Assembly: GCA_016932955.1 (NCBI GenBank)
Contig: JAFGBV010000104.1
Span: 1 to 55,717 of the forward strand
DNA: 55,717 bases
Reading direction: 5' to 3'
From: Anaerolineales bacterium
GTDB lineage: Bacteria > Chloroflexota > Anaerolineae > Anaerolineales > UBA4823
Shown one piece after another: positions 1 through 55,717 of this stretch. The notes under the pieces were generated by a model. The model ran no database searches and had not been told where the DNA came from. It was given only the letters and a program-made list of their open reading frames with translations. Position numbers and translations under genes: made by a program. Position 1 is the first letter of the stretch, and every line of letters starts with the position of its first letter.

Positions 1-51
1 CCCCAAAACCGACATACACACTTACTAATATCCAGTATTGACCTACACGAG

Positions 52-57
52 TATAAT
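52..57 (+). promoter_or_regulatory. -10 box of comEC, leaderless arrangement
   Basis: A perfect TATAAT ends 6 bases before the ATG at 64, so transcription would begin at or next to the start codon. No Shine-Dalgarno sequence lies in between. A TTGACC at 38-43 is too close to serve as its -35. The same 6-7 base spacing recurs at several other genes here. Confidence 0.6.
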
Positions 58-63
58 TACCCC

Positions 64-2493
64 ATGCCGCTGCTCTGGCTCTCTCTCGCCTTCCTCACCG
101 GCATCATCCTTGCATCCAATACCTCACTGCCTCTATGGACCTGGCTGCTTCTCGCCGGAGCAGCTCTGCTCTCGCACATCCTTGCCCATTTCACCCCGCA
201 CTGGCTCACCCGTATACTAGTTTGGATACGCCGCGCCTGGAGTTTCCTGCCCCAGTGCTTCACCCGCATTACAACACAGTTTCGCGCTTACACTTCCCGA
301 ATCAAGCTCCCGCTCCCCGTGCTTATCCTATTTATCGCATGTATGGTTGGCGCTGCCAGGTACCAGGCTTCCCTGCCGCGCATCACTCCCGAACACATTG
401 CCTGGTATAACGATTGCCAATCAAATGTGATTGTCGAGGGTGTTCTGGTTGCGCCGCCCGATATACGTGATGGATACACTAACCTGCGTATCCGCGTCGA
501 TTCCATGCGTACGATGAGTGATCTGCTCTTCAACCCGGTCAAAGGATTGTTGCTGGCGCGCACCCAGCCCGGTCAGGATTGGCAATATGGCGACCGCCTC
601 CGCTTGGAAGGCACTGTACGCACACCGCCTGAGGGCGAATCCTTCTCCTACCGGGATTACCTGGCGCGACAGGGCATCCACAGCATGATGAACAATGCCC
701 AGGCTAACCTTTTGCTTAGCGGGCAGGGCAATCCCATCCTCACAGGTATCTACAATATCAAAGCGCACACCCTTTCCCTGATCTACCAGTATTACCCCGA
801 TCCCGAAGCATCGCTACTTGCCGGCATCTTGCTCGGCGTGGAGACGGGAATCCCCAATCATGTGCAGGAAGCATTCCGGGCGACAGGCACCAGCCATATC
901 ATTGCTATTTCCGGCTTTAATATCACTATCATCGCTGCTGTGCTGGTTTCTGGCTTCTCCCGTGTACTGGGCAGGCGGCGTGGCGCGATTGCCGCAGCGC
1001 TGGGGATTGCCACTTACACGATCCTGGTAGGGGCGGATGCAGCAGTGGTGCGCGCGGCTCTTTTCGGTTGGCTAACCCTGCTCGGCAGACAAATCGGCCG
1101 GCGGCAGACAGGCCTGAACAGCCTGGCTTTTATAGCAGGCCTGATGGCGCTAATCAATCCGAACGTGCTGTGGGATATCGGTTTTCAACTCTCTTTCGCT
1201 GCTACACTCGGCCTGATGCTCTATGCTACCCCCCTGACCGAAGCCTTCAAACGCTTCTGGGGCCGCCACGTTTCGCAGAGCAGCGCTGAACGGCTCGCAG
1301 CTCCAGTTGGCGAATACTTCCTGCTTACCCTGGCCGCCCAATTGACCACCCTGCCCATCACCATCTACCACTTCAGTCAAATTTCGCTGATCTCCCTACT
1401 TGCCAACCCGCTCATCCTGCCGGTACAGCCGCCGGTGATGCTGTTGGGGGGGGTGAGCGTTCTTTCCGGCTTGTTATACCAGCCGCTCGGTCAAGTCGTG
1501 GCGTATGCAGCACTTCCCCTCGTCACCTTCACCATCCGGGCGGTGGAATGGCTTTCCCGCCTTCCTGGTGGCGTCATCGCCTTTGGACAGGCTACCCTGC
1601 CAGTGGTCATTTCCCTTTATCTCATCCTCCTGGCTGTCACAATGTATGCATCCCGCCTCCCCTCCCCGGCGCAGAAATTTCGCCCGGCCTTTGCAATGGG
1701 TGCGCTGTTGATCTTCACCATGCTCACCTGGCGCAGCGCCTTCTCCGGACCCGATGGAAAGCTGCGCATCACCCTGTTAGATATCGGCACAGGAAGTGCG
1801 GTTCTGGTGCAGACTCCCGACGGGCGCGCCCTGTTAATCAGCGGCGGATCAAGCCCCAGCCGCATCTCCGATGCTCTCGGCCGACGCCTGCCCCCTGGAC
1901 AGCGCAGTCTGGATTGGTTGGTGATTGCAGCCCCAGAGCGCGATGGCGTGGCTGCACTGCCCCCACTCCTGGCGCGTTACCCACCCGGCGAGGTGCTCTG
2001 GGCAGGGCCGACCCATGGCACCTATGACTCGCGCACCCTCTGGGAAGCGCTGACCACGGATAAGATACCCATTACCCCTGCCATTCCCGGCCAGGCGCTC
2101 GACCTGGGAGAAGGCGCCTTATTAAAAATCCTCACTGTCAGCGGGCGTGGCACCGTATTGCTGCTGGAATGGGATCGTTTCCGTCTCCTCCTGCCCCAGG
2201 GCATTGACTTCAGCGATCTCGATGCTCTGCGCCGGGGGCAGACAATTGGCTCTCTCAGCGCCTTGCTCCTCCCCGCCTCCGGCTACAGCCCCCTCTCCCC
2301 ACCCGAATGGATTGCCGCCCTACAGCCACAGGTCATATTGCTCAGCGTCGCTGCGGACGATGTCGAAGGACTTCCCTCGCCAGAAACCCTGAAGGCCGCG
2401 CAGGGTTACACCCTCCTGCGCACCGATCAGAACGGCTGGATCGAGCTGACCAGTGATGGCAGGCAGATGTGGGTGACGGTGGAGAGAAAGTGA
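64..2493 (+). CDS. comEC: ComEC/Rec2-family DNA uptake channel with degenerate MBL domain
   Basis: This 809-residue protein resembles ComEC, the inner-membrane channel that brings single-stranded DNA into naturally competent cells. N-terminal membrane helices precede an OB-like region (about 115-225). The multi-pass competence domain follows (about 245-530) and includes the family stretch GTSHIIAISGFNITII near residue 275. The C-terminal part (about 570-809) aligns with the usual metallo-beta-lactamase domain, but its motifs are lost: DxGQGD is DIGTGS, the HxHxDH region reads AAPERDG, and the HHGS region reads PASGYS. Length is normal for the family. The ATG is 6 bases after TATAAT. The membrane channel call is firm; nuclease activity of the tail is doubtful. 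Confidence 0.93.
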   Translation: MPLLWLSLAFLTGIILASNTSLPLWTWLLLAGAALLSHILAHFTPHWLTRILVWIRRAWSFLPQCFTRITTQFRAYTSRIKLPLPVLILFIACMVGAARYQASLPRITPEHIAWYNDCQSNVIVEGVLVAPPDIRDGYTNLRIRVDSMRTMSDLLFNPVKGLLLARTQPGQDWQYGDRLRLEGTVRTPPEGESFSYRDYLARQGIHSMMNNAQANLLLSGQGNPILTGIYNIKAHTLSLIYQYYPDPEASLLAGILLGVETGIPNHVQEAFRATGTSHIIAISGFNITIIAAVLVSGFSRVLGRRRGAIAAALGIATYTILVGADAAVVRAALFGWLTLLGRQIGRRQTGLNSLAFIAGLMALINPNVLWDIGFQLSFAATLGLMLYATPLTEAFKRFWGRHVSQSSAERLAAPVGEYFLLTLAAQLTTLPITIYHFSQISLISLLANPLILPVQPPVMLLGGVSVLSGLLYQPLGQVVAYAALPLVTFTIRAVEWLSRLPGGVIAFGQATLPVVISLYLILLAVTMYASRLPSPAQKFRPAFAMGALLIFTMLTWRSAFSGPDGKLRITLLDIGTGSAVLVQTPDGRALLISGGSSPSRISDALGRRLPPGQRSLDWLVIAAPERDGVAALPPLLARYPPGEVLWAGPTHGTYDSRTLWEALTTDKIPITPAIPGQALDLGEGALLKILTVSGRGTVLLLEWDRFRLLLPQGIDFSDLDALRRGQTIGSLSALLLPASGYSPLSPPEWIAALQPQVILLSVAADDVEGLPSPETLKAAQGYTLLRTDQNGWIELTSDGRQMWVTVERK

Positions 2494-2571
2494 TTTGTCA
2501 CACTTGAGGTAAACAAACGAGACTGGATAATTCCATAGTTCGACCCGCTCACCTCTTGCAGGAAAGTGTGC

Positions 2572-2577
2572 TAAAAT
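2572..2577 (+). promoter_or_regulatory. Extended -10 promoter for the receiver-CpaE gene
   Basis: TGC-TAAAAT forms an extended -10 element. Transcription would start near 2584, leaving a short leader holding the AAAGGAGG ribosome-binding site at 2593-2600. No convincing -35 is visible. Confidence 0.4.
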
Positions 2578-2608
2578 CAAAGTATCTTGCACAAAGGAGG
2601 GTGATCCC

Positions 2609-3769
2609 TTGCCTGATAAAATTCTTGTTGCAGATGATGATCTCCAAACCGTGAATTTCCTCAAGATCATGCTGGAGCGCCAAGGCTACCAGGTTTTGAC
2701 TGCTGGTGATGGGCCGCAAACCCTTCAGCTTGCCTACCGGGAACGGCCTGATCTGGTGATCCTGGATGTGATGATGCCTGGTATGGATGGGTTTGAGGTG
2801 GCGCGTGGTTTGCGCGCCAACCCGGCTACTGCAAAAACGCCGATCTTAATGTTCACCGCTAAGACTTCGGTGAACGATAAACTGACCGGTTACAACGCAG
2901 GAGTGGATATCTACCTCACCAAACCGATCCACCCAGTGGAACTGAACGCCAATATCAAAACTTTGCTCAGCCAGAAACGCGCCCAAAGCGAATTACCCGA
3001 ATCCAGGAGAGGTTTCATCCTCGGAGTGATGGGGGCGCGCGGGGGCACGGGTGTTTCGACCCTGGCTTTGAACCTGACGATTTCCTTTCACCAGAAGAAG
3101 GGCATCAAAGCAATTGCCGCCGAGCTACGCCCCGGGCAGGGAACCTGGGCGAGTGAACTGCACCTGCCCGATCCAAGCGGGCTGGCAAAATTGCTGGGCA
3201 TGAACACACCGGAGATTACCCAAGAGGCGGTCAGAGACCACCTGGCTCAGACCAATTTTGGCCCGCGTATCCTGCTTGCCTCTGATAACCCACACGATAT
3301 CGCCTTTGCCTCCGCTGCAGGGCAATACGAGGCGCTGATCCATACCCTCTCGCAGATGACGCCCCTGGTTGTGCTCGATATTGGCACCCCTTTCCTGCCA
3401 ATGTATGAGTTGGTGATCAGCCTGTGCAATGAGATCTTGCTCGTGATGGAGCCGGTCCCTGCTGCGGTCAAGCGCGCCGTGTCCATCACCGCAGATCTAC
3501 GCAAGAAAGGCTATGGCAGCGCCAAGACGCTGACCTATATTACAACAAATCGTACGCGCAGCGATCTGATCCTCAGCACCAGCCAGATAGAGCAGATGCT
3601 AGACCAGGCAATCGCGCTGGGCTTCCCACCTGCGGCGGAAATGGCTTTTCGCGCCTATGAGCAAGGCATCCCCCTGATCCAGGTGCAGCCCGAAAGCATG
3701 ATCGCCCAGCAATTTGTCGCCCTGGCAGACCAGATAGCCACCCGAGTGACTGCCCGTCAATCCGTATGA
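2609..3769 (+). CDS. Response-regulator receiver fused to CpaE/TadZ-like MinD ATPase
   Basis: The first 120 residues form an intact receiver: acidic pocket D9/D10, phosphoacceptor D53, T83 and K105. The rest (about 133-386) is a MinD/ParA-type domain like CpaE/TadZ, which positions pilus or secretion machinery at the cell pole. Its Walker A is altered: GARGGTGVST has no second lysine, as is common in CpaE. The start is TTG at 2609, supported by AAAGGAGG eight bases upstream. The stop overlaps a possible ATG of the next gene (ATGA). It is the only receiver in the window with all key residues. No tad pilus genes are visible here, so its partner is unknown. Confidence 0.85.
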   Translation: MPDKILVADDDLQTVNFLKIMLERQGYQVLTAGDGPQTLQLAYRERPDLVILDVMMPGMDGFEVARGLRANPATAKTPILMFTAKTSVNDKLTGYNAGVDIYLTKPIHPVELNANIKTLLSQKRAQSELPESRRGFILGVMGARGGTGVSTLALNLTISFHQKKGIKAIAAELRPGQGTWASELHLPDPSGLAKLLGMNTPEITQEAVRDHLAQTNFGPRILLASDNPHDIAFASAAGQYEALIHTLSQMTPLVVLDIGTPFLPMYELVISLCNEILLVMEPVPAAVKRAVSITADLRKKGYGSAKTLTYITTNRTRSDLILSTSQIEQMLDQAIALGFPPAAEMAFRAYEQGIPLIQVQPESMIAQQFVALADQIATRVTARQSV

Positions 3770-3777
3770 GCCCAAAA

Positions 3778-3801
3778 TCCACCGGGCCGAAAACCGGTGG
3801 A
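3778..3801 (+). other. Perfect 8-bp stem-loop at a gene junction
   Basis: TCCACCGG (3778-3785) pairs exactly with CCGGTGGA (3794-3801) around an 8-base loop. It sits between the stop of the receiver-CpaE gene and the better-supported ATG at 3820. There is no T-tract, so it is more likely a processing or translation-control hairpin than a terminator. Confidence 0.45.
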
Positions 3802-3819
3802 AAATTTGCGGAGGAAGAA

Positions 3820-4857
3820 ATGGTTGAAACAAATACCCCTGTGGATATCAATACCGCCAGCCTGGAAGAACTGGTAAAACTACGCGGCATCAAATCTCGC
3901 CTGGCAGAACGGATCATTGAGGCTCGCCCTTTCCAAAATGTCGATGACCTGACCAGGGTGAGAGGGATCAGCGAGGGCCAACTGACTGGCCTGCGCCCCT
4001 TTCTTATCGTGGAGGCGGTCAATTTAGAAACCAGCCAGCCTGTAGCAGAACCGTTACAGATCGAATCCGTTGAACTGCCAACAACTGATATTGAAGAGGA
4101 GCAAACTCGAGCTGTGACTCCCGTAGAGATGACACCCGAGATGCCCTCCCCGATCGAGGTGGAAATTATCCCACCAGAGCAAATTGCCAGTGTCACCGTG
4201 GAGTCTGAACCAGAGCCGCTGCCCGAAGTCATCATGGAGCCAGAACCAGAGCCGCTGCCCAAAGTCATCGTGTCGCCCCTGCAGGAGGAGGCTGTCAGAC
4301 CTGTAAGCCCCCCCATTGCTGAGAGCCACGCGGCGCCCCCCTCCTACATCACCAGGGCAGGGGCAGTGTGGCTGGCGCTGGGCAGCAGTGCAATCACCTT
4401 CTTCCTGGCGGTATTCTTCACCCTATTGCTGCTGCTTGTCATCAATGGCGGCTTGCATTATCCCCGCATGAACGCAGTCAACCATCTGAGTGAACAGGTG
4501 GAGGCGCTTGCAAGCTCAGCCACCACATTGCGTGAAGATCTGGATGAGATCTCCACCCGGGTAAATGCTTTGGACGGGGAGAACGGACGGATTGCAACGA
4601 TTGAAGAGTCCATCAGCGGGATGGAAAGCGAAATCGATGCTGCCACCGCAACCGCCGAGGCCGCTGACCTCCTCGTGCAAGATCTCAGCAGCAGCGTCGA
4701 TGATATGGTAGTAACCATCAGCGACTTTGAAACCCAGCTAGAAGATGTCAACCTGGCAGTAGATGCCCTGCTCACGCGCACAGGGCGCTTCCAACAGTTT
4801 TTGGATGGCCTGAGCGCTCTTCTGGAAAGTCTCACCCTCGTCGAAGAAACTCCCTGA
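3820..4857 (+). CDS. ComEA-like helix-hairpin-helix protein with TM segment and coiled coil
   Basis: The N-terminus (about residues 8-65) is a double helix-hairpin-helix domain of the ComEA type (VDINTASLEELVKLRGI), which binds DNA non-specifically. A proline- and glutamate-rich linker follows and includes a 12-residue tandem repeat. One strong membrane helix lies at about 181-210, then a heptad-rich, probably coiled-coil region runs to the end. In ComEA the membrane anchor comes before the DNA-binding domain; here the order is reversed. ATG 3820 has GGAGG just upstream. An ATG at 3766, overlapping the previous stop, would add 18 unremarkable residues. Proximity to comEC suggests a DNA-uptake link, but this is inference. 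Confidence 0.75.
   Translation: MVETNTPVDINTASLEELVKLRGIKSRLAERIIEARPFQNVDDLTRVRGISEGQLTGLRPFLIVEAVNLETSQPVAEPLQIESVELPTTDIEEEQTRAVTPVEMTPEMPSPIEVEIIPPEQIASVTVESEPEPLPEVIMEPEPEPLPKVIVSPLQEEAVRPVSPPIAESHAAPPSYITRAGAVWLALGSSAITFFLAVFFTLLLLLVINGGLHYPRMNAVNHLSEQVEALASSATTLREDLDEISTRVNALDGENGRIATIEESISGMESEIDAATATAEAADLLVQDLSSSVDDMVVTISDFETQLEDVNLAVDALLTRTGRFQQFLDGLSALLESLTLVEETP
4207..4269 (+). repeat. Two tandem 36-bp units within the HhH protein linker
   Basis: GAACCAGAGCCGCTGCCC occurs at 4207-4224 and again at 4243-4260. Near-identical bases follow each copy, encoding EPEPLPEVI and EPEPLPKVI. The period is 36 bases (12 residues) and stays in frame, consistent with a recent linker duplication. 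Confidence 0.8.
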
Positions 4858-4891
4858 TTGCCATGAAGTGAGGATGATGGAAAAAGTTAAT

Positions 4892-4934
4892 AACACATGC
4901 GGTGAGCGTGATTGGTCTGCTCACCGCATGTGTT
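4892..4934. terminator. Strong bidirectional terminator between convergent genes
   Basis: AACACATGCGGTGAGC (4892-4907) and its exact reverse complement (4919-4934) give a 16-bp stem with an 11-base loop. On the minus strand it is followed by a T-rich run (complement of the A-run at 4881-4885). It lies between the convergent HhH gene and the eRF1-like gene. Confidence 0.88.
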
Positions 4935-4966
4935 TCTCATGATGCCCCTCGATGGGGTTGCGCAGG

Positions 4967-6067
4967 TCAATAGCGCAACAGCGCCCCGATATCGCTAAAT
5001 CCTTTCACCTGGTGACCGTGCTGGAGAACCTCTACCTCACCGCCATCTTGCATCACCTTCCACACCGCCAACTCAACCGCATCAGGAATTTCCTCAAATT
5101 TTGCTCCGCAATATGAGCAGACAGGCAGCGCCTCCGCAGTTACATAGCCGCAACCCTGGCAGTGGTATCCCGGCGCGCGGTAGCCTTCACGAATCACAAG
5201 GGTCTGAACCCGCCCATCATGAACAAGCTTCAACGTTTCATCCAACCCCACCACGCCGCCCTTGCCTTTCGATGCGCTGGTCACTATTTTATTAAGCAAT
5301 GCCATCTCTTGCCGGCTTTCTGCTTCGTTACCAATTTGCATTGCCTTGCTGAGCACTTCTTCCTTACTGGCAGTCATCGGCATAGGGAATGTTCCGACAA
5401 TCAGACTTTGCCATGATTTGGGCAGCAACGTGCGGAACTGCGACACGTTATCATCTGTTCCACCAATCAAGACGCGCCGGACCCCGTTTTCCGCGAAGAA
5501 ATGTGCGGCAAATCCGGCAATCTCACGCATATTCCTTTCAGTGACTTCTTCAGTGTAATTGGTCTGCCCGGCAACACCTCCCCGCCGACCTGCAACCGCA
5601 GAAGCCCCACCTCGCTTGGTATGGCGCACACTTTCGCCCATCACACCTTCTTGTTCACGCAGCTCCCCTAGATGGAAGGAAAACAGCCTTGCGCCTTGCT
5701 TATCCATTAAAACCACACCATAACCCCCATAGGCATCCAATGCATCGGCAAGCGGTTTTACATGGGGATGGTTACCAATCCTTACACGATCGCGCACCTG
5801 GATTGCCAAGGTAAAAGGGCGGAAAAATTTCTCTGCTGTACAGGAAAATATCACCACGCTTTTGCCTGACCAATCAAAATCGCGCCCAAAGTATCTCTCC
5901 ACAGCCAGGATATCTTCAGGAAGATCAATATCTTTCAACATCGTCCGCAAACGCAAGCGATAGGCATCAGCATTGCCTTGCGAAGGATCAGTGCTCAGAT
6001 ACACGCTCAGCACTGGATGGTGAGCATGGAAACTGAGCAGCTCTTGCAAATCTTTCTCGGTCAACAT
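4967..6067 (-). CDS. Bacterial eRF1-like (baeRF/VLRF1-type) protein with GGA in place of GGQ
   Basis: This 366-residue protein follows the layout of archaeo-eukaryotic release factor domains 2 and 3. Residues 151-180 match the GGQ-loop region of eRF1, but the tripeptide reads GGA (153-155, within KRGGASA). In the release factor the glutamine drives peptidyl-tRNA hydrolysis. The domain-3-like part includes VGLDETLKLV and then a zinc-ribbon insertion with C303, C306, C317 and C320. Bacterial members of this superfamily are thought to act in translation quality control or ribosome rescue. AGAGGAGA lies just before the ATG. It is 89 bases downstream of the DnaJ gene and probably co-transcribed with it. 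Family call is confident; enzymatic role is open. Confidence 0.78.
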   Translation of the reverse strand: MLTEKDLQELLSFHAHHPVLSVYLSTDPSQGNADAYRLRLRTMLKDIDLPEDILAVERYFGRDFDWSGKSVVIFSCTAEKFFRPFTLAIQVRDRVRIGNHPHVKPLADALDAYGGYGVVLMDKQGARLFSFHLGELREQEGVMGESVRHTKRGGASAVAGRRGGVAGQTNYTEEVTERNMREIAGFAAHFFAENGVRRVLIGGTDDNVSQFRTLLPKSWQSLIVGTFPMPMTASKEEVLSKAMQIGNEAESRQEMALLNKIVTSASKGKGGVVGLDETLKLVHDGRVQTLVIREGYRAPGYHCQGCGYVTAEALPVCSYCGAKFEEIPDAVELAVWKVMQDGGEVEVLQHGHQVKGFSDIGALLRY

Positions 6068-6105
6068 GGGAGTCTCCTCTCTAGACTAGGGTGATATGGT
6101 TGCTC

Positions 6106-6128
6106 TGTTGTGTTCACCGGGCACAACA
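6106..6128 (-). other. Small stem-loop between dnaJ-like and eRF1-like genes
   Basis: TGTTGTG (6106-6112) pairs with CACAACA (6122-6128) around a 9-base loop. No T-tract follows on the minus strand, so it may be an intra-operon hairpin and not a true terminator. Confidence 0.3.
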
Positions 6129-6156
6129 AAGAAAAATTACCCTGCATCGATCTGAA

Positions 6157-7095
6157 CTACTGAGAGCGAGCCAATTCCTGGAACAACTCACGCTGTTTAT
6201 TGGTTAAATTCTTGGGAAGCCGCACCTTGATGCGCACGAGTAGATCACCAAAAGTAGATGGGGATTTCAAAAGAGGCATGCCACGCCCAGACAGGCGAAT
6301 CGCCTGTCCCGGCTGTGTACCGGCAGGGATCGTCAAGACCACATCGCCTGAAAGTGTCGGTACTTTCACTTCTCCACCCAGCACAGCAACATAGAGATCA
6401 ACGGGAATCTCCGTATAGAGGTCGTCACCTTTGCGCTCAAAGCGTGGATCATTAGCCACCTGGATGACCAGAAACAAGTCACTTTTTTGTCCAGGGCTAC
6501 CCGGACCAACCGCATCTGCCACGCGCACCTTGGTGCCGCTGCGAGCGCCGCGCGGAATCTTCACTTCCAGCCGCCGCCCCTCCAGGTTTAGCAAGCGAGT
6601 TGTACCGTGATAAGCCTCACTAAGGGAGATTGGCAGTTCTTGTTGATAGGAAGGGCGATCAATGCGCGAACGGCGCGGATAAGTTCTCCCACGAACCGCA
6701 TCGCCTGTGTCGGGTGCACCGCCAAAAATTCGCCGGAAGAATTCAGAAAATCCACCACCCAAGATATCATTCAGGTCGCCCACATCTACATGCACGTTTC
6801 CGCCACCCGGCGAGGTTGTAAACCAATCCTCCCAGCGAAAATCTCCCCCAGGCGCGCCGCGTTGCTGCCAGCGGTTGTATGAATCGCCCAGTTGGTCATA
6901 GCGGGTGCGCTTTTCCGGGTCACTTAGTACCTGGTAAGCCTCATTAACCTCTTTAAATTTCTCTTCTGATTTCTTGTCATCTGGGTTACGGTCTGGATGA
7001 TATTGCATCGCCAGCTTGCGATAGGCACGCTTGATCTCATCTTTGCTGGCCTTTCGATCCACACCAAGGATTTGGTAATAATCTTTGTAATCCAT
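6157..7095 (-). CDS. CbpA-type DnaJ co-chaperone
   Basis: The 312-residue protein starts with a J domain (about 4-70) that has the HPD motif at residues 33-35, which stimulates DnaK ATPase. A Gly/Phe-containing linker follows, then two DnaJ C-terminal substrate-binding domains (about 150-305). The four CxxCxGxG zinc motifs of full DnaJ are absent, so it is a class II, CbpA-like protein. There is no clear Shine-Dalgarno sequence before the ATG. It is divergent from the kinase at 7302 and upstream of the eRF1-like gene. No dnaK or grpE lies in the window, so it is probably an accessory chaperone. Confidence 0.88.
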
Positions 7096-7289
7096 AAGGG
7101 TTCAGTTATTAAACGAAATTGTCGCGAGAAGTGTCATGTAATCGTAATACCATTTTATGCGCATCTGGTACTGTAAGTCAAGCATCCGCGAGGGTTTTAA
7201 CAATATTCTAATACATGAAATCCATGTTGCCTGAACATTATTGCCTGTAAAAAGAGGCGTTTTATCTCCCGTTTTTCCTCCAACCATGC

Positions 7290-7295
7290 TATGAT
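7290..7295 (+). promoter_or_regulatory. -10 box of the kinase gene, leaderless arrangement
   Basis: TATGAT ends 6 bases before ATG 7302. No ribosome-binding site is present in between and no good -35 is seen. The spacing matches the other leaderless candidates in the window. Confidence 0.5.
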
Positions 7296-7301
7296 TAACC
7301 C

Positions 7302-8963
7302 ATGAACATTCCAAAAGAACGTATCCTATTGGTTGAAAATGATCCAGAGATTAGCGACCTGATCAGCAGGCAAACTCTTCAGCCATTGGGTTACCGAGTG
7401 GAAGTAGTTGGAGCAGCACCCGCTGCAATCCAGGAGGCGCTTCGCTTTTCCCCGGATGTGGTCATGGCAAACCTCAGCCTGCCCGGATTGAGCGGCAAAG
7501 ATTTGCTGGTGGCCCTGGCTGCGCAAGGATTGGACGTTCCGATCGTGGTGATCGCGCCGAAAGGAATGGAAGGGGATGTCGTTCAAGCTTTTCGGCTCGG
7601 CGCATCCGATTTCCTCAGTTGGCCAGTGCGCGAGGCAGAGGTAGTATCCGCTGTGGAGCACGTGCTCAAACAGGTACGAGCCCGCCGCGAACGCGAGATG
7701 CTGGCACGCCAGCTCAACCAGACTAACCTGGAATTGCAGCACAGGGTACGCGAGTTAACCACGCTTTTCGCCATTGGCAAGGCAGTCATTACTGCAACCG
7801 ATCCACAAAGCCTGTTCAACAAGATTATGGAAGGAGCCACCTTCGTCAGCGAAGCCGATAGCGGCTGGTTGCTGGTGCGGGATGAAAAGGTCAAAACATT
7901 TACACTCAAAGCCACTCGCAACGTCCCCGAAGATATTCATGCCAGGCTCAACCAAACATTCGATGATGGGCTTAGCTCGCTAGTGGCGCTATCTGGCGAA
8001 TCGCTCTCGATCCATGGCGACCCTCTCAAAAGGTTTAAGATATCCAGGCTGGGCAAATCTACCCTGGTCGTCCCAGTTAAAGTGAAGAAGGACGTTGTGG
8101 GGCTGCTGGTCGTCGTTCGCAAAGAGGCCCAGCCTTTCAGCGCCAGCCAACAGGCGCTTCTTGAAGCAGTTGCAGATTATGCATCCATCTCGTTGGTCAA
8201 TAGCCGTCTATTCAAGGCTCTGGAAGATCGCCTGCGGGTATTACAATCGTCAGCCGATCATGCCGGAATCGGCGGGCGCATCCAGGATGATACTGTGCAG
8301 CAGATCAACCACGAACTTCGAGAGCCGTTAAGAGCGATCAAGGGCAATGTTGATATGCTGCTGGGGAATACAATGGGCAAGCTCAATGTGGAACAAACCA
8401 ACGCGATGAGTGTAATTCAGGAAAAGCTTAAAACGATCTTTCAGATAGCCGAGAGCATAGAAGAACAAAAGCAGCCCTCGTCGGATACAGACCGCAACCT
8501 TGCCAACCTGAATGATCTTGCCCGCGAGGCTGTCAGCCGATACCAGAAAATTGCGCGTCAGAATGCAGCCGACCTGATGCTTGAGCTGCCCTCCAAAAAC
8601 CTGGTTGCCCGGGCAGACCCGAACCATATCGCCAAGGTATTGGATAGCCTGCTCTCCAATGCGATCAAGTATAGCCCACAGGGAGGACAAATCACGGTGC
8701 GTGTGGAGCGCACAGGAGATAACCTGGTCCATGTCACCGTGCAAGACCACGGTAGAGGAATTGGCGCACAACACCTCGCACACTTATTTGAATCATCGTA
8801 TCGGGTTGAGGGAACCCCATCGGGGCGCTACGGTGGAATCGGAATCAACCTGCCACTGGTCAAGGAGATCATCAACGCGCACGGTGGAAAAGTTTGGGCA
8901 GAAAGCAAAAGCAGCGAAGGATCGACCTTTCACTTCACCCTTCCACTTCTCGGCGGTCAGTGA
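7302..8963 (+). CDS. Hybrid sensor histidine kinase: pseudo-receiver, GAF, kinase
   Basis: Residues 1-125 have a receiver fold, but the phosphoacceptor aspartate is asparagine (PDVVMAN, N57) and the conserved threonine and lysine are also missing. A short coiled coil leads to a GAF domain (about 150-310). The dimerisation/phosphotransfer helix has H337 in NHELREP. The ATP-binding domain shows SNAIKYSP, DHGRGIG and GGIGINL motifs. It is soluble, with no membrane segment. It is followed 42 bases later by a second kinase of similar build, and no intact response regulator is adjacent. The kinase call is firm; the N-terminal domain probably senses by binding and not by phosphorylation. Confidence 0.9.
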   Translation: MNIPKERILLVENDPEISDLISRQTLQPLGYRVEVVGAAPAAIQEALRFSPDVVMANLSLPGLSGKDLLVALAAQGLDVPIVVIAPKGMEGDVVQAFRLGASDFLSWPVREAEVVSAVEHVLKQVRARREREMLARQLNQTNLELQHRVRELTTLFAIGKAVITATDPQSLFNKIMEGATFVSEADSGWLLVRDEKVKTFTLKATRNVPEDIHARLNQTFDDGLSSLVALSGESLSIHGDPLKRFKISRLGKSTLVVPVKVKKDVVGLLVVVRKEAQPFSASQQALLEAVADYASISLVNSRLFKALEDRLRVLQSSADHAGIGGRIQDDTVQQINHELREPLRAIKGNVDMLLGNTMGKLNVEQTNAMSVIQEKLKTIFQIAESIEEQKQPSSDTDRNLANLNDLAREAVSRYQKIARQNAADLMLELPSKNLVARADPNHIAKVLDSLLSNAIKYSPQGGQITVRVERTGDNLVHVTVQDHGRGIGAQHLAHLFESSYRVEGTPSGRYGGIGINLPLVKEIINAHGGKVWAESKSSEGSTFHFTLPLLGGQ

Positions 8964-9005
8964 GAGATCGCCAGGCTGAATTCCAAGGAGAACGCGACTC
9001 TTTCA

Positions 9006-10925
9006 ATGGATAAGAAGAATATCCTTATCATCCTGGCAGATTCAAACTTGGGCACCTTGTTGGAGCAAGCTGCACTGCGCCCTGCCGGGCACGATGTCAC
9101 ATTGGTGGCAGAAGGCCAGACAGCCCTGACACTGATCAAAGCACATCTGCCTGATGTGGTGATCCTGGGTGAGAAGATCAAAGATGGGGACGGCCTATTA
9201 TTTGCCACCCGCCTGGCGCAGAATTACCCGCAGGTGCCAGTCATCCTGATTGCCGGAAAGAACGAAGAACTGATGTTGAAAGCCATCCGCATCGGTGTTG
9301 CCGATTACCTCAGCACTCCTGTGCGAACGAATGATGTGCTTGAATCAGTCGAGTGTGTTCTAAAGCGCCGCAGCACCCTGGACAACTGGGTCGCGCTGGA
9401 GGCACGCCGCAATACAAAATCATTGCGGCGGCGGCTGGATATTCTGAACGCGTTGCAACAGATTGGCAGATCAGTTACGGCATCCCTCAACCTGGATGAT
9501 GTACTGACCAGCGTGGTGGATTCTGCCGTCGAGCTGACAGGTGCAGAAGAAAGCAGTCTGTTGTTGTTGGATGAAACAACTGGGGAATTATACATGCGCG
9601 CGGCGCGCAACTTTCAGGATGAGTTTGTGCGCACCTTCCGACTGCCTATCCGCGATTCGCTGGCTGGCCAGGTGTTGCGCACCGGGCAACCCATCACTTT
9701 TCACGAAACGAAACCCCAGAAAATCAAAACCTCTTACCTGGTGCACACGCTGGTCTATGTGCCGCTCCAGGTTCATGGTCGTGTGATCGGTGTTTTAGGC
9801 ATTGATAACCGGCAAAGCGGTCATCCTTTTTCCGAAGATCACGTTGCCTTGCTGTCTGCGCTGGCCGATTATGCAGCCATTGCAGTTGAGAATGCGCGCT
9901 TATTCTCTCATACCGAAATGGAACGCAGCAAGCTAGAAACTATTCTCACCCACATTGAGGATGGTGTGATCGTTACCGGGCTAGACGGGCGCTTGCTCCT
10001 GGCAAACCAGACGGTACGCGATGCCTTTAGTATTCAAGACAGCAACCTCTTCGGGCATACCGTGCATGAGACCTTCCAGCATCCTGATCTGCTGGAGATA
10101 TTTGACGAGAATAAAGCACATCCCAGCCGCAGCGAGATCAGCCTGGATGATGGACGCGTATTCAACGCGCAAAGCACGCCGATCCCAGGTGTGGGTCTGG
10201 CGATCACCATGCAAGATATTACCCATCTCAAGGAGTTGGATCGGATTAAAACCGATTTTGTCAACACCGTATCCCACGACCTACGATCACCATTGACGGC
10301 AATTCTGGGTTATGTGGAATTAATCAGCCGCGCTGGCCCGGTCACTGACCAACAACGCGAGTTCATCCGGCGTATCCAACTGAGTGTGAATAATATCACC
10401 TCACTGATCAACGATTTACTTGACCTGGGACGGATCGAGGCTGGATTTGATGCCCGTAAAGAAATCATCCACCTGCCAGCCATTATCCATTATGCTATCG
10501 AAGGGCTGCGCAACCGCATCACAGATAAAAACCAGGAGGTTATCATCCAGGTGCAAGAAGATCTCCCCATGATGTTGGGCAACCCCATCCGAATGCGCCA
10601 GATGTTGGGAAATCTGATCGTCAATGCGATCAAATTTACTCCTCCCCAGGGAAAGATAGAGGTCAAAGCCCACGCCGAAGAAGACCAGATCATATTGCAC
10701 ATTATAGATAACGGATTGGGTATCCCCCCTGCTGATCAGCCATACATCTTCGACCGTTTCTACCGCGGCAGCAACGTTCCGAGCGATTCGCCAGGAACAG
10801 GATTGGGCTTAGCGATCGTCAAATCGATTGTGGAAAATCATCAGGGGCGCATCTGGCTGGCATCAACCCCCGGGCAAGGCACAACCTTTACACTTGTTTT
10901 TCCGGTCACAGATCAAACTCTTTAG
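9006..10925 (+). CDS. Hybrid sensor histidine kinase: pseudo-receiver, GAF, PAS, kinase
   Basis: The N-terminal receiver-like domain (1-125) has glycine (G55 in PDVVILG) where the phosphorylated aspartate belongs, and the motif lysine is threonine. A GAF domain (about 150-305) and a PAS domain (about 315-410) follow. The phosphoacceptor is H424 in SHDLRSP. The catalytic domain carries NAIKFTP, DNGLGIP and GTGLGLAIV. AAGGAG at 8985-8990 is 15 bases before the ATG, rather far. It sits directly behind the 7302 kinase with the same odd receiver, so the two look like diverged duplicates in one transcript. No transmembrane segment is seen. Confidence 0.9.
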   Translation: MDKKNILIILADSNLGTLLEQAALRPAGHDVTLVAEGQTALTLIKAHLPDVVILGEKIKDGDGLLFATRLAQNYPQVPVILIAGKNEELMLKAIRIGVADYLSTPVRTNDVLESVECVLKRRSTLDNWVALEARRNTKSLRRRLDILNALQQIGRSVTASLNLDDVLTSVVDSAVELTGAEESSLLLLDETTGELYMRAARNFQDEFVRTFRLPIRDSLAGQVLRTGQPITFHETKPQKIKTSYLVHTLVYVPLQVHGRVIGVLGIDNRQSGHPFSEDHVALLSALADYAAIAVENARLFSHTEMERSKLETILTHIEDGVIVTGLDGRLLLANQTVRDAFSIQDSNLFGHTVHETFQHPDLLEIFDENKAHPSRSEISLDDGRVFNAQSTPIPGVGLAITMQDITHLKELDRIKTDFVNTVSHDLRSPLTAILGYVELISRAGPVTDQQREFIRRIQLSVNNITSLINDLLDLGRIEAGFDARKEIIHLPAIIHYAIEGLRNRITDKNQEVIIQVQEDLPMMLGNPIRMRQMLGNLIVNAIKFTPPQGKIEVKAHAEEDQIILHIIDNGLGIPPADQPYIFDRFYRGSNVPSDSPGTGLGLAIVKSIVENHQGRIWLASTPGQGTTFTLVFPVTDQTL

Positions 10926-10929
10926 GACG

Positions 10930-11055
10930 ATGAGAACATTCACCCCGTCGACCCGTTTGGGGATCGATTCTTGGTGGGGTTGGCTTAAAGATCGCCTCCG
11001 CTGGAGCGGTGAGGAGTTCCAGCGGAGGCTTCGCCAAAGGAGGAAACAGCGATGA
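10930..11055 (+). CDS. Small basic ORF, 41 residues, uncertain
   Basis: An ATG five bases after the stop of the 9006 kinase opens 41 codons, ending in a run rich in Arg, Gln and Lys (RRLRQRRKQR). The frame runs through a perfect 12-bp hairpin. Its stop overlaps the ATG of another mini-ORF (ATGA). Amphipathic, basic character and coupled position are compatible with a small protein, but no homology is recognised and it may be chance. Confidence 0.25.
   Translation: MRTFTPSTRLGIDSWWGWLKDRLRWSGEEFQRRLRQRRKQR
10994..11029 (+). terminator. Perfect 12-bp hairpin after the kinase pair
   Basis: GCCTCCGCTGGA (10994-11005) pairs exactly with TCCAGCGGAGGC (11018-11029) around a 12-base loop. Only TT follows the stem, so intrinsic termination would be weak. 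It may instead stabilise the 3' end of the kinase transcript. Confidence 0.5.
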
Positions 11056-11120
11056 GCGTAAGCAACTCTATGTATCCCTGCTTACATCTCTGCTTTCATC
11101 ATACTCCAAAACACGCCTGA
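11052..11120 (+). CDS. Mini-ORF, 22 residues, with near-ideal ribosome-binding site
   Basis: AAAGGAGG at 11036-11043 is eight bases before this ATG, one of the best ribosome-binding sites in the window, yet the frame has only 22 codons (Cys- and His-containing, ending TPKHA). It overlaps the stop of the 41-codon ORF by ATGA. It may be a small peptide, or the start of a gene whose remainder has decayed. Confidence 0.25.
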   Translation: MSVSNSMYPCLHLCFHHTPKHA

Positions 11121-11168
11121 GCATTATTGTCAAAGATCACAAAATAATTATGACGAATTACATAAATG

Positions 11169-11792
11169 TCATTTTTTCTTACCGCCATAAATCTGCCCAT
11201 ATACAGATAGCGATGGCTGGCTCTTTTCTTGCCGCCAGGAGCCGCGCATTGAATCGATCTCGGTTGCCAGCTTCATCCAATCTTTCACAATCACAACAAA
11301 CGCCGTTGACTTGGGCGAGAACATGGGGCGCGGGAAGAAGAAGTGCAAAGTACGCAAGCTGATGGGATAATCCTTCATTTCCAACAGTAGTACAGTACTG
11401 CCATAGAAAGGCTCAAGCAATCTGCGGTCTGGCCCTTTGGTAGTTTTGGGAGGGTATAACTGTTCCAAACTTGCAGTATGAACCCCTCGGACGCGCCGGT
11501 AAGATATATTCATACGGAATAAAGGGGTTACCAGGCGAATATGATCTGCATATGCCTGGATATAAGCCAGCTTACGCGCCAGGAATGTAGCCAAAGAAAA
11601 CACCAATATCAGCGAGGCAGCCAAAAAAATCAGCGCATCGTACAGCGGTGCAACTGGAAATCCAATCCAGTCCTTGATCAGCCAGAAGATTGCCAGCAAT
11701 GCGCCAAAAGGCCAGGTGTTTTTCCATAGGCGATTCCAGACACGCTCAAACAATAAGAGGTGGTGGCGTTGTCCTGCCTTTCTTTTACTCAT
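11169..11792 (-). CDS. Membrane protein with PH-like domain
   Basis: The predicted 207-residue protein has two membrane helices (about residues 27-45 and 53-75) followed by a soluble part whose strand-rich pattern (YADHIRLVTPLFRMNISYRRV) resembles bacterial PH-domain membrane proteins. I chose ATG 11792 because AAGGAG lies six bases before it. A GTG at 11810 is in frame but would put this ribosome-binding site inside the gene. The C-terminus is basic (GGKKK). It is the last gene of the minus-strand kinase block. The specific role is unknown. Confidence 0.65.
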   Translation of the reverse strand: MSKRKAGQRHHLLLFERVWNRLWKNTWPFGALLAIFWLIKDWIGFPVAPLYDALIFLAASLILVFSLATFLARKLAYIQAYADHIRLVTPLFRMNISYRRVRGVHTASLEQLYPPKTTKGPDRRLLEPFYGSTVLLLEMKDYPISLRTLHFFFPRPMFSPKSTAFVVIVKDWMKLATEIDSMRGSWRQEKSQPSLSVYGQIYGGKKK

Positions 11793-11838
11793 ACCCTGCT
11801 CCTTCGCCACTCCATAGTGCTCCAGAACTATCGGAGGA

Positions 11839-13542
11839 TTAGACTTCTAGTTCCCTGGTTGGCAATGTGAACCAGAAGGTGCTCCCCTGCCCCAGCGTAC
11901 TTTGGGCGCCAATCTCTCCGCCCATCAAAACAACCAGCCGTTTAGTCAGGTTCAATCCTAAGCCCCAGCCCTGTTGTTCACGCACATCAGGGTTTTCAGA
12001 ACGGAAGAATTGCGAGAAAAGATTCTGTTGATCTTCCTCGCTGATCCCTATCCCGCTATCCTTGACCCCCACACGGACAAACTCACCCGATACAGAGATA
12101 TTGACCGAGATATTCCCGCCAGCAGGAGTGTATTTATTCGCATTGCTGATCAAGTTGGTCAGCACCTGAACGAGCCGGTTAGAATCCGCAAAAACAGGAG
12201 GCAAGTCTGGCGCCATATGCACTTCCAAATGCTGGTCTTTCTCATCCAAACGGGGAGTAAGGCTGTTCAGCGTTTCCTCCAGGCAAGGGGGCAACTGGAT
12301 AAGCGAACACTTTAACAGCAAGCGACCGGTTTCGATATGGGAGATATCCGATAGATCCGAAACCAAAACCGACATACGCTCCACATTGTTACGGATCACG
12401 CCCAGAAAATTCTGCTGCATCTCATTCACCGGGCCAACAGCCCCTTGCCGGAGCAAGTCCGTGTAGCCTTTAATTGAGGTCATCGGAATGCGGAGCTCAT
12501 GGGTAACAACAGAGACAAATTTTGATTTAGCCTGGTTGGCTTCTTGTACAGCATTGTAAAGACGAGCGTTCTGCAAAGCAGCCGAGGCGCGGCTGGTGAG
12601 ACGGGCGAGAAAATTACGCGCCGCGTCGGAGAAAGGCTCTGGGCGTTCGACAACCAACACACACTCTGGACCATCCGTCCAGGAGATTGGCGATGCCAAA
12701 CGAGCTAGAGACCCATCCCTAGGGCGAGTTACAACCACAATGCCGTCTTCCAGTGTTTTTTGCGCCAGCGCATCAACGGCCACATCCCAGGTAGAGACGC
12801 CGGTATTTAGTGTGCTTGCCAAAGAGCGAAACGCCCCATCTTCCTGGCGGTGGAGCAACCAGCAATGAGTCGCCCCGGTACCCTGTTTTGCCCAATTATT
12901 GGTTATCTCGACCACCTTGGCCAGATCGAGCTGTGCGCTCAGGTCGTGATCGATCTTGGAGAGAGTCTCCAACTCGGCAATACGAGCGCTGAGCGCCTGG
13001 TCTGTTCGAGTGTAAAGGCGCGCATTCTCAATCGCAATCGCTGCCTGCGTGGCAAAGGCATTCAGCAGGTCTAACTCATCCTTATCAAATACACCGGTTT
13101 GGGCGCGATTATCCACATAGACCACGCCGATAATACTGCCGCGTGCCCGTAAGGGTGCGCACATGATCGAGCGCAATGCATACAATACGATCGAATCCTG
13201 ACTGGCAAATCGCGGATCACGCCGAGCATCGGTCAAGGCTACACCATTGCCGTCCCGCAAAACTGCCTGAATGACCGAACGACTCACCTCGATATCTTTT
13301 TGATCCAGGTTCGCATGGTCAATATTGCGCGCAGCTTGCAAGTCCAACTCCCCTGTATCAGGATCATGCAGCATGATGAAACCGCGCTCCGCACCAGTCA
13401 GGTCAATAACCAAATCCATTACCTGGTTGAGCACTTCCCCCAAATCTAGCGTCGTTCCCAGCGACTGCGATACGCGATACAAAGCCGCCAGTCGTCCTTG
13501 CTCAGCGCTGACAGAATTCAGTAGATCTTGGTTGTCGCTCAT
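11839..13542 (-). CDS. Sensor histidine kinase with two GAF domains
   Basis: The 567-residue soluble kinase has GAF domain one at about 17-180 (family stretch GVVYVDNRAQTGVF). A more diverged second GAF lies at about 195-325. The phosphotransfer helix has H348 in THELRIP. The ATP-binding domain carries NANKYTP, DSGIGIS and GWGLGLNL. AGGAGA precedes the ATG by about nine bases, and CATAAT further upstream could be a -10. It lies 28 bases downstream of the endonuclease III gene in the same direction. No response regulator is adjacent. Kinase function is confident; the signal is unknown. Confidence 0.9.
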   Translation of the reverse strand: MSDNQDLLNSVSAEQGRLAALYRVSQSLGTTLDLGEVLNQVMDLVIDLTGAERGFIMLHDPDTGELDLQAARNIDHANLDQKDIEVSRSVIQAVLRDGNGVALTDARRDPRFASQDSIVLYALRSIMCAPLRARGSIIGVVYVDNRAQTGVFDKDELDLLNAFATQAAIAIENARLYTRTDQALSARIAELETLSKIDHDLSAQLDLAKVVEITNNWAKQGTGATHCWLLHRQEDGAFRSLASTLNTGVSTWDVAVDALAQKTLEDGIVVVTRPRDGSLARLASPISWTDGPECVLVVERPEPFSDAARNFLARLTSRASAALQNARLYNAVQEANQAKSKFVSVVTHELRIPMTSIKGYTDLLRQGAVGPVNEMQQNFLGVIRNNVERMSVLVSDLSDISHIETGRLLLKCSLIQLPPCLEETLNSLTPRLDEKDQHLEVHMAPDLPPVFADSNRLVQVLTNLISNANKYTPAGGNISVNISVSGEFVRVGVKDSGIGISEEDQQNLFSQFFRSENPDVREQQGWGLGLNLTKRLVVLMGGEIGAQSTLGQGSTFWFTLPTRELEV

Positions 13543-13570
13543 TACATTTGTTCTCCTAGCCTATTATGAA

Positions 13571-14254
13571 TCAGGCAGTTTCATCCTTACCAGCTGTCTG
13601 TAAAAAATAAGCACACAAATCTTGCAATGGGCATTGAGGGCAGTCAGGCTTACGCGCCCGGCAGATTTCACGGCCCAGCCGGATGATATTGAGGTGGGCA
13701 GCGTAATACGTCTCGGTGGGAAACACTCCCGCCAGATGAATATGTGCCTGATCTGGAGTTATATTATCTCGCCTTAGTCCCAAGCGACCACTGACACGAT
13801 AAATATGGGTATCTACCGGAAAAGCGGGCTTGCCGAGAGAAAATAACAAGACAATCGCAGCAGTCTTGGGACCTACACCCTTAAACTGCATAAGCCAATC
13901 TTGTGCCTCCTGAACAGGCAGGTCAACCAAGAAACCAATATCCAGAGAACCACGCAGCGCAGTAATCTCTCTCAACACCTGCTGGATGCGGGGACCTTTT
14001 TGGGGCGCCAAACCCGCGGGGCAGATTGCATTGATCACATCCATCTCTTCCGCATCACGCACCATCTCCCAGGTGGGCAGGCGCTGGCGCAATGCATGGT
14101 ATGCGCGATCTCGGTTGGTATCATTCGTATTCTGAGAAAGGATCGTTGATACCAACTCATCCAGAGCCGGAAGCGGATTACGCCAAGAAGGGTTTCCAAA
14201 ACGCTCTAACAAACGCTGATGTACAACCAGGGCGCGTTCTTGCAGATCCATCAT
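13571..14254 (-). CDS. nth: Endonuclease III-family DNA glycosylase/AP lyase
   Basis: The 227-residue protein has the helix-hairpin-helix FKGVGPKTA with the catalytic lysine and, downstream, PVDTHIYR with the catalytic aspartate of endonuclease III, which removes oxidised pyrimidines from DNA. A 4Fe-4S cluster loop of C-x6-C-x2-C-x5-C spacing ends the conserved region (CRARKPDCPQCPLQDLC). Its ATG overlaps the asparaginase stop as ATGA, so translation is probably coupled. It could be assigned to the broader Nth/MutY-like superfamily, but both catalytic residues favour a bifunctional enzyme. Confidence 0.9.
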   Translation of the reverse strand: MMDLQERALVVHQRLLERFGNPSWRNPLPALDELVSTILSQNTNDTNRDRAYHALRQRLPTWEMVRDAEEMDVINAICPAGLAPQKGPRIQQVLREITALRGSLDIGFLVDLPVQEAQDWLMQFKGVGPKTAAIVLLFSLGKPAFPVDTHIYRVSGRLGLRRDNITPDQAHIHLAGVFPTETYYAAHLNIIRLGREICRARKPDCPQCPLQDLCAYFLQTAGKDETA

Positions 14255-15339
14255 CTACCCTGCCATTGCGCAAATATTGCATCCCCGTCTAGCATAAAAC
14301 ATGGTCTTCCTCTGCCGACAAGAAGGTTGCGCCGGTTATAGATAGGGAATTCCGGGCCAAAATCAGCCAGGCTTGCCAACATCGCGCTATCCATCGCGCC
14401 TACCTGGCGCAGGATTTCCAGCGCCACCGCAGGGCGAGCGCGTCCGTTCAAATCACCATCCGATATCTTGAAAGCAATCCCGAATGCCGGTGAGCCAGCG
14501 CCAATCGCGCCGGGCAACAGGCCAATCCCCCAGAAACCCTCTGCCCCCGCTTTGGCCACCAGCCTGCCACCTGTATGCTGCATCAGTCGGGTATCAAAGC
14601 TCTCTGGCCCGCCGATCATCTCTGGATAGGTGGTCATGGCTTGCACAATAGTGCGGCAGGCCGCAGCGCGCATCGAGGGTAAATGGCTGGGATCGCAAAG
14701 GTGAGCAAAAGCCAGTGCAGCATTGCGCAGCGGCATAGCAAAATTCGGTGCAGAACACCCATCAACCCCAATAGCAACCTGGTCAACTTCCAGGCCAGCC
14801 ATCTGGGCTACTGCCTGGAGGATATTACGCTGAACCGGATGGTCAGGATCGACATATTCGGGCAAGCCCTTTTTGGTTGAACATCCTAAGAGGTGTGCAT
14901 AAGCCAACATGCCCGTATGCTTGCCGGAACAATTATTATGATTTTGGGTTGGCGCTTCACCACGCGCCTGCATAGCCTCAGCAGTTGGTTTATGATACGG
15001 CATATGCGCGCCGCATAACAAGTCCTCTTCACTAACCCCGGTTTTCGCCTGGATAGAGCGGACCACCTCAACTTGCTCATCCATACCCGAATGGGAGGCG
15101 CAAATGAGGGCAACTTCCTTGAGGGTAAGATGATAGGCCTCTTGTCCACCGGATTCCAGAAAAGAGAGCGCCTGGAAAGGTTTTGCGGAGGAGCGGGTAA
15201 AGGTCACTACGGAGGGGTCGCCATAGCTGGCGATCAAGTTCGCCTGCGCGTCCATGACCGCAATTGCCCCAAAATGCATTGATTCCACCACATCCCCACG
15301 CAGGACTTCTAAGATTGGCAAATAAGGAGAAGGGATCAT
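14251..15339 (-). CDS. Type II (Rhizobium etli-like) asparaginase family protein
   Basis: The protein matches the Asparaginase_II family, which is unrelated to classical E. coli asparaginases and hydrolyses L-asparagine to aspartate and ammonia. Visible hallmarks are TRSSAKPFQ near the N-terminus and NNCSGKHTGM near the middle, both with nucleophile-candidate serine/lysine residues, and VDGCSAPNF. I place the start at ATG 15339, seven bases after the upstream MBL-fold gene, which gives 362 residues and begins just before the conserved EVLRGDVVE. An in-frame start at 15405 would overlap that gene by 59 bases. Context with a DNA repair gene gives no obvious pathway. Confidence 0.85.
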   Translation of the reverse strand: MIPSPYLPILEVLRGDVVESMHFGAIAVMDAQANLIASYGDPSVVTFTRSSAKPFQALSFLESGGQEAYHLTLKEVALICASHSGMDEQVEVVRSIQAKTGVSEEDLLCGAHMPYHKPTAEAMQARGEAPTQNHNNCSGKHTGMLAYAHLLGCSTKKGLPEYVDPDHPVQRNILQAVAQMAGLEVDQVAIGVDGCSAPNFAMPLRNAALAFAHLCDPSHLPSMRAAACRTIVQAMTTYPEMIGGPESFDTRLMQHTGGRLVAKAGAEGFWGIGLLPGAIGAGSPAFGIAFKISDGDLNGRARPAVALEILRQVGAMDSAMLASLADFGPEFPIYNRRNLLVGRGRPCFMLDGDAIFAQWQGR

Positions 15340-15346
15340 AAGCGGC

Positions 15347-16201
15347 TCATTCACTGCTGAATTCTGCGGGACGATAGTGGCGGGTGAAGTATTGACACAG
15401 CCCATGACGGTATCGTTGGATATACTGTTCCTTCAAGCCTTCCGCAAACTTTAAATCTGCGAGCAAACCAGGTATCAGCTTCTCGACATCTTCCGGGTTG
15501 GCATTTTGTTTTCCAAGCCTTTCTAAGCTCTTGAAAATATTCTTGAGGTGCTGTCGTTGAAGCCGTACATCATCATAGGAGACCACTCCCCCACGACCGC
15601 TGACAATCCTACTATTGCGGTATTCCTTTAACAGAACATCCAGTGTTTCAATCCAAGCGGGGATTTCAGCATTGGTCAAAAAAGGCGGCTGGTTGGGTAA
15701 TACCGCATCACCGACAAATACCACCTGAGCAGCGGGGATAGAAACCCAGGTCGCTCCAGGTGCAGGGCCAGCATGGTGCTCGCAAATCACATCCTGCTCT
15801 CCCCAATGCCAGGCAATCCGCGTGGTATAGGTGATGTCTGGCAACGCCCAGCGTGTGCCCATCACATCCTCATAGGTTTCCCACTCCGATCCACTCTCGG
15901 CATTCTGCCCTTTGAATACTGACGGGCGGCTGCGGAACACCTGGGCTGCTTTCTGTTGAGCAACGATGGTGCATTCGAGAGAGCGTGCCCCAAGCGTCCG
16001 GTCAGGATGGGCGTCCAGATTGATCAATACCCGATTAGGGCTTGCACCCAGGTTTAGTAAGAGATTCATCCAGGAGCGGGCATCTTCGGAGCGCATAGGC
16101 GCATCAATTATGATTGTCCCAGATGGAAGAAGAACAGCTCCAACCGTTACACCTGGATACGAGTCTTCCAAGAAAATTCCGCGTTCAATCTGTTGCATCA
16201 T
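15347..16201 (-). CDS. MBL-fold hydrolase-like protein with altered metal motif
   Basis: The 284-residue sequence follows the metallo-beta-lactamase fold: LPSGTIIIDAPM, then the position of the HxHxDH motif, then HHAGPAPGA, then VFVGDAVLP. The distal histidine and aspartate ligands look intact. The main motif reads NLDAHPDR, so several histidines are replaced and metal binding may be reduced or changed. It is between a GAF kinase (50 bases upstream) and the asparaginase (seven bases downstream). Two consecutive ATGs open the gene and no good ribosome-binding site is seen. Substrate unknown. Confidence 0.75.
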   Translation of the reverse strand: MMQQIERGIFLEDSYPGVTVGAVLLPSGTIIIDAPMRSEDARSWMNLLLNLGASPNRVLINLDAHPDRTLGARSLECTIVAQQKAAQVFRSRPSVFKGQNAESGSEWETYEDVMGTRWALPDITYTTRIAWHWGEQDVICEHHAGPAPGATWVSIPAAQVVFVGDAVLPNQPPFLTNAEIPAWIETLDVLLKEYRNSRIVSGRGGVVSYDDVRLQRQHLKNIFKSLERLGKQNANPEDVEKLIPGLLADLKFAEGLKEQYIQRYRHGLCQYFTRHYRPAEFSSE

Positions 16202-16251
16202 TTATTTACTTTGATCAAGTTTATTGTCCGATCCACGGGATCGCCAGTTAA

Positions 16252-18339
16252 TTATCTGCCCAGTGTTGGTAGCGTAAAGGTAAACCGAGAGCCAGAACCT
16301 GGTTCACTCTCCACCCAAATCCGCCCACCATGCCCCTGAACAGCCATGCGGCAATACGCCAGACCAAGGCCTAAACCCTTCGGACCTTCTCGCGCATAGA
16401 GGCGGCTGAACTTATCGAAAATGCGTTCATGCTCAGATGCCGGGATTCCCGGGCCATTATCCAGCACCCAGGTGTACACCATTTCATCCTTTCGGTACAC
16501 CCCCATGCGAATCAGACCTCCCGAGGGCGTGTACTTCGTGGCATTCTCCAGCAGATTCGTGATCACCCGGCGGATCATATCCGGATCCACCCACACCTCG
16601 ATCGTGCCAGCCAAAGGTTCCACTTCAATGCGTTGGTTTTTATTCTGCACGATCACCGTAACCGTATCAACAGCGTCACGGATGATCGTCTCAATAGAAA
16701 TAGCCTGACGATTACCAATTGGTTGCCCTGCTTCGAGGCGGCTCATATCTAACAATGAGTCCGTCAGGCGCTGGATACGTTCTGTAGAACGCAAGGCAAT
16801 ATCCAGCAACGGTTTTAAATTCTCCTCTTCACCCGGCGGTAGCATCGTGTCCAACACGTCCAGGCTGGAAACCACGTTTGCCAGCGGAGATCGAAGATCA
16901 TGATAGATCATGGAGATCAAATCATCGCGCAAGGTATCCAGATTCTTGCGTTCCGTGATATCGCGGAAAATCCACTGCACGCGTGGCGGGTCCTCAACCT
17001 TGACCTGGCGTATATATACTTCAATCGGCACCTCATGCCCGCTGCGGGTGCGCAGGCGAGATTCATAATGATAAGTCTGACCAGAGCGGAGTTCTTCGAA
17101 ATTCTCCCCAGTCTGTTCCAGGTCAATTGCATGGAGCTGACCAATCCGCATGCGATGCAAATCGTCAGCGCTGAAATCTGTAGCCAAAGTTGCCTTGCGG
17201 TTCACCTCCAGGATCTCACCTTCCCAGTTAGTGATCAAAATGGGGTCAATACTATCTTCAAACAAATCGCGGTAGCTTTGATGGGCAGCCTGAAGCTGTT
17301 CAAACAACTGTGCATGGCGGATCGCCGTGCCAGCCAGACTGCCAATGCCAGTTAATACAAAAAGGGAGTCAGGGTCAAAATATACTTCATCCGGGTTCAG
17401 TGCTTCCAATACGCCAATCACCTCTCCACGATAACGGATTGGCGCGCAGGCAATAGCGCTGGTTTTAAAGCCCGTCCGGCGGTCTGTTTCAGAATCAAAG
17501 CGTGTATCAACACTCGTATCTTGAACGATCACGCCTTCGCCATGTTCTGCCACCCACCCGGCAATGCCCTGCCCAATGCTCAGGCGTGTATCAATCACCT
17601 GGTGCTTAGCCCACCCGGTAGCGGCCTGAAAAACCAGCATGCCATCATGCGGGTCGATCAATGCCAAGGATACTGCCTTGGCTGATAATGCCTGGCTGGT
17701 TTGCTCCATAATACCTGCCAGCACATCTTCCAGGTTCAGGCTCGCAGTGATTCCGCTTGCACTGGTAGCTAGAGCAGTACTGACGCGCGCCTGGCGTTGA
17801 CTTTCGGCATACAGGCGAGCGTTCACCACCGCAATCCCAGCCTGGTCTGCAATCGCCTGCACCAGCGCCAGATGCTCATCGCGGAAGAAGTGTACCTGTG
17901 GGTGAACTAAAGTCATGACCCCAACCAGCATGTCGCGAGTTAATAATGGCGCGCTGACGGCAGATTTGGGCTGAGTCTTTTCATCGATCTCATACTGCCG
18001 TGACAACCAGCGATCGTCTTGGCTGGTATCTTGAACCAGAACAGCCTGGCGATTCCGCATCACCCACCCTGCCAGACCATAATCCAGTGTGGCGCGCAAC
18101 TGCTGTGTGGTATGGTCACGAACCTGTTCGCCAAAAATAATCGCCGACTCGATAGGTTTTTCGTTCTCGTCCAGAACGATGATACTACCACTGATCGCCC
18201 CGACATTCTGCATGGAAAGGAATAACACACGCTCAAGAACAGTGCGCAAATCTAGAGCCGCGCTTAACTCACGGCTGATATGATACAGCAGTTCAAGTGT
18301 AGCGCGGGTGGTTAATTCATCCTTGGCTTGCAACATCAT
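16252..18339 (-). CDS. Sensor histidine kinase with two GAF domains and a PAS domain
   Basis: Order: GAF (about 5-165), GAF (about 180-345), PAS with its C-terminal motif (about 355-470), phosphotransfer helix with H480 in YHDLRSP, and an ATPase domain with NATKYTP, DNGPGIP and GLGLGLAY. No membrane helix is visible. I favour ATG 18339, preceded by GGGAAG. A TTG at 18390 would extend it by 17 residues. TGC-TATACT upstream (18420-18425) is a good extended -10. It probably heads the minus-strand run that continues through the MBL-fold, asparaginase and nth genes. Residue numbers assume the 18339 start. Confidence 0.9.
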   Translation of the reverse strand: MMLQAKDELTTRATLELLYHISRELSAALDLRTVLERVLFLSMQNVGAISGSIIVLDENEKPIESAIIFGEQVRDHTTQQLRATLDYGLAGWVMRNRQAVLVQDTSQDDRWLSRQYEIDEKTQPKSAVSAPLLTRDMLVGVMTLVHPQVHFFRDEHLALVQAIADQAGIAVVNARLYAESQRQARVSTALATSASGITASLNLEDVLAGIMEQTSQALSAKAVSLALIDPHDGMLVFQAATGWAKHQVIDTRLSIGQGIAGWVAEHGEGVIVQDTSVDTRFDSETDRRTGFKTSAIACAPIRYRGEVIGVLEALNPDEVYFDPDSLFVLTGIGSLAGTAIRHAQLFEQLQAAHQSYRDLFEDSIDPILITNWEGEILEVNRKATLATDFSADDLHRMRIGQLHAIDLEQTGENFEELRSGQTYHYESRLRTRSGHEVPIEVYIRQVKVEDPPRVQWIFRDITERKNLDTLRDDLISMIYHDLRSPLANVVSSLDVLDTMLPPGEEENLKPLLDIALRSTERIQRLTDSLLDMSRLEAGQPIGNRQAISIETIIRDAVDTVTVIVQNKNQRIEVEPLAGTIEVWVDPDMIRRVITNLLENATKYTPSGGLIRMGVYRKDEMVYTWVLDNGPGIPASEHERIFDKFSRLYAREGPKGLGLGLAYCRMAVQGHGGRIWVESEPGSGSRFTFTLPTLGR

Positions 18340-18419
18340 TCGATGCTTCCCAAATGGACTGATTGTAGCCGACAGAACGCTTCCCCACAATGAAGGAAAG
18401 TCAGCGACTCTTCAGTATT

Positions 18420-18425
18420 GCAGTA
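18420..18425 (-). promoter_or_regulatory. Extended -10 promoter for the GAF-GAF-PAS kinase
   Basis: On the minus strand TGC precedes TATACT, an extended -10 element. It lies about 80 bases before ATG 18339, between the end of holB and the kinase. Confidence 0.45.
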
Positions 18426-18443
18426 TAGCACATTTAACAGGAG

Positions 18444-19448
18444 TTATGCAGATGCGCCTTTGCGAATCCGGGGCATATCGAGCATAAACACCTCCAGCGC
18501 CAAACGGGTATTCACATTCCGCCCGATGAGATCCAATGTTTGCTCCAGCGCACGAACCATCGATCGAGCAACGTCCGGCTCTAAACGCCCTGCCAGATCT
18601 TTCAGTACTTCAGACCAATCCAGATTGACCGGCGCTAGCGAGGCCCCGGCTGCATACATAGCCAAATCACGCCAGAAAGAGAGCCAGACAAACAAAACCT
18701 GCCTGAGATCTTCCTTCTGCTCGGCTAATTTCCTGGCATATGCAAAACGCTCTACGCGAGCCGCGCTCAGCAAAGAAACGAGATCATCCAGCCAAACCTG
18801 GCGCTGCTCCATAAGCTCTGCATGTCTGTGCAGTTGCAGGGCATATCCTGGCCGACCACCAGAGACATGCGCCAATAAGCGCGCCATATCTGCGTCCAGG
18901 CCCCACAGGGATTGTAAGCCATCTGCCGTAAGCTCGCTGGACAAAGGACGTAAACGCAGCACCTCGCAGCGAGAGATGATTGTGGGCAAGAGGCTTTCTG
19001 GGCTCTCGGCGGTCAGCGCCAAAACCACCTGAGGAGGAGGCTCCTCCAGGGTCTTTAGTAGCGCATTGGCAGCGCCAGGGTGGGCTTCTTCAAACCGTAA
19101 TAGCAGTGCTACGCGATAGCGCCCTTCGTAAGGAGCAAGTGCCAGGGTATGCTGAAGCTCACGCACCTGGTCAATCTTCAAAGTGCCTCCAACCTGCTCG
19201 GCCTGAACAACCGCTAGGTCAGGATATTGCATGGTCTCAATCCGCTTGCAAGCCAAACATTGTCCACAAGGCTCGCCAGGCTGCGTGGGTTCCAAGCAAT
19301 TCAAAGCCTGCGTCAGACGCAAAGCCAACGTCCGCCGCCCCACACCAGCCGGCCCCGTCAACAAGTATGCGTGACGGACTTGATTTCGGGCAACGTGCTC
19401 TCGCAGCAAGTTAACTGCCCATTCATGCCCTAACATGCCCCAATTCAT
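18444..19448 (-). CDS. holB: DNA polymerase III delta-prime subunit
   Basis: This AAA-fold clamp-loader subunit carries a zinc-binding cysteine cluster (CGQCLACKR plus an upstream cysteine), ANALLKTLEEPP, and SRCEVLRL, all typical of delta-prime. The P-loop reads GPAGVGRRT, with arginine in place of the lysine, which fits a subunit that need not hydrolyse ATP. ATG 19448 (334 residues) starts just before the family sequence MLGHEWAVNLL. It is seven bases after a TAAAAT -10 with a TTGTCA -35 at 17-base spacing. The longer frame to 19574 would run across its own promoter and that of the helicase gene. Confidence 0.88.
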   Translation of the reverse strand: MNWGMLGHEWAVNLLREHVARNQVRHAYLLTGPAGVGRRTLALRLTQALNCLEPTQPGEPCGQCLACKRIETMQYPDLAVVQAEQVGGTLKIDQVRELQHTLALAPYEGRYRVALLLRFEEAHPGAANALLKTLEEPPPQVVLALTAESPESLLPTIISRCEVLRLRPLSSELTADGLQSLWGLDADMARLLAHVSGGRPGYALQLHRHAELMEQRQVWLDDLVSLLSAARVERFAYARKLAEQKEDLRQVLFVWLSFWRDLAMYAAGASLAPVNLDWSEVLKDLAGRLEPDVARSMVRALEQTLDLIGRNVNTRLALEVFMLDMPRIRKGASA

Positions 19449-19455
19449 AACCAGA

Positions 19456-19484
19456 ATTTTAGCCGAGAGTGCATTTCTTGACAA
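19456..19484 (-). promoter_or_regulatory. Leaderless promoter of holB
   Basis: On the minus strand TTGTCA (19484-19479), a 17-base spacer and TAAAAT (19461-19456) form a near-consensus promoter. The -10 ends 7 bases before ATG 19448, so the mRNA would begin at the start codon. Confidence 0.65.
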
Positions 19485-19536
19485 CCACATAACCCACACG
19501 AACAACCTTTTTGCGCACCCCATACACAGGTTGCTG

Positions 19537-19565
19537 TTGACACACCCCTGACCTGACGGTAGAAT
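19537..19565 (+). promoter_or_regulatory. Leaderless promoter of the PcrA/UvrD-type helicase
   Basis: A perfect TTGACA (19537-19542), a 17-base spacer and TAGAAT (19560-19565) make a strong promoter. The predicted +1 falls at about 19572, next to ATG 19573. An upstream in-frame ATG at 19564 overlaps the -10 box and so cannot be in the transcript. Confidence 0.75.
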
Positions 19566-19572
19566 GTCCCCC

Positions 19573-21750
19573 ATGGATTTTATTACTGGTTTAAACCCTC
19601 AGCAGCAACAAGCTGTGATGGCTGGGCTGGGGCCGGTGCTCGTAATGGCTGGACCGGGCTCCGGAAAAACACGCGTCCTGATCCACCGAATTGCTTACTT
19701 GATCGGCGCGATGGGTGTGCGGCCTTACCAGATCCTGGCAGTCACGTTCACCAACAAAGCCGCCCGCGAAATGGAAAGCCGTGTCATCGGCCTGTTAGGC
19801 GACTCGGCGCGGGGCATCACCCTGGGCACATTTCATGCCAACTGCGCCCGCATTCTCCGCCGCGAGGCTGAGAACCTCCCCTTTGACTCAAATTTTGTGA
19901 TCTTCGATGATGATGATCAATTAGGTCTGGTAAAACGCGCAATATCAGATTTGAACCTGGATGAGAAACAGTACCGCCCCCATGCCGTTCACGGCGCGAT
20001 TTCGAATGCGAAAAATGAGCTCATCTTGCCAGATGACTATCCCAGCAACACTTACCGAGATGAGGTTGTGCAGCGCGTTTACACACGCTACCAGCAAATG
20101 CTGTTGGCTAACAATGCCCTTGATTTCGACGACCTATTGCTCTGGACCGCCACGCTGTTGGATCAAAACCCTGCTGTACGCGAGAAATATGCTCGGCGCT
20201 ACGAGCATATCCTGGTCGATGAATTCCAGGACACGAACATGGCGCAGTATATCCTCATCAAGCACCTGGCCTCTTTCCATGGTAATGTATTTGTAGTTGG
20301 TGACACAGATCAATCCATTTATCGCTGGCGCGGCGCTGATTATCGGAATGTTCTGCGCTTTGAACACGATTTTCCAGACACACAGGTAATCCTCCTAGAG
20401 CAAAACTATCGCTCCACGCAGCATATCCTGGATGTAGCCATGGCAGTGATCGACCGCAACCCTCACCGCGCCCCCAAGCGCTTATTTACCGAGCGCGGTA
20501 ACGGGTTAAAAGCGATCTTACATGAGGCTTATGATGATCGCATGGAAGCAGCATTCGTGGTGGATAGTATTGCCAGCCTGGTAGCGCGGAAGCAATCTCA
20601 GCCAGGCGATTATGCCATCATGTACCGCACCAATGCCCAGTCCCGCCTGCTGGAAGAGGCATTTCTGCATGCCGGCCTGCCTTACAAACTGGTTGGCGCC
20701 CAACGATTCTACGGTCGCCGCGAGATCAAGGACGTGATTGCTTACCTGCGCCTGATCCAGAACCCAAGCGACGAATTCAGCCTGATCCGGGTGATCAATA
20801 CTCCCCCGCGCGGCATTGGTGACAAGACCCAGCAAGGGCTGCGCACCCAGGCGCAAAAAGCCTGCCTGACGCCAGGGGAAATGCTCCTGGAATTGGCCCG
20901 TTCCGCCGATCACCCTGCATCAACAATGCTCGGCGTGCGTGCGGCGAGTCTCCTTTCCGCTTTTGGCGTCCGGCTGGCAGGTTGGCATGCGCTGGCAGGC
21001 GAACATCCGCCGCTGTTCCTCATGGACCGTATTCTGGATGAGGTGGAATACCGGGCTTACATTGATGATGGAACGGATGAAGGTAATGACCGCTGGGAAA
21101 ATGTGATGGAGCTTCGCCGGCTCGCAGCCGAGTACCGCGACCGCAGCCTGGGTGAGTTCCTCGAAGCGATTGCTCTCGTATCAGACCAGGATACCCTGCA
21201 GAACAGCGCTAATGTTCCTACTATGCTCACCTTGCATGCTGCCAAAGGATTAGAATTCCCTATCGTGTTCATTGTGGGGCTAAACGATGGAACCCTGCCC
21301 CACTCGCGCTCCTTCGAAGACCCCGAGGGTATGCAGGAAGAAAGGCGCCTGTTTTACGTAGGCATCACCCGCGCTAAAGACTGCCTGTACCTGGTCTATT
21401 CGCAAAACCGCAGCGCGTACGGGTATAGTGAGCCCGCAGAGCCATCGCGTTTTCTAGAGGATATCCCGCAGGCATTGCTGGATGAGAGCAACCCGAGGCG
21501 CTCTGGAACGCAGCTTAAACCCACCAGCTACAATCCTTTTGCCCTCCGGTGGAAAAATGCAGGCGCTGCTGCAGTGCTGCAACAGCGCTTCCACCCGGGG
21601 ATGCACGTGGAGCACCCCACCTGGGGCAAGGGCATGGTTTTAAACAGCCGCATGCAAGATGATGACGAAATTGTCGACACATTTTTCGAGGAGGTCGGCC
21701 TAAAGCGGGTTGCTGCCTCGCTGGCAAATTTAAAGATTGTAGAAAAGTGA
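19573..21750 (+). CDS. UvrD/PcrA-type superfamily I DNA helicase
   Basis: The 725-residue protein carries all SF1A motifs: Walker A AGPGSGKT, GTFHANCARIL, Walker B DEFQDTN, GDTDQSIYRWRGAD, LEQNYRS, AAKGLEFPIVF and FYVGITRA. The C-terminus keeps a Tudor-like tail (HPTWGKGMV), as in PcrA/UvrD proteins that contact RNA polymerase. Such helicases unwind DNA 3'-5' in nucleotide excision and mismatch repair and clear recombination intermediates. Start ATG 19573 was preferred over 19564 because the latter lies in the -10 box. It is divergent from holB and followed by a terminator. PcrA versus UvrD cannot be settled from the sequence alone. Confidence 0.93.
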   Translation: MDFITGLNPQQQQAVMAGLGPVLVMAGPGSGKTRVLIHRIAYLIGAMGVRPYQILAVTFTNKAAREMESRVIGLLGDSARGITLGTFHANCARILRREAENLPFDSNFVIFDDDDQLGLVKRAISDLNLDEKQYRPHAVHGAISNAKNELILPDDYPSNTYRDEVVQRVYTRYQQMLLANNALDFDDLLLWTATLLDQNPAVREKYARRYEHILVDEFQDTNMAQYILIKHLASFHGNVFVVGDTDQSIYRWRGADYRNVLRFEHDFPDTQVILLEQNYRSTQHILDVAMAVIDRNPHRAPKRLFTERGNGLKAILHEAYDDRMEAAFVVDSIASLVARKQSQPGDYAIMYRTNAQSRLLEEAFLHAGLPYKLVGAQRFYGRREIKDVIAYLRLIQNPSDEFSLIRVINTPPRGIGDKTQQGLRTQAQKACLTPGEMLLELARSADHPASTMLGVRAASLLSAFGVRLAGWHALAGEHPPLFLMDRILDEVEYRAYIDDGTDEGNDRWENVMELRRLAAEYRDRSLGEFLEAIALVSDQDTLQNSANVPTMLTLHAAKGLEFPIVFIVGLNDGTLPHSRSFEDPEGMQEERRLFYVGITRAKDCLYLVYSQNRSAYGYSEPAEPSRFLEDIPQALLDESNPRRSGTQLKPTSYNPFALRWKNAGAAAVLQQRFHPGMHVEHPTWGKGMVLNSRMQDDDEIVDTFFEEVGLKRVAASLANLKIVEK

Positions 21751-21768
21751 CCTCCCAGTCGGTTCTAA

Positions 21769-21797
21769 GCGCCTGACAGGGTGAGGCGCGGGTTTTT
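21769..21797 (+). terminator. Rho-independent terminator after the helicase gene
   Basis: GCGCCT (21769-21774) pairs with AGGCGC (21784-21789) around a 9-base loop and is followed by GGG and TTTTT. It lies between the helicase stop and the tsaE promoter. Confidence 0.6.
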
Positions 21798-21822
21798 GCT
21801 ACCCGCTTTCCACAATCCGCTG

Positions 21823-21828
21823 TATAAT
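21823..21828 (+). promoter_or_regulatory. -10 box of tsaE, leaderless arrangement
   Basis: A perfect TATAAT ends exactly 6 bases before ATG 21835. There is no ribosome-binding site between them. It follows the helicase terminator directly. Confidence 0.65.
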
Positions 21829-21834
21829 CGCCGC

Positions 21835-22329
21835 ATGCCCATCCTTGGTTCTCATTCACTGGAGATCATCAGTCGCAGCGCGGAACAAACGCGGCGCGTG
21901 GGAATGCGCCTGGGCGCTATGCTTCAGGCTGGTAATTTACTTGGCATGACAGGCGACCTTGGATCAGGAAAAACGACCCTGGTACAGGGGATTGCCGCAG
22001 GCTGGGGATCGCTCGATCCGGTCACCAGCCCAACTTTTGTCCTGGTCAACGTTTACCGCCGCCTGGACGGACTGCGTATGTTCCACCTGGATGCCTATCG
22101 TCTGAGCGATGCCAGAGAGGCGATTGACCTCGATCTTCAAAACATGTTGGATCAGGGACCGTTGGTTGTCGAATGGGCGGAGCGCGTCCAGGCTGCGCTG
22201 CCTGCTGAAGGCTTATGGATGAAACTGACTTGGGTTGACGATATGCAACGAGATATGATCCTCTCTGCACATGGCCCCTACTACGAAACACTCTTGGTAA
22301 AATTCCGGAAGCAGCTCTATGGAGGGTAA
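21835..22329 (+). CDS. tsaE: tRNA t6A-modification ATPase TsaE
   Basis: The 164-residue protein has Walker A GDLGSGKTT near residue 40 and the family stretches SPTFVLVNVY and VVEWAERV. TsaE is the ATPase partner of TsaB and TsaD, which install threonylcarbamoyl on A37 of ANN-decoding tRNAs. ATG 21835 fits the family N-terminus and the -10 spacing; the frame stays open to 21781 but that region holds the terminator and promoter. The next gene, tsaB, starts at the base after the stop. No tsaD is in the window. Confidence 0.93.
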   Translation: MPILGSHSLEIISRSAEQTRRVGMRLGAMLQAGNLLGMTGDLGSGKTTLVQGIAAGWGSLDPVTSPTFVLVNVYRRLDGLRMFHLDAYRLSDAREAIDLDLQNMLDQGPLVVEWAERVQAALPAEGLWMKLTWVDDMQRDMILSAHGPYYETLLVKFRKQLYGG

Positions 22330-22998
22330 ATGCTCTTAGCCATCGACACCTCCACCCGCACGGTTGGCCTGGCGCTGTATGATGGCGTGCAGGTGCGCTG
22401 TGAGTTGGTATGGAAGAGCCAGGATTTCCACACGGTTGAGCTTGCGCCTGCCATCTCCGAAACCCTGCGCCGCGCTGCGGCGGAAATCAACCTACTTCAA
22501 GTCATCGCTGTAGCCATTGGCCCGGGATCTTTCACCGGGTTGCGCATTGGATTGGCTATGGCAAAAGGGCTGGCTCTGGCACGCCATTTGCCCCTGATCG
22601 GCATCCCCACGCTGGATGCTGTTGCCGCATCCCAGCCGGTAAGAAATCTTCCCCTGGCGGCAGTGCTGAACGCCGGGAGAGGACGCCTGGCGGCGGGGTG
22701 GTATCATGGCGAATCGGGGCAATGGCAGCCCACGCGTCCGGTTGAGATGCTGGATGTCAATAAGCTGTCCTGGCGCATCCAACAGCCCACAATCGTCTGT
22801 GGCGAATTGAACGAGGAAGAGCAGCGTATTCTTGCCCGTAAGCACAAAAATGTACTGCTGGCTTCGCCTGCCCACGCTTTGCGCAGGCCATCATTTCTGG
22901 CAGAGCTGGCATGGAAACGCTGGCAGGCTGGTCAGGTGGACGAGCCTGCCGCGCTCGCCCCAATCTACCTGCACGTTGGCGATCCCATCCCTGGATAA
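22330..22998 (+). CDS. tsaB: tRNA t6A-modification protein TsaB
   Basis: The 222-residue protein starts LLAIDTSTRTVGLALY and contains AVAIGPGSFTGLRIGLAMAK, both characteristic of TsaB, the inactive TsaD-like scaffold that dimerises with TsaD for tRNA t6A synthesis. The ATG immediately follows the tsaE stop, with GGAGGG overlapping that stop, so the two are translated together. The C-terminal half is more variable, as usual. Length is typical. Confidence 0.93.
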   Translation: MLLAIDTSTRTVGLALYDGVQVRCELVWKSQDFHTVELAPAISETLRRAAAEINLLQVIAVAIGPGSFTGLRIGLAMAKGLALARHLPLIGIPTLDAVAASQPVRNLPLAAVLNAGRGRLAAGWYHGESGQWQPTRPVEMLDVNKLSWRIQQPTIVCGELNEEEQRILARKHKNVLLASPAHALRRPSFLAELAWKRWQAGQVDEPAALAPIYLHVGDPIPG

Positions 22999-22999
22999 T
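22994..22999 (+). promoter_or_regulatory. Possible internal -10 box of rimI, leaderless arrangement
   Basis: GATAAT overlaps the end of tsaB and stops 6 bases before ATG 23006, repeating the spacing seen for tsaE and comEC. No ribosome-binding site precedes this ATG. Confidence 0.4.
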
Positions 23000-23005
23000 C
23001 CTCGC

Positions 23006-23593
23006 ATGTTACTCCCTGATTTGCCCGCTGCTAAAATGAAATCCGTCCCAGTAAAACCTTTGACTGGGGTTTTCATTCGCCCGATGAAAATCCGGGACAT
23101 CCCGCAGGTGCTGGCGATCGACCGCGCTTCTTTCGCCCTGCCCTGGTCAGAAAAATCTTACCAATTTGAGATCCTAGAGAATAACGCTTCGTGGCTGTGG
23201 GTGGCAGAAATCCAAAATCAAACCGGACAGCCACAGATCATTGGCATGATCGTGGTTTGGTTGATCTCCGATGAAGCGCACGTTGCCACCATAGCTGTCC
23301 ATCCAGGTCACCGCCAGCAGGGGATTGCTCGCCAGTTGCTGGCACGGGCAATTTATGAAAGCATCAAGAGCGGCGCTTTGCTGGCCACATTGGAGGTGCG
23401 TCAGCATAACGCGGCCGCGCAAGAGCTTTACCACTCCTTTGGCTTTGAAGTGGTTGGCTGCAGGGAGCATTATTACACCGATAACCACGAAGATGCTTTG
23501 ATTATGACGGTATCAGGCCTGGATCAGGCCTATCTTGCATGGCTGGCTGGGCAAACCGGCTTACCGCCAGTATCAGAGAGCAGGATGCCGTAA
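23006..23593 (+). CDS. rimI: RimI-type ribosomal protein N-acetyltransferase
   Basis: A GNAT domain covers about residues 22-170. It has the acetyl-CoA loop GHRQQGIARQLL, then LEVRQHNAAAQELYHSFGFEVVG, the region typical of RimI, which acetylates the N-terminal alanine of ribosomal protein S18. The gene follows tsaE-tsaB, a widespread association. ATG 23006 fits the -10 spacing; ATG 23036 is an alternative, still before the domain. A longer frame to 22832 lies inside tsaB and is discarded. The acceptor substrate is inferred from the family. Confidence 0.85.
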   Translation: MLLPDLPAAKMKSVPVKPLTGVFIRPMKIRDIPQVLAIDRASFALPWSEKSYQFEILENNASWLWVAEIQNQTGQPQIIGMIVVWLISDEAHVATIAVHPGHRQQGIARQLLARAIYESIKSGALLATLEVRQHNAAAQELYHSFGFEVVGCREHYYTDNHEDALIMTVSGLDQAYLAWLAGQTGLPPVSESRMP

Positions 23594-23646
23594 ACGGTCT
23601 GCGCAAGCGCAGCAGCCTGCTTGATATTATTGTATGGAGGTTCTCT

Positions 23647-24309
23647 GTGAAATCCGCTGAAATAATGGACCCAAGTGAATTATCCCGCCGCACTCAGATT
23701 CTAGAGCAAATTGCTCAAGAAGTAGCCACCTGCACCCGTTGTATGCTTCACCACTCGCGCAAGAATGCTGTGCCGGGTGAGGGACCTGCCAACGCTACGA
23801 TCATGTTCATCGGCGAAGGGCCTGGTTTCCACGAAAATGAGCAAGGGCGGCCTTTCGTCGGTGCGGCAGGCAAGTTCCTTGATGAGTTGTTAAATATGAT
23901 AGGCTCTGATCGCTCGCAGGTATTCATTGGCAACGTTGTCAAATGCCGGCCTCCCAATAACCGCGACCCGCTTCCTGAGGAGCTGGCAGCCTGCAGCGAT
24001 TACCTGGAACGTCAGATTCAAGCGATTAATCCCCGTGTGATTGTAACCCTGGGACGCTATTCGATGGCGCGCTTTCTGCCCAATGCCAAGATCAGCGATG
24101 TTCATGGCCAATCTTTCAACCTGCGAGGCCGCCTGATTGTCCCCATGTTCCACCCGGCAGCCGCCCTGCACCAGCCCTCGCTCAAGCCGATTCTAGAGCG
24201 TGATTTTTCTCGCCTGCCTGAACTGATCGCGCAGGCCTCTCATGCACCAGAAATAGAAAACCAGACTCCGGAACCCAAGCAGGAGCCTAAACAACTTACT
24301 TTATTTTAA
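23647..24309 (+). CDS. Family 4 uracil-DNA glycosylase with C-terminal clamp-binding motif
   Basis: The 220-residue protein has the family-4 signatures GEGPGFHENEQGRPFVG and VKCRPPNNRDP, and a late motif MFHPAAAL. Cysteines in CTRC, KCRPP and AACSDYL fit the 4Fe-4S cluster of this family, which excises uracil from DNA. The start is GTG 23647 with GGAGG six bases before it. The extreme C-terminus is QLTLF after a charged, Pro-rich linker, matching the beta-clamp-binding pentapeptide QL(S/D)LF. This suggests tethering to the replication clamp, which is inference from the motif. Confidence 0.9.
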   Translation: MKSAEIMDPSELSRRTQILEQIAQEVATCTRCMLHHSRKNAVPGEGPANATIMFIGEGPGFHENEQGRPFVGAAGKFLDELLNMIGSDRSQVFIGNVVKCRPPNNRDPLPEELAACSDYLERQIQAINPRVIVTLGRYSMARFLPNAKISDVHGQSFNLRGRLIVPMFHPAAALHQPSLKPILERDFSRLPELIAQASHAPEIENQTPEPKQEPKQLTLF

Positions 24310-24318
24310 TGAGGAAAA

Positions 24319-25638
24319 ATGAATACCAATAAAGACACTTTAATCAAACGCTTCCAAGATCGCTCTGCTCGGGTTGCCATCGTCGGCCTGGGCTACGTGG
24401 GCCTGCCCCTGGCAACTGCCTGCGCAGAGGCCGGTTTCCATGTGACCGGTATTGACCTGGATCAGCGAAAAGTTGACCGCGTCAACAACCGCACCAGCTA
24501 CATTCAGGATGTGCCTACCGACCAGGTGAAGCGTTTGGTCGAAGCCGGATTGCTCCAGGCAACCACAGATTTCTCTGTAATCCAGCATGTTGAGGCGGTT
24601 AGCATTTGTGTACCCACTCCGCTGCGCAAAACTGGTGACCCCGACCTTTCTTACATCCTCAATGCGACTGCCGAAGTGGCAAAGTACATGCACTGTGGCA
24701 TGGTTGTGGTGCTTGAGTCAACCACGTACCCGGGCACCACTCGCGAGGTGCTGTTGCCCAAGCTAGGAACCGAAAGAGGAATGACCGCTGGCGAGGATTT
24801 CTTTCTCGCTTTTTCCCCCGAGCGTGTGGACCCAGGGCGCAAAGATTGGACGACCCTCAACACGCCCAAGGTGATCGGCGGGATCACCCCCACCTGCAGT
24901 GAGGTCGCGGCGGCATGGTACAGTCAGGCGCTCAAAACAGTGGTGCCTGTCTCTTCAGCAGAGTCAGCCGAAATGGCAAAGCTACTGGAAAACACTTTCC
25001 GCATGATCAATATTGGCCTGGTCAATGAGATGGCGATTATGTGTAACCGCCTGGGGATCGATGTTTGGGAGGTGATCGATGCCGCTGCCACGAAGCCGTT
25101 TGGCTTTATGAAATTCACGCCTGGGCCTGGATTGGGAGGGCATTGCATCCCCATCGATCCTTTATATCTATCCTGGAAGCTACGGGCTTTGAATTACACC
25201 GCTCGCTTCATCGAGCTGGCTTCGGAGATCAATACCAGTATGCCGCGCTACGTGGTCACCCTCACCCAAGACGCCATGAACGACCGTGGCAAAGCATTGA
25301 AAGGCAGCCAGGTCCTGGTGTTGGGAGCAGCCTACAAACCCGATATCGATGACCTGCGCGAATCACCTGCTTTGGACGTGATTGGCTTGCTGAAACAGAA
25401 AGGCGCAATTGTCAGCTACCATGATCCGTATATTCCCCAGATCGCCCACGACGGTTGGAAAATGGATAGTGTCACGGATATAATGGCTGCAGTTCGCGCA
25501 GCAGATTGCGTGCTGATCGTGACCAATCATAGCTCGTATGATTTTCCTGCCATTCTCGAATCCGCCAAGCTCATCATCGACACCCGTAATGCATTGGGGA
25601 AAACCGGGCGCAATCATCCGAAAGTTGTTCGGCTGTAA
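24319..25638 (+). CDS. UDP-sugar 6-dehydrogenase (WbpA/UDP-GlcNAc dehydrogenase-like)
   Basis: The 439-residue protein starts with a Rossmann motif (GLGYVGLPLA) and contains the active-site stretch GLGGHCIPIDPLYLSWK with the catalytic cysteine, plus GAAYKPDIDDLRESPAL in the C-terminal domain. These enzymes oxidise the C6 of UDP-glucose, UDP-GlcNAc or UDP-ManNAc twice with NAD to give uronic acids. The IPIDPLYLSWK form is closest to UDP-GlcNAc dehydrogenases of the WbpA kind. GAGGAAAA precedes the ATG. It is the first gene of the surface-polysaccharide locus and is followed by a hairpin and an epimerase. Confidence 0.88.
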   Translation: MNTNKDTLIKRFQDRSARVAIVGLGYVGLPLATACAEAGFHVTGIDLDQRKVDRVNNRTSYIQDVPTDQVKRLVEAGLLQATTDFSVIQHVEAVSICVPTPLRKTGDPDLSYILNATAEVAKYMHCGMVVVLESTTYPGTTREVLLPKLGTERGMTAGEDFFLAFSPERVDPGRKDWTTLNTPKVIGGITPTCSEVAAAWYSQALKTVVPVSSAESAEMAKLLENTFRMINIGLVNEMAIMCNRLGIDVWEVIDAAATKPFGFMKFTPGPGLGGHCIPIDPLYLSWKLRALNYTARFIELASEINTSMPRYVVTLTQDAMNDRGKALKGSQVLVLGAAYKPDIDDLRESPALDVIGLLKQKGAIVSYHDPYIPQIAHDGWKMDSVTDIMAAVRAADCVLIVTNHSSYDFPAILESAKLIIDTRNALGKTGRNHPKVVRL

Positions 25639-25665
25639 AGAAATGACTTTCACGCATCAAACACT

Positions 25666-25696
25666 GACCGGTCGCCATAAATTTTTGGCGCCGGTC
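25666..25696 (+). other. Stem-loop after the UDP-sugar dehydrogenase
   Basis: GACCGG-T-CGCC pairs with GGCG-CCGGTC with one bulged base, around a loop that includes TTTTT. The T-run is in the loop and not after the stem, so it may regulate read-through into the epimerase gene. Confidence 0.4.
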
Positions 25697-25721
25697 AGCG
25701 GTATCATATAAGAGAGATTTC

Positions 25722-26702
25722 ATGGCAACCTATCTTGTTACTGGAACAGCAGGTTTCATCGCCTCGCGCGTGGCAGAAATGCTATTAGAGGCAGGACATA
25801 CGATCGTTGGCGTGGATAACCTGAACGATGCGTACGATGTGCGTATGAAAGAACACCGCCTGGCGAAATTGAAGCGCTTCCCCCAGTTCTTCTTCTACCA
25901 GATCGACATTTCCGACCGCACCATCATCCAACCTTTTTCCGTCCAGGGTGTGGCAATTCACTTCGATGCAGTAATCAACCTGGCTGCGCGCGCCGGGGTT
26001 CGCCAGAGCGTTGAGAACCCCTGGGTGTATGTGGAAACCAATGTCACCGGCACGTTAAATCTGTTGGAACTTTGCCGCCAGCAAGGCATCCAAAAATTCA
26101 TCCTGGCATCTACATCCAGCATCTATGGCGATGACGCCCCCCTGCCCACACCAGAAACTGCCAGCAGCGACCATCCACTCCAGGTTTATGCCGCCAGCAA
26201 GAAAGGCGCTGAGGCGATTTGCCATGCCTATCACTATCTGTATGATATTGATGTAACCATCTTCCGGTACTTTACCGTCTACGGGCCAGCGCCCAGGCCT
26301 GATATGGTTATGTTCCGCTTCACAAAATGGATCAGCGAAGGGCTGCCTGTGCTAGTGAACGGGGATGGAGAGCAAATGCGCGGTTTCACTTACCTGGATG
26401 ACATCGCCCGCGGGACTATCCTTGGCTTGCAGCGCGTCGGATACGAGATCATCAACCTGGGCGGGCATGAAACGATCACGGTCAACCAGTTGATCGCCAT
26501 CCTGGAAGAGATGATCGGTAAAAAATCAAACATTGAATACCTGCCGCGGCACCCGGCCGATATGCTGGCAAACTGGGCCAATGTAGAAAAGGCGGATCAG
26601 ATGATCGGCTGGGAGCCACAGGTCAGCCTGAGGGAGGGCATCTCCCGCCTGGTGGCGTGGTACCGGGCGGAGCAAAGCTGGGCCAGCAAGATCAAAACCT
26701 GA
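25722..26702 (+). CDS. UDP-glucuronate 4-epimerase-like SDR protein
   Basis: The 326-residue protein is an extended SDR: nucleotide-binding GTAGFIA (the last glycine of GxxGxxG is alanine), VDNLNDAYDVRMKEHRL typical of UDP-glucuronate/UDP-glucose 4-epimerases, catalytic YAASK, and GFTYLDDIARG. It would convert UDP-GlcA to UDP-GalA or similar, which fits directly after a UDP-sugar dehydrogenase. An AGAGAG site lies before the ATG. Its TGA overlaps the ATG of the next gene. The exact substrate is inferred. Confidence 0.85.
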   Translation: MATYLVTGTAGFIASRVAEMLLEAGHTIVGVDNLNDAYDVRMKEHRLAKLKRFPQFFFYQIDISDRTIIQPFSVQGVAIHFDAVINLAARAGVRQSVENPWVYVETNVTGTLNLLELCRQQGIQKFILASTSSIYGDDAPLPTPETASSDHPLQVYAASKKGAEAICHAYHYLYDIDVTIFRYFTVYGPAPRPDMVMFRFTKWISEGLPVLVNGDGEQMRGFTYLDDIARGTILGLQRVGYEIINLGGHETITVNQLIAILEEMIGKKSNIEYLPRHPADMLANWANVEKADQMIGWEPQVSLREGISRLVAWYRAEQSWASKIKT

Positions 26703-28021
26703 TGCGTAAGTCGATCCAATCCCTCTGGCGCGACCAGCTCCTGCGCAGCGTGGTCAAGAACAGCAGCTATCTCTTCAGCAGCAATGGCGTGGCGATCGTT
26801 CTCAGCATGCTACAGGGCATCTTTGCCGCGCGCTTGTTGGGTTCACTGGACTTTGGTATCCTGGCAGCCGCCGTGATCCCCTACGCTTCCAATGTCAACC
26901 GCCTGCTTTCCTTCCGCATGAGCGAGTTGGTGGTGCGCTACCTGGGGACAACGCTGGCTGAAGATCGCAAAGACCGCGCATCTGCAATTGTCAAGGGGGC
27001 AGTGCTTGTAGAAACCACCAGTGTGCTGTTAGCCTACCTGGTGCTCATCGTTACTGCACCCTTTGCAGCCCGTTACATTGCAAAAGATGCCAGCGCAGCG
27101 CCGCTTTTTTTAATCTACGGCCTCTACTTGCTAACCCATTTCGGCTATGAGACTGCCTCAGGCGTCTTGCAGTCGTTCAAGCAGTTCGATCGTCTGGCTT
27201 TGGTTAACCTGGCGCACAGTATTCTCACTGCCGGTCTGATCTTTGCCGCTTATCTTACCAAAGGGGATATCATGGCGGTGCTGCTGGCCTATTTGCTGGG
27301 CAAGGCCTTCGCTGGAGTGATGATCGTTCTGCTCGCCGGGAGGCAATTGAAGAATGCGCTGGGAGGTGGCTGGTGGCGCACCCCGCTCAACGCGGTGCCG
27401 GATTGGAAAGCCATCCTGCGCTTTGCGGTCAGCACCAATCTGCAGGGAACGGTCAATCTATTCGTGCGGGATAGCGAAAGCTTGCTGATCTCCACCCTGC
27501 GCTCACCCACGGAGGGCGGTTACTTCACAATTGCGATGAAACTGATCAACCTGGTGATGCTGCCCATCGAGCCATTCATCGCACCGACCTATGCCGAGAT
27601 CGCTCAGACGATTACCCGCAAGGATTGGAGCCTGACCCGCCGCCTGCTCAAGCGCGTCAGCGCCATCGCTGCCGCCTGGACCCTCCCCGTTGGGATCGGC
27701 CTGGCAATCTTCGGCTATTGGCTGGTGCCATTGATGTATGGCGCAGAATTTCAGCCTGCATACCCCGCCTTGGTGCTGCTGCTGATCGGTTACGGCTTCG
27801 CCAATATCCTGCACTGGAACCGCCCGTTGTTGCTGGCTCTGGGGATGCCTGGCTACCCGCTCAAGGCATCTGCGGTGTTTGGTTCATTTAAGACCATCCT
27901 CACGATGCTCCTGGTGCCGTATTTCGGTTTCCTGGCTGAATCAGCCATCTTATCCGGTTATTTCCTGGCCTCGATCAGCACAATTGTGCGCCGCGGCATG
28001 GCAGAGATGAGGCGGCGATGA
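26702..28021 (+). CDS. Wzx-type polysaccharide flippase
   Basis: The 439-residue protein is almost entirely hydrophobic with about 12 membrane spans. Like the Wzx/MATE-type polysaccharide exporters it has a charged N-terminal stretch (residues 1-18) and two repeats of about six helices. It would flip undecaprenyl-linked glycan across the membrane. The ATG overlaps the upstream TGA (TGATG). An open frame back to 26657 lies inside the epimerase gene. The next gene starts with ATGA overlap. Substrate not determinable. Confidence 0.8.
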   Translation: MRKSIQSLWRDQLLRSVVKNSSYLFSSNGVAIVLSMLQGIFAARLLGSLDFGILAAAVIPYASNVNRLLSFRMSELVVRYLGTTLAEDRKDRASAIVKGAVLVETTSVLLAYLVLIVTAPFAARYIAKDASAAPLFLIYGLYLLTHFGYETASGVLQSFKQFDRLALVNLAHSILTAGLIFAAYLTKGDIMAVLLAYLLGKAFAGVMIVLLAGRQLKNALGGGWWRTPLNAVPDWKAILRFAVSTNLQGTVNLFVRDSESLLISTLRSPTEGGYFTIAMKLINLVMLPIEPFIAPTYAEIAQTITRKDWSLTRRLLKRVSAIAAAWTLPVGIGLAIFGYWLVPLMYGAEFQPAYPALVLLLIGYGFANILHWNRPLLLALGMPGYPLKASAVFGSFKTILTMLLVPYFGFLAESAILSGYFLASISTIVRRGMAEMRRR

Positions 28022-29154
28022 AAATTGCCTGCATTTCTGCCTCACAGGTGCCCTCATCCGCTGCCAACAGCATCCAGGTGATGAAGGCTTGCCAGGCACT
28101 GGTGCAAGCAGGTCACCAAGTTGTCCTTACCGTCCCGCAGATTTCTGCTGCAGGCAGTCAGAACAGGCAGGAAAACATTGAGGCATATTATGGGCTGAAC
28201 GAAAAAATCGTGGTAGAGTGGTTGCCTTCTAATCCACGCTTCCGGCGTTACGACTTCGCATGGCGCGCAGTGCAATCTGCCCGCCGGTGGAAAGCCGATT
28301 TGATCTACACCTGGCCGTTGCAAGCGGCTGTATTTTCCTCCGCCCTGGGCATACCGACCATCTTAGAAATGCACGGCCCTCCCGAAGGACGCTGGGGACC
28401 GCTCCTGTTTCGCTTTTTCATCCGCCAAAAAGGGAAAAAACGCATTCTCCCCATCACGCTGGCTCTGCTTCAATTGCTCCAGCAAACTTACCATTGGCAG
28501 GCGCCTCCAGGCAGCGTAATCATCTCCCCCAATGGTGTGGACCTGGAGCGCTACCAGAACATCCCCCTCCCAGCCGCAATGCGAGCGGTATTGGGCATCT
28601 CGCAAACCTTTACTGCGGGCTATAGCGGTCATTTATATCCTGGACGCGGCATGGGCTTGCTGATGGACCTGGCGCAGCAATTCCCCGGCGTTCAATTCTT
28701 ATGGGTTGGTGGTCACCCAGAAGATGTAGCAGCATGGCGCGCACGCCTGGAAGCTGCACGATTGGATAATATCACCCTTACGGGCTTTATCGCCAACCGT
28801 GACCTGCCCACCTACCAGGCCGCTGCCGATGTCTTGCTCATGCCTTACGAACAATCCATCTCAGGCAGCAGCGGGGGCAATTCCGCTGAGTATTGCAGCC
28901 CGATGAAGATGTTCGAATACATGGCCTGCAATAGAGCCATCATCTCCAGCAATCTGCCCGTAATCCGGGAAGTCTTGAATTCATCCAATGCGATCCTCTG
29001 CCCACCCGAAGACCTCAACGCATGGGCTGCCGCCCTGATCCATCTGATGGAAAATGAGACGCTGCGCCTGCGCCTGGGACAGCAAGCCTTCGAGGATGTG
29101 CAGCGCTACACCTGGGCAGCCAGGGCATCCCGGGCGCTGGAGGGTTTCGAATGA
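28018..29154 (+). CDS. Glycosyltransferase family 4 protein
   Basis: The 378-residue protein has a GT-B fold: N-terminal MKIACISASQVPSSAANS with Rossmann pattern, then a family-4 C-terminal domain with SPMKMFEYMACNRAIISS (E-x7-E region) and VIREVL. It probably transfers a sugar from a nucleotide donor to a lipid-linked glycan on the cytoplasmic face. It overlaps both neighbours by ATGA, so the run flippase-GT4-GT39 is translationally coupled. Donor and acceptor unknown. Confidence 0.85.
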   Translation: MKIACISASQVPSSAANSIQVMKACQALVQAGHQVVLTVPQISAAGSQNRQENIEAYYGLNEKIVVEWLPSNPRFRRYDFAWRAVQSARRWKADLIYTWPLQAAVFSSALGIPTILEMHGPPEGRWGPLLFRFFIRQKGKKRILPITLALLQLLQQTYHWQAPPGSVIISPNGVDLERYQNIPLPAAMRAVLGISQTFTAGYSGHLYPGRGMGLLMDLAQQFPGVQFLWVGGHPEDVAAWRARLEAARLDNITLTGFIANRDLPTYQAAADVLLMPYEQSISGSSGGNSAEYCSPMKMFEYMACNRAIISSNLPVIREVLNSSNAILCPPEDLNAWAAALIHLMENETLRLRLGQQAFEDVQRYTWAARASRALEGFE

Positions 29155-30602
29155 GCGGGATTAACCATCGCAAACCTGCAGTAGTGAATGTTTGGATGCT
29201 GGCCTCACTGGCACTGGCTGTGGTTGTGCGCCTGATCCTGTGGCTGCTTTACCAACCTATTGCCTATAGCGACTCGCGCTCCTACCGCCGCCTGGCGGAA
29301 TCCGTGCTCAATGGCTTTGAACGCTATGACGGCACTCGCACGCCAGGTTACCCGGTCTTTCTGGCGCTGATCGGGCCAGACGAGCGTGTATTTATCGCGC
29401 AGATGCTGATGGGGATCGTGATCGTGCTGCTCCTGTTCTATATCACCTGGAAAGTAACCCACAAAGCCTGGCTTGCCGGGCTGGTATCTATGATGCACAC
29501 GCTCAATCCGGGGCAGTTGTTCTTCGAAGCCAACCTGCTCACCGAAACCCTGGCGACTTTCTGGGTGGTATGCTCCGTCGCCGGGATGCTGCTCTGGCTG
29601 ACAATGCCTGCCAACAAGCGCGCACTCTGGCTGGCTGCAGCAGTGGGATTCACTGCCTCGCTGGCGCTGATCACCAGGCCGTTATTCATTTACCTGCCGC
29701 CATGGGAATTTGTTTTCATCGCATGGATCGGCTGGCGCATGCAGGATGGGCATCGCAAAGCGCAGAACAATCCTCTGAAAGCGAAAATCCGCTATCTTGT
29801 TCCGCAGTTGGCAGTGTTCTCGCTGCCGGTGATCCTGATTGTTGGCAGTTGGGTGGGCTTCATCCACAGTCGCTTTGGCGACTGGGGGATGACGACGATG
29901 ACCGGCTATCACCTGATGCAGCATAGCGGCAATTTCTTTGAGCTTGTTCCCGACCAATATGCCGACCTGAGAGATACTTACCTGGAATATCGCGATGACC
30001 ACATCGCAGAATACGGTACGCAAACCAATACCATCTGGGAAGCCATTCCTGCGATGCAGGAAATTTCGGGCCTGAACTTTTATGACCTCTCAAGCACCCT
30101 GGCGCGAATTTCGCTGCAGTTGATTCTCGAACACCCCGCCCTTTACCTGCGCAACGCACTCAAAGGATGGGTTTTGTTCTGGTTTGCGCCAGTTTACTGG
30201 CAGCCAGAATTCCTGGCATGGCAGCAGGGTGTGCCCATCTTGCAAACGGGCATCATGGCAGCGCGCGGGCTGCTGGTTCTCTGTAATATCCTATTCATTC
30301 TTTCATCGACCTTACTGGCACTGCAGGCAATCTTCACCAAGTACCGTGTGATTACCGGATTATCGATCCACGGCAAGACGGCTCCGTTTTTCTGGTTTCT
30401 CAGCAGCACAATTTGGATCGCATCCATCATCCAAACGCTTCTCGACCATGGCGACAACCCGCGCTTCCTGATCCCCTTGCAATCGCTTGTAGTGCTTTGG
30501 GTGGTATGGGTTGCAAGCGTGATAGCGCCTCAACTCTTTAAGCACAAGCGGCTTGCCCTGGCAGAAAGCGAGGCTACCAATGCAGAAGAAGATGAAAATT
30601 GA
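29151..30602 (+). CDS. GT39-like multi-pass membrane glycosyltransferase
   Basis: The 483-residue protein has about 10-12 membrane spans and an N-terminal luminal-loop motif IAYSDSRSYRRLAESV followed by RTPGYPVFLALI, typical of the PMT/ArnT-related GT-C superfamily that uses polyprenyl-phosphate sugars outside the membrane. The aspartate in YSDS is a candidate catalytic residue. The C-terminus is charged (ESEATNAEEDEN). It overlaps upstream by ATGA and downstream by 23 bases. The sugar used is unknown. Confidence 0.75.
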   Translation: MSGINHRKPAVVNVWMLASLALAVVVRLILWLLYQPIAYSDSRSYRRLAESVLNGFERYDGTRTPGYPVFLALIGPDERVFIAQMLMGIVIVLLLFYITWKVTHKAWLAGLVSMMHTLNPGQLFFEANLLTETLATFWVVCSVAGMLLWLTMPANKRALWLAAAVGFTASLALITRPLFIYLPPWEFVFIAWIGWRMQDGHRKAQNNPLKAKIRYLVPQLAVFSLPVILIVGSWVGFIHSRFGDWGMTTMTGYHLMQHSGNFFELVPDQYADLRDTYLEYRDDHIAEYGTQTNTIWEAIPAMQEISGLNFYDLSSTLARISLQLILEHPALYLRNALKGWVLFWFAPVYWQPEFLAWQQGVPILQTGIMAARGLLVLCNILFILSSTLLALQAIFTKYRVITGLSIHGKTAPFFWFLSSTIWIASIIQTLLDHGDNPRFLIPLQSLVVLWVVWVASVIAPQLFKHKRLALAESEATNAEEDEN

Positions 30603-32220
30603 CCTGAAATCAGTCAAACCGCCGCTCTCATTTTGGCTTGCGCTGGCAGGTGTTCTGGCCACGGCCGCAATCATGAACACGCTCGAAGGCCGTGGGGCGT
30701 GGCTGCAAGGCTGGCTGGCGCACACTACACTGCTCGCCCTGGGGATCGCAAGCCTGTGGGGAGTATGGCGGCTAACCCGCGGCACTGCCAAAGATGCCGA
30801 GTGGCGTTCTGCCATCCCGGCTTTCCTGTCAGCAGTCATCGTCCGCCTGGCGGTTGGCACCATCCTCTTCACCCTGCTGCCGCTCATTGGCTACACCGAT
30901 AACGCCGAGCACCAGTCCGGCTATGCTTTCACCGATGCGTTCATCCGCGACCAGCAAGCCTGGGAGCTTGCCAGCTCAGGAGAGCCAATCGGGCTGGCTT
31001 TCACTGATCAATTCTCTGGCGACCAATATGGGGGCATGCTGGCGCTGAGCGCAATCGTTTACCGCACCCTCAGCCCCGACGCCCACCGGCCTCTCTTGAT
31101 CATTATCCTGGGTGCAATCGCGGCTGCCTGGGGAACGCTGCTGACATGGCAGGCAAGCAGATCCTGGTTTGGCGCAGCGGTCGCCAATGTGGCGGCATGG
31201 ATCTTCGCCCTGTATCCTGAGAGCATCCTGCTGGGCAGCAGTCAGATGCGCGAGCCTTTCGTGCTCAGCGCGGTGGCAGCGACCTTTTATGCACTGACGC
31301 GCATCAAGGGTAAAAAATGGGCCTGGCTGGCCTGGCTGCTTCTGGCAGTTGGGTTCCTATTTCTCTTCCAGCCCCTGGCAGGGATCGTTGCTTTGGGGGT
31401 TGTGCTGGGAATATGGCTCTTGGGTCCTGGCGCCTTGGGCTCACCAAAGCATGGAAAATCCCTGGCAGCGCTAGTCCTGCTGGCAGGCGTTCTGATCATT
31501 GCCTTCATCATCGTCGCATCCGTCTTAGCCAACCTGCCCTCCCTACAAGGTACAGGGCCTCTCAGCGGGTTGGTCAAGTGGCTGCAGAATAACTTTGCCT
31601 TCCAATCCTACCTGATGGAGCGCGCTTCGGGTATGCTGCAAAAGATGCTCGATCATGCTGGCGAGAAATGGTCCTGGCTGGTGATCCTGGTATACGGCAT
31701 CGCACAACCTGTCTTACCGGCAATCGTTGGCGACCCAGATGCGGCTGCAATCATGCGCCTGATCGGATTCTTGCGCGCTGCAGGATGGTATTTATTAGCC
31801 CCTTTCCTGGTTTATGGCGTGATGGGCGCACTGCGCGCCAGGTCAGTTGAGCGCCGGACGCAGTTGATCTTGCTCAGCGCGGCGATCTGGGGCTGGGTTG
31901 CCATTGCCGCTCTGAATGCTGGCGGTGACCAATGGGATAACCCACGTTACCGGGCTATCTTACTAACCTGGCAGGCGCTGCTTGCTGCCTGGGCCTGGTA
32001 TTGGGCGCGCAGCCACCACGATGCATGGCTTTGGCGGTGGATCGCGGTGGAGGTTGTCTTCGTGGCAATGTTCACCGAATGGTACCTGGGACGTTACTAT
32101 CCCAATGTTTTGCACCTGGATATCAGAGTGATGATCATTGTAACCCTGGTGATCAGTGCGCTCATCCTCGGTGGTGGGTTGGTATGGGATCACAGAAAAA
32201 AGAGAATACACAACGCTTAA
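30580..32220 (+). CDS. Multi-pass membrane protein, GT-C-like
   Basis: The 546-residue protein has at least ten membrane spans. A loop after the second or third span holds GYTDNAEHQSGYAFTDAF, an acidic stretch like that of GT-C glycosyltransferases, and ALYPESILLGSSQMREPFVL recurs in such proteins. GAGG six bases before ATG 30580 selects this start over 30553 and 30592. It overlaps the previous gene. The AT-rich end leads into the gmd promoter, so a transcript boundary is likely here. Function inferred only from fold and context. Confidence 0.65.
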   Translation: MQKKMKIDLKSVKPPLSFWLALAGVLATAAIMNTLEGRGAWLQGWLAHTTLLALGIASLWGVWRLTRGTAKDAEWRSAIPAFLSAVIVRLAVGTILFTLLPLIGYTDNAEHQSGYAFTDAFIRDQQAWELASSGEPIGLAFTDQFSGDQYGGMLALSAIVYRTLSPDAHRPLLIIILGAIAAAWGTLLTWQASRSWFGAAVANVAAWIFALYPESILLGSSQMREPFVLSAVAATFYALTRIKGKKWAWLAWLLLAVGFLFLFQPLAGIVALGVVLGIWLLGPGALGSPKHGKSLAALVLLAGVLIIAFIIVASVLANLPSLQGTGPLSGLVKWLQNNFAFQSYLMERASGMLQKMLDHAGEKWSWLVILVYGIAQPVLPAIVGDPDAAAIMRLIGFLRAAGWYLLAPFLVYGVMGALRARSVERRTQLILLSAAIWGWVAIAALNAGGDQWDNPRYRAILLTWQALLAAWAWYWARSHHDAWLWRWIAVEVVFVAMFTEWYLGRYYPNVLHLDIRVMIIVTLVISALILGGGLVWDHRKKRIHNA

Positions 32221-32241
32221 TTGCGCGGTTGTAATTTCAGT

Positions 32242-32247
32242 TATAAT
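32242..32247 (+). promoter_or_regulatory. -10 box of the gmd promoter
   Basis: A perfect TATAAT is 36 bases before the GTG start of gmd. TTGCGC at 32221-32226 could be a weak -35 at 15-base spacing. The leader carries AAGGAG. Confidence 0.55.
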
Positions 32248-32261
32248 TCAATTTCTGAATT
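32245..32261 (+). promoter_or_regulatory. Operator-like dyad AATTCA-N5-TGAATT at gmd
   Basis: AATTCA (32245-32250) and TGAATT (32256-32261) are inverted repeats separated by five bases. The dyad begins inside the -10 box and covers the expected start site. The same arrangement occurs at 40607-40623, in front of the winged-helix gene, with identical flanks (TTATAATTCA and TGAATTTTGA). Confidence 0.55.
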
Positions 32262-32268
32262 TTGATAA

Positions 32269-33251
<983 letters not shown>

Positions 33252-33252
<1 letters not shown>

Positions 33253-34178
33253 TCGAGCAAGCCTCACCGCGCTCCACGCGGCCCCCGCTGCTGCGCTGGA
33301 TTGGCAGCCTGGCAGCCATAGCACTTCTCATTTACCTGCTCAGCCAACAAGGCTGGACGGATATCCTTTCGGCTGCGCGGCAGATCGGCTGGTGGCGGCT
33401 GGCAATCGCCTTTGGCACCATGCTCATCTCGCGCCTGGCAGTTGCCGGGCGATGGCATGTATTGCTGCATTCGGCAGGCATTCCAATCCGGCCAGCGCAA
33501 AGCCTGCGCATCACTTTTGCTGGATTATTTGCGTCTAATTTCTTACCCACTACAATCGGCGGCGATGTCGTGCGCCTGGGAGGGGCAATCCGCCTGGGTT
33601 ACGACCGGGCCATCTCGCTGGCTTCGCTGATCGTCGATCGCTTGGTGGGCATGGCAGGGATGGCTATGGCGCTGCCGTTCATCACCCCGCTGCTCATCCC
33701 AACGGTGAAAGGCACTGCCGCAACAAGCTTATTCGCTATGGTTGCCTTGCCAGGCAAAGAATGGCTCAGCAAAATCACCCATAAAGTTGCCCAGGGAATC
33801 AAAGCCACGCTGGAGGCGTTATCGCAGTGGAAACGGCAGCCCGGCACCCTCCTGGCATCTACTGCGTTCACCTGGCTGCACATGCTCTGTCTGTTCAGCC
33901 AGATCTGGCTCCTGCTGGACGGGATGCAAGAGACCATCCCTTTCTGGCAGGTGGCTGGCCTGTGGAGTGCAACGTATTTCATTACGCTTTTACCCATATC
34001 CATCAACGGGATGGGTGTCCAGGAGCTTGCCACCACCTTTTTCTACGGCGTGCTGGGGGGAATATCCAACCCAGCAAGCCTTACGCTTGCCCTGCTGTTG
34101 CGCGTTTTACAGATGCTGGCAAGCCTACCAGGTGCGCTCTTTATTCCAGAAATGCTGGCTGGGGAGGAACGCAAATGA
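33252..34178 (+). CDS. UPF0104/AglD-type membrane flippase-like protein without a canonical start codon
   Basis: The coding frame is clear: about 309 residues with six to eight membrane spans and FASNFLPTTIGGDVVRLGG and GVQELATTFFYGVLGG, both typical of the lysylphosphatidylglycerol-synthase membrane domain/UPF0104 family. The natural start would be at 33252, where AGGGAG (33238-33243) lies eight bases upstream and the gmd stop forms TGATC where TGATG is expected, so the codon is ATC. No ATG, GTG or TTG occurs in frame until 33420, which would delete the first membrane helix (LLRWIGSLAAIALLIYLL) and has no ribosome-binding site. It is either a non-canonical start, a point mutation or a sequence error. 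Confidence 0.7.
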
Positions 34179-34200
34179 CCCACCCTGACCACAGTTAGGG

Positions 34201-34206
34201 TACAAT
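34201..34206 (+). promoter_or_regulatory. -10-like box before the nitroreductase-like gene
   Basis: TACAAT lies 62 bases before ATG 34269. The leader holds a short CCTGC/GCAGG hairpin and ACAGGAGAG. No -35 is evident, so confidence is modest. Confidence 0.35.
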
Positions 34207-34268
34207 GAACCTGCCACAGTGCAGGAATATCCCCAATAATCAATCCAGTTCCCACAGGAGAGTGTGAA

Positions 34269-34853
34269 ATGACAACGATTCAACCTGAAGCGGAAGCAAA
34301 GCTGCGCGTTGGTTTCCGTTATTTCAACCGCTTTATGCTGTTGATGTGGCGCTTGGGATTAGGCCCCTGGGTTAACTTTTGGCCGCAAGTAGTTGGGCGC
34401 ATTATGGTCATTACCCACACCGGCCGCAAAAGCGGGCTACGCAGGCGTACACCGGTCAACTACACCATCGTCGATGGCGATATCTACTGCACGGCTGGCT
34501 TCGGCAGCATTTCGGACTGGTACCGCAACATCATCGCCAACCCGCAGGTGGAGGTGTGGCTGCCGGAAGGCTGGTGGGCTGGCGAGGCAAGCGATGTTTC
34601 GGACGTAGAAGAGCGCCTGCCCTTGCTACGCCAGGTGCTATTTGCCAGCGGATTCGCCGCCCGCGCCGCCGGGATTGATCCAGTGAATATGAGCGACGAA
34701 GAGCTGAATGCCGCCACCCTCAATTACCGCCTGGTGCGCATCCACCGCCGCACTCCCTGCACCGGGCAGAATGGCCCCAGCGACCTGGCGTGGGTCTGGC
34801 CGCTGGCGACGATGATCCTGCTCCCGCTGGCGCTGCGTCGTCGCCGCCGCTAA
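34269..34853 (+). CDS. Deazaflavin-dependent nitroreductase-like protein with C-terminal membrane tail
   Basis: The N-terminal 165 residues resemble the DDN/F420-dependent nitroreductase family: THTGRKSGLRRRTPVNYTIVDGD, then GSISDWYRNIIANPQVEVWL. Such proteins bind deazaflavin F420 or similar flavins and reduce varied substrates. Unusually, residues about 170-188 form a hydrophobic segment (LAWVWPLATMILLPLAL) followed directly by RRRRR, a tail-anchor-like or sorting-signal-like end. There is no N-terminal signal peptide. CAGGAGAG precedes the ATG. It sits inside the polysaccharide locus without an obvious sugar role. Confidence 0.78.
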   Translation: MTTIQPEAEAKLRVGFRYFNRFMLLMWRLGLGPWVNFWPQVVGRIMVITHTGRKSGLRRRTPVNYTIVDGDIYCTAGFGSISDWYRNIIANPQVEVWLPEGWWAGEASDVSDVEERLPLLRQVLFASGFAARAAGIDPVNMSDEELNAATLNYRLVRIHRRTPCTGQNGPSDLAWVWPLATMILLPLALRRRRR

Positions 34854-34910
34854 CGCCCCCATTGACCAGGTGCCCATTACTGTAAACCTGCAGCTCGTCA
34901 TGAAATGTGC

Positions 34911-36659
34911 ATGAATAAGCCATACATCTTCTTGCATGTGTCCTGGCTCATCTCAACGCTTATCTTTCCCATGCTGGTGCTGGGACCATTTGGGGACATC
35001 TTCGAGTCTCAAACCCTGCGCCTGATGGCTTTTGCCCTGTTGACAATGGGAGGGAGCTGGCTCTTCCGCCATAGCGGGAGAAAAAGCACCGCATCAGATG
35101 GCATGCCTGGATGGGGAACGGCTGGACTGATCACGATCATTACCTATGCCGCGGCGTACCGCCTGGCGCTCTTCATCCCCGATGTATCCACCTATCCCTT
35201 CTCCTTGGGCTGGTCTGAAGCCAGCCGCTATTACTATGCGTCGCTGTTTTTTTCCAGGCAGATCTACGATGTTCAGGCTCCCCTCTCGGTATTGCACTCC
35301 AGCCGCTACCTGATGCAGTCGCTGCCCTTTGCCATCCCCCACTCTGCCCTATGGCTGCACCGATTGTGGCAGGTGATCTTATGGCTTGCTTTCGCCGGAG
35401 GCGCTGGCTGGCTCTTGGCATGGCGCTTGCGCGGTGATCTCCAAACCAGGTGGGCTTTTCCATTTGCGTTATGGGCAGCGCTGTTCACTTTTCAGGGGCC
35501 CATCTACTATCACCTGTTGCTGATGGTTGTTGTGGTGCTGTGGAAGGTTGATAGCCGCCGTTTCTGGCTGACACTCGTGGTGGTGATACTGGCCTCCGCT
35601 TGGGCCGGGATCAGCCGGATCAACTGGCTGCCTGTGCCAGGGATGTTGGCTGCCTCCCTTTATTTGATTGAAATACCTTCCCAGAGGGGAAAAGGCTGGC
35701 TTTATTTTCTGCCTCCGCTTGTCTGGACATTGGTTGGCACGCTGGTCGGATTCTTGACCCAGATGGTTTACCAGGCCTGGTCAGGCAACCCTCCCGAATT
35801 GTTCGGCTCGGCGTTTGAGTCGGACCTGCTGTGGTACCGCCTGCTGCCAAATCCAACTTACCCCCTGGGGATGCTCCCCAGTGTGGCGCTGGTATCACTG
35901 CCGATCGGGCTGCTGCTGGTTCTGCGCATCGTTGGAGAACGCAGGTTGCTCAGTAAAATGGATGCTCTGCGCATCTTGGGCCTAGGGGCGATCTTGTTCG
36001 TGCTGCTGGCAGGAGGCATTGTCGTCAGCCTGAAGATTGGCGGGGGGAGCAACCTGCACAACATGGATGCTTACCTAGCGTTGCTGCTGGTGATCGGCAG
36101 TTACCTGTACTTCGCTCGTTTCCAATTCCAGAATCCTGGTGATTCGGCTCGTTTCCCCCGGCCTTATCCCCTGCTGGTTGGGACGGCGGTTGCCATCCCG
36201 ATCCTATTCACCATCACCGCTGGCGGTGTTCTTCCGATGAGAGATTTGCCATCCGCGCAGGCCGCGCTGGAGACAATCAATCAAAGCGTCCAGCAGGCGC
36301 GTGCTCAAGATGGCGAGGTGCTTTTCATCAACCAGCGACACTTGCTAACCTTCGGCATGGTTGAGAATGTGCCCCTGATCGATGAATATGAGCTGGTTTT
36401 CCTGATGGAAATGGCCATGGCAGGCAACCAGAGTTACCTGGACGCTTTTCATACTGACCTGCAAAACCAGCGCTTTGCCCTGATCATCTCAGAAACGCTG
36501 AGTACCAAATTACAGGGCAGCAGCCATTCTTTCGGCGAGGAGAATGATGCCTGGGTAGAGAATGTTTCAGTACCAGTGCTGTGCTATTATGAAACATCCC
36601 AAGAGCTGGAAGGCTTCAACATTCAACTCTATGTTCCCCGCCGGGAGCCCTGCAAGTGA
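34911..36659 (+). CDS. Large membrane protein of unknown function
   Basis: The 582-residue protein has about 12 membrane spans in the first 450 residues and a soluble C-terminal domain (about 450-582) with a hydrophilic stretch EEFSFGE-type acidic region. No family motif is recognised with confidence. The layout (spans, then extracytoplasmic tail) resembles surface-polysaccharide membrane proteins such as GT-C enzymes. An ATG at 34905 is also in frame. It is followed six bases later by another membrane protein and is probably co-transcribed with it. Confidence 0.6.
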   Translation: MNKPYIFLHVSWLISTLIFPMLVLGPFGDIFESQTLRLMAFALLTMGGSWLFRHSGRKSTASDGMPGWGTAGLITIITYAAAYRLALFIPDVSTYPFSLGWSEASRYYYASLFFSRQIYDVQAPLSVLHSSRYLMQSLPFAIPHSALWLHRLWQVILWLAFAGGAGWLLAWRLRGDLQTRWAFPFALWAALFTFQGPIYYHLLLMVVVVLWKVDSRRFWLTLVVVILASAWAGISRINWLPVPGMLAASLYLIEIPSQRGKGWLYFLPPLVWTLVGTLVGFLTQMVYQAWSGNPPELFGSAFESDLLWYRLLPNPTYPLGMLPSVALVSLPIGLLLVLRIVGERRLLSKMDALRILGLGAILFVLLAGGIVVSLKIGGGSNLHNMDAYLALLLVIGSYLYFARFQFQNPGDSARFPRPYPLLVGTAVAIPILFTITAGGVLPMRDLPSAQAALETINQSVQQARAQDGEVLFINQRHLLTFGMVENVPLIDEYELVFLMEMAMAGNQSYLDAFHTDLQNQRFALIISETLSTKLQGSSHSFGEENDAWVENVSVPVLCYYETSQELEGFNIQLYVPRREPCK

Positions 36660-36665
36660 GGAAGC

Positions 36666-38669
36666 ATGTACTGGCTACGCAGTAATGATCTGGTCAGCCT
36701 CGTGAGCCTTGCATTGCTCAGCAGTTGCTGGGCGCTGGGAGGTTGGATGCTCACCACCCACGCCTTCCGCCTGCGCGCCTCGGAACGATTGATCAGCGGC
36801 CTGGCAACCGGCATGCTGCTGTTCATCGGCCTGGGCAATCTCTTATCCAACCTGCTACCCGAAGCAGTATCCTTTTGGGCTGCTGCCTTGCTTGTACTGG
36901 CTGGGGGGATGCTGGCTGCCCGACGCTCTGCAATCTCAAAGCGCCGCCCCTGGCTGGATTGGAGAGACCTGCGCGCCTGGCCCGCCTTGCTGGCGTTGCT
37001 GATCCTGACCATGCTGTTCCAGGCTATCCAGAGCGGGTTGGCGATTTTCGACGAGTACCTGCACATTCCTCTCGTTTCAACCATGGCGGCAGGGGATATT
37101 CCTCCTCATTTCTATCTTAATCCCGATACTCGCTTCGCTTACCATTACGGCATCCAGGTGTATGCGGCCAGCCTGGTGCGATTGGGGGATTTCTTCCCCT
37201 GGAGCGCCTGGGATCTCAGCCGAGCGATTGCCATCGCCTTCACGCTGGTGCTGGGTTGGATCTGGGTGCGACGAGTCACTGGCAGCCGCCTGGCAGCCTG
37301 GCTGGGCAGCTTTGCGTTCACCTTTGCCGGAGGGACGCGCTGGCTGCTGCTCCTGTTGCCTGCCTCTTGGCGAGGTTGGCTGGACGCAGGCGTCCATCTG
37401 GCGAACACCGGCAAGGATACCGCAGCCGTCTTTTCGGCCGCACTGCAAGGTCCCTGGATCATCGAGGGGGGCGGACAGATTCCGTTCCCATTTGCCTTCC
37501 ACAGTGGTTTTTTTGTCCCGGTGATGTTCGCCCTGGGCAGCACAGGGGCAATGCTGTACATGACCATTTTGCTCCTGCTGCTACTCTTGCCGCGCCCGCG
37601 GTTCTCACCAGCGGGGTTGATCATCTGGAGCCTGCTCTTTGCCACCCTGGCGCTCAGCGCCGAGCACCTTTTTGCTGCAATCTGGACTGGCATTGCCCTG
37701 GTTGGCGGCTATGCTTTCCTGCAGCGGCAGCGCAAGGCGGAGCTGATGCAGTGGGGGTTTGTGCTGCTCGCCAGCGCCATCTTGGCAGCCATCCAGGGCG
37801 GCTTCGTTACTGAGACGCTGCGCGGCTTGCTGTTGCCGCTGCTGGGCCAGCCAGCGCTGAGCAACAACGCCTACGATTTCAACCTGCGCTGGCCCCCGGC
37901 CATTCCCACTGCCCACACGGAGCCGCTTTCGATCTTTGATGCGCGCCAGCTCGTCGCGCTGCTGGCCGAGATGAGCCCTGTGCTGCTACTGGCCCCAGCA
38001 GTCATCATTCTTACAGTGAAAAAGATCCATCGCATCTCGTGGTTTTGGAGCGGCCTAAGCATCAGTGCTATTCTGAGCGTGCTTTTTGCCTTGTTCATCC
38101 GATACGGTGTTGACCGCTCGATGACGCGCATGCCGGCTACGGCCTTGTGGACCTGGCTGGTGCTGGGTTTCCCACTGCTGTGGAAGGCGCTGCCGCGCCT
38201 GCGCTTTGCCCGCCTGGGTGTTGCCTTGGGTTACATCCTTACGCTGACCGCTGGTGTCGTTATCTTTGTGGTGCAGCTTGCCAATATCCCGGTTACGCAA
38301 TATACCTATTTCATCGATGCGCTGGATGCCGGGTTCTGCGCTGATTACTGGGGCGAGCTTCCACCAGGAGCGCAGGTACTGGACCATGAGGCTTCGCGCG
38401 CTCCGACGATCTTCGGCAGGATCCCGCGCGCCCACGCAGAGATCTACATCCCCCTGCCAGAATGGGAAGCGCTGATTGCCAACCCCGATCCGGTGCGCGC
38501 AGCCCAGGCTGGCTTTGACTACGTCTACCTGGATAAAGCCTGGTGGGTCAAGCTGACCAGCGCCCAGCAGGAAACATTGATGCAGCCCTGCGTGGATATC
38601 ATCGAGGAGCGCAAGTCGACTTTTGGCTATCGACTGCTGCTCGATATCAGCGCCTGCAGGCTGAGGTAG
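36666..38669 (+). CDS. Large membrane protein, GT-C-like, unknown substrate
   Basis: The 667-residue protein has about 12-13 membrane spans and a soluble C-terminal part (about 560-667). The loop IFDEYLHIPLVSTMAAGDIPP near residue 125 has an acidic pair, as in the catalytic loop of GT-C glycosyltransferases, followed by RFAYHYGIQVY. GTGAGGAAGC before the ATG is an adequate ribosome-binding site. It resembles the previous gene in general build but not in detail. Assignment as glycosyltransferase is inference. Confidence 0.65.
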   Translation: MYWLRSNDLVSLVSLALLSSCWALGGWMLTTHAFRLRASERLISGLATGMLLFIGLGNLLSNLLPEAVSFWAAALLVLAGGMLAARRSAISKRRPWLDWRDLRAWPALLALLILTMLFQAIQSGLAIFDEYLHIPLVSTMAAGDIPPHFYLNPDTRFAYHYGIQVYAASLVRLGDFFPWSAWDLSRAIAIAFTLVLGWIWVRRVTGSRLAAWLGSFAFTFAGGTRWLLLLLPASWRGWLDAGVHLANTGKDTAAVFSAALQGPWIIEGGGQIPFPFAFHSGFFVPVMFALGSTGAMLYMTILLLLLLLPRPRFSPAGLIIWSLLFATLALSAEHLFAAIWTGIALVGGYAFLQRQRKAELMQWGFVLLASAILAAIQGGFVTETLRGLLLPLLGQPALSNNAYDFNLRWPPAIPTAHTEPLSIFDARQLVALLAEMSPVLLLAPAVIILTVKKIHRISWFWSGLSISAILSVLFALFIRYGVDRSMTRMPATALWTWLVLGFPLLWKALPRLRFARLGVALGYILTLTAGVVIFVVQLANIPVTQYTYFIDALDAGFCADYWGELPPGAQVLDHEASRAPTIFGRIPRAHAEIYIPLPEWEALIANPDPVRAAQAGFDYVYLDKAWWVKLTSAQQETLMQPCVDIIEERKSTFGYRLLLDISACRLR

Positions 38670-39019
38670 CATCGATAGCAGATTAACAAAAGGATTCAAT
38701 TCGAACTGGGCGAGGAGGACGGGGTGAGAGATCGATTAAGCTTGGGCAGGGATGGGCTATTTAGAAACAGAAGACACGAGGGCTATTCCTATCATGGCAC
38801 AGAATGGTTATTCAAATTTTACTGTTTCTATCATGATCTCCACAACAGATCGGGACGATTTTTGGGGGGCGGGATCGTAGTCGGAGGTAAGAGCAGCTTT
38901 GGTGCCCAGGTTACCGGGTTAGGACAGCACGACCTGCCTGTACACAAAGGATGGATTTTCCGGGGGCGTGGTATAATACGCGCCGCTTTTGACTATGATT
39001 GCGAAAGAGGAAACAGGAA
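38670..39019 (+). other. 350-base gap with TATAAT and a weak ORF
   Basis: The gap is more AT-rich than its neighbours. A GTG at 38724 has a strong ribosome-binding site (GAGGAGG at 38712-38718) and opens 99 codons that end in an ATGA overlap with the methyltransferase start at 39020. The codon choice (AGA, TTA, CTA) and Arg/Gly-rich product are unlike neighbouring genes and no family is recognised. TATAAT at 38972-38977 is the probable -10 of the next gene. I see no known riboswitch or tRNA. Confidence 0.4.
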
Positions 39020-39023
39020 ATGA
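38724..39023 (+). CDS. Doubtful 99-codon ORF of atypical composition
   Basis: GTG start with GAGGAGG five bases before it, and stop overlapping the next ATG by four bases. These two features favour a real gene. Against it: codon use unlike the neighbours, no recognised domain, and an internal TATAAT. It could be a decayed or foreign gene. Confidence 0.22.
   Translation: MRDRLSLGRDGLFRNRRHEGYSYHGTEWLFKFYCFYHDLHNRSGRFLGGGIVVGGKSSFGAQVTGLGQHDLPVHKGWIFRGRGIIRAAFDYDCERGNRK
38972..38977 (+). promoter_or_regulatory. -10 box upstream of the methyltransferase
   Basis: A perfect TATAAT lies 42 bases before ATG 39020. No convincing -35 is seen. AGAGG and ACAGGAA in the leader are candidate ribosome-binding sites. 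Confidence 0.45.
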
Positions 39024-39820
39024 AAATTGATTATCAAGAGACCACCAGCGATCTGCTAGCGCGCATCGATATCCATCAAAAATACGGTGGGCGTGATATT
39101 GACCAGTGGATGCTGGAGCTGCTCAATGTTCAGAAAGGGGCGCGCATCCTGGATGTAGGCTGTGGCGCCGGAAAGCAATGCTTTGTCTTCTTCAATGCCT
39201 TGCAAGGAGATTGCGATATCACCGGTGGGGATGTCTCCACCGAGCTGCTCGCCAAAGCCAACCAGGAAAACGCGCGCACCGGCAACCGCGTGCGCTTCAT
39301 GGAACTGGATTTCAACCATCGTTTCCCCCTGGAAGATAACCAGTACGACCTGCTCTCGGCGTGCTTCACGATCTATTACGCCGCCGATATCCCCTTTACC
39401 ATCAGCGAAATGCACCGTGTGCTCAAGCCTGGCGGCAGGCTGTTCACCAGCGGGCCGATGCCCGAAAACAAGCGCCTGTTCTACGAGATCATCAAAGAAG
39501 CCACGGATAAGCCGATCCCGCCCATGCCGGGCAGCTCGCGCTATGGCAGTCACATCCTGGATACCCTACGCGCCCAATTCTCACAGGTAGAAGTGCATAT
39601 TTTCGAAAATCCACTCACCTTCGAGGCCGTCGAGCCGTTCCTCACCTACACCCGCGCCTCCCTTTCAGAAGACCGCAAGCTGTGGAAAGGCTTCTTCGAG
39701 CAGAAGGGCGATTTCGAGCGCGTGATGGAGCAGATCGCGGCAGTGGCAACCCGCCGCCTGGAACAGGAAGGCAAGCTGGTGATGACCAAAGTAGTGGGCG
39801 GATTCATCGCCCACAAGTAA
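39020..39820 (+). CDS. Class I SAM-dependent methyltransferase
   Basis: The 266-residue protein has motif I ILDVGCGAGKQ near residue 45, the acidic loop after strand two (GGDVST) and the LSACFTIYYAAD region, then HRVLKPGGRLF. It methylates an unknown substrate, probably a sugar or lipid-linked glycan given the surrounding glycosyl genes. ATG 39020 follows an ACAGGAA site; a longer frame to 38999 is not needed. A PIG-L deacetylase gene follows 25 bases later. Confidence 0.85.
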   Translation: MKIDYQETTSDLLARIDIHQKYGGRDIDQWMLELLNVQKGARILDVGCGAGKQCFVFFNALQGDCDITGGDVSTELLAKANQENARTGNRVRFMELDFNHRFPLEDNQYDLLSACFTIYYAADIPFTISEMHRVLKPGGRLFTSGPMPENKRLFYEIIKEATDKPIPPMPGSSRYGSHILDTLRAQFSQVEVHIFENPLTFEAVEPFLTYTRASLSEDRKLWKGFFEQKGDFERVMEQIAAVATRRLEQEGKLVMTKVVGGFIAHK

Positions 39821-39845
39821 ATTCGCGAAACAAATCAAGTGCAAA

Positions 39846-40481
39846 ATGCTATTCTACGGTAGAAAGATCCTCTTTGTTGGCGCGCACCCGGATGATATTG
39901 AATTGGGCTGCGGCGCATTCATTGCCAATATCATCAGCAAGGCCGAGATCATCTGCGTGACGCTTTCTGATAACCAGAAGAACCCGGCGCTGAAGGGCGT
40001 TGTGGAAGAACACCGACGCAGCATGGCGGTTCTGGGCATCCAGCCTGAAAACGATTTCCTGGAAGCGTTTGTGACGCGCAAATTTCCCGAGATGCGACAG
40101 GAGATCCTGGAATACCTCTTCCAGCTCAACCGCCGCTTCCGCCCGGATATTGTAATCACCCATACGCGGCAGGATATCCACCAGGATCACAATCAAACCA
40201 CAGAGGAAGTTCTGCGCGCCTTCCGCGGCACAACCGTGTTGGGCTATGACGCCTTGCGCAGCAGTTATGGCTTCTTCCCCCATTTTCTGGTGGAGGTGAC
40301 GGAGAAAGATGTAGAGCGCAAGATCGAAGCGCTGGCGCAGTATAAAACTTATAACGACAAATATTATTTTGATCAGCAGGTGTTGCGAGCAACTCTGATC
40401 CGGCATGGTGCGCTGGCTGAGAAGCCCTTTGCAGAAGGGTTTGATATCTTGCGCATCGTCGGCAACTTCGACACATGCTGA
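39846..40481 (+). CDS. PIG-L family deacetylase
   Basis: The 211-residue protein has the zinc motif AHPDDIE (residues 13-19) and the second metal-site motif HQDHN, both diagnostic for the LmbE/PIG-L family that removes N-acetyl groups from GlcNAc-containing substrates. Length is normal. No convincing ribosome-binding site precedes the ATG. Next to a methyltransferase in a polysaccharide locus, it may deacetylate an amino sugar before modification. A hairpin follows the stop. Confidence 0.88.
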   Translation: MLFYGRKILFVGAHPDDIELGCGAFIANIISKAEIICVTLSDNQKNPALKGVVEEHRRSMAVLGIQPENDFLEAFVTRKFPEMRQEILEYLFQLNRRFRPDIVITHTRQDIHQDHNQTTEEVLRAFRGTTVLGYDALRSSYGFFPHFLVEVTEKDVERKIEALAQYKTYNDKYYFDQQVLRATLIRHGALAEKPFAEGFDILRIVGNFDTC

Positions 40482-40491
40482 TGAAGCAAAT

Positions 40492-40526
40492 TCGGGATAA
40501 TGGGGTTGTTGCCCCATACCCCGAAC
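40492..40526 (+). terminator. Two-part stem-loop after the deacetylase gene
   Basis: TTCGGG (40492-40497) pairs with CCCGAA (40521-40526) and ATGGGG (40501-40506) with CCCCAT (40513-40518), with small internal loops. No T-tract follows. It separates the deacetylase from the promoter at 40582. Confidence 0.5.
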
Positions 40527-40581
40527 TGAAATTGCTTATATCCTGCTGCAATTCTCAGCGTGGGATGTATTCTTTTGCCTC

Positions 40582-40609
40582 TTGACCGGTTACAGTCAGC
40601 GGTTATAAT
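40582..40609 (+). promoter_or_regulatory. Strong promoter of the winged-helix regulator
   Basis: TTGACC (40582-40587), a 16-base spacer and TATAAT (40604-40609). Transcription would start near 40616, within the dyad described separately. Confidence 0.7.
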
Positions 40610-40623
40610 TCAGTCATTGAATT
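40607..40623 (+). promoter_or_regulatory. Operator-like dyad AATTCA-N5-TGAATT at the regulator gene
   Basis: AATTCA (40607-40612) and TGAATT (40618-40623) repeat exactly the dyad before gmd, with the same 5-base gap and identical 10-base flanks. It overlaps the -10 and start site, so a bound protein should block transcription. Confidence 0.55.
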
Positions 40624-40633
40624 TTGAACCGAC

Positions 40634-41110
40634 ATGAATATCTCCCCTGAACCCGTCCGAGAAATGACCTTGCTCGAGCAGATCGAGCGCGACCCGGATA
40701 TCACGCAGGCCTCCCTGGCCACCCAGCTTGGCGTGGCAGTTGGCACGGTGAACTGGCATCTCAAACGCCTGGTTGCCAAAGGCTATGTGAAAGTCAAAAG
40801 GGCCGAACGGCGCAAACTGCGTTATATCATCACGCCAGAAGGGATCGCGTTCCGCGCCCACCTGACAATCGACTATATCGAGCAATCGATGCTGCTCTAC
40901 CGCAAGACGCGACAGCGCGTGCGCGACCTGCTCAGCGAAGCGCGCCGGGCAGGATATGAACAGGTGCACATTGATGGAGATGGCGATATTGCCGATATCT
41001 GCCGCCTCACCTGCCTGGAGATGGGCTTTAAAGTGACAACCAGCGAGCCTGCCGCCATCCTGGATGTAAAGGGAATGAAAGTTGCCCTGAAAATGGAGGA
41101 ACGACAATGA
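40634..41110 (+). CDS. Winged helix-turn-helix regulator
   Basis: The 158-residue protein begins with a winged-helix domain (about 10-75): DITQASLATQLGVAVGTVNWHLKRLVAKGYVKV, similar to MarR-type regulators that accompany exopolysaccharide loci. A second region (about 80-158) is unassigned. The promoter overlaps an operator-like dyad that is also present at gmd, so autoregulation plus control of gmd is plausible but not shown. The stop overlaps the next ATG (ATGA), coupling it to the epimerase gene. Confidence 0.82.
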   Translation: MNISPEPVREMTLLEQIERDPDITQASLATQLGVAVGTVNWHLKRLVAKGYVKVKRAERRKLRYIITPEGIAFRAHLTIDYIEQSMLLYRKTRQRVRDLLSEARRAGYEQVHIDGDGDIADICRLTCLEMGFKVTTSEPAAILDVKGMKVALKMEERQ

Positions 41111-42147
41111 GTGAAACCAGCGCCAATGCGATTGCTCCACCTGAGGGCCATGTGCTGGTGACGGGAGCCGCAGGCTATATTGGCTCGATACTGTGCGGCG
41201 AGCTGCTGCGCCAGGGGTATCGCGTGACGGCGATTGACGATCTGATCTTTGGCGGCGAGTCTTTGCTGGCATACCTGGCAAATCCTGGCTTCCATTTCGT
41301 CAAGGCCAATGTGTGGGAGCCGCGTGCGGTGCGTAATGCATTGCGCGAAGATTGGCCCGCACCAGTAGCAGTCATCCACTTAGCCGCCATCGTCGGCTTC
41401 CCTGCCTGCCAGGCGGTTGGACGGCAAGTAGCCTGGCGTTACAACGTTGAAGCCACTGAGCGTGTCTACGAACAGGTAAACAATATGGGCAGCCAGCGCT
41501 TCATTTACGCCTCTACCTACAGCAATTATGGGCTTTCGCAAAACGGCAAGCCGGTAACCGAGGACTCACCGCTCACGCCACAATCCTTGTATGCGGAAAC
41601 CAAGATCGCTGCCGAGCGTTTCTTGTTGGGGCAGGGAAATGGGAGTTGTGTGCCACTGATCTTCCGCCTGGCAACACTTTATGGCATCTCGCCGCGCACG
41701 CGCTTTGACCTGATCATCAACCAGTTCGTGCTGGAGGCTTACCTGCGCCGCGAGCTGCTGATTTACCAGCGCGGATACTCGCGCTCGTTTGTGCATATCC
41801 GCGACGTGGTGCGCGGTTTCACCATGGGCTTGCAAGCCAACACGGAAACGATCCGCGGCCAGGTGTTCAACCTGGGTTCAGAAAACGGCAACTATACAAA
41901 AGATCAGATCATCGCCCTGGTGCTCAAACGGCTCCCCGAAACCGTTGTGCAGTATAAAGACATGACCTTTGGAGGGGATATGCGTGATATTACCGTATCC
42001 TTTGAGAAAATCCGCGCCGCCTTGGGTTTCGAGACCCAGCTCACGGCGGATGATGGCATCAAGGAAGTGCTGCACGCCATTCGCAGCGGGCTGATCAGCA
42101 ACCCCAGCGATGCCCGCTACCGCAATGCGCAGTTCATCGTCAGCTAG
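41107..42147 (+). CDS. NAD-dependent sugar epimerase/dehydratase
   Basis: The 346-residue extended SDR has TGAAGYIGSILC at the NAD site, the YAETK catalytic motif (Y-x3-K) and an acceptor loop. It resembles nucleotide-sugar epimerases or reductases. GGAGG precedes the ATG, which overlaps the stop of the regulator. Its position directly before a GDP-fucose-synthase-like gene suggests a role with GDP- or UDP-deoxysugars. The exact reaction cannot be set from the sequence. Confidence 0.8.
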   Translation: MSETSANAIAPPEGHVLVTGAAGYIGSILCGELLRQGYRVTAIDDLIFGGESLLAYLANPGFHFVKANVWEPRAVRNALREDWPAPVAVIHLAAIVGFPACQAVGRQVAWRYNVEATERVYEQVNNMGSQRFIYASTYSNYGLSQNGKPVTEDSPLTPQSLYAETKIAAERFLLGQGNGSCVPLIFRLATLYGISPRTRFDLIINQFVLEAYLRRELLIYQRGYSRSFVHIRDVVRGFTMGLQANTETIRGQVFNLGSENGNYTKDQIIALVLKRLPETVVQYKDMTFGGDMRDITVSFEKIRAALGFETQLTADDGIKEVLHAIRSGLISNPSDARYRNAQFIVS

Positions 42148-42221
42148 AAAGGTCAAAGCGTTTACAATTATCACCCGCTTCTGGTCACCAACAAACAAGC
42201 AACTAAAACCTGGAGAAGATC

Positions 42222-43187
42222 ATGAACCATCTGGAATCAAAGCCTGAAAACTTTTGGCAAGGAAAGCGTGTTTGCGTCACAGGGGGAGCAGGATTCTTAG
42301 GCTCCTTCGTCCTGGAAGGGTTGAAAAAGCGCGGAGTAGAACAGGTCTATGTTCCCCTGATCGAAGAATACGATCTGGTGAAGCCAGAAGATATCCAGCG
42401 CATGTATGATACTGCACGGCCTGATATTGTCATCCACCTGGCCGCGCTGGCAGGAGGAATCGGCGCGAACCGCGCCCGTCCGGCGGATTTCTTTTATATC
42501 AACTTGATGATGGGCGTGCAGTTGATGCACGAGGCATGGAAGCGCGAGCTGGAGAAGTTCGTTGCCATCGGCACAGTATGCGCCTACCCCAAGTTCACCC
42601 CCATCCCCTTCAAAGAGGAAAACCTGTGGGATGGCTACCCCGAAGAAACCAACGCCCCTTACGGCCTGGCGAAGAAGATGCTGCTGGTACAGGCACAGGC
42701 TTATCGCGAGCAGTACGGCTTCAATGCCATTTATCTGATGCCGGTCAACCTCTACGGGCCGCGCGACAATTTTGACCTGCAGACCTCGCATGTGATCCCT
42801 GCGCTGATCCGCAAGTGCGTGGAGGCAAAGGAGCGCGGCGATGGCGAGATCGTCCTGTGGGGAGATGGCTCGCCCACGCGCGAATTCCTGTACGCAGGCG
42901 ACGCCGCCGATGGCATCCTGACTGCAGCCGAACGCTACAACGGAAGCGAGCCGGTGAACCTTGGCTCTGGTAAGGAGATCAGCATCCGTGACCTGGCGAA
43001 CTTGATTGCCCGCCTGACCCACTTCGAAGGCAAGATCGTGTGGGATACCAGCCAGCCCAACGGCCAACCGCGCCGCGCCCTGGATACCAGCCGGGCGGCA
43101 GAATACTTTAACTGGCAAGCGCAGGTGTCGTTTGAAGAGGGCCTGTCCCAAACGATCACCTGGTACCTGGCTAAGCGACAGAAATAA
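42222..43187 (+). CDS. fcl: GDP-L-fucose synthase-like epimerase/reductase
   Basis: The 321-residue protein has the Rossmann motif [39 protein letters not shown], catalytic [19 protein letters not shown] and [10 protein letters not shown], all characteristic of GDP-L-fucose synthases, which convert GDP-4-keto-6-deoxymannose from Gmd. The usual GSSC of the active-site loop is GTVC, so the catalytic serine is replaced by threonine. TGGAGAAG precedes the ATG. Together with gmd at 32284 it gives a potential GDP-fucose route. Confidence 0.82.
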
Positions 43188-43222
43188 ACGCCAAGGGCTG
43201 CCCAGCGCTCCAAAGATCTGAC

Positions 43223-44101
43223 ATGACTCAATCTCCCCTCCCGACCAAACGCTACGAAGAGGTGCTCTTCATCCGACCCTCGCGCGGCCTGGCTGCACTC
43301 AACCTGCGCGACCTGTGGATCTACCGCGAGCTGATCTACTTTCTCACCTGGCGCGACCTCAAGGTGCGTTACAAGCAAACGCTGCTAGGCGCAGCCTGGG
43401 CTGTTCTGCAGCCATTGATCCAGATGGTGATCTTCAGCCTGCTTTTCGGGGGCGTGGCAAAACTCTCCTCCGAGGGGCTGCCCTACCCGTTGTTCAACTT
43501 TGCTGCGCTGCTGCCCTGGGGCTTATTCTCCAAAGCCATTTCAGATGCCGGGCGATCCCTGGTGCAAAACCGAAACATGATCACCAAGGTTTATTTTCCG
43601 CGCCTGGTGATCCCGATCGGCTCTGTGCTGGCGGGGCTGGTTGATTTTGCGATTGCCTTCGTGGTCCTGGTGGCAATTATGGCTTACTACCAGTTCAGAC
43701 CTGAGGGCGGTTTTCAATTCCAGTTTACACCTGCTCTGTGGACGCTGCCGTTGTTTATTTTGCTAACCATGATCACCGCCCTCGGCGCCAGCCTGTGGCT
43801 TTCAGCCTTAAACGTGATCTATCGCGATGTTGGCTATGTGTTGCCTTTCCTGAACCAGGTCTGGTTCTTCCTCACCCCGATTGTCTATTCTTCCGAGCAA
43901 GTTGTCTCGCCGAGCCTGAAGCTCATTTATTCGCTCAATCCGATGGCGGGCGTGGTGGAGGGCTTCCGCTGGGCGCTGCTGGGAGCCCAGAATGCCCCTG
44001 GCCCGATGATTGCCATCTCCACCGCGGTTGCCTTGCTGCTGCTGGTCAGCGGGTTGTTCTATTTCCGCAACATGGAACGCAACTTTGCAGACGAGATCTA
44101 A
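43223..44101 (+). CDS. ABC-2 type polysaccharide export permease (Wzm-like)
   Basis: The 292-residue protein has an amphipathic, basic N-terminus (IYRELIYFLTWRDLKVRYKQTLLGAAW) and six membrane helices, as in Wzm/RfbA/KpsM-type permeases. It exports lipid-linked polysaccharide in partnership with an ATPase. The ATPase gene starts two bases after its stop. There is no clear ribosome-binding site before the ATG at 43223. Confidence 0.9.
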   Translation: MTQSPLPTKRYEEVLFIRPSRGLAALNLRDLWIYRELIYFLTWRDLKVRYKQTLLGAAWAVLQPLIQMVIFSLLFGGVAKLSSEGLPYPLFNFAALLPWGLFSKAISDAGRSLVQNRNMITKVYFPRLVIPIGSVLAGLVDFAIAFVVLVAIMAYYQFRPEGGFQFQFTPALWTLPLFILLTMITALGASLWLSALNVIYRDVGYVLPFLNQVWFFLTPIVYSSEQVVSPSLKLIYSLNPMAGVVEGFRWALLGAQNAPGPMIAISTAVALLLLVSGLFYFRNMERNFADEI

Positions 44102-44103
44102 GC

Positions 44104-45390
44104 ATGAGTGAGATTGCCATTCGCGTCGAAAACCTGAGCAAGCAGTTCAGCATCGGCGTCGCCCCTGAGCGTTACCGCACCCTGCGCGACACCCTGCTGG
44201 ATACGCTCTCGCTGCCCTATCGCGCGGCGCGCTCTATGATCCAGCCCTCAAAGTACAAGGTGCAGCCGACTGCTAGGATCTGGGCTTTGCGTGACGTCTC
44301 CTTCGAGGTTCAGCAAGGGCAAGTGCTGGGGATCATTGGGCGGAATGGGGCAGGCAAAAGCACGTTGCTTAAAATCCTTTCCCGGGTCACCGAACCGACC
44401 CAGGGAGTGGCAGAGATCCATGGACGGGTGGGCTCTTTGCTGGAGGTTGGCACAGGCTTCCACCCTGAGCTGACCGGGCGCGAGAACATCTACCTCAATG
44501 GCGCCATCCTGGGCATGAAACGCACGGAGATCGAGAGCAAATTCGATGAAATCGTCGAATTCTCTGAGGTCAGCCAATTCATTGATACGCCAGTGAAGCG
44601 CTACTCCAGCGGGATGTACCTGCGCCTGGCATTCGCCGTCGCCGCGCACCTGGAGCCGGAGATCCTGGTGGTGGACGAGGTGTTGGCGGTTGGCGATGCC
44701 GAGTTCCAGCGCAAATGCCTGGGGAAAATGAGCGATGTGGCGCAGGCAGGGCGCACTGTGCTCTTCGTCAGCCACAATATGTCTGCCATCCTGCGCCTTA
44801 CCGAAGAGACGATCGTTCTCGACCACGGCAATCTGGTTTACCGGGCGCGCACACCTGAAGCCATTGATTATTACATGGCTGCTGGCTTCAATGATGTCGG
44901 CGAGCGTTCCTGGAGTAGTGAGGAGATCCCCTCCAGCGCTGCGCCTTTCCGCCCGCTGGCGCTGCGCGTGTGCAATGGGCAGGGGCGGGTGGTCGATACG
45001 CTGCGCTCCACCGAGCCGATCCAGATCGAAGTGGAATACGAGCTTGAACAGCCAATCACCGGCTTGCGGGTGGGCATCTACCTGCTCACCATGCGCGGCG
45101 AATATGTATTCACTTCCTTTGACACCGATGATCCCGAGCAGTTCGAGCGCTTCAGCACGCGCTCACAAGGCCACTACATCAGTCGCTGTGCGATCCCCGC
45201 AAATTTCCTCAACGAGGGGCGCTATGTGCTGGCAGTCAATGCCTCTTCGTTTGGCATCAAACGCTATTTCTGGGATGACCATACACTGGCATTCAATGTG
45301 GATGCTACTGGCGCGCCTGGCAAACATTGGCCTGAACCTCGGCTGGGACCGGTGCGCCCGGCGCTGAATTGGAAAATTGAGCCGGTATGA
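44104..45390 (+). CDS. Polysaccharide ABC transporter ATPase with C-terminal glycan-binding domain (Wzt-like)
   Basis: The 428-residue protein has Walker A GRNGAGKST (about residue 79), the signature YSSGMYLRLAFAVA, Walker B ILVVDEVLAVGD and a switch histidine in SHNMS. The region after about residue 260 is the extra beta-sandwich domain seen in Wzt of E. coli O8/O9a, which recognises the modified end of the glycan chain. A frame extension back to 43738 lies inside the permease gene. Its stop overlaps the ATG of the following gene (ATGA). Confidence 0.9.
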   Translation: MSEIAIRVENLSKQFSIGVAPERYRTLRDTLLDTLSLPYRAARSMIQPSKYKVQPTARIWALRDVSFEVQQGQVLGIIGRNGAGKSTLLKILSRVTEPTQGVAEIHGRVGSLLEVGTGFHPELTGRENIYLNGAILGMKRTEIESKFDEIVEFSEVSQFIDTPVKRYSSGMYLRLAFAVAAHLEPEILVVDEVLAVGDAEFQRKCLGKMSDVAQAGRTVLFVSHNMSAILRLTEETIVLDHGNLVYRARTPEAIDYYMAAGFNDVGERSWSSEEIPSSAAPFRPLALRVCNGQGRVVDTLRSTEPIQIEVEYELEQPITGLRVGIYLLTMRGEYVFTSFDTDDPEQFERFSTRSQGHYISRCAIPANFLNEGRYVLAVNASSFGIKRYFWDDHTLAFNVDATGAPGKHWPEPRLGPVRPALNWKIEPV

Positions 45391-47036
45391 GCACAAGTAA
45401 AGAGTTGTTGAAGAACATTCTGGGTGACCTACCCTTGACAGCCGAGGCATACTGGTACCTGCGCCAGCGCGGTCGCCCGCTGACCGCCAAGTTCGCCCTC
45501 ACCCGCCTGCAAAAAGCCATTCCCCAATGGCGTGCAGAGGCCGAGGCTGCTCTTGCCTCGCCTCGATTCGTTTCGCCCAGCGACCAGGGAGAGGAAAAAT
45601 CCAGGCATATCTTGATCTTTGGCACGCTGCGCTATTGGATCGAACAGGCCACCTTGCTGAGCCTGGTTTTTGCCGGGTTGGGTCACCGTGTGACCCTTGC
45701 ATATCTGCCCTACGCGCAGTGGCAAAAACCGCTCGACCGCTTCAACCTGCGCCGTCACAATGTTTATGCGCGCAACATCCTGTGCAAGATCGAGCCATTC
45801 GTTGAAGTGCTGCCGTTGCTGAATGCCCATCCGGCGAAAGAACTTCCCGGAGACCTGCAGGCATCCATTGAGCTGGTCGCCCTGCGCGATACGCAGTACA
45901 CGCTGCAGGTAGAAAATCTGAACTTAAACGAGGGTGCGGGTCGCGATCTCTACCAGTTGCGCCTGCAGCGCAACCTGGAAGCCGCCCATGCTGCCTACGC
46001 ATGGCTGCAGCGCAACCGCCCGGATGTGGTTGTTCTGCCCAACGGAACGATCCTGGAATTCGGCGTTATTTACCAGACCGCGCGCTACTTGAACATCCCC
46101 ATCGTCACCTATGAATACGGCGAACAACAGCGGCGCATCTGGCTGGCGCAAAACGCCGAGGTGATGCGCCAGGAGACGAACGATCTCTGGGCCGTGCGCA
46201 AGGATAGCCCACTCACCCCGGAGCAGCTGGAGCAGGTGCGCACGCTCTTTGCCTCGCGCCAGCGCGCCAGCCTGTGGGAAAATTTTGCCCGCCGCTGGCA
46301 GGGTGTTCCCAGCCAGGGCGGCGCCAGGGTGCGCCAGGATTTAGGCTTGGATGGGCGACCGGTCGTGCTGCTGGCGACCAATGTGATTGGCGACAGCCTG
46401 ACCCTCGGGCGGCAGGTTTTCAGCGACTCGATGACAGGCTGGCTGGAGCGCACCGTTGAATACTTTGCCCAGCGCCAGGACGTGCAGTTCATCGCCCGCA
46501 TTCACCCCGGCGAATTGATCACCAAGGGGCCTTCGGTGGCTGATGTGGTGCGCAAGGTGCTACCCAACCTGCCGGAGCACATCCACCTGGTTCCGGCGGA
46601 TGCCCAGATCAACACCTACGACATCATCGAGATTGCCGACCTGGGACTGGTGTATACCACAACCGTCGGCATGGAGATGGCGATGAGCGGCGTGCCGGTG
46701 ATCGTCGTGGGCAACACGCATTACCGCAGCAAGGGTTTCACCCTGGATCCTGATACCTGGGAGGCCTATTTTGAGACGCTCAGCAGGGTTCTTGATGACC
46801 CGGCGCAATACCGCCTCGCGCGCGAGCAGGTGGACCTCGCCTGGCAGTATGCCTACTGCTTTTTCTTTGCCTACCCGCATCCCTTCCCCTGGCATATCCT
46901 GCACATCTGGCCCGACCTGGAAGAATGGCCTGTGGCACGCGCCCTCAGCCCGGAGGGACAGGCGCAGTTTGGCCAGACTTTCCGTTACCTGACTGGTAAT
47001 CCCATTGTTTATGCAGCCGAGCAGCCCTATGAATAA
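45387..47036 (+). CDS. Capsule-polysaccharide-synthesis-like GT-B protein (KpsS-type)
   Basis: The 549-residue protein has a GT-B-like layout with IARIHPGELI and VYTTTVGMEMAMSGVPVIVVG near the C-terminus, both typical of the capsule polysaccharide biosynthesis/Kdo transferase group. It overlaps the Wzt stop by ATGA, so it is coupled to the exporter. In other bacteria relatives link the lipid acceptor to the first sugar, or act in chain assembly. Here the substrate is unknown. No membrane segments are seen. Confidence 0.7.
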   Translation: MSTSKELLKNILGDLPLTAEAYWYLRQRGRPLTAKFALTRLQKAIPQWRAEAEAALASPRFVSPSDQGEEKSRHILIFGTLRYWIEQATLLSLVFAGLGHRVTLAYLPYAQWQKPLDRFNLRRHNVYARNILCKIEPFVEVLPLLNAHPAKELPGDLQASIELVALRDTQYTLQVENLNLNEGAGRDLYQLRLQRNLEAAHAAYAWLQRNRPDVVVLPNGTILEFGVIYQTARYLNIPIVTYEYGEQQRRIWLAQNAEVMRQETNDLWAVRKDSPLTPEQLEQVRTLFASRQRASLWENFARRWQGVPSQGGARVRQDLGLDGRPVVLLATNVIGDSLTLGRQVFSDSMTGWLERTVEYFAQRQDVQFIARIHPGELITKGPSVADVVRKVLPNLPEHIHLVPADAQINTYDIIEIADLGLVYTTTVGMEMAMSGVPVIVVGNTHYRSKGFTLDPDTWEAYFETLSRVLDDPAQYRLAREQVDLAWQYAYCFFFAYPHPFPWHILHIWPDLEEWPVARALSPEGQAQFGQTFRYLTGNPIVYAAEQPYE

Positions 47037-47916
47037 CGATCCTGTTAAGCAGCAGGTAAGCGAATTCTATAACCGGGTGGGGTGGCAAGAGGAGGCAGAG
47101 GGCATCTACCAGAACGCCGCCTACGAGGACCTGCGCCCGGTGGCGCAGGAGTACATCCGCCGCTGCCACCTGCGCGTGCTGCGGCACATTAAGCCAGCGG
47201 GGCGCCTGCTGCTGGACGCAGGCTCAGGACCGGTGCAGTACGCGGAGTATTTGGAATACTCGCGCGGCTACCAGAAGCGTGTGTGTGCAGATATCTCGGT
47301 TGTTGCCCTGCAAGAGGCGCGCAAGCGCATCGGCGACGCAAGCAGCGGGGGACACGGCCTTTTCGTGGTTGCGGATATCGCCAACCTGCCCTTCAAAGCG
47401 GGTTGTTTCGATGGCGCGGTGTCCTTACATACGATCCACCACCTACCCCTGGACGAGCATGTGCGCGCCTACCAGGAAATCGAGCGTGTGCTGGCGTCTG
47501 GCTGCAGCGCAGCGGTGGTGAATGGGTGGGATGCAGCCCCCCTGGCATCTTTGACCAGCGGCCTGGCGCGGATGATCTCCCGGCTGCGGCGAAAAGCCCG
47601 CGCGGCCAACCACAAAGCGGGTGATGCTCAAAAACCCACCGCGAAAGCAAAAAAACATGCCCCAGCGCCAACCCGCACCTATGTGCGCAAGCACAATGCC
47701 GCCTGGCTGGAGCAGGAAGTGGGCGCGCTCATGCCGGTGCAGATCTGGACCTGGCGAAGCGTTAATGTGAACTTTCTGCGCACCTTCATCCACCGCCGCC
47801 TGGGAGGGCGGACCTTGCTGCGCTTTTTATACTGGTTGGAGGAGCGCTTCCCGCACTTCTTTGGCAAGAATGGGCAGTATCCCCTGATCGTGATCCAGAA
47901 GAGAGGGGAGGCATAA
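47029..47916 (+). CDS. SAM-dependent methyltransferase
   Basis: The 295-residue protein has motif I LLLDAGSGPVQYAEY, the post-II VCADIS and LHTIHHLPLDEHVRAYQEI, an arrangement of class I methyltransferases. A lysine- and proline-rich insertion (about 190-220) precedes the C-terminal part. ATG 47029 overlaps the end of the KpsS-like gene. Adjacent to the Wzt gene, it may methylate the glycan terminus as a chain-length signal, which is inference from context. Confidence 0.8.
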   Translation: MNNDPVKQQVSEFYNRVGWQEEAEGIYQNAAYEDLRPVAQEYIRRCHLRVLRHIKPAGRLLLDAGSGPVQYAEYLEYSRGYQKRVCADISVVALQEARKRIGDASSGGHGLFVVADIANLPFKAGCFDGAVSLHTIHHLPLDEHVRAYQEIERVLASGCSAAVVNGWDAAPLASLTSGLARMISRLRRKARAANHKAGDAQKPTAKAKKHAPAPTRTYVRKHNAAWLEQEVGALMPVQIWTWRSVNVNFLRTFIHRRLGGRTLLRFLYWLEERFPHFFGKNGQYPLIVIQKRGEA

Positions 47917-47920
47917 ATCC

Positions 47921-48445
47921 ATGATCCAGCCCTGGGAAAAGCTGCAAGAGAAAGCATTGACCAACGGTCGCCGAAGGGTGCTGCGCCGCACCTTTCAGTT
48001 GCCGGATGGGCAAATCGCTGATTATGATATCAAGCACGAGCCGCGGGTAGTTGCAATCCTGCCCATCACCGCAGACCAGCGAGTAGTGCTTGCCTGCCAG
48101 TTTCGCCCAGGACCGGAGAAGGTGGTGCTGGAGTTGCCCGGCGGTGGGATCGAGGATGGCGAGACGCCCGAACATGCCGCCCGGCGCGAGCTGCTTGAAG
48201 AAACCGGCTATACGGGTGAGATCCAGCCTGTGGGTGTAAGCCTGGAATGCGCCTACTCAACCGCCTGGCGCTATAACTTCGTTGCCACCGATTGTCATCC
48301 AGTGCAGGACCCAAGCCCTGACAGCGGCGAGTTCATCGACGTTGTTGAGATGCCGCTGGCAGATTTTCGCCGCCACCTGCGTAGCGGGCAGCTCAGTGAT
48401 GTTGAGACCGGCTACATGGGATTGGATTACTTGGGATTGCTCTAA
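47921..48445 (+). CDS. Nudix hydrolase (ADP-ribose pyrophosphatase-like)
   Basis: The Nudix box is complete: GGGIEDGETPEHAARRELLE followed by ETGY, matching GX5EX7REUXEEXGU. The surrounding sequence (QFRPGPEKVVLELPGGGI) resembles ADP-ribose/nucleotide-sugar pyrophosphatases. GGGGAGG lies ten bases before the ATG. Its position in a sugar-nucleotide locus suggests hydrolysis of excess NDP-sugar, but ADP-ribose is equally possible. Confidence 0.87.
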   Translation: MIQPWEKLQEKALTNGRRRVLRRTFQLPDGQIADYDIKHEPRVVAILPITADQRVVLACQFRPGPEKVVLELPGGGIEDGETPEHAARRELLEETGYTGEIQPVGVSLECAYSTAWRYNFVATDCHPVQDPSPDSGEFIDVVEMPLADFRRHLRSGQLSDVETGYMGLDYLGLL

Positions 48446-48448
48446 AAT
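48443..48448 (+). promoter_or_regulatory. Possible -10 box (TAAAAT) before pseB
   Basis: TAAAAT overlaps the Nudix gene stop and ends 6 bases before ATG 48455. The TAA stop codon contributes to the match, so it could be chance. Confidence 0.3.
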
Positions 48449-48466
48449 CGCAACATGGAGAAACGT

Positions 48467-49459
48467 ATGAATTGGAATGAAAAGATCGTCCTCGTTACCG
48501 GTGGCACAGGCTCGTTTGGCAAGAAATTTGTTGAGATCATGCTCAACGAGTTCCACCCTGCCAAGCTGATCGTCTTCAGCCGCGATGAATTAAAGCAGCA
48601 CGAGATGCGCGTGGCGGGTTTAGATCACGTTAACCTGCGCTACTTCATCGGCGATGTGCGCGACCTGGATCGCCTGCGCCGCGCCATGCACGGCGTGGAT
48701 ATCGTTGTCCACGCGGCGGCGCTGAAGCAGGTGCCGGCTTGCGAATACAACCCCATGGAAGCGATCAAAACCAATATCCTGGGCAGCAGCAATGTGGTGG
48801 ACGCCGCCCTGGATGCGGGTGTGAAAAAGGTGCTGGCCCTCAGCACCGATAAGGCTGTCAACCCGGTTAACTTGTACGGTGCGACCAAGCTGGCGGCTGA
48901 GAAGTTGTTTGTGCAGAGCAATTCCTATGCCGGGGGCACGGCAACCCGCTTCTCATGTGTGCGTTACGGCAATGTGGTCGGCTCGCGCGGCAGTGTGGTG
49001 CCTATCTTCATGCAGCAGCGCCAAACCGGCACATTGACGATCACCGACGAGCGCATGACCCGTTTTTGGCTCACTTTAGAGCAAGGGGTGCGCTTTGTGA
49101 TCAAGTGCGTCGAGCAGATGCACGGCGGCGAAGTATTCGTGCCCAAGATCCCCAGCACCAAGATCACCGACCTGGCTTACGCCATCGCCCCACAGGCCAA
49201 GCTGGAGACCGTGGGCATTCGCCCGGGAGAAAAACTACACGAGGTGCTTATCTCAGATGACGAGTCCCGTTCGACAATCGAAATGGAAGATATGTTTGTG
49301 GTACAGCCCAGCGGCGCATTGTGGTTCGGGCGAGAATGGCAAGAGGCCGGGAAGCCCCTGGCAGACGGCTACCGATACGGCAGCGATAACAACCCGCATT
49401 GGCTGACAGTGGAGCAAATCCGCCGCATGGTACAGCCTTTCGATCAGGAAACGGGATAA
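48467..49459 (+). CDS. pseB: UDP-GlcNAc 4,6-dehydratase (inverting), PseB-like
   Basis: The 330-residue protein has TGGTGSFGKKF, LIVFSRDELKQHEMR, FIGDVRDLDRL, LSTDKAVNPVNLYGATK and RFWLTLEQGVRFV, all typical of PseB/FlaA1, first enzyme of pseudaminic acid synthesis. GGAG lies six bases before ATG 48467. ATG 48455 is the alternative and would fit a leaderless start. The dTDP-rhamnose-reductase-like and NeuB-like genes follow, but the PseC aminotransferase, PseH and PseG genes are not present in the window. Confidence 0.9.
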   Translation: MNWNEKIVLVTGGTGSFGKKFVEIMLNEFHPAKLIVFSRDELKQHEMRVAGLDHVNLRYFIGDVRDLDRLRRAMHGVDIVVHAAALKQVPACEYNPMEAIKTNILGSSNVVDAALDAGVKKVLALSTDKAVNPVNLYGATKLAAEKLFVQSNSYAGGTATRFSCVRYGNVVGSRGSVVPIFMQQRQTGTLTITDERMTRFWLTLEQGVRFVIKCVEQMHGGEVFVPKIPSTKITDLAYAIAPQAKLETVGIRPGEKLHEVLISDDESRSTIEMEDMFVVQPSGALWFGREWQEAGKPLADGYRYGSDNNPHWLTVEQIRRMVQPFDQETG

Positions 49460-49480
49460 GTCTCATGCAGCGAGCGATGC

Positions 49481-49519
49481 TGCTGTGGTGATGTTGAGCA
49501 ACCCATCACCACGGCAGCA
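49481..49519 (+). other. Stable stem-loop between pseB and the RmlD-like gene
   Basis: TGGTGATG (49486-49493) pairs with CATCACCA (49504-49511), flanked by TGCTG/CAGCA. It lies just upstream of ATG 49531, which has no ribosome-binding site, so it may terminate, attenuate or process the transcript. Confidence 0.5.
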
Positions 49520-49530
49520 TCCCTGGCTTT

Positions 49531-50469
49531 ATGAAAATTCTCATCACCGGAGCCAGCGGCCTGCTTGGGCTTAACCTGGCCCTGGAGACCAGCCAGCAGC
49601 ACACGGTCTACGGCGTCGTAAACGATCATCTCATCCACAGCGATGCCTTCACCGTGATCCAGGCTGACTTGCTGGCGCCAGGCGCAGTAGAGCAGATCCT
49701 CGAGCAGACCCAGCCCGACTGGGTGATCCACTGTGCGGCTTTGGCCAACGTGGACGCCTGTGAGGCCAGGCCGGCGCTGGCACAACAATTGAATAGCGAG
49801 CTGCCCCGCCAACTGGCACATCTCTGCGCTGCGCGCAGGTATGTCACCAGGGGCGGAGCGCGCCTGGTACACATCTCCACCGATTGCGTCTTCGACGGCG
49901 CACGCGGCGATTATACGGAGGAGGATGCGCCTAATCCGCTGGGCGTGTACGCGCACAGCAAACTGCAAGGCGAGATAGCAGTTCAGGAGGCTGACCCGGA
50001 GGCGATCATTGCGCGGGTCAACCTCTTCGGCTGGAGCATCAGCGGCAAACGCAGCCTGGCAGAATTCTTTTTCAACAACCTCTCTGCCGGGAAGCAAGTA
50101 ATGGGTTTCACCGACGTGCTCTTTTGCCCGCTGCTGGCTAACGATCTGGCTCATGTCCTGGTCAGCATGCTGGAGAAAGGGCTGCGCGGGGTGTACCATG
50201 TGGTGGGAAGCCAATCCACCAGCAAGTTCGACTTCGGCGTGCAAGTGGCGCGGCGCTTCGGGCTGGACGCCAGTCTGATCATCCCCACCTCGGTAGCGCT
50301 GGCAGGATTGAAAGCCGCACGTTCTCCCAACCTGACGCTGCGCACCGACAAACTGGCGCGTGCCCTGGGGCAACCTATCCCCAACTTCTCCACAGGATTA
50401 GACAGGTTCTACACACTCTATCAACAGGGTTATCCACAAATGCTCAGGGGGCTCGAGCAAAGATCGTAA
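49531..50469 (+). CDS. RmlD-like sugar-nucleotide reductase
   Basis: The 312-residue SDR starts ILITGASGLLGLNLAL and carries IHCAALANVDACEARP, HISTDCVFDGARGDYTEED and YAHSKLQGE (catalytic Y-x3-K), as in dTDP-4-dehydrorhamnose reductases and related proteins such as SpsK. It would reduce a 4-keto nucleotide sugar with NAD(P)H. Between pseB and a NeuB-like gene, it may act on the PseB product and not on dTDP-rhamnose, because no rmlA, rmlB or rmlC gene is present here. Confidence 0.8.
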   Translation: MKILITGASGLLGLNLALETSQQHTVYGVVNDHLIHSDAFTVIQADLLAPGAVEQILEQTQPDWVIHCAALANVDACEARPALAQQLNSELPRQLAHLCAARRYVTRGGARLVHISTDCVFDGARGDYTEEDAPNPLGVYAHSKLQGEIAVQEADPEAIIARVNLFGWSISGKRSLAEFFFNNLSAGKQVMGFTDVLFCPLLANDLAHVLVSMLEKGLRGVYHVVGSQSTSKFDFGVQVARRFGLDASLIIPTSVALAGLKAARSPNLTLRTDKLARALGQPIPNFSTGLDRFYTLYQQGYPQMLRGLEQRS

Positions 50470-50499
50470 CACAGCGTCAGTTCGGGAAAAGCGGGGGTA

Positions 50500-50538
50500 G
50501 GGGGTAGTTTGGGCGGTGCAGCCACCCAAACTACCCCC
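50500..50538 (+). other. Strong 14-bp stem-loop upstream of the NeuB-like gene
   Basis: GGGGGTAGTTTGGG (50500-50513) pairs perfectly with CCCAAACTACCCCC (50525-50538). It lies 30 bases before the ATG at 50569, which has the ideal AGGAGGT. No T-tract follows, so it is more likely a regulatory or stability element than a terminator. Confidence 0.6.
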
Positions 50539-50568
50539 GAAACAACCAATACGCATCAGGAGGTAAAA

Positions 50569-51636
50569 ATGGAAATTAAAATTGGCAGCCATACCATTAG
50601 CCTTGACCATCCCACCTACTTCATCGCTGATATCGCCGCTAACCACGACGGCAGCCTGGAGCGCGCCAAAACGCTCATCCGCCTGGCAAAAGAGGCCGGA
50701 GCAGATGCCGCCAAGTTCCAGAATTTCGACGCGCCCAAGATCGTCTCAGACTACGGATTCCGCAATATGAGCGACCAGGTCTCTCACCAGGCAAGCTGGA
50801 AGAAGTCGGTTGTGGAAGTCTACCGGGCAGCCTCCATCCCCTTCGAATGGACGCTGACGTTGATGGAGGAGTGCGCTGATGTGGGTATTGATTATTTTTC
50901 GTCGCCTTATGACTTTGCGGCGATCGATTTTCTCGACCCATACGTGCCGGTGTATAAGGCTGGTTCCGGCGAGATCGACTGGATCGAGGCGCTCGAGCGC
51001 ATGGCAAGCAAGGGGAAACCAATGTTCGTCGCCACTGGCGCTTCCACCATCGGCGAGGTGCAGAGGGCGGTGCATGCCATTCTCAAGATCAACCCGCAGT
51101 TGGTACTGATGCAGTGCAACACCAACTATACCGCCAGCCCTGGCAATTACGATCACTTAAACATCAACGTACTTAAAACATATGCAACCATGTTCCCTGG
51201 CGTGATCCTGGGGTTATCCGATCACACCCACGCACTGGCACCCGTGCTGGGGGCGGTGGCGCTGGGGGCGCGGGTGATCGAGCGCCATTTCACCGACAGC
51301 AACGAGCGCGAAGGCCCCGACCACAAGTTTGCTATGAACCCGGTCAATTGGGCGAAAATGGTGGAAGAAACTCGCCTGCTGGAACGCTCGCTGGGCAGTG
51401 GTGACAAGTTCATCACCGGCAACGAGCTAGAGACCGCCATTGTGCAGCGCCGCTGCTTGCGCGCCGCACGCGAGATCAAAGCCGGTGAAATCTTCACCCG
51501 CGAGATGATCGATGTGCTCCGCCCGGCTACGCCTGGGGCTATCAAGCCATCGGAGATCGCGGCTGTTATTGGAACGCGCGCCCTGCAGGATATTCCCTTC
51601 GGCAAAGAGCTGCGCTGGACAGACCTGGGAGCATAA
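50569..51636 (+). CDS. NeuB-family nonulosonic acid synthase
   Basis: The 355-residue protein is a NeuB/PseI/SpsE-type PEP-dependent synthase: FIADIAANHDG, AAKFQNFD, YFSSPYDF, GLSDHT and RHFTDSNEREGPDHKFAM in the barrel, then a C-terminal SAF (antifreeze-like) domain (about 290-355). It condenses phosphoenolpyruvate with a six-carbon amino sugar to make a sialic-acid-like nonulosonic acid. AGGAGGT four bases before ATG 50569 fixes the start. It could make pseudaminic, legionaminic or a related acid; the missing aminotransferase leaves this open. Confidence 0.9.
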   Translation: MEIKIGSHTISLDHPTYFIADIAANHDGSLERAKTLIRLAKEAGADAAKFQNFDAPKIVSDYGFRNMSDQVSHQASWKKSVVEVYRAASIPFEWTLTLMEECADVGIDYFSSPYDFAAIDFLDPYVPVYKAGSGEIDWIEALERMASKGKPMFVATGASTIGEVQRAVHAILKINPQLVLMQCNTNYTASPGNYDHLNINVLKTYATMFPGVILGLSDHTHALAPVLGAVALGARVIERHFTDSNEREGPDHKFAMNPVNWAKMVEETRLLERSLGSGDKFITGNELETAIVQRRCLRAAREIKAGEIFTREMIDVLRPATPGAIKPSEIAAVIGTRALQDIPFGKELRWTDLGA

Positions 51637-51640
51637 GCTT

Positions 51641-52102
51641 TTGTCTATCACTATCCCCGAGCGCGTTGAATCAGCCAGAGCAGGGACAAACCCGACCGTG
51701 GTTTGCCGCGTGCCATCCGGCTGGGTGGTTTTATGCGATATGCAATTCCTCAGAGGCTACTGCATCCTGCTGGCCGATCCCGTGATCCCCAGCCTGAACA
51801 ACCTCAGCCGTTCGCAACGGGCTGAGTTCCTGTGTGACATGGCTGCTGTAGGCGACGCGCTGATGGATGTAACTGGCGCCTACCGAATCAACTACGCCAT
51901 CGCCGGCAACACCGACCCTTATTTGCACGCCCATATTGTTCCCCGCTATGCAGATGAGCCGGATGAATACCGCCGCGGCCTGCCCTGGTCATACCCCAAG
52001 CAGCGGCTTGAGACGGAGCTGTTCGATTATGAGCGCGATAAAGGCTTGATCGAGCAGCTTGCTGCAGCCATCCGCCATCGATTGGGTGAAATCGGTTCAT
52101 AG
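51641..52102 (+). CDS. HIT-family protein
   Basis: The 153-residue protein has the histidine-triad LHAHIVPRY with the region LLADPVIPSLNNLSRSQRAEF, typical of HIT nucleotide hydrolases and transferases. The start is TTG 51641 with GGGAG nine bases upstream; the open frame back to 51512 lies in the previous gene. It is between NeuB-like and glycosyltransferase genes. It may act on nucleotide-activated sugars, but its substrate cannot be read from the sequence. Confidence 0.8.
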   Translation: MSITIPERVESARAGTNPTVVCRVPSGWVVLCDMQFLRGYCILLADPVIPSLNNLSRSQRAEFLCDMAAVGDALMDVTGAYRINYAIAGNTDPYLHAHIVPRYADEPDEYRRGLPWSYPKQRLETELFDYERDKGLIEQLAAAIRHRLGEIGS

Positions 52103-52108
52103 AGTCTC

Positions 52109-53227
52109 ATGCGGCTTCTGTACTTCACGCGCGACTACACCACGCATGATCACCGCTTTCTGAGCGCCCTGGCAAAAACAGAGCACCAGGTTGCTTACCT
52201 GCGCCTGGAAAAGCGCGGCCATGCACTGGAAGACCGCGCCCTGCCGCCAGAAATTGAAATCCTGCATTGGGCCGGAGGGAAAGAACCCGCCTCCCTGCGC
52301 AACGGGCGGCGCCTGCTCTTCGATCTAAAGCGCCTCCTGCGCCAGGTGAAACCCGATCTTGTCCTGGCTGGTCCGATCCAACGGGCAGCCTTGCTGGTTG
52401 CCCTGGCAGGCTTCAAGCCGCTGGTCTCAATGTCCTGGGGTTATGATCTGCTGGTGGATGCGCAGCGCAACGCCTGGTGGTCGTGGGCAACGCGCTACAC
52501 GCTCAAGCGTAGCGCGGCATTTGTCGGCGATTGCCAAACGATCCGCGAGCTGGCTAAAAGCTACGGTATGCTCGATAAGCGCATCGTCACCTTTCCCTGG
52601 GGCGTAGAACTACAGCAATTCACCCCCGGCTCACGCCCTGACCTCTCCGCCGCGGACACTTCGCTACACCCCTTCACTCTACTCTCCACACGCGGCTGGG
52701 AACCGATCTACGGTGTGGAGATCATCGCCCGCGCTTTCGTCACTGCCGCGCAGGAGCGTCCTGAGCTGCGCCTGGTCATGCTTGGCAACGGTTCGCAAGC
52801 TGGGCTGCTGCGCCAGATCTTCCAGCGGGGTGGCGTGGAGGCGCGCGTGTTTTTCCCAGGGCAGGTGAGCCAAAACGACCTACCGCGTTATTACCAGGGA
52901 GCCGATCTATACATCAGCGCTTCGCACAGCGATGGCACTTCGATTTCGCTGCTGGAAGCGCTGGCTTGCGGCACTCCAGCCATTGTATCGGATATCCCCG
53001 GCAACCGCGAGTGGATCACCCCCGGCGAGAACGGCTGGTGGTTCCGCGATGGGGATGCAGATGCGTTGACGAAAGCGATTCTCAGTGCTGTTGAGCAACG
53101 CCAGGCATTGCCACAGATGGGGCAGGCTGCCCGCCGCCTGGCTGAAGGGCGCGCCGATTGGGAAAAGAACTTTCCGCAGTTGTTCCAGGCTTTCGAGATC
53201 GCCTTAGGAGCCCACTCAGCAAAATAG
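52109..53227 (+). CDS. Glycosyltransferase family 4 protein
   Basis: The 372-residue GT-B protein starts with MRLLYFTRDYTTHDHRFLSAL and has the retaining-GT4 acceptor/donor region SLLEALACGTPAIVSD with its E-x7-E glutamate, plus GNREWI. It would use a nucleotide sugar in the cytoplasm. Six bases separate it from the HIT gene. Donor unknown. Confidence 0.88.
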   Translation: MRLLYFTRDYTTHDHRFLSALAKTEHQVAYLRLEKRGHALEDRALPPEIEILHWAGGKEPASLRNGRRLLFDLKRLLRQVKPDLVLAGPIQRAALLVALAGFKPLVSMSWGYDLLVDAQRNAWWSWATRYTLKRSAAFVGDCQTIRELAKSYGMLDKRIVTFPWGVELQQFTPGSRPDLSAADTSLHPFTLLSTRGWEPIYGVEIIARAFVTAAQERPELRLVMLGNGSQAGLLRQIFQRGGVEARVFFPGQVSQNDLPRYYQGADLYISASHSDGTSISLLEALACGTPAIVSDIPGNREWITPGENGWWFRDGDADALTKAILSAVEQRQALPQMGQAARRLAEGRADWEKNFPQLFQAFEIALGAHSAK

Positions 53228-53241
53228 CGTTCCATACCAAC

Positions 53242-54084
53242 ATGCCAGCCAAACCTCTTCCCCCCACCCCCATCGCCATCGTCCAGGCGCGCATGTCTTC
53301 TTCGCGCCTGCCGGGCAAGGTGCTGCTGGATATTGCCGGGCAGCCGATGCTCAGCCATGTGGTTGAGCGCACCCGCCGAGCGCAATTGGTCCAGCAAACG
53401 ATCGTCGCCACCACCACCGATCCAAGCGACGACCCCATCGAAGACCTCTGTGAAGCACGAGAGTACCCCTATTACCGCGGCAGCCTGCACGATGTATTGG
53501 AGCGCTACTACAAGGCTGCGCGCCAATTCGGCGCCCAAACGATCGTACGCATCACTGCCGATTGCCCGCTGATCGACCCGGGCGTGATCGACGAGACTTT
53601 GCTAGCCTTCGCCAATATGCCGGAATGTGATTTTGCGGCCAACCGCCTGCCTCCCCCCTGGAGGCGCAGTTACCCGATCGGCCTAGACACGGAAGTGTGC
53701 TCCTTCTCAGCCCTGGAGCGCGCCTGGAAACAGGCCGGGCAGAAATTCCACCGTGAGCATGTGATGCCCTACCTGTATGAAGGAGTCCAATTCGCCAGCC
53801 AGGGCAAGGTTGAACCAGGCACATCTTACATAACCCGGGGCAGGTCTGCGCGTGGATTCCAGATTGCCCAGTTGCATCACAAGCCAGATTACGGCACGCT
53901 GCGCTGGACGGTGGACACTGCCGCCGACCTGGAATTGGTGCGGCAGATCTACGCGCGCTTCCCGGGCAGAACAGATTTCACCTGGCAGGATGTGCTGGTA
54001 ATCTTTGAGAATGAGCCTGAGCTGGCAAGCATCAACGCCGAGATACGGCACAAGACCGTTTTTGAGGTGGATGGTAGGAGCTGA
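53242..54084 (+). CDS. CMP-sugar synthase-like cytidylyltransferase (SpsF/PseF type)
   Basis: The 280-residue protein starts with the nucleotide-binding signature AIVQARMSSSRLPGKVLLDI (R-x3-S-R-L-P-x-K), ITADCPLIDP and the GSLHDVLERYY region typical of SpsF-like and PseF-like proteins, which activate nonulosonic acids with CTP. Start ATG 53242 lies 14 bases after the upstream gene; the longer frame to 53158 is inside that gene. Together with NeuB it gives a plausible CMP-nonulosonic acid branch. Confidence 0.82.
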   Translation: MPAKPLPPTPIAIVQARMSSSRLPGKVLLDIAGQPMLSHVVERTRRAQLVQQTIVATTTDPSDDPIEDLCEAREYPYYRGSLHDVLERYYKAARQFGAQTIVRITADCPLIDPGVIDETLLAFANMPECDFAANRLPPPWRRSYPIGLDTEVCSFSALERAWKQAGQKFHREHVMPYLYEGVQFASQGKVEPGTSYITRGRSARGFQIAQLHHKPDYGTLRWTVDTAADLELVRQIYARFPGRTDFTWQDVLVIFENEPELASINAEIRHKTVFEVDGRS

Positions 54085-54086
54085 GC

Positions 54087-54818
54087 ATGGGCACTGCGAT
54101 CCTCATCCCCGTTTATAAGCCAGATGAAAAGCTGGTGGCGCTGGTCAAGGCATTATCAGAGACAGATGTTGCCCGGATCGTGATCGTGAACGATGGCAGC
54201 CCGGTTGAATTCGATCCGATTTTCAAAACTATCCAGGGTATCAGCACAACCATTGACCTGCTGAGCCATGCGGTAAACCAGGGCAAAGGGGCAGCGCTAC
54301 GCACCGGTTTTCGCCACATCGACACCCTGCCAGAGATGATCGCCAGCATCATCACCGCCGATGCCGATGGGCAGCACTCCGTCAAGGATATCCTGGCGGT
54401 GGCAGAAGAGACATTGCGACACCCAGGAACATTGATCTTAGGCTCTCGCCAGTTCGATAAAGATGTTCCGCCACGCAGCATGTTTGGCAACACCACCACA
54501 CGCTGGGTGATCAGGCTGTTCTTTGGCCTGCGCATCTGGGATACCCAAACCGGTTTGCGCGGCATCCCGCGCAAAGCGCTTCCCTTCATCTATCAGATCC
54601 CCTATGACCGCTACGAACTAGAGCTATTAATGCTCCTGCTGTGCAAAAAGAACCACATCCCGGTACGTGAGATTCCCATCGAGACCATTTACATTGAGAA
54701 GAACCGCTCCTCCCATTTCAACCCCTTGCTCGACAGTGCGCGGGTATATTGGATGCTCATTCGCTATGCGCTGACTTCGTTAGTCCAAAATGAACCTGAC
54801 CATCTTTACCGCGCCTAA
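54087..54818 (+). CDS. Glycosyltransferase family 2 protein (DPM1-like)
   Basis: The 243-residue protein has the GT-A start AILIPVYKP, IVNDGSP, NQGKGAALRTGF, DADGQHS (DxD-like metal site) and DTQTGLRGIP, characteristic of dolichyl-phosphate-mannose-like/GT2 enzymes. Its hydrophobic C-terminus is short. GGTAGGAG precedes the ATG. It may make a polyprenyl-phosphate sugar for the GT-C-type membrane enzymes upstream. Confidence 0.88.
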   Translation: MGTAILIPVYKPDEKLVALVKALSETDVARIVIVNDGSPVEFDPIFKTIQGISTTIDLLSHAVNQGKGAALRTGFRHIDTLPEMIASIITADADGQHSVKDILAVAEETLRHPGTLILGSRQFDKDVPPRSMFGNTTTRWVIRLFFGLRIWDTQTGLRGIPRKALPFIYQIPYDRYELELLMLLLCKKNHIPVREIPIETIYIEKNRSSHFNPLLDSARVYWMLIRYALTSLVQNEPDHLYRA

Positions 54819-55713
54819 GCCCTTCACGAACCCGCATATTGCCACCATCCAGCGCAATGCGATCCAATCCTGGATACAGCTCGGCGGGGTGCCGGTGATT
54901 CTCATCGGCAATGAAACCGGGCTGGTAGAGGTCGCTGACGAGTTCGGCATCCTCCACCTCCCGCAGGTGGCATGCAATGCCCAGGGCACCCCTTTGGTCA
55001 GTGATATTTTCGCTCTCGCTCGCCAGTACTCCGACACACCCTTACTGGCTTACGTGAATGCCGATATGATCTTGCTTCCCGATTTCCTCATGGCTGCCGA
55101 ACAGGTTGCCCACCAGGCTGAGCAGTTCCTGATCGTAGGACAGCGCTGGGACCTGGACATACGCGAGGCGATGGATTTCAGCCCTGGGTGGCAGACACGG
55201 CTGCAGGAAGATGTGCAGCGCCGCGGCCGCCTGCACCCGCCCGGCGGCAGCGATTATTTCATCTTCCCCCGCTCATGTTTCAGCCAGATACCCGCTTTTG
55301 CCATCGGCCGCGCAGGGTGGGATAACTGGATGTTCTACCACGCCCGGGTGCAACGCTGGCGCGTGGTCAATGCCACTGACGCCATCACCGCCATCCACCA
55401 AGATCACGACTACAGCCACCTGCCCAACGGGCAGCCTCACTACCGTCTGCCGGAGACCGCCGAGAATGTGCGGCTGGGTGGAGGGCCGCGCACTACCTTC
55501 ACGCTGCACGATGCCGATTACACCCTGGCGGAGGGTCAAGTTGCCAAAATTCCGCTGAAAGGTAGCAGGCTATGGCGGGAAATTGAGACCTTCCCGCTGG
55601 TCAGCCTGCGCTCGATGGCGTTGGGGGAGGTGTTTTATACCATCTTTCACCCCACCAAAGCCTTCCGTCACTGGAAGGCGCGCCTGCGCCATGCTCTGCG
55701 GCATCTCGCCTGA
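54790..55713 (+). CDS. GT-A-like glycosyltransferase of unknown family
   Basis: The 307-residue protein starts NLTIFTAPKPF and contains YVNADMILLPDF (a DxD-like NAD motif), GGSDYFIFPRSCF and GWDNWMFYHA, a layout of GT-A transferases with an acceptor-side loop. It overlaps the preceding gene by 29 bases. I recognise no close family. It is the last gene in the window and ends just before the window edge. Confidence 0.7.
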   Translation: MNLTIFTAPKPFTNPHIATIQRNAIQSWIQLGGVPVILIGNETGLVEVADEFGILHLPQVACNAQGTPLVSDIFALARQYSDTPLLAYVNADMILLPDFLMAAEQVAHQAEQFLIVGQRWDLDIREAMDFSPGWQTRLQEDVQRRGRLHPPGGSDYFIFPRSCFSQIPAFAIGRAGWDNWMFYHARVQRWRVVNATDAITAIHQDHDYSHLPNGQPHYRLPETAENVRLGGGPRTTFTLHDADYTLAEGQVAKIPLKGSRLWREIETFPLVSLRSMALGEVFYTIFHPTKAFRHWKARLRHALRHLA

Positions 55714-55717
55714 GTCA

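What the first reader, a model, noticed from the sequence alone, without database searches (positions are those of the whole stretch)
52..48448. Recurrent -10 box 6-7 bases before the start codon: a leaderless mRNA signature
comEC (TATAAT at 52), the 7302 kinase (TATGAT at 7290), holB (TAAAAT, minus, 19456), the helicase (TAGAAT at 19560), tsaE (TATAAT at 21823), rimI (GATAAT at 22994) and possibly pseB (TAAAAT at 48443) all place the box 6 or 7 bases before ATG, with no ribosome-binding site. Other genes here have good ribosome-binding sites with normal leaders, so two initiation modes seem to coexist.
Basis: partly seen in the sequence, partly recalled or inferred. Interest (0 to 1): 0.72.

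Follow-up and report, generated by a model that had tools for sequence, protein, structure and literature searches.

The report
Leaderless promoters in an Anaerolineales genome
Five genes in this bacterial DNA stretch have the promoter's -10 box placed so close to the start codon that the messenger RNA probably begins at or within a few bases of the start codon, a known but minority way of starting genes that related bacteria often keep at the same genes.

Summary
The window is from an Anaerolineales-like (Chloroflexota) genome. All seven boxes are at the stated coordinates, 6-7 bases before an ATG. Five hold up: comEC, the 7302 kinase, holB, the pcrA/uvrD-type helicase and tsaE. In genome G020, the best match for comEC, kinase and tsaE, all five keep a -10-like hexamer 6-7 bases before a start codon. 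Of the 30 loci fetched for holB, 21 have it at 6-7; holB and pcrA also have a -35 at about 17 bases. Two are rejected: the rimI and pseB boxes contain the stop codon of the upstream operon gene, rimI's is not conserved (1 of 25, a weak test), and pseB has a better start with a Shine-Dalgarno. In six relatives the box peaks at -12/-13 in transcription-unit-first genes (33 of 741, 8.9 expected), not in internal genes (2 of 412). Over 14 whole genomes TATAAT-N6/N7-ATG is about twice background. The leaderless reading is supported for five genes; transcript ends were not measured. The mode is already reported for Chloroflexi (PMC3160421): a new member of a known kind.

The parts
52..57 (+). -10 box TATAAT of comEC, 6 nt before ATG 64
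   Evidence: relatives' loci: 9 of 26 have a box at spacer 5-11 before some in-frame start, 6 of 26 at 6-7
64..2493 (+). comEC CDS (MPL start common among orthologues)
   Evidence: PF03772 1.2e-53
7287..7295 (+). extended -10 TGC-TATGAT of the hybrid histidine kinase, 6 nt before ATG 7302
   Evidence: a TGCTAT-type box is visible in 8 of 12 fetched relatives' loci, spacers 6, 7, 7, 7, 8, 8, 9, 11 (read by eye)
7302..8963 (+). receiver-GAF-histidine kinase CDS; the receiver domain match begins at residue 8, so the start cannot be much later
19479..19484 (-). -35 TTGTCA of holB, 17 nt from the -10
19456..19461 (-). -10 box TAAAAT of holB, 7 nt before ATG 19448
   Evidence: 21 of 30 relatives' loci at spacer 6-7
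18444..19448 (-). holB CDS (an NW motif right after the start is shared by many orthologues)
   Evidence: TIGR00678 4.5e-53, one bit under its cut-off
19537..19542 (+). -35 TTGACA of pcrA, 17 nt from the -10
19560..19565 (+). -10 box TAGAAT of pcrA, 7 nt before ATG 19573
   Evidence: relatives' loci: 14 of 20 at spacer 5-11 before some in-frame start, of which 11 at the aligned start (6 of them at 6-7)
19573..21750 (+). PcrA/UvrD-type helicase CDS; ATG 19573 rather than 19564 by orthologue starts
   Evidence: TIGR01073 1.9e-239, below its equivalog cut-off
21823..21828 (+). -10 box TATAAT of tsaE, 6 nt before ATG 21835
   Evidence: 22 of 29 relatives' loci have TATAAT at spacer 6-10 (10 at 6-7)
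21835..22329 (+). tsaE CDS; the longest ORF starts at 21781, upstream of the promoter box
   Evidence: TIGR00150 8.2e-26; start MP[IV] common among orthologues
22994..22999 (+). GATAAT before rimI: rejected, contains tsaB stop codon
   Evidence: 1 of 25 relatives' rows
48443..48448 (+). TAAAAT before pseB: rejected, contains stop codon of the NUDIX gene
48457..48460 (+). GGAG Shine-Dalgarno of pseB ATG 48467, the likelier start

Best explanation
comEC, the 7302 kinase, holB, pcrA and tsaE are transcribed from housekeeping sigma-70-type promoters whose -10 element ends 6-7 bases before the start codon. The start codon therefore occupies the normal +1 position and the mRNA is leaderless, or has a leader of at most a few nucleotides; relatives show spacers of 6 to about 10. 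Such mRNAs are translated without SD pairing, from a 5'-terminal AUG, while SD-led, coupled and other non-SD genes coexist in the same genome. Shown: the promoter elements, their spacing, their conservation and the absence of SD. Inferred: the transcript 5' ends and the translation mechanism.
For: Position and sequence. Orthologue footprints among the best 30 loci (12 for the kinase): holB 21 of 30, all at 6-7; pcrA 14 of 20 (11 at the aligned start, 6 of these at 6-7); tsaE 22 of 29 (10 at 6-7); comEC 9 of 26 (6 at 6-7); kinase 8 of 12 by eye. In G020 all five have it at 6-7 (L202, L234, L270, L300). -35 with >=5/6 of TTGACA: 15 of 29 boxed holB rows, 11 of 15 boxed pcrA rows printed, against 27 of 2022 chance boxes in coding DNA. 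Six relatives, 741 transcription-unit-first genes: 20 at -12 and 13 at -13 against about 4.5 per position at -17..-29; operon-internal 2 of 412. With holB, pcrA, tsaE and comEC loci taken out: 31 of 731 against 8.8 (Poisson p 4e-9). SD in 1 of 53 boxed versus 364 of 688 unboxed genes, and 45 of 207 for scrambled hexamers at the same place (Fisher p 2e-4). Pyrimidine at -1 in 37 of 47 versus 572 of 977 (p 0.006); 29 of 37 versus 555 of 946 (p 0.017) without those four genes. Whole genomes, 14: TATAAT-Nk-ATG k=6 550, k=7 562, k=9 343, k=10 360, k=15 261, k=16 287 (totals summed by hand).
Against: No RNA data. Two of the seven examples fail. comEC has the box in a minority of relatives (9 of 26). 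The second pool, other Chloroflexota loci (14 of 283 against 4.6), is centred on pcrA; without holB, pcrA, tsaE and comEC it falls to 6 of 252 against 3.8, not significant (p 0.19). The overall -35 score of boxed genes is not significantly above control (Mann-Whitney p 0.12), although >=5/6 matches are (6 of 53 versus 27 of 2022; Fisher p 1e-4). tsaE and pcrA relatives often have spacers of 9-10, which would give a 2-3 nt leader. The E. coli control gave 4 of 124; for 3 of these 4 the caller's start disagrees with the RefSeq start, so the same caller error probably affects the Chloroflexota counts too.
Confidence: 0.87

Rival explanations
1. The boxes are real promoters but transcription usually starts a few bases inside or upstream (leader 1-5 nt) or at additional upstream promoters, so the main mRNAs are short-leadered rather than strictly leaderless.
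For: Spacers of 8-10 in many tsaE and pcrA relatives and a shoulder at -14..-16 (7, 7, 6 of 741).
Against: The peak is at 6-7; pyrimidine before the start codon; fewer boxes at -17..-29 (about 4.5 per position) than at -30..-45 (about 7.8), as if leaders too short for an SD but longer than a few bases are avoided.
Confidence: 0.25
2. Chance: A+T-rich hexamers near starts in a 56% G+C genome, picked by eye, with starts chosen to fit.
For: Probably true for rimI and pseB.
Against: Conservation of box, spacing and -35 at holB, pcrA and tsaE; ten scrambled hexamers give 20.7 hits on average versus 53; absence from operon-internal genes.
Confidence: 0.04
3. The A+T-rich patch before the start is not a promoter but a translational signal, such as an S1 site or an unstructured region, in leadered mRNAs.
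For: PMC5397173 (passages) warns that A+T bias around -20 to -10 cannot simply be put down to leaderless promoters.
Against: The -35 at about 17 nt in most boxed holB and pcrA rows, extended -10 in the kinase, strict position and hexamer specificity, absence from internal genes.
Confidence: 0.04

Closest known systems
TA-led leaderless genes of bacteria (Zheng et al. 2011, PMC3160421, passages read)
   Same: TANNNT/TATAAT box about 10 bp upstream of the start, no SD. Chloroflexi are among the phyla listed: 4 of 12 genomes, average 4.7% of genes (4.0-5.7), TAtaaT pattern in medium-GC groups.
   Different: No gene-level conservation in Anaerolineales was seen in the passages read; here the excess is -0.3 to 9.3% of transcription-unit-first genes over six sampled relatives.
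-10-motif adjacent to ORFs in Deinococcus-Thermus (Zhong et al. 2025, PMC12340547, outline and passages)
   Same: Box about 6-7 bp upstream of the ORF, acts as the promoter -10, leaderless mRNA.
   Different: Nearly one third of D. radiodurans genes there; here a minority. T. thermophilus pTT27 with the same pipeline: TANNNT at -12 or -13 15 times in 62 first genes.
Bacterial genomes with leaderless transcription in the GeneMarkS-2 study (as cited in PMC9581028, passages)
   Same: Leaderless and SD genes in one genome; predicted for 21.6% of bacterial species.
   Different: Where Anaerolineae stand in that scheme was not seen.

Membership tests
Leaderless sigma-70 genes of bacteria | -10 hexamer 6-7 nt before the start codon | tested here: met
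   for five genes in the window; orthologues partly at 6-7, partly at 8-10
Leaderless sigma-70 genes of bacteria | box belongs to a real promoter (-35 at about 17 nt, or extended -10) | tested here: met
   holB TTGTCA-17-TAAAAT and pcrA TTGACA-17-TAGAAT, often conserved; kinase TGC-TATGAT. Not tested for comEC and tsaE, which have exact TATAAT
Leaderless sigma-70 genes of bacteria | no Shine-Dalgarno | tested here: met
   for the five; 1 of 53 boxed genes in relatives has one
Leaderless sigma-70 genes of bacteria | confined to the first gene of a transcription unit | tested here: met
   relatives: 33 of 741 first versus 2 of 412 internal; rimI and pseB in the window are internal and rejected. 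comEC's upstream neighbour lies outside the window
Leaderless sigma-70 genes of bacteria | mapped transcription start at the start codon | not testable with these tools
   no RNA data held; -1 pyrimidine bias is consistent
Leaderless sigma-70 genes of bacteria | translation from a 5'-terminal AUG | not testable with these tools
   none

The most novel reading that the evidence does not exclude
Anaerolineales hold a fixed core of leaderless genes (holB, pcrA, tsaE and others) under selection for leaderlessness itself. It includes a compact divergent holB|pcrA pair whose two start-codon-abutting promoters nearly fill the intergenic gap (78 bp in L007 and L010), as a way to tie replication and repair gene expression to the state of the ribosome or initiation factors rather than to SD strength.
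Probability: 0.2. Interest if true: 0.5.

Novelty: new member of a known kind. Interest (0 to 1): 0.3.

Why it matters
It gives gene-level, conserved cases of probable leaderless initiation in a large, mostly uncultured class where starts may be annotated by SD-biased or longest-ORF rules. It also suggests start corrections: in the window the longest ORFs of tsaE (21781), holB (19574) and pcrA (19564) begin upstream of or inside the promoter. The holB, pcrA and tsaE orthologue sets are a ready test bed for how long leaderlessness persists at a locus.

Tried and rejected
rimI and pseB as leaderless. A single-genome profile of G001, too weak alone. A plain -35 score comparison over all boxed genes, not significant. 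The pool of other Chloroflexota loci as independent support: it owed most of its signal to pcrA and its neighbours and is not significant without them. E. coli as a clean negative control: 4 of 124, of which 3 are caller starts that differ from RefSeq. SD depletion from raw counts alone, partly geometric because the box occupies the SD site, so scrambled hexamers were used. Literature searches touching transcription starts or leaderless genes in Chloroflexota: among the rows listed (12 of 185; all 2, 3, 1 and 0 in the others) I saw no paper that maps starts in this phylum; this covers only the held library and those word combinations.

Full report
What the window is. The helicase from the window is 71% identical to one in an Anaerolineales MAG, and the first 53 of the 80 kept loci bear names that belong to Chloroflexota, most of them Anaerolineae or plain Chloroflexi (the placement of names such as Thermoflexus or Ornatilinea is recalled). 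No genome of the window itself is held.

The observation. comEC: TATAAT-6-ATG 64. Kinase: TGC-TATGAT-6-ATG 7302. holB (minus): TTGTCA-17-TAAAAT-7-ATG 19448. Helicase: TTGACA-17-TAGAAT-7-ATG 19573. tsaE: TATAAT-6-ATG 21835. rimI: GATAAT-6-ATG 23006, with the tsaB stop codon inside the box. pseB: TAAAAT-6-ATG 48455, with the upstream stop codon inside the box and a second in-frame ATG at 48467 preceded by GGAG.

Orthologue footprints. Loci were the best 30 per gene from 121 relatives of G001 (94 genomes with a comEC match, 118 holB, 109 tsaE). A >=5/6 TATAAT match with A2 and T6 fixed, before an in-frame start within 60 bases of the aligned start, occurs as follows. holB: spacer 6-7 in 21 of 30 (19 at the aligned start, 2 at an ATG 12 bases earlier). 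pcrA, readable in 20 of the 30 holB loci: 14 of 20 at spacer 5-11, 8 at 6-7; counting the aligned start only, 11 of 20, 6 at 6-7. comEC: 9 of 26, 6 at 6-7. tsaE: 22 of 29, spacers 6 (8), 7 (2), 8 (1), 9 (8), 10 (3). rimI: 1 of 25. Only loci where the N-terminal part aligned and at least 60 bases lay upstream were counted. An earlier look at the loci gave holB 8 of 8 at spacer 6-7, by a looser box rule (these include two genomes seen again). For the kinase, 8 of 12 fetched loci show a TGCTAT-type extended -10, spacers 6 to 11, by eye (loci were fetched for 12 of 49 genomes with a match). In genome G020, the best match for comEC, tsaE and the kinase, all five genes have the box at spacer 6-7: L202 (comEC, before a GTG 12 bases upstream of the aligned start), L234 (holB, and pcrA before a GTG; the script took another pcrA start there), L270 (tsaE), L300 (kinase).

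The holB|pcrA pair. They are divergent in the window (124 bp between start codons) and in 25 further scored loci, and on the same strand in L053. The gap is 64-140 bp in 21 of these 26. The best -35 lies at 17 nt in nearly all boxed holB rows and in 10 of 15 boxed pcrA rows printed. A >=5/6 TTGACA match is present in 15 of 29 boxed holB rows (29 of 39 rows boxed, window included, genomes G001 and G002 counted twice) and 11 of 15 boxed pcrA rows. In L007 and L010 (78 bp) the two promoters would take up about 73 bp.

Is it a genome feature? A simple coding-potential gene caller, blind to upstream signals, was run on stretches of six relatives. Among 741 transcription-unit-first genes the hexamer occurs 20 times at -12, 13 at -13, then 7, 7, 6, about 4.5 per position at -17..-29, and about 7.8 at -30..-45. 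Among 412 operon-internal genes it occurs 2 times at -12 and never at -13. So leaders seem to be either about 0-4 nt or long enough for an SD. Without holB, pcrA, tsaE and comEC it is 31 of 731 against 8.8 (p 4e-9). Excess at -12..-16 among first genes: G001 5.6%, G002 7.5%, G003 2.1%, G004 3.7%, G005 9.3%, G013 -0.3%; with the looser TANNNT rule 7.5, 10.1, -5.8, 2.1, 7.1 and -6.1%. A second pool, other Chloroflexota loci centred on pcrA, gave 14 of 283 against 4.6, but only 6 of 252 against 3.8 without the four genes, not significant. Boxed genes lack SD (1 of 53 versus 364 of 688), more often start with ATG (49 of 53 versus 559 of 688, p 0.04), and more often have a strong -35 (6 of 53 versus 27 of 2022 chance boxes in coding DNA), although the whole -35 score distribution is not significantly shifted (p 0.12). 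Ten scrambled hexamers give a mean of 20.7 hits versus 53, with SD in 45 of 207. The base before the start is C or T in 37 of 47 versus 572 of 977 (p 0.006; p 0.017 without the four genes). Controls: Thermus pTT27 shows TANNNT 10 and 5 times at -12 and -13 in 62 first genes; E. coli 4 of 124, three of them at caller starts that differ from RefSeq (with annotation).

Start-caller-free check. Over 14 whole Chloroflexota genomes (about 65 Mb), TATAAT-Nk-ATG on both strands totals 550 (k=6), 562 (7), 343 (9), 360 (10), 261 (15), 287 (16) (summed by hand from the tables). Not every genome shows it: G010 has 7, 5, 7, 12, 10 and 9.

Mechanism. Sigma-70 holoenzyme starts some 6-8 bases after the -10 (recalled), which here is the start codon; the AUG-ended mRNA is then translated without SD pairing. 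The second half is described for other prokaryotes (passages of PMC10783764) and is inferred here.

Known or new. Zheng et al. 2011 (passages) list Chloroflexi with leaderless genes in 4 of 12 genomes, 4.7% on average, with a TAtaaT pattern. Zhong et al. 2025 (outline and passages) report the -10 motif about 6-7 bp before ORFs in Deinococcus. A table in PMC10783764 (passages) gives Anaerolineae the figure 58 in its '% SD' column, so a large non-SD remainder is expected. Nakagawa et al. 2017 (PMC5397173, passages) caution against reading every A+T bias as leaderless. The kind is known; the gene-level conservation at holB, pcrA and tsaE in Anaerolineales is the addition. Confidence was lowered slightly (0.88 to 0.87).

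Noticed in passing
L270-L299, upstream of tsaE: The TATAAT-to-ATG spacer is bimodal, 6 (8 loci) or 9 (8 loci), with 7, 8 and 10 in 2, 1 and 3; none of the eight 9-spacer rows has a start codon three bases earlier.
   Followed up: partly
window 18444-21750: Divergent holB|pcrA pair with both promoters abutting their start codons; divergent too in 25 of 26 other scored loci.
   Followed up: yes
window 21781-21835, 19448-19574, 19564-19573: Longest-ORF starts of tsaE, holB and pcrA lie upstream of or inside the promoter, so automatic annotation may mis-place them.
   Followed up: partly
window 40634: HTH gene with TATAAT 24 bases before ATG and no SD-like 4-mer: a short-leader non-SD gene, hence perhaps a third initiation class.
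   Followed up: no
window 4967-6067: Protein of the bacterial archaeo-eukaryotic release factor family 10 (PF18854).
   Followed up: no
window 24319-49459 and probably beyond: Long surface-glycan-type gene cluster with NDP-sugar enzymes and an ABC transporter with a Wzt C-terminal domain (genes after 49459 were not scanned).
   Followed up: no
window 29151-32220, 34905-38669, 45387-47036: Five large ORFs without any Pfam match at 1e-5.
   Followed up: no
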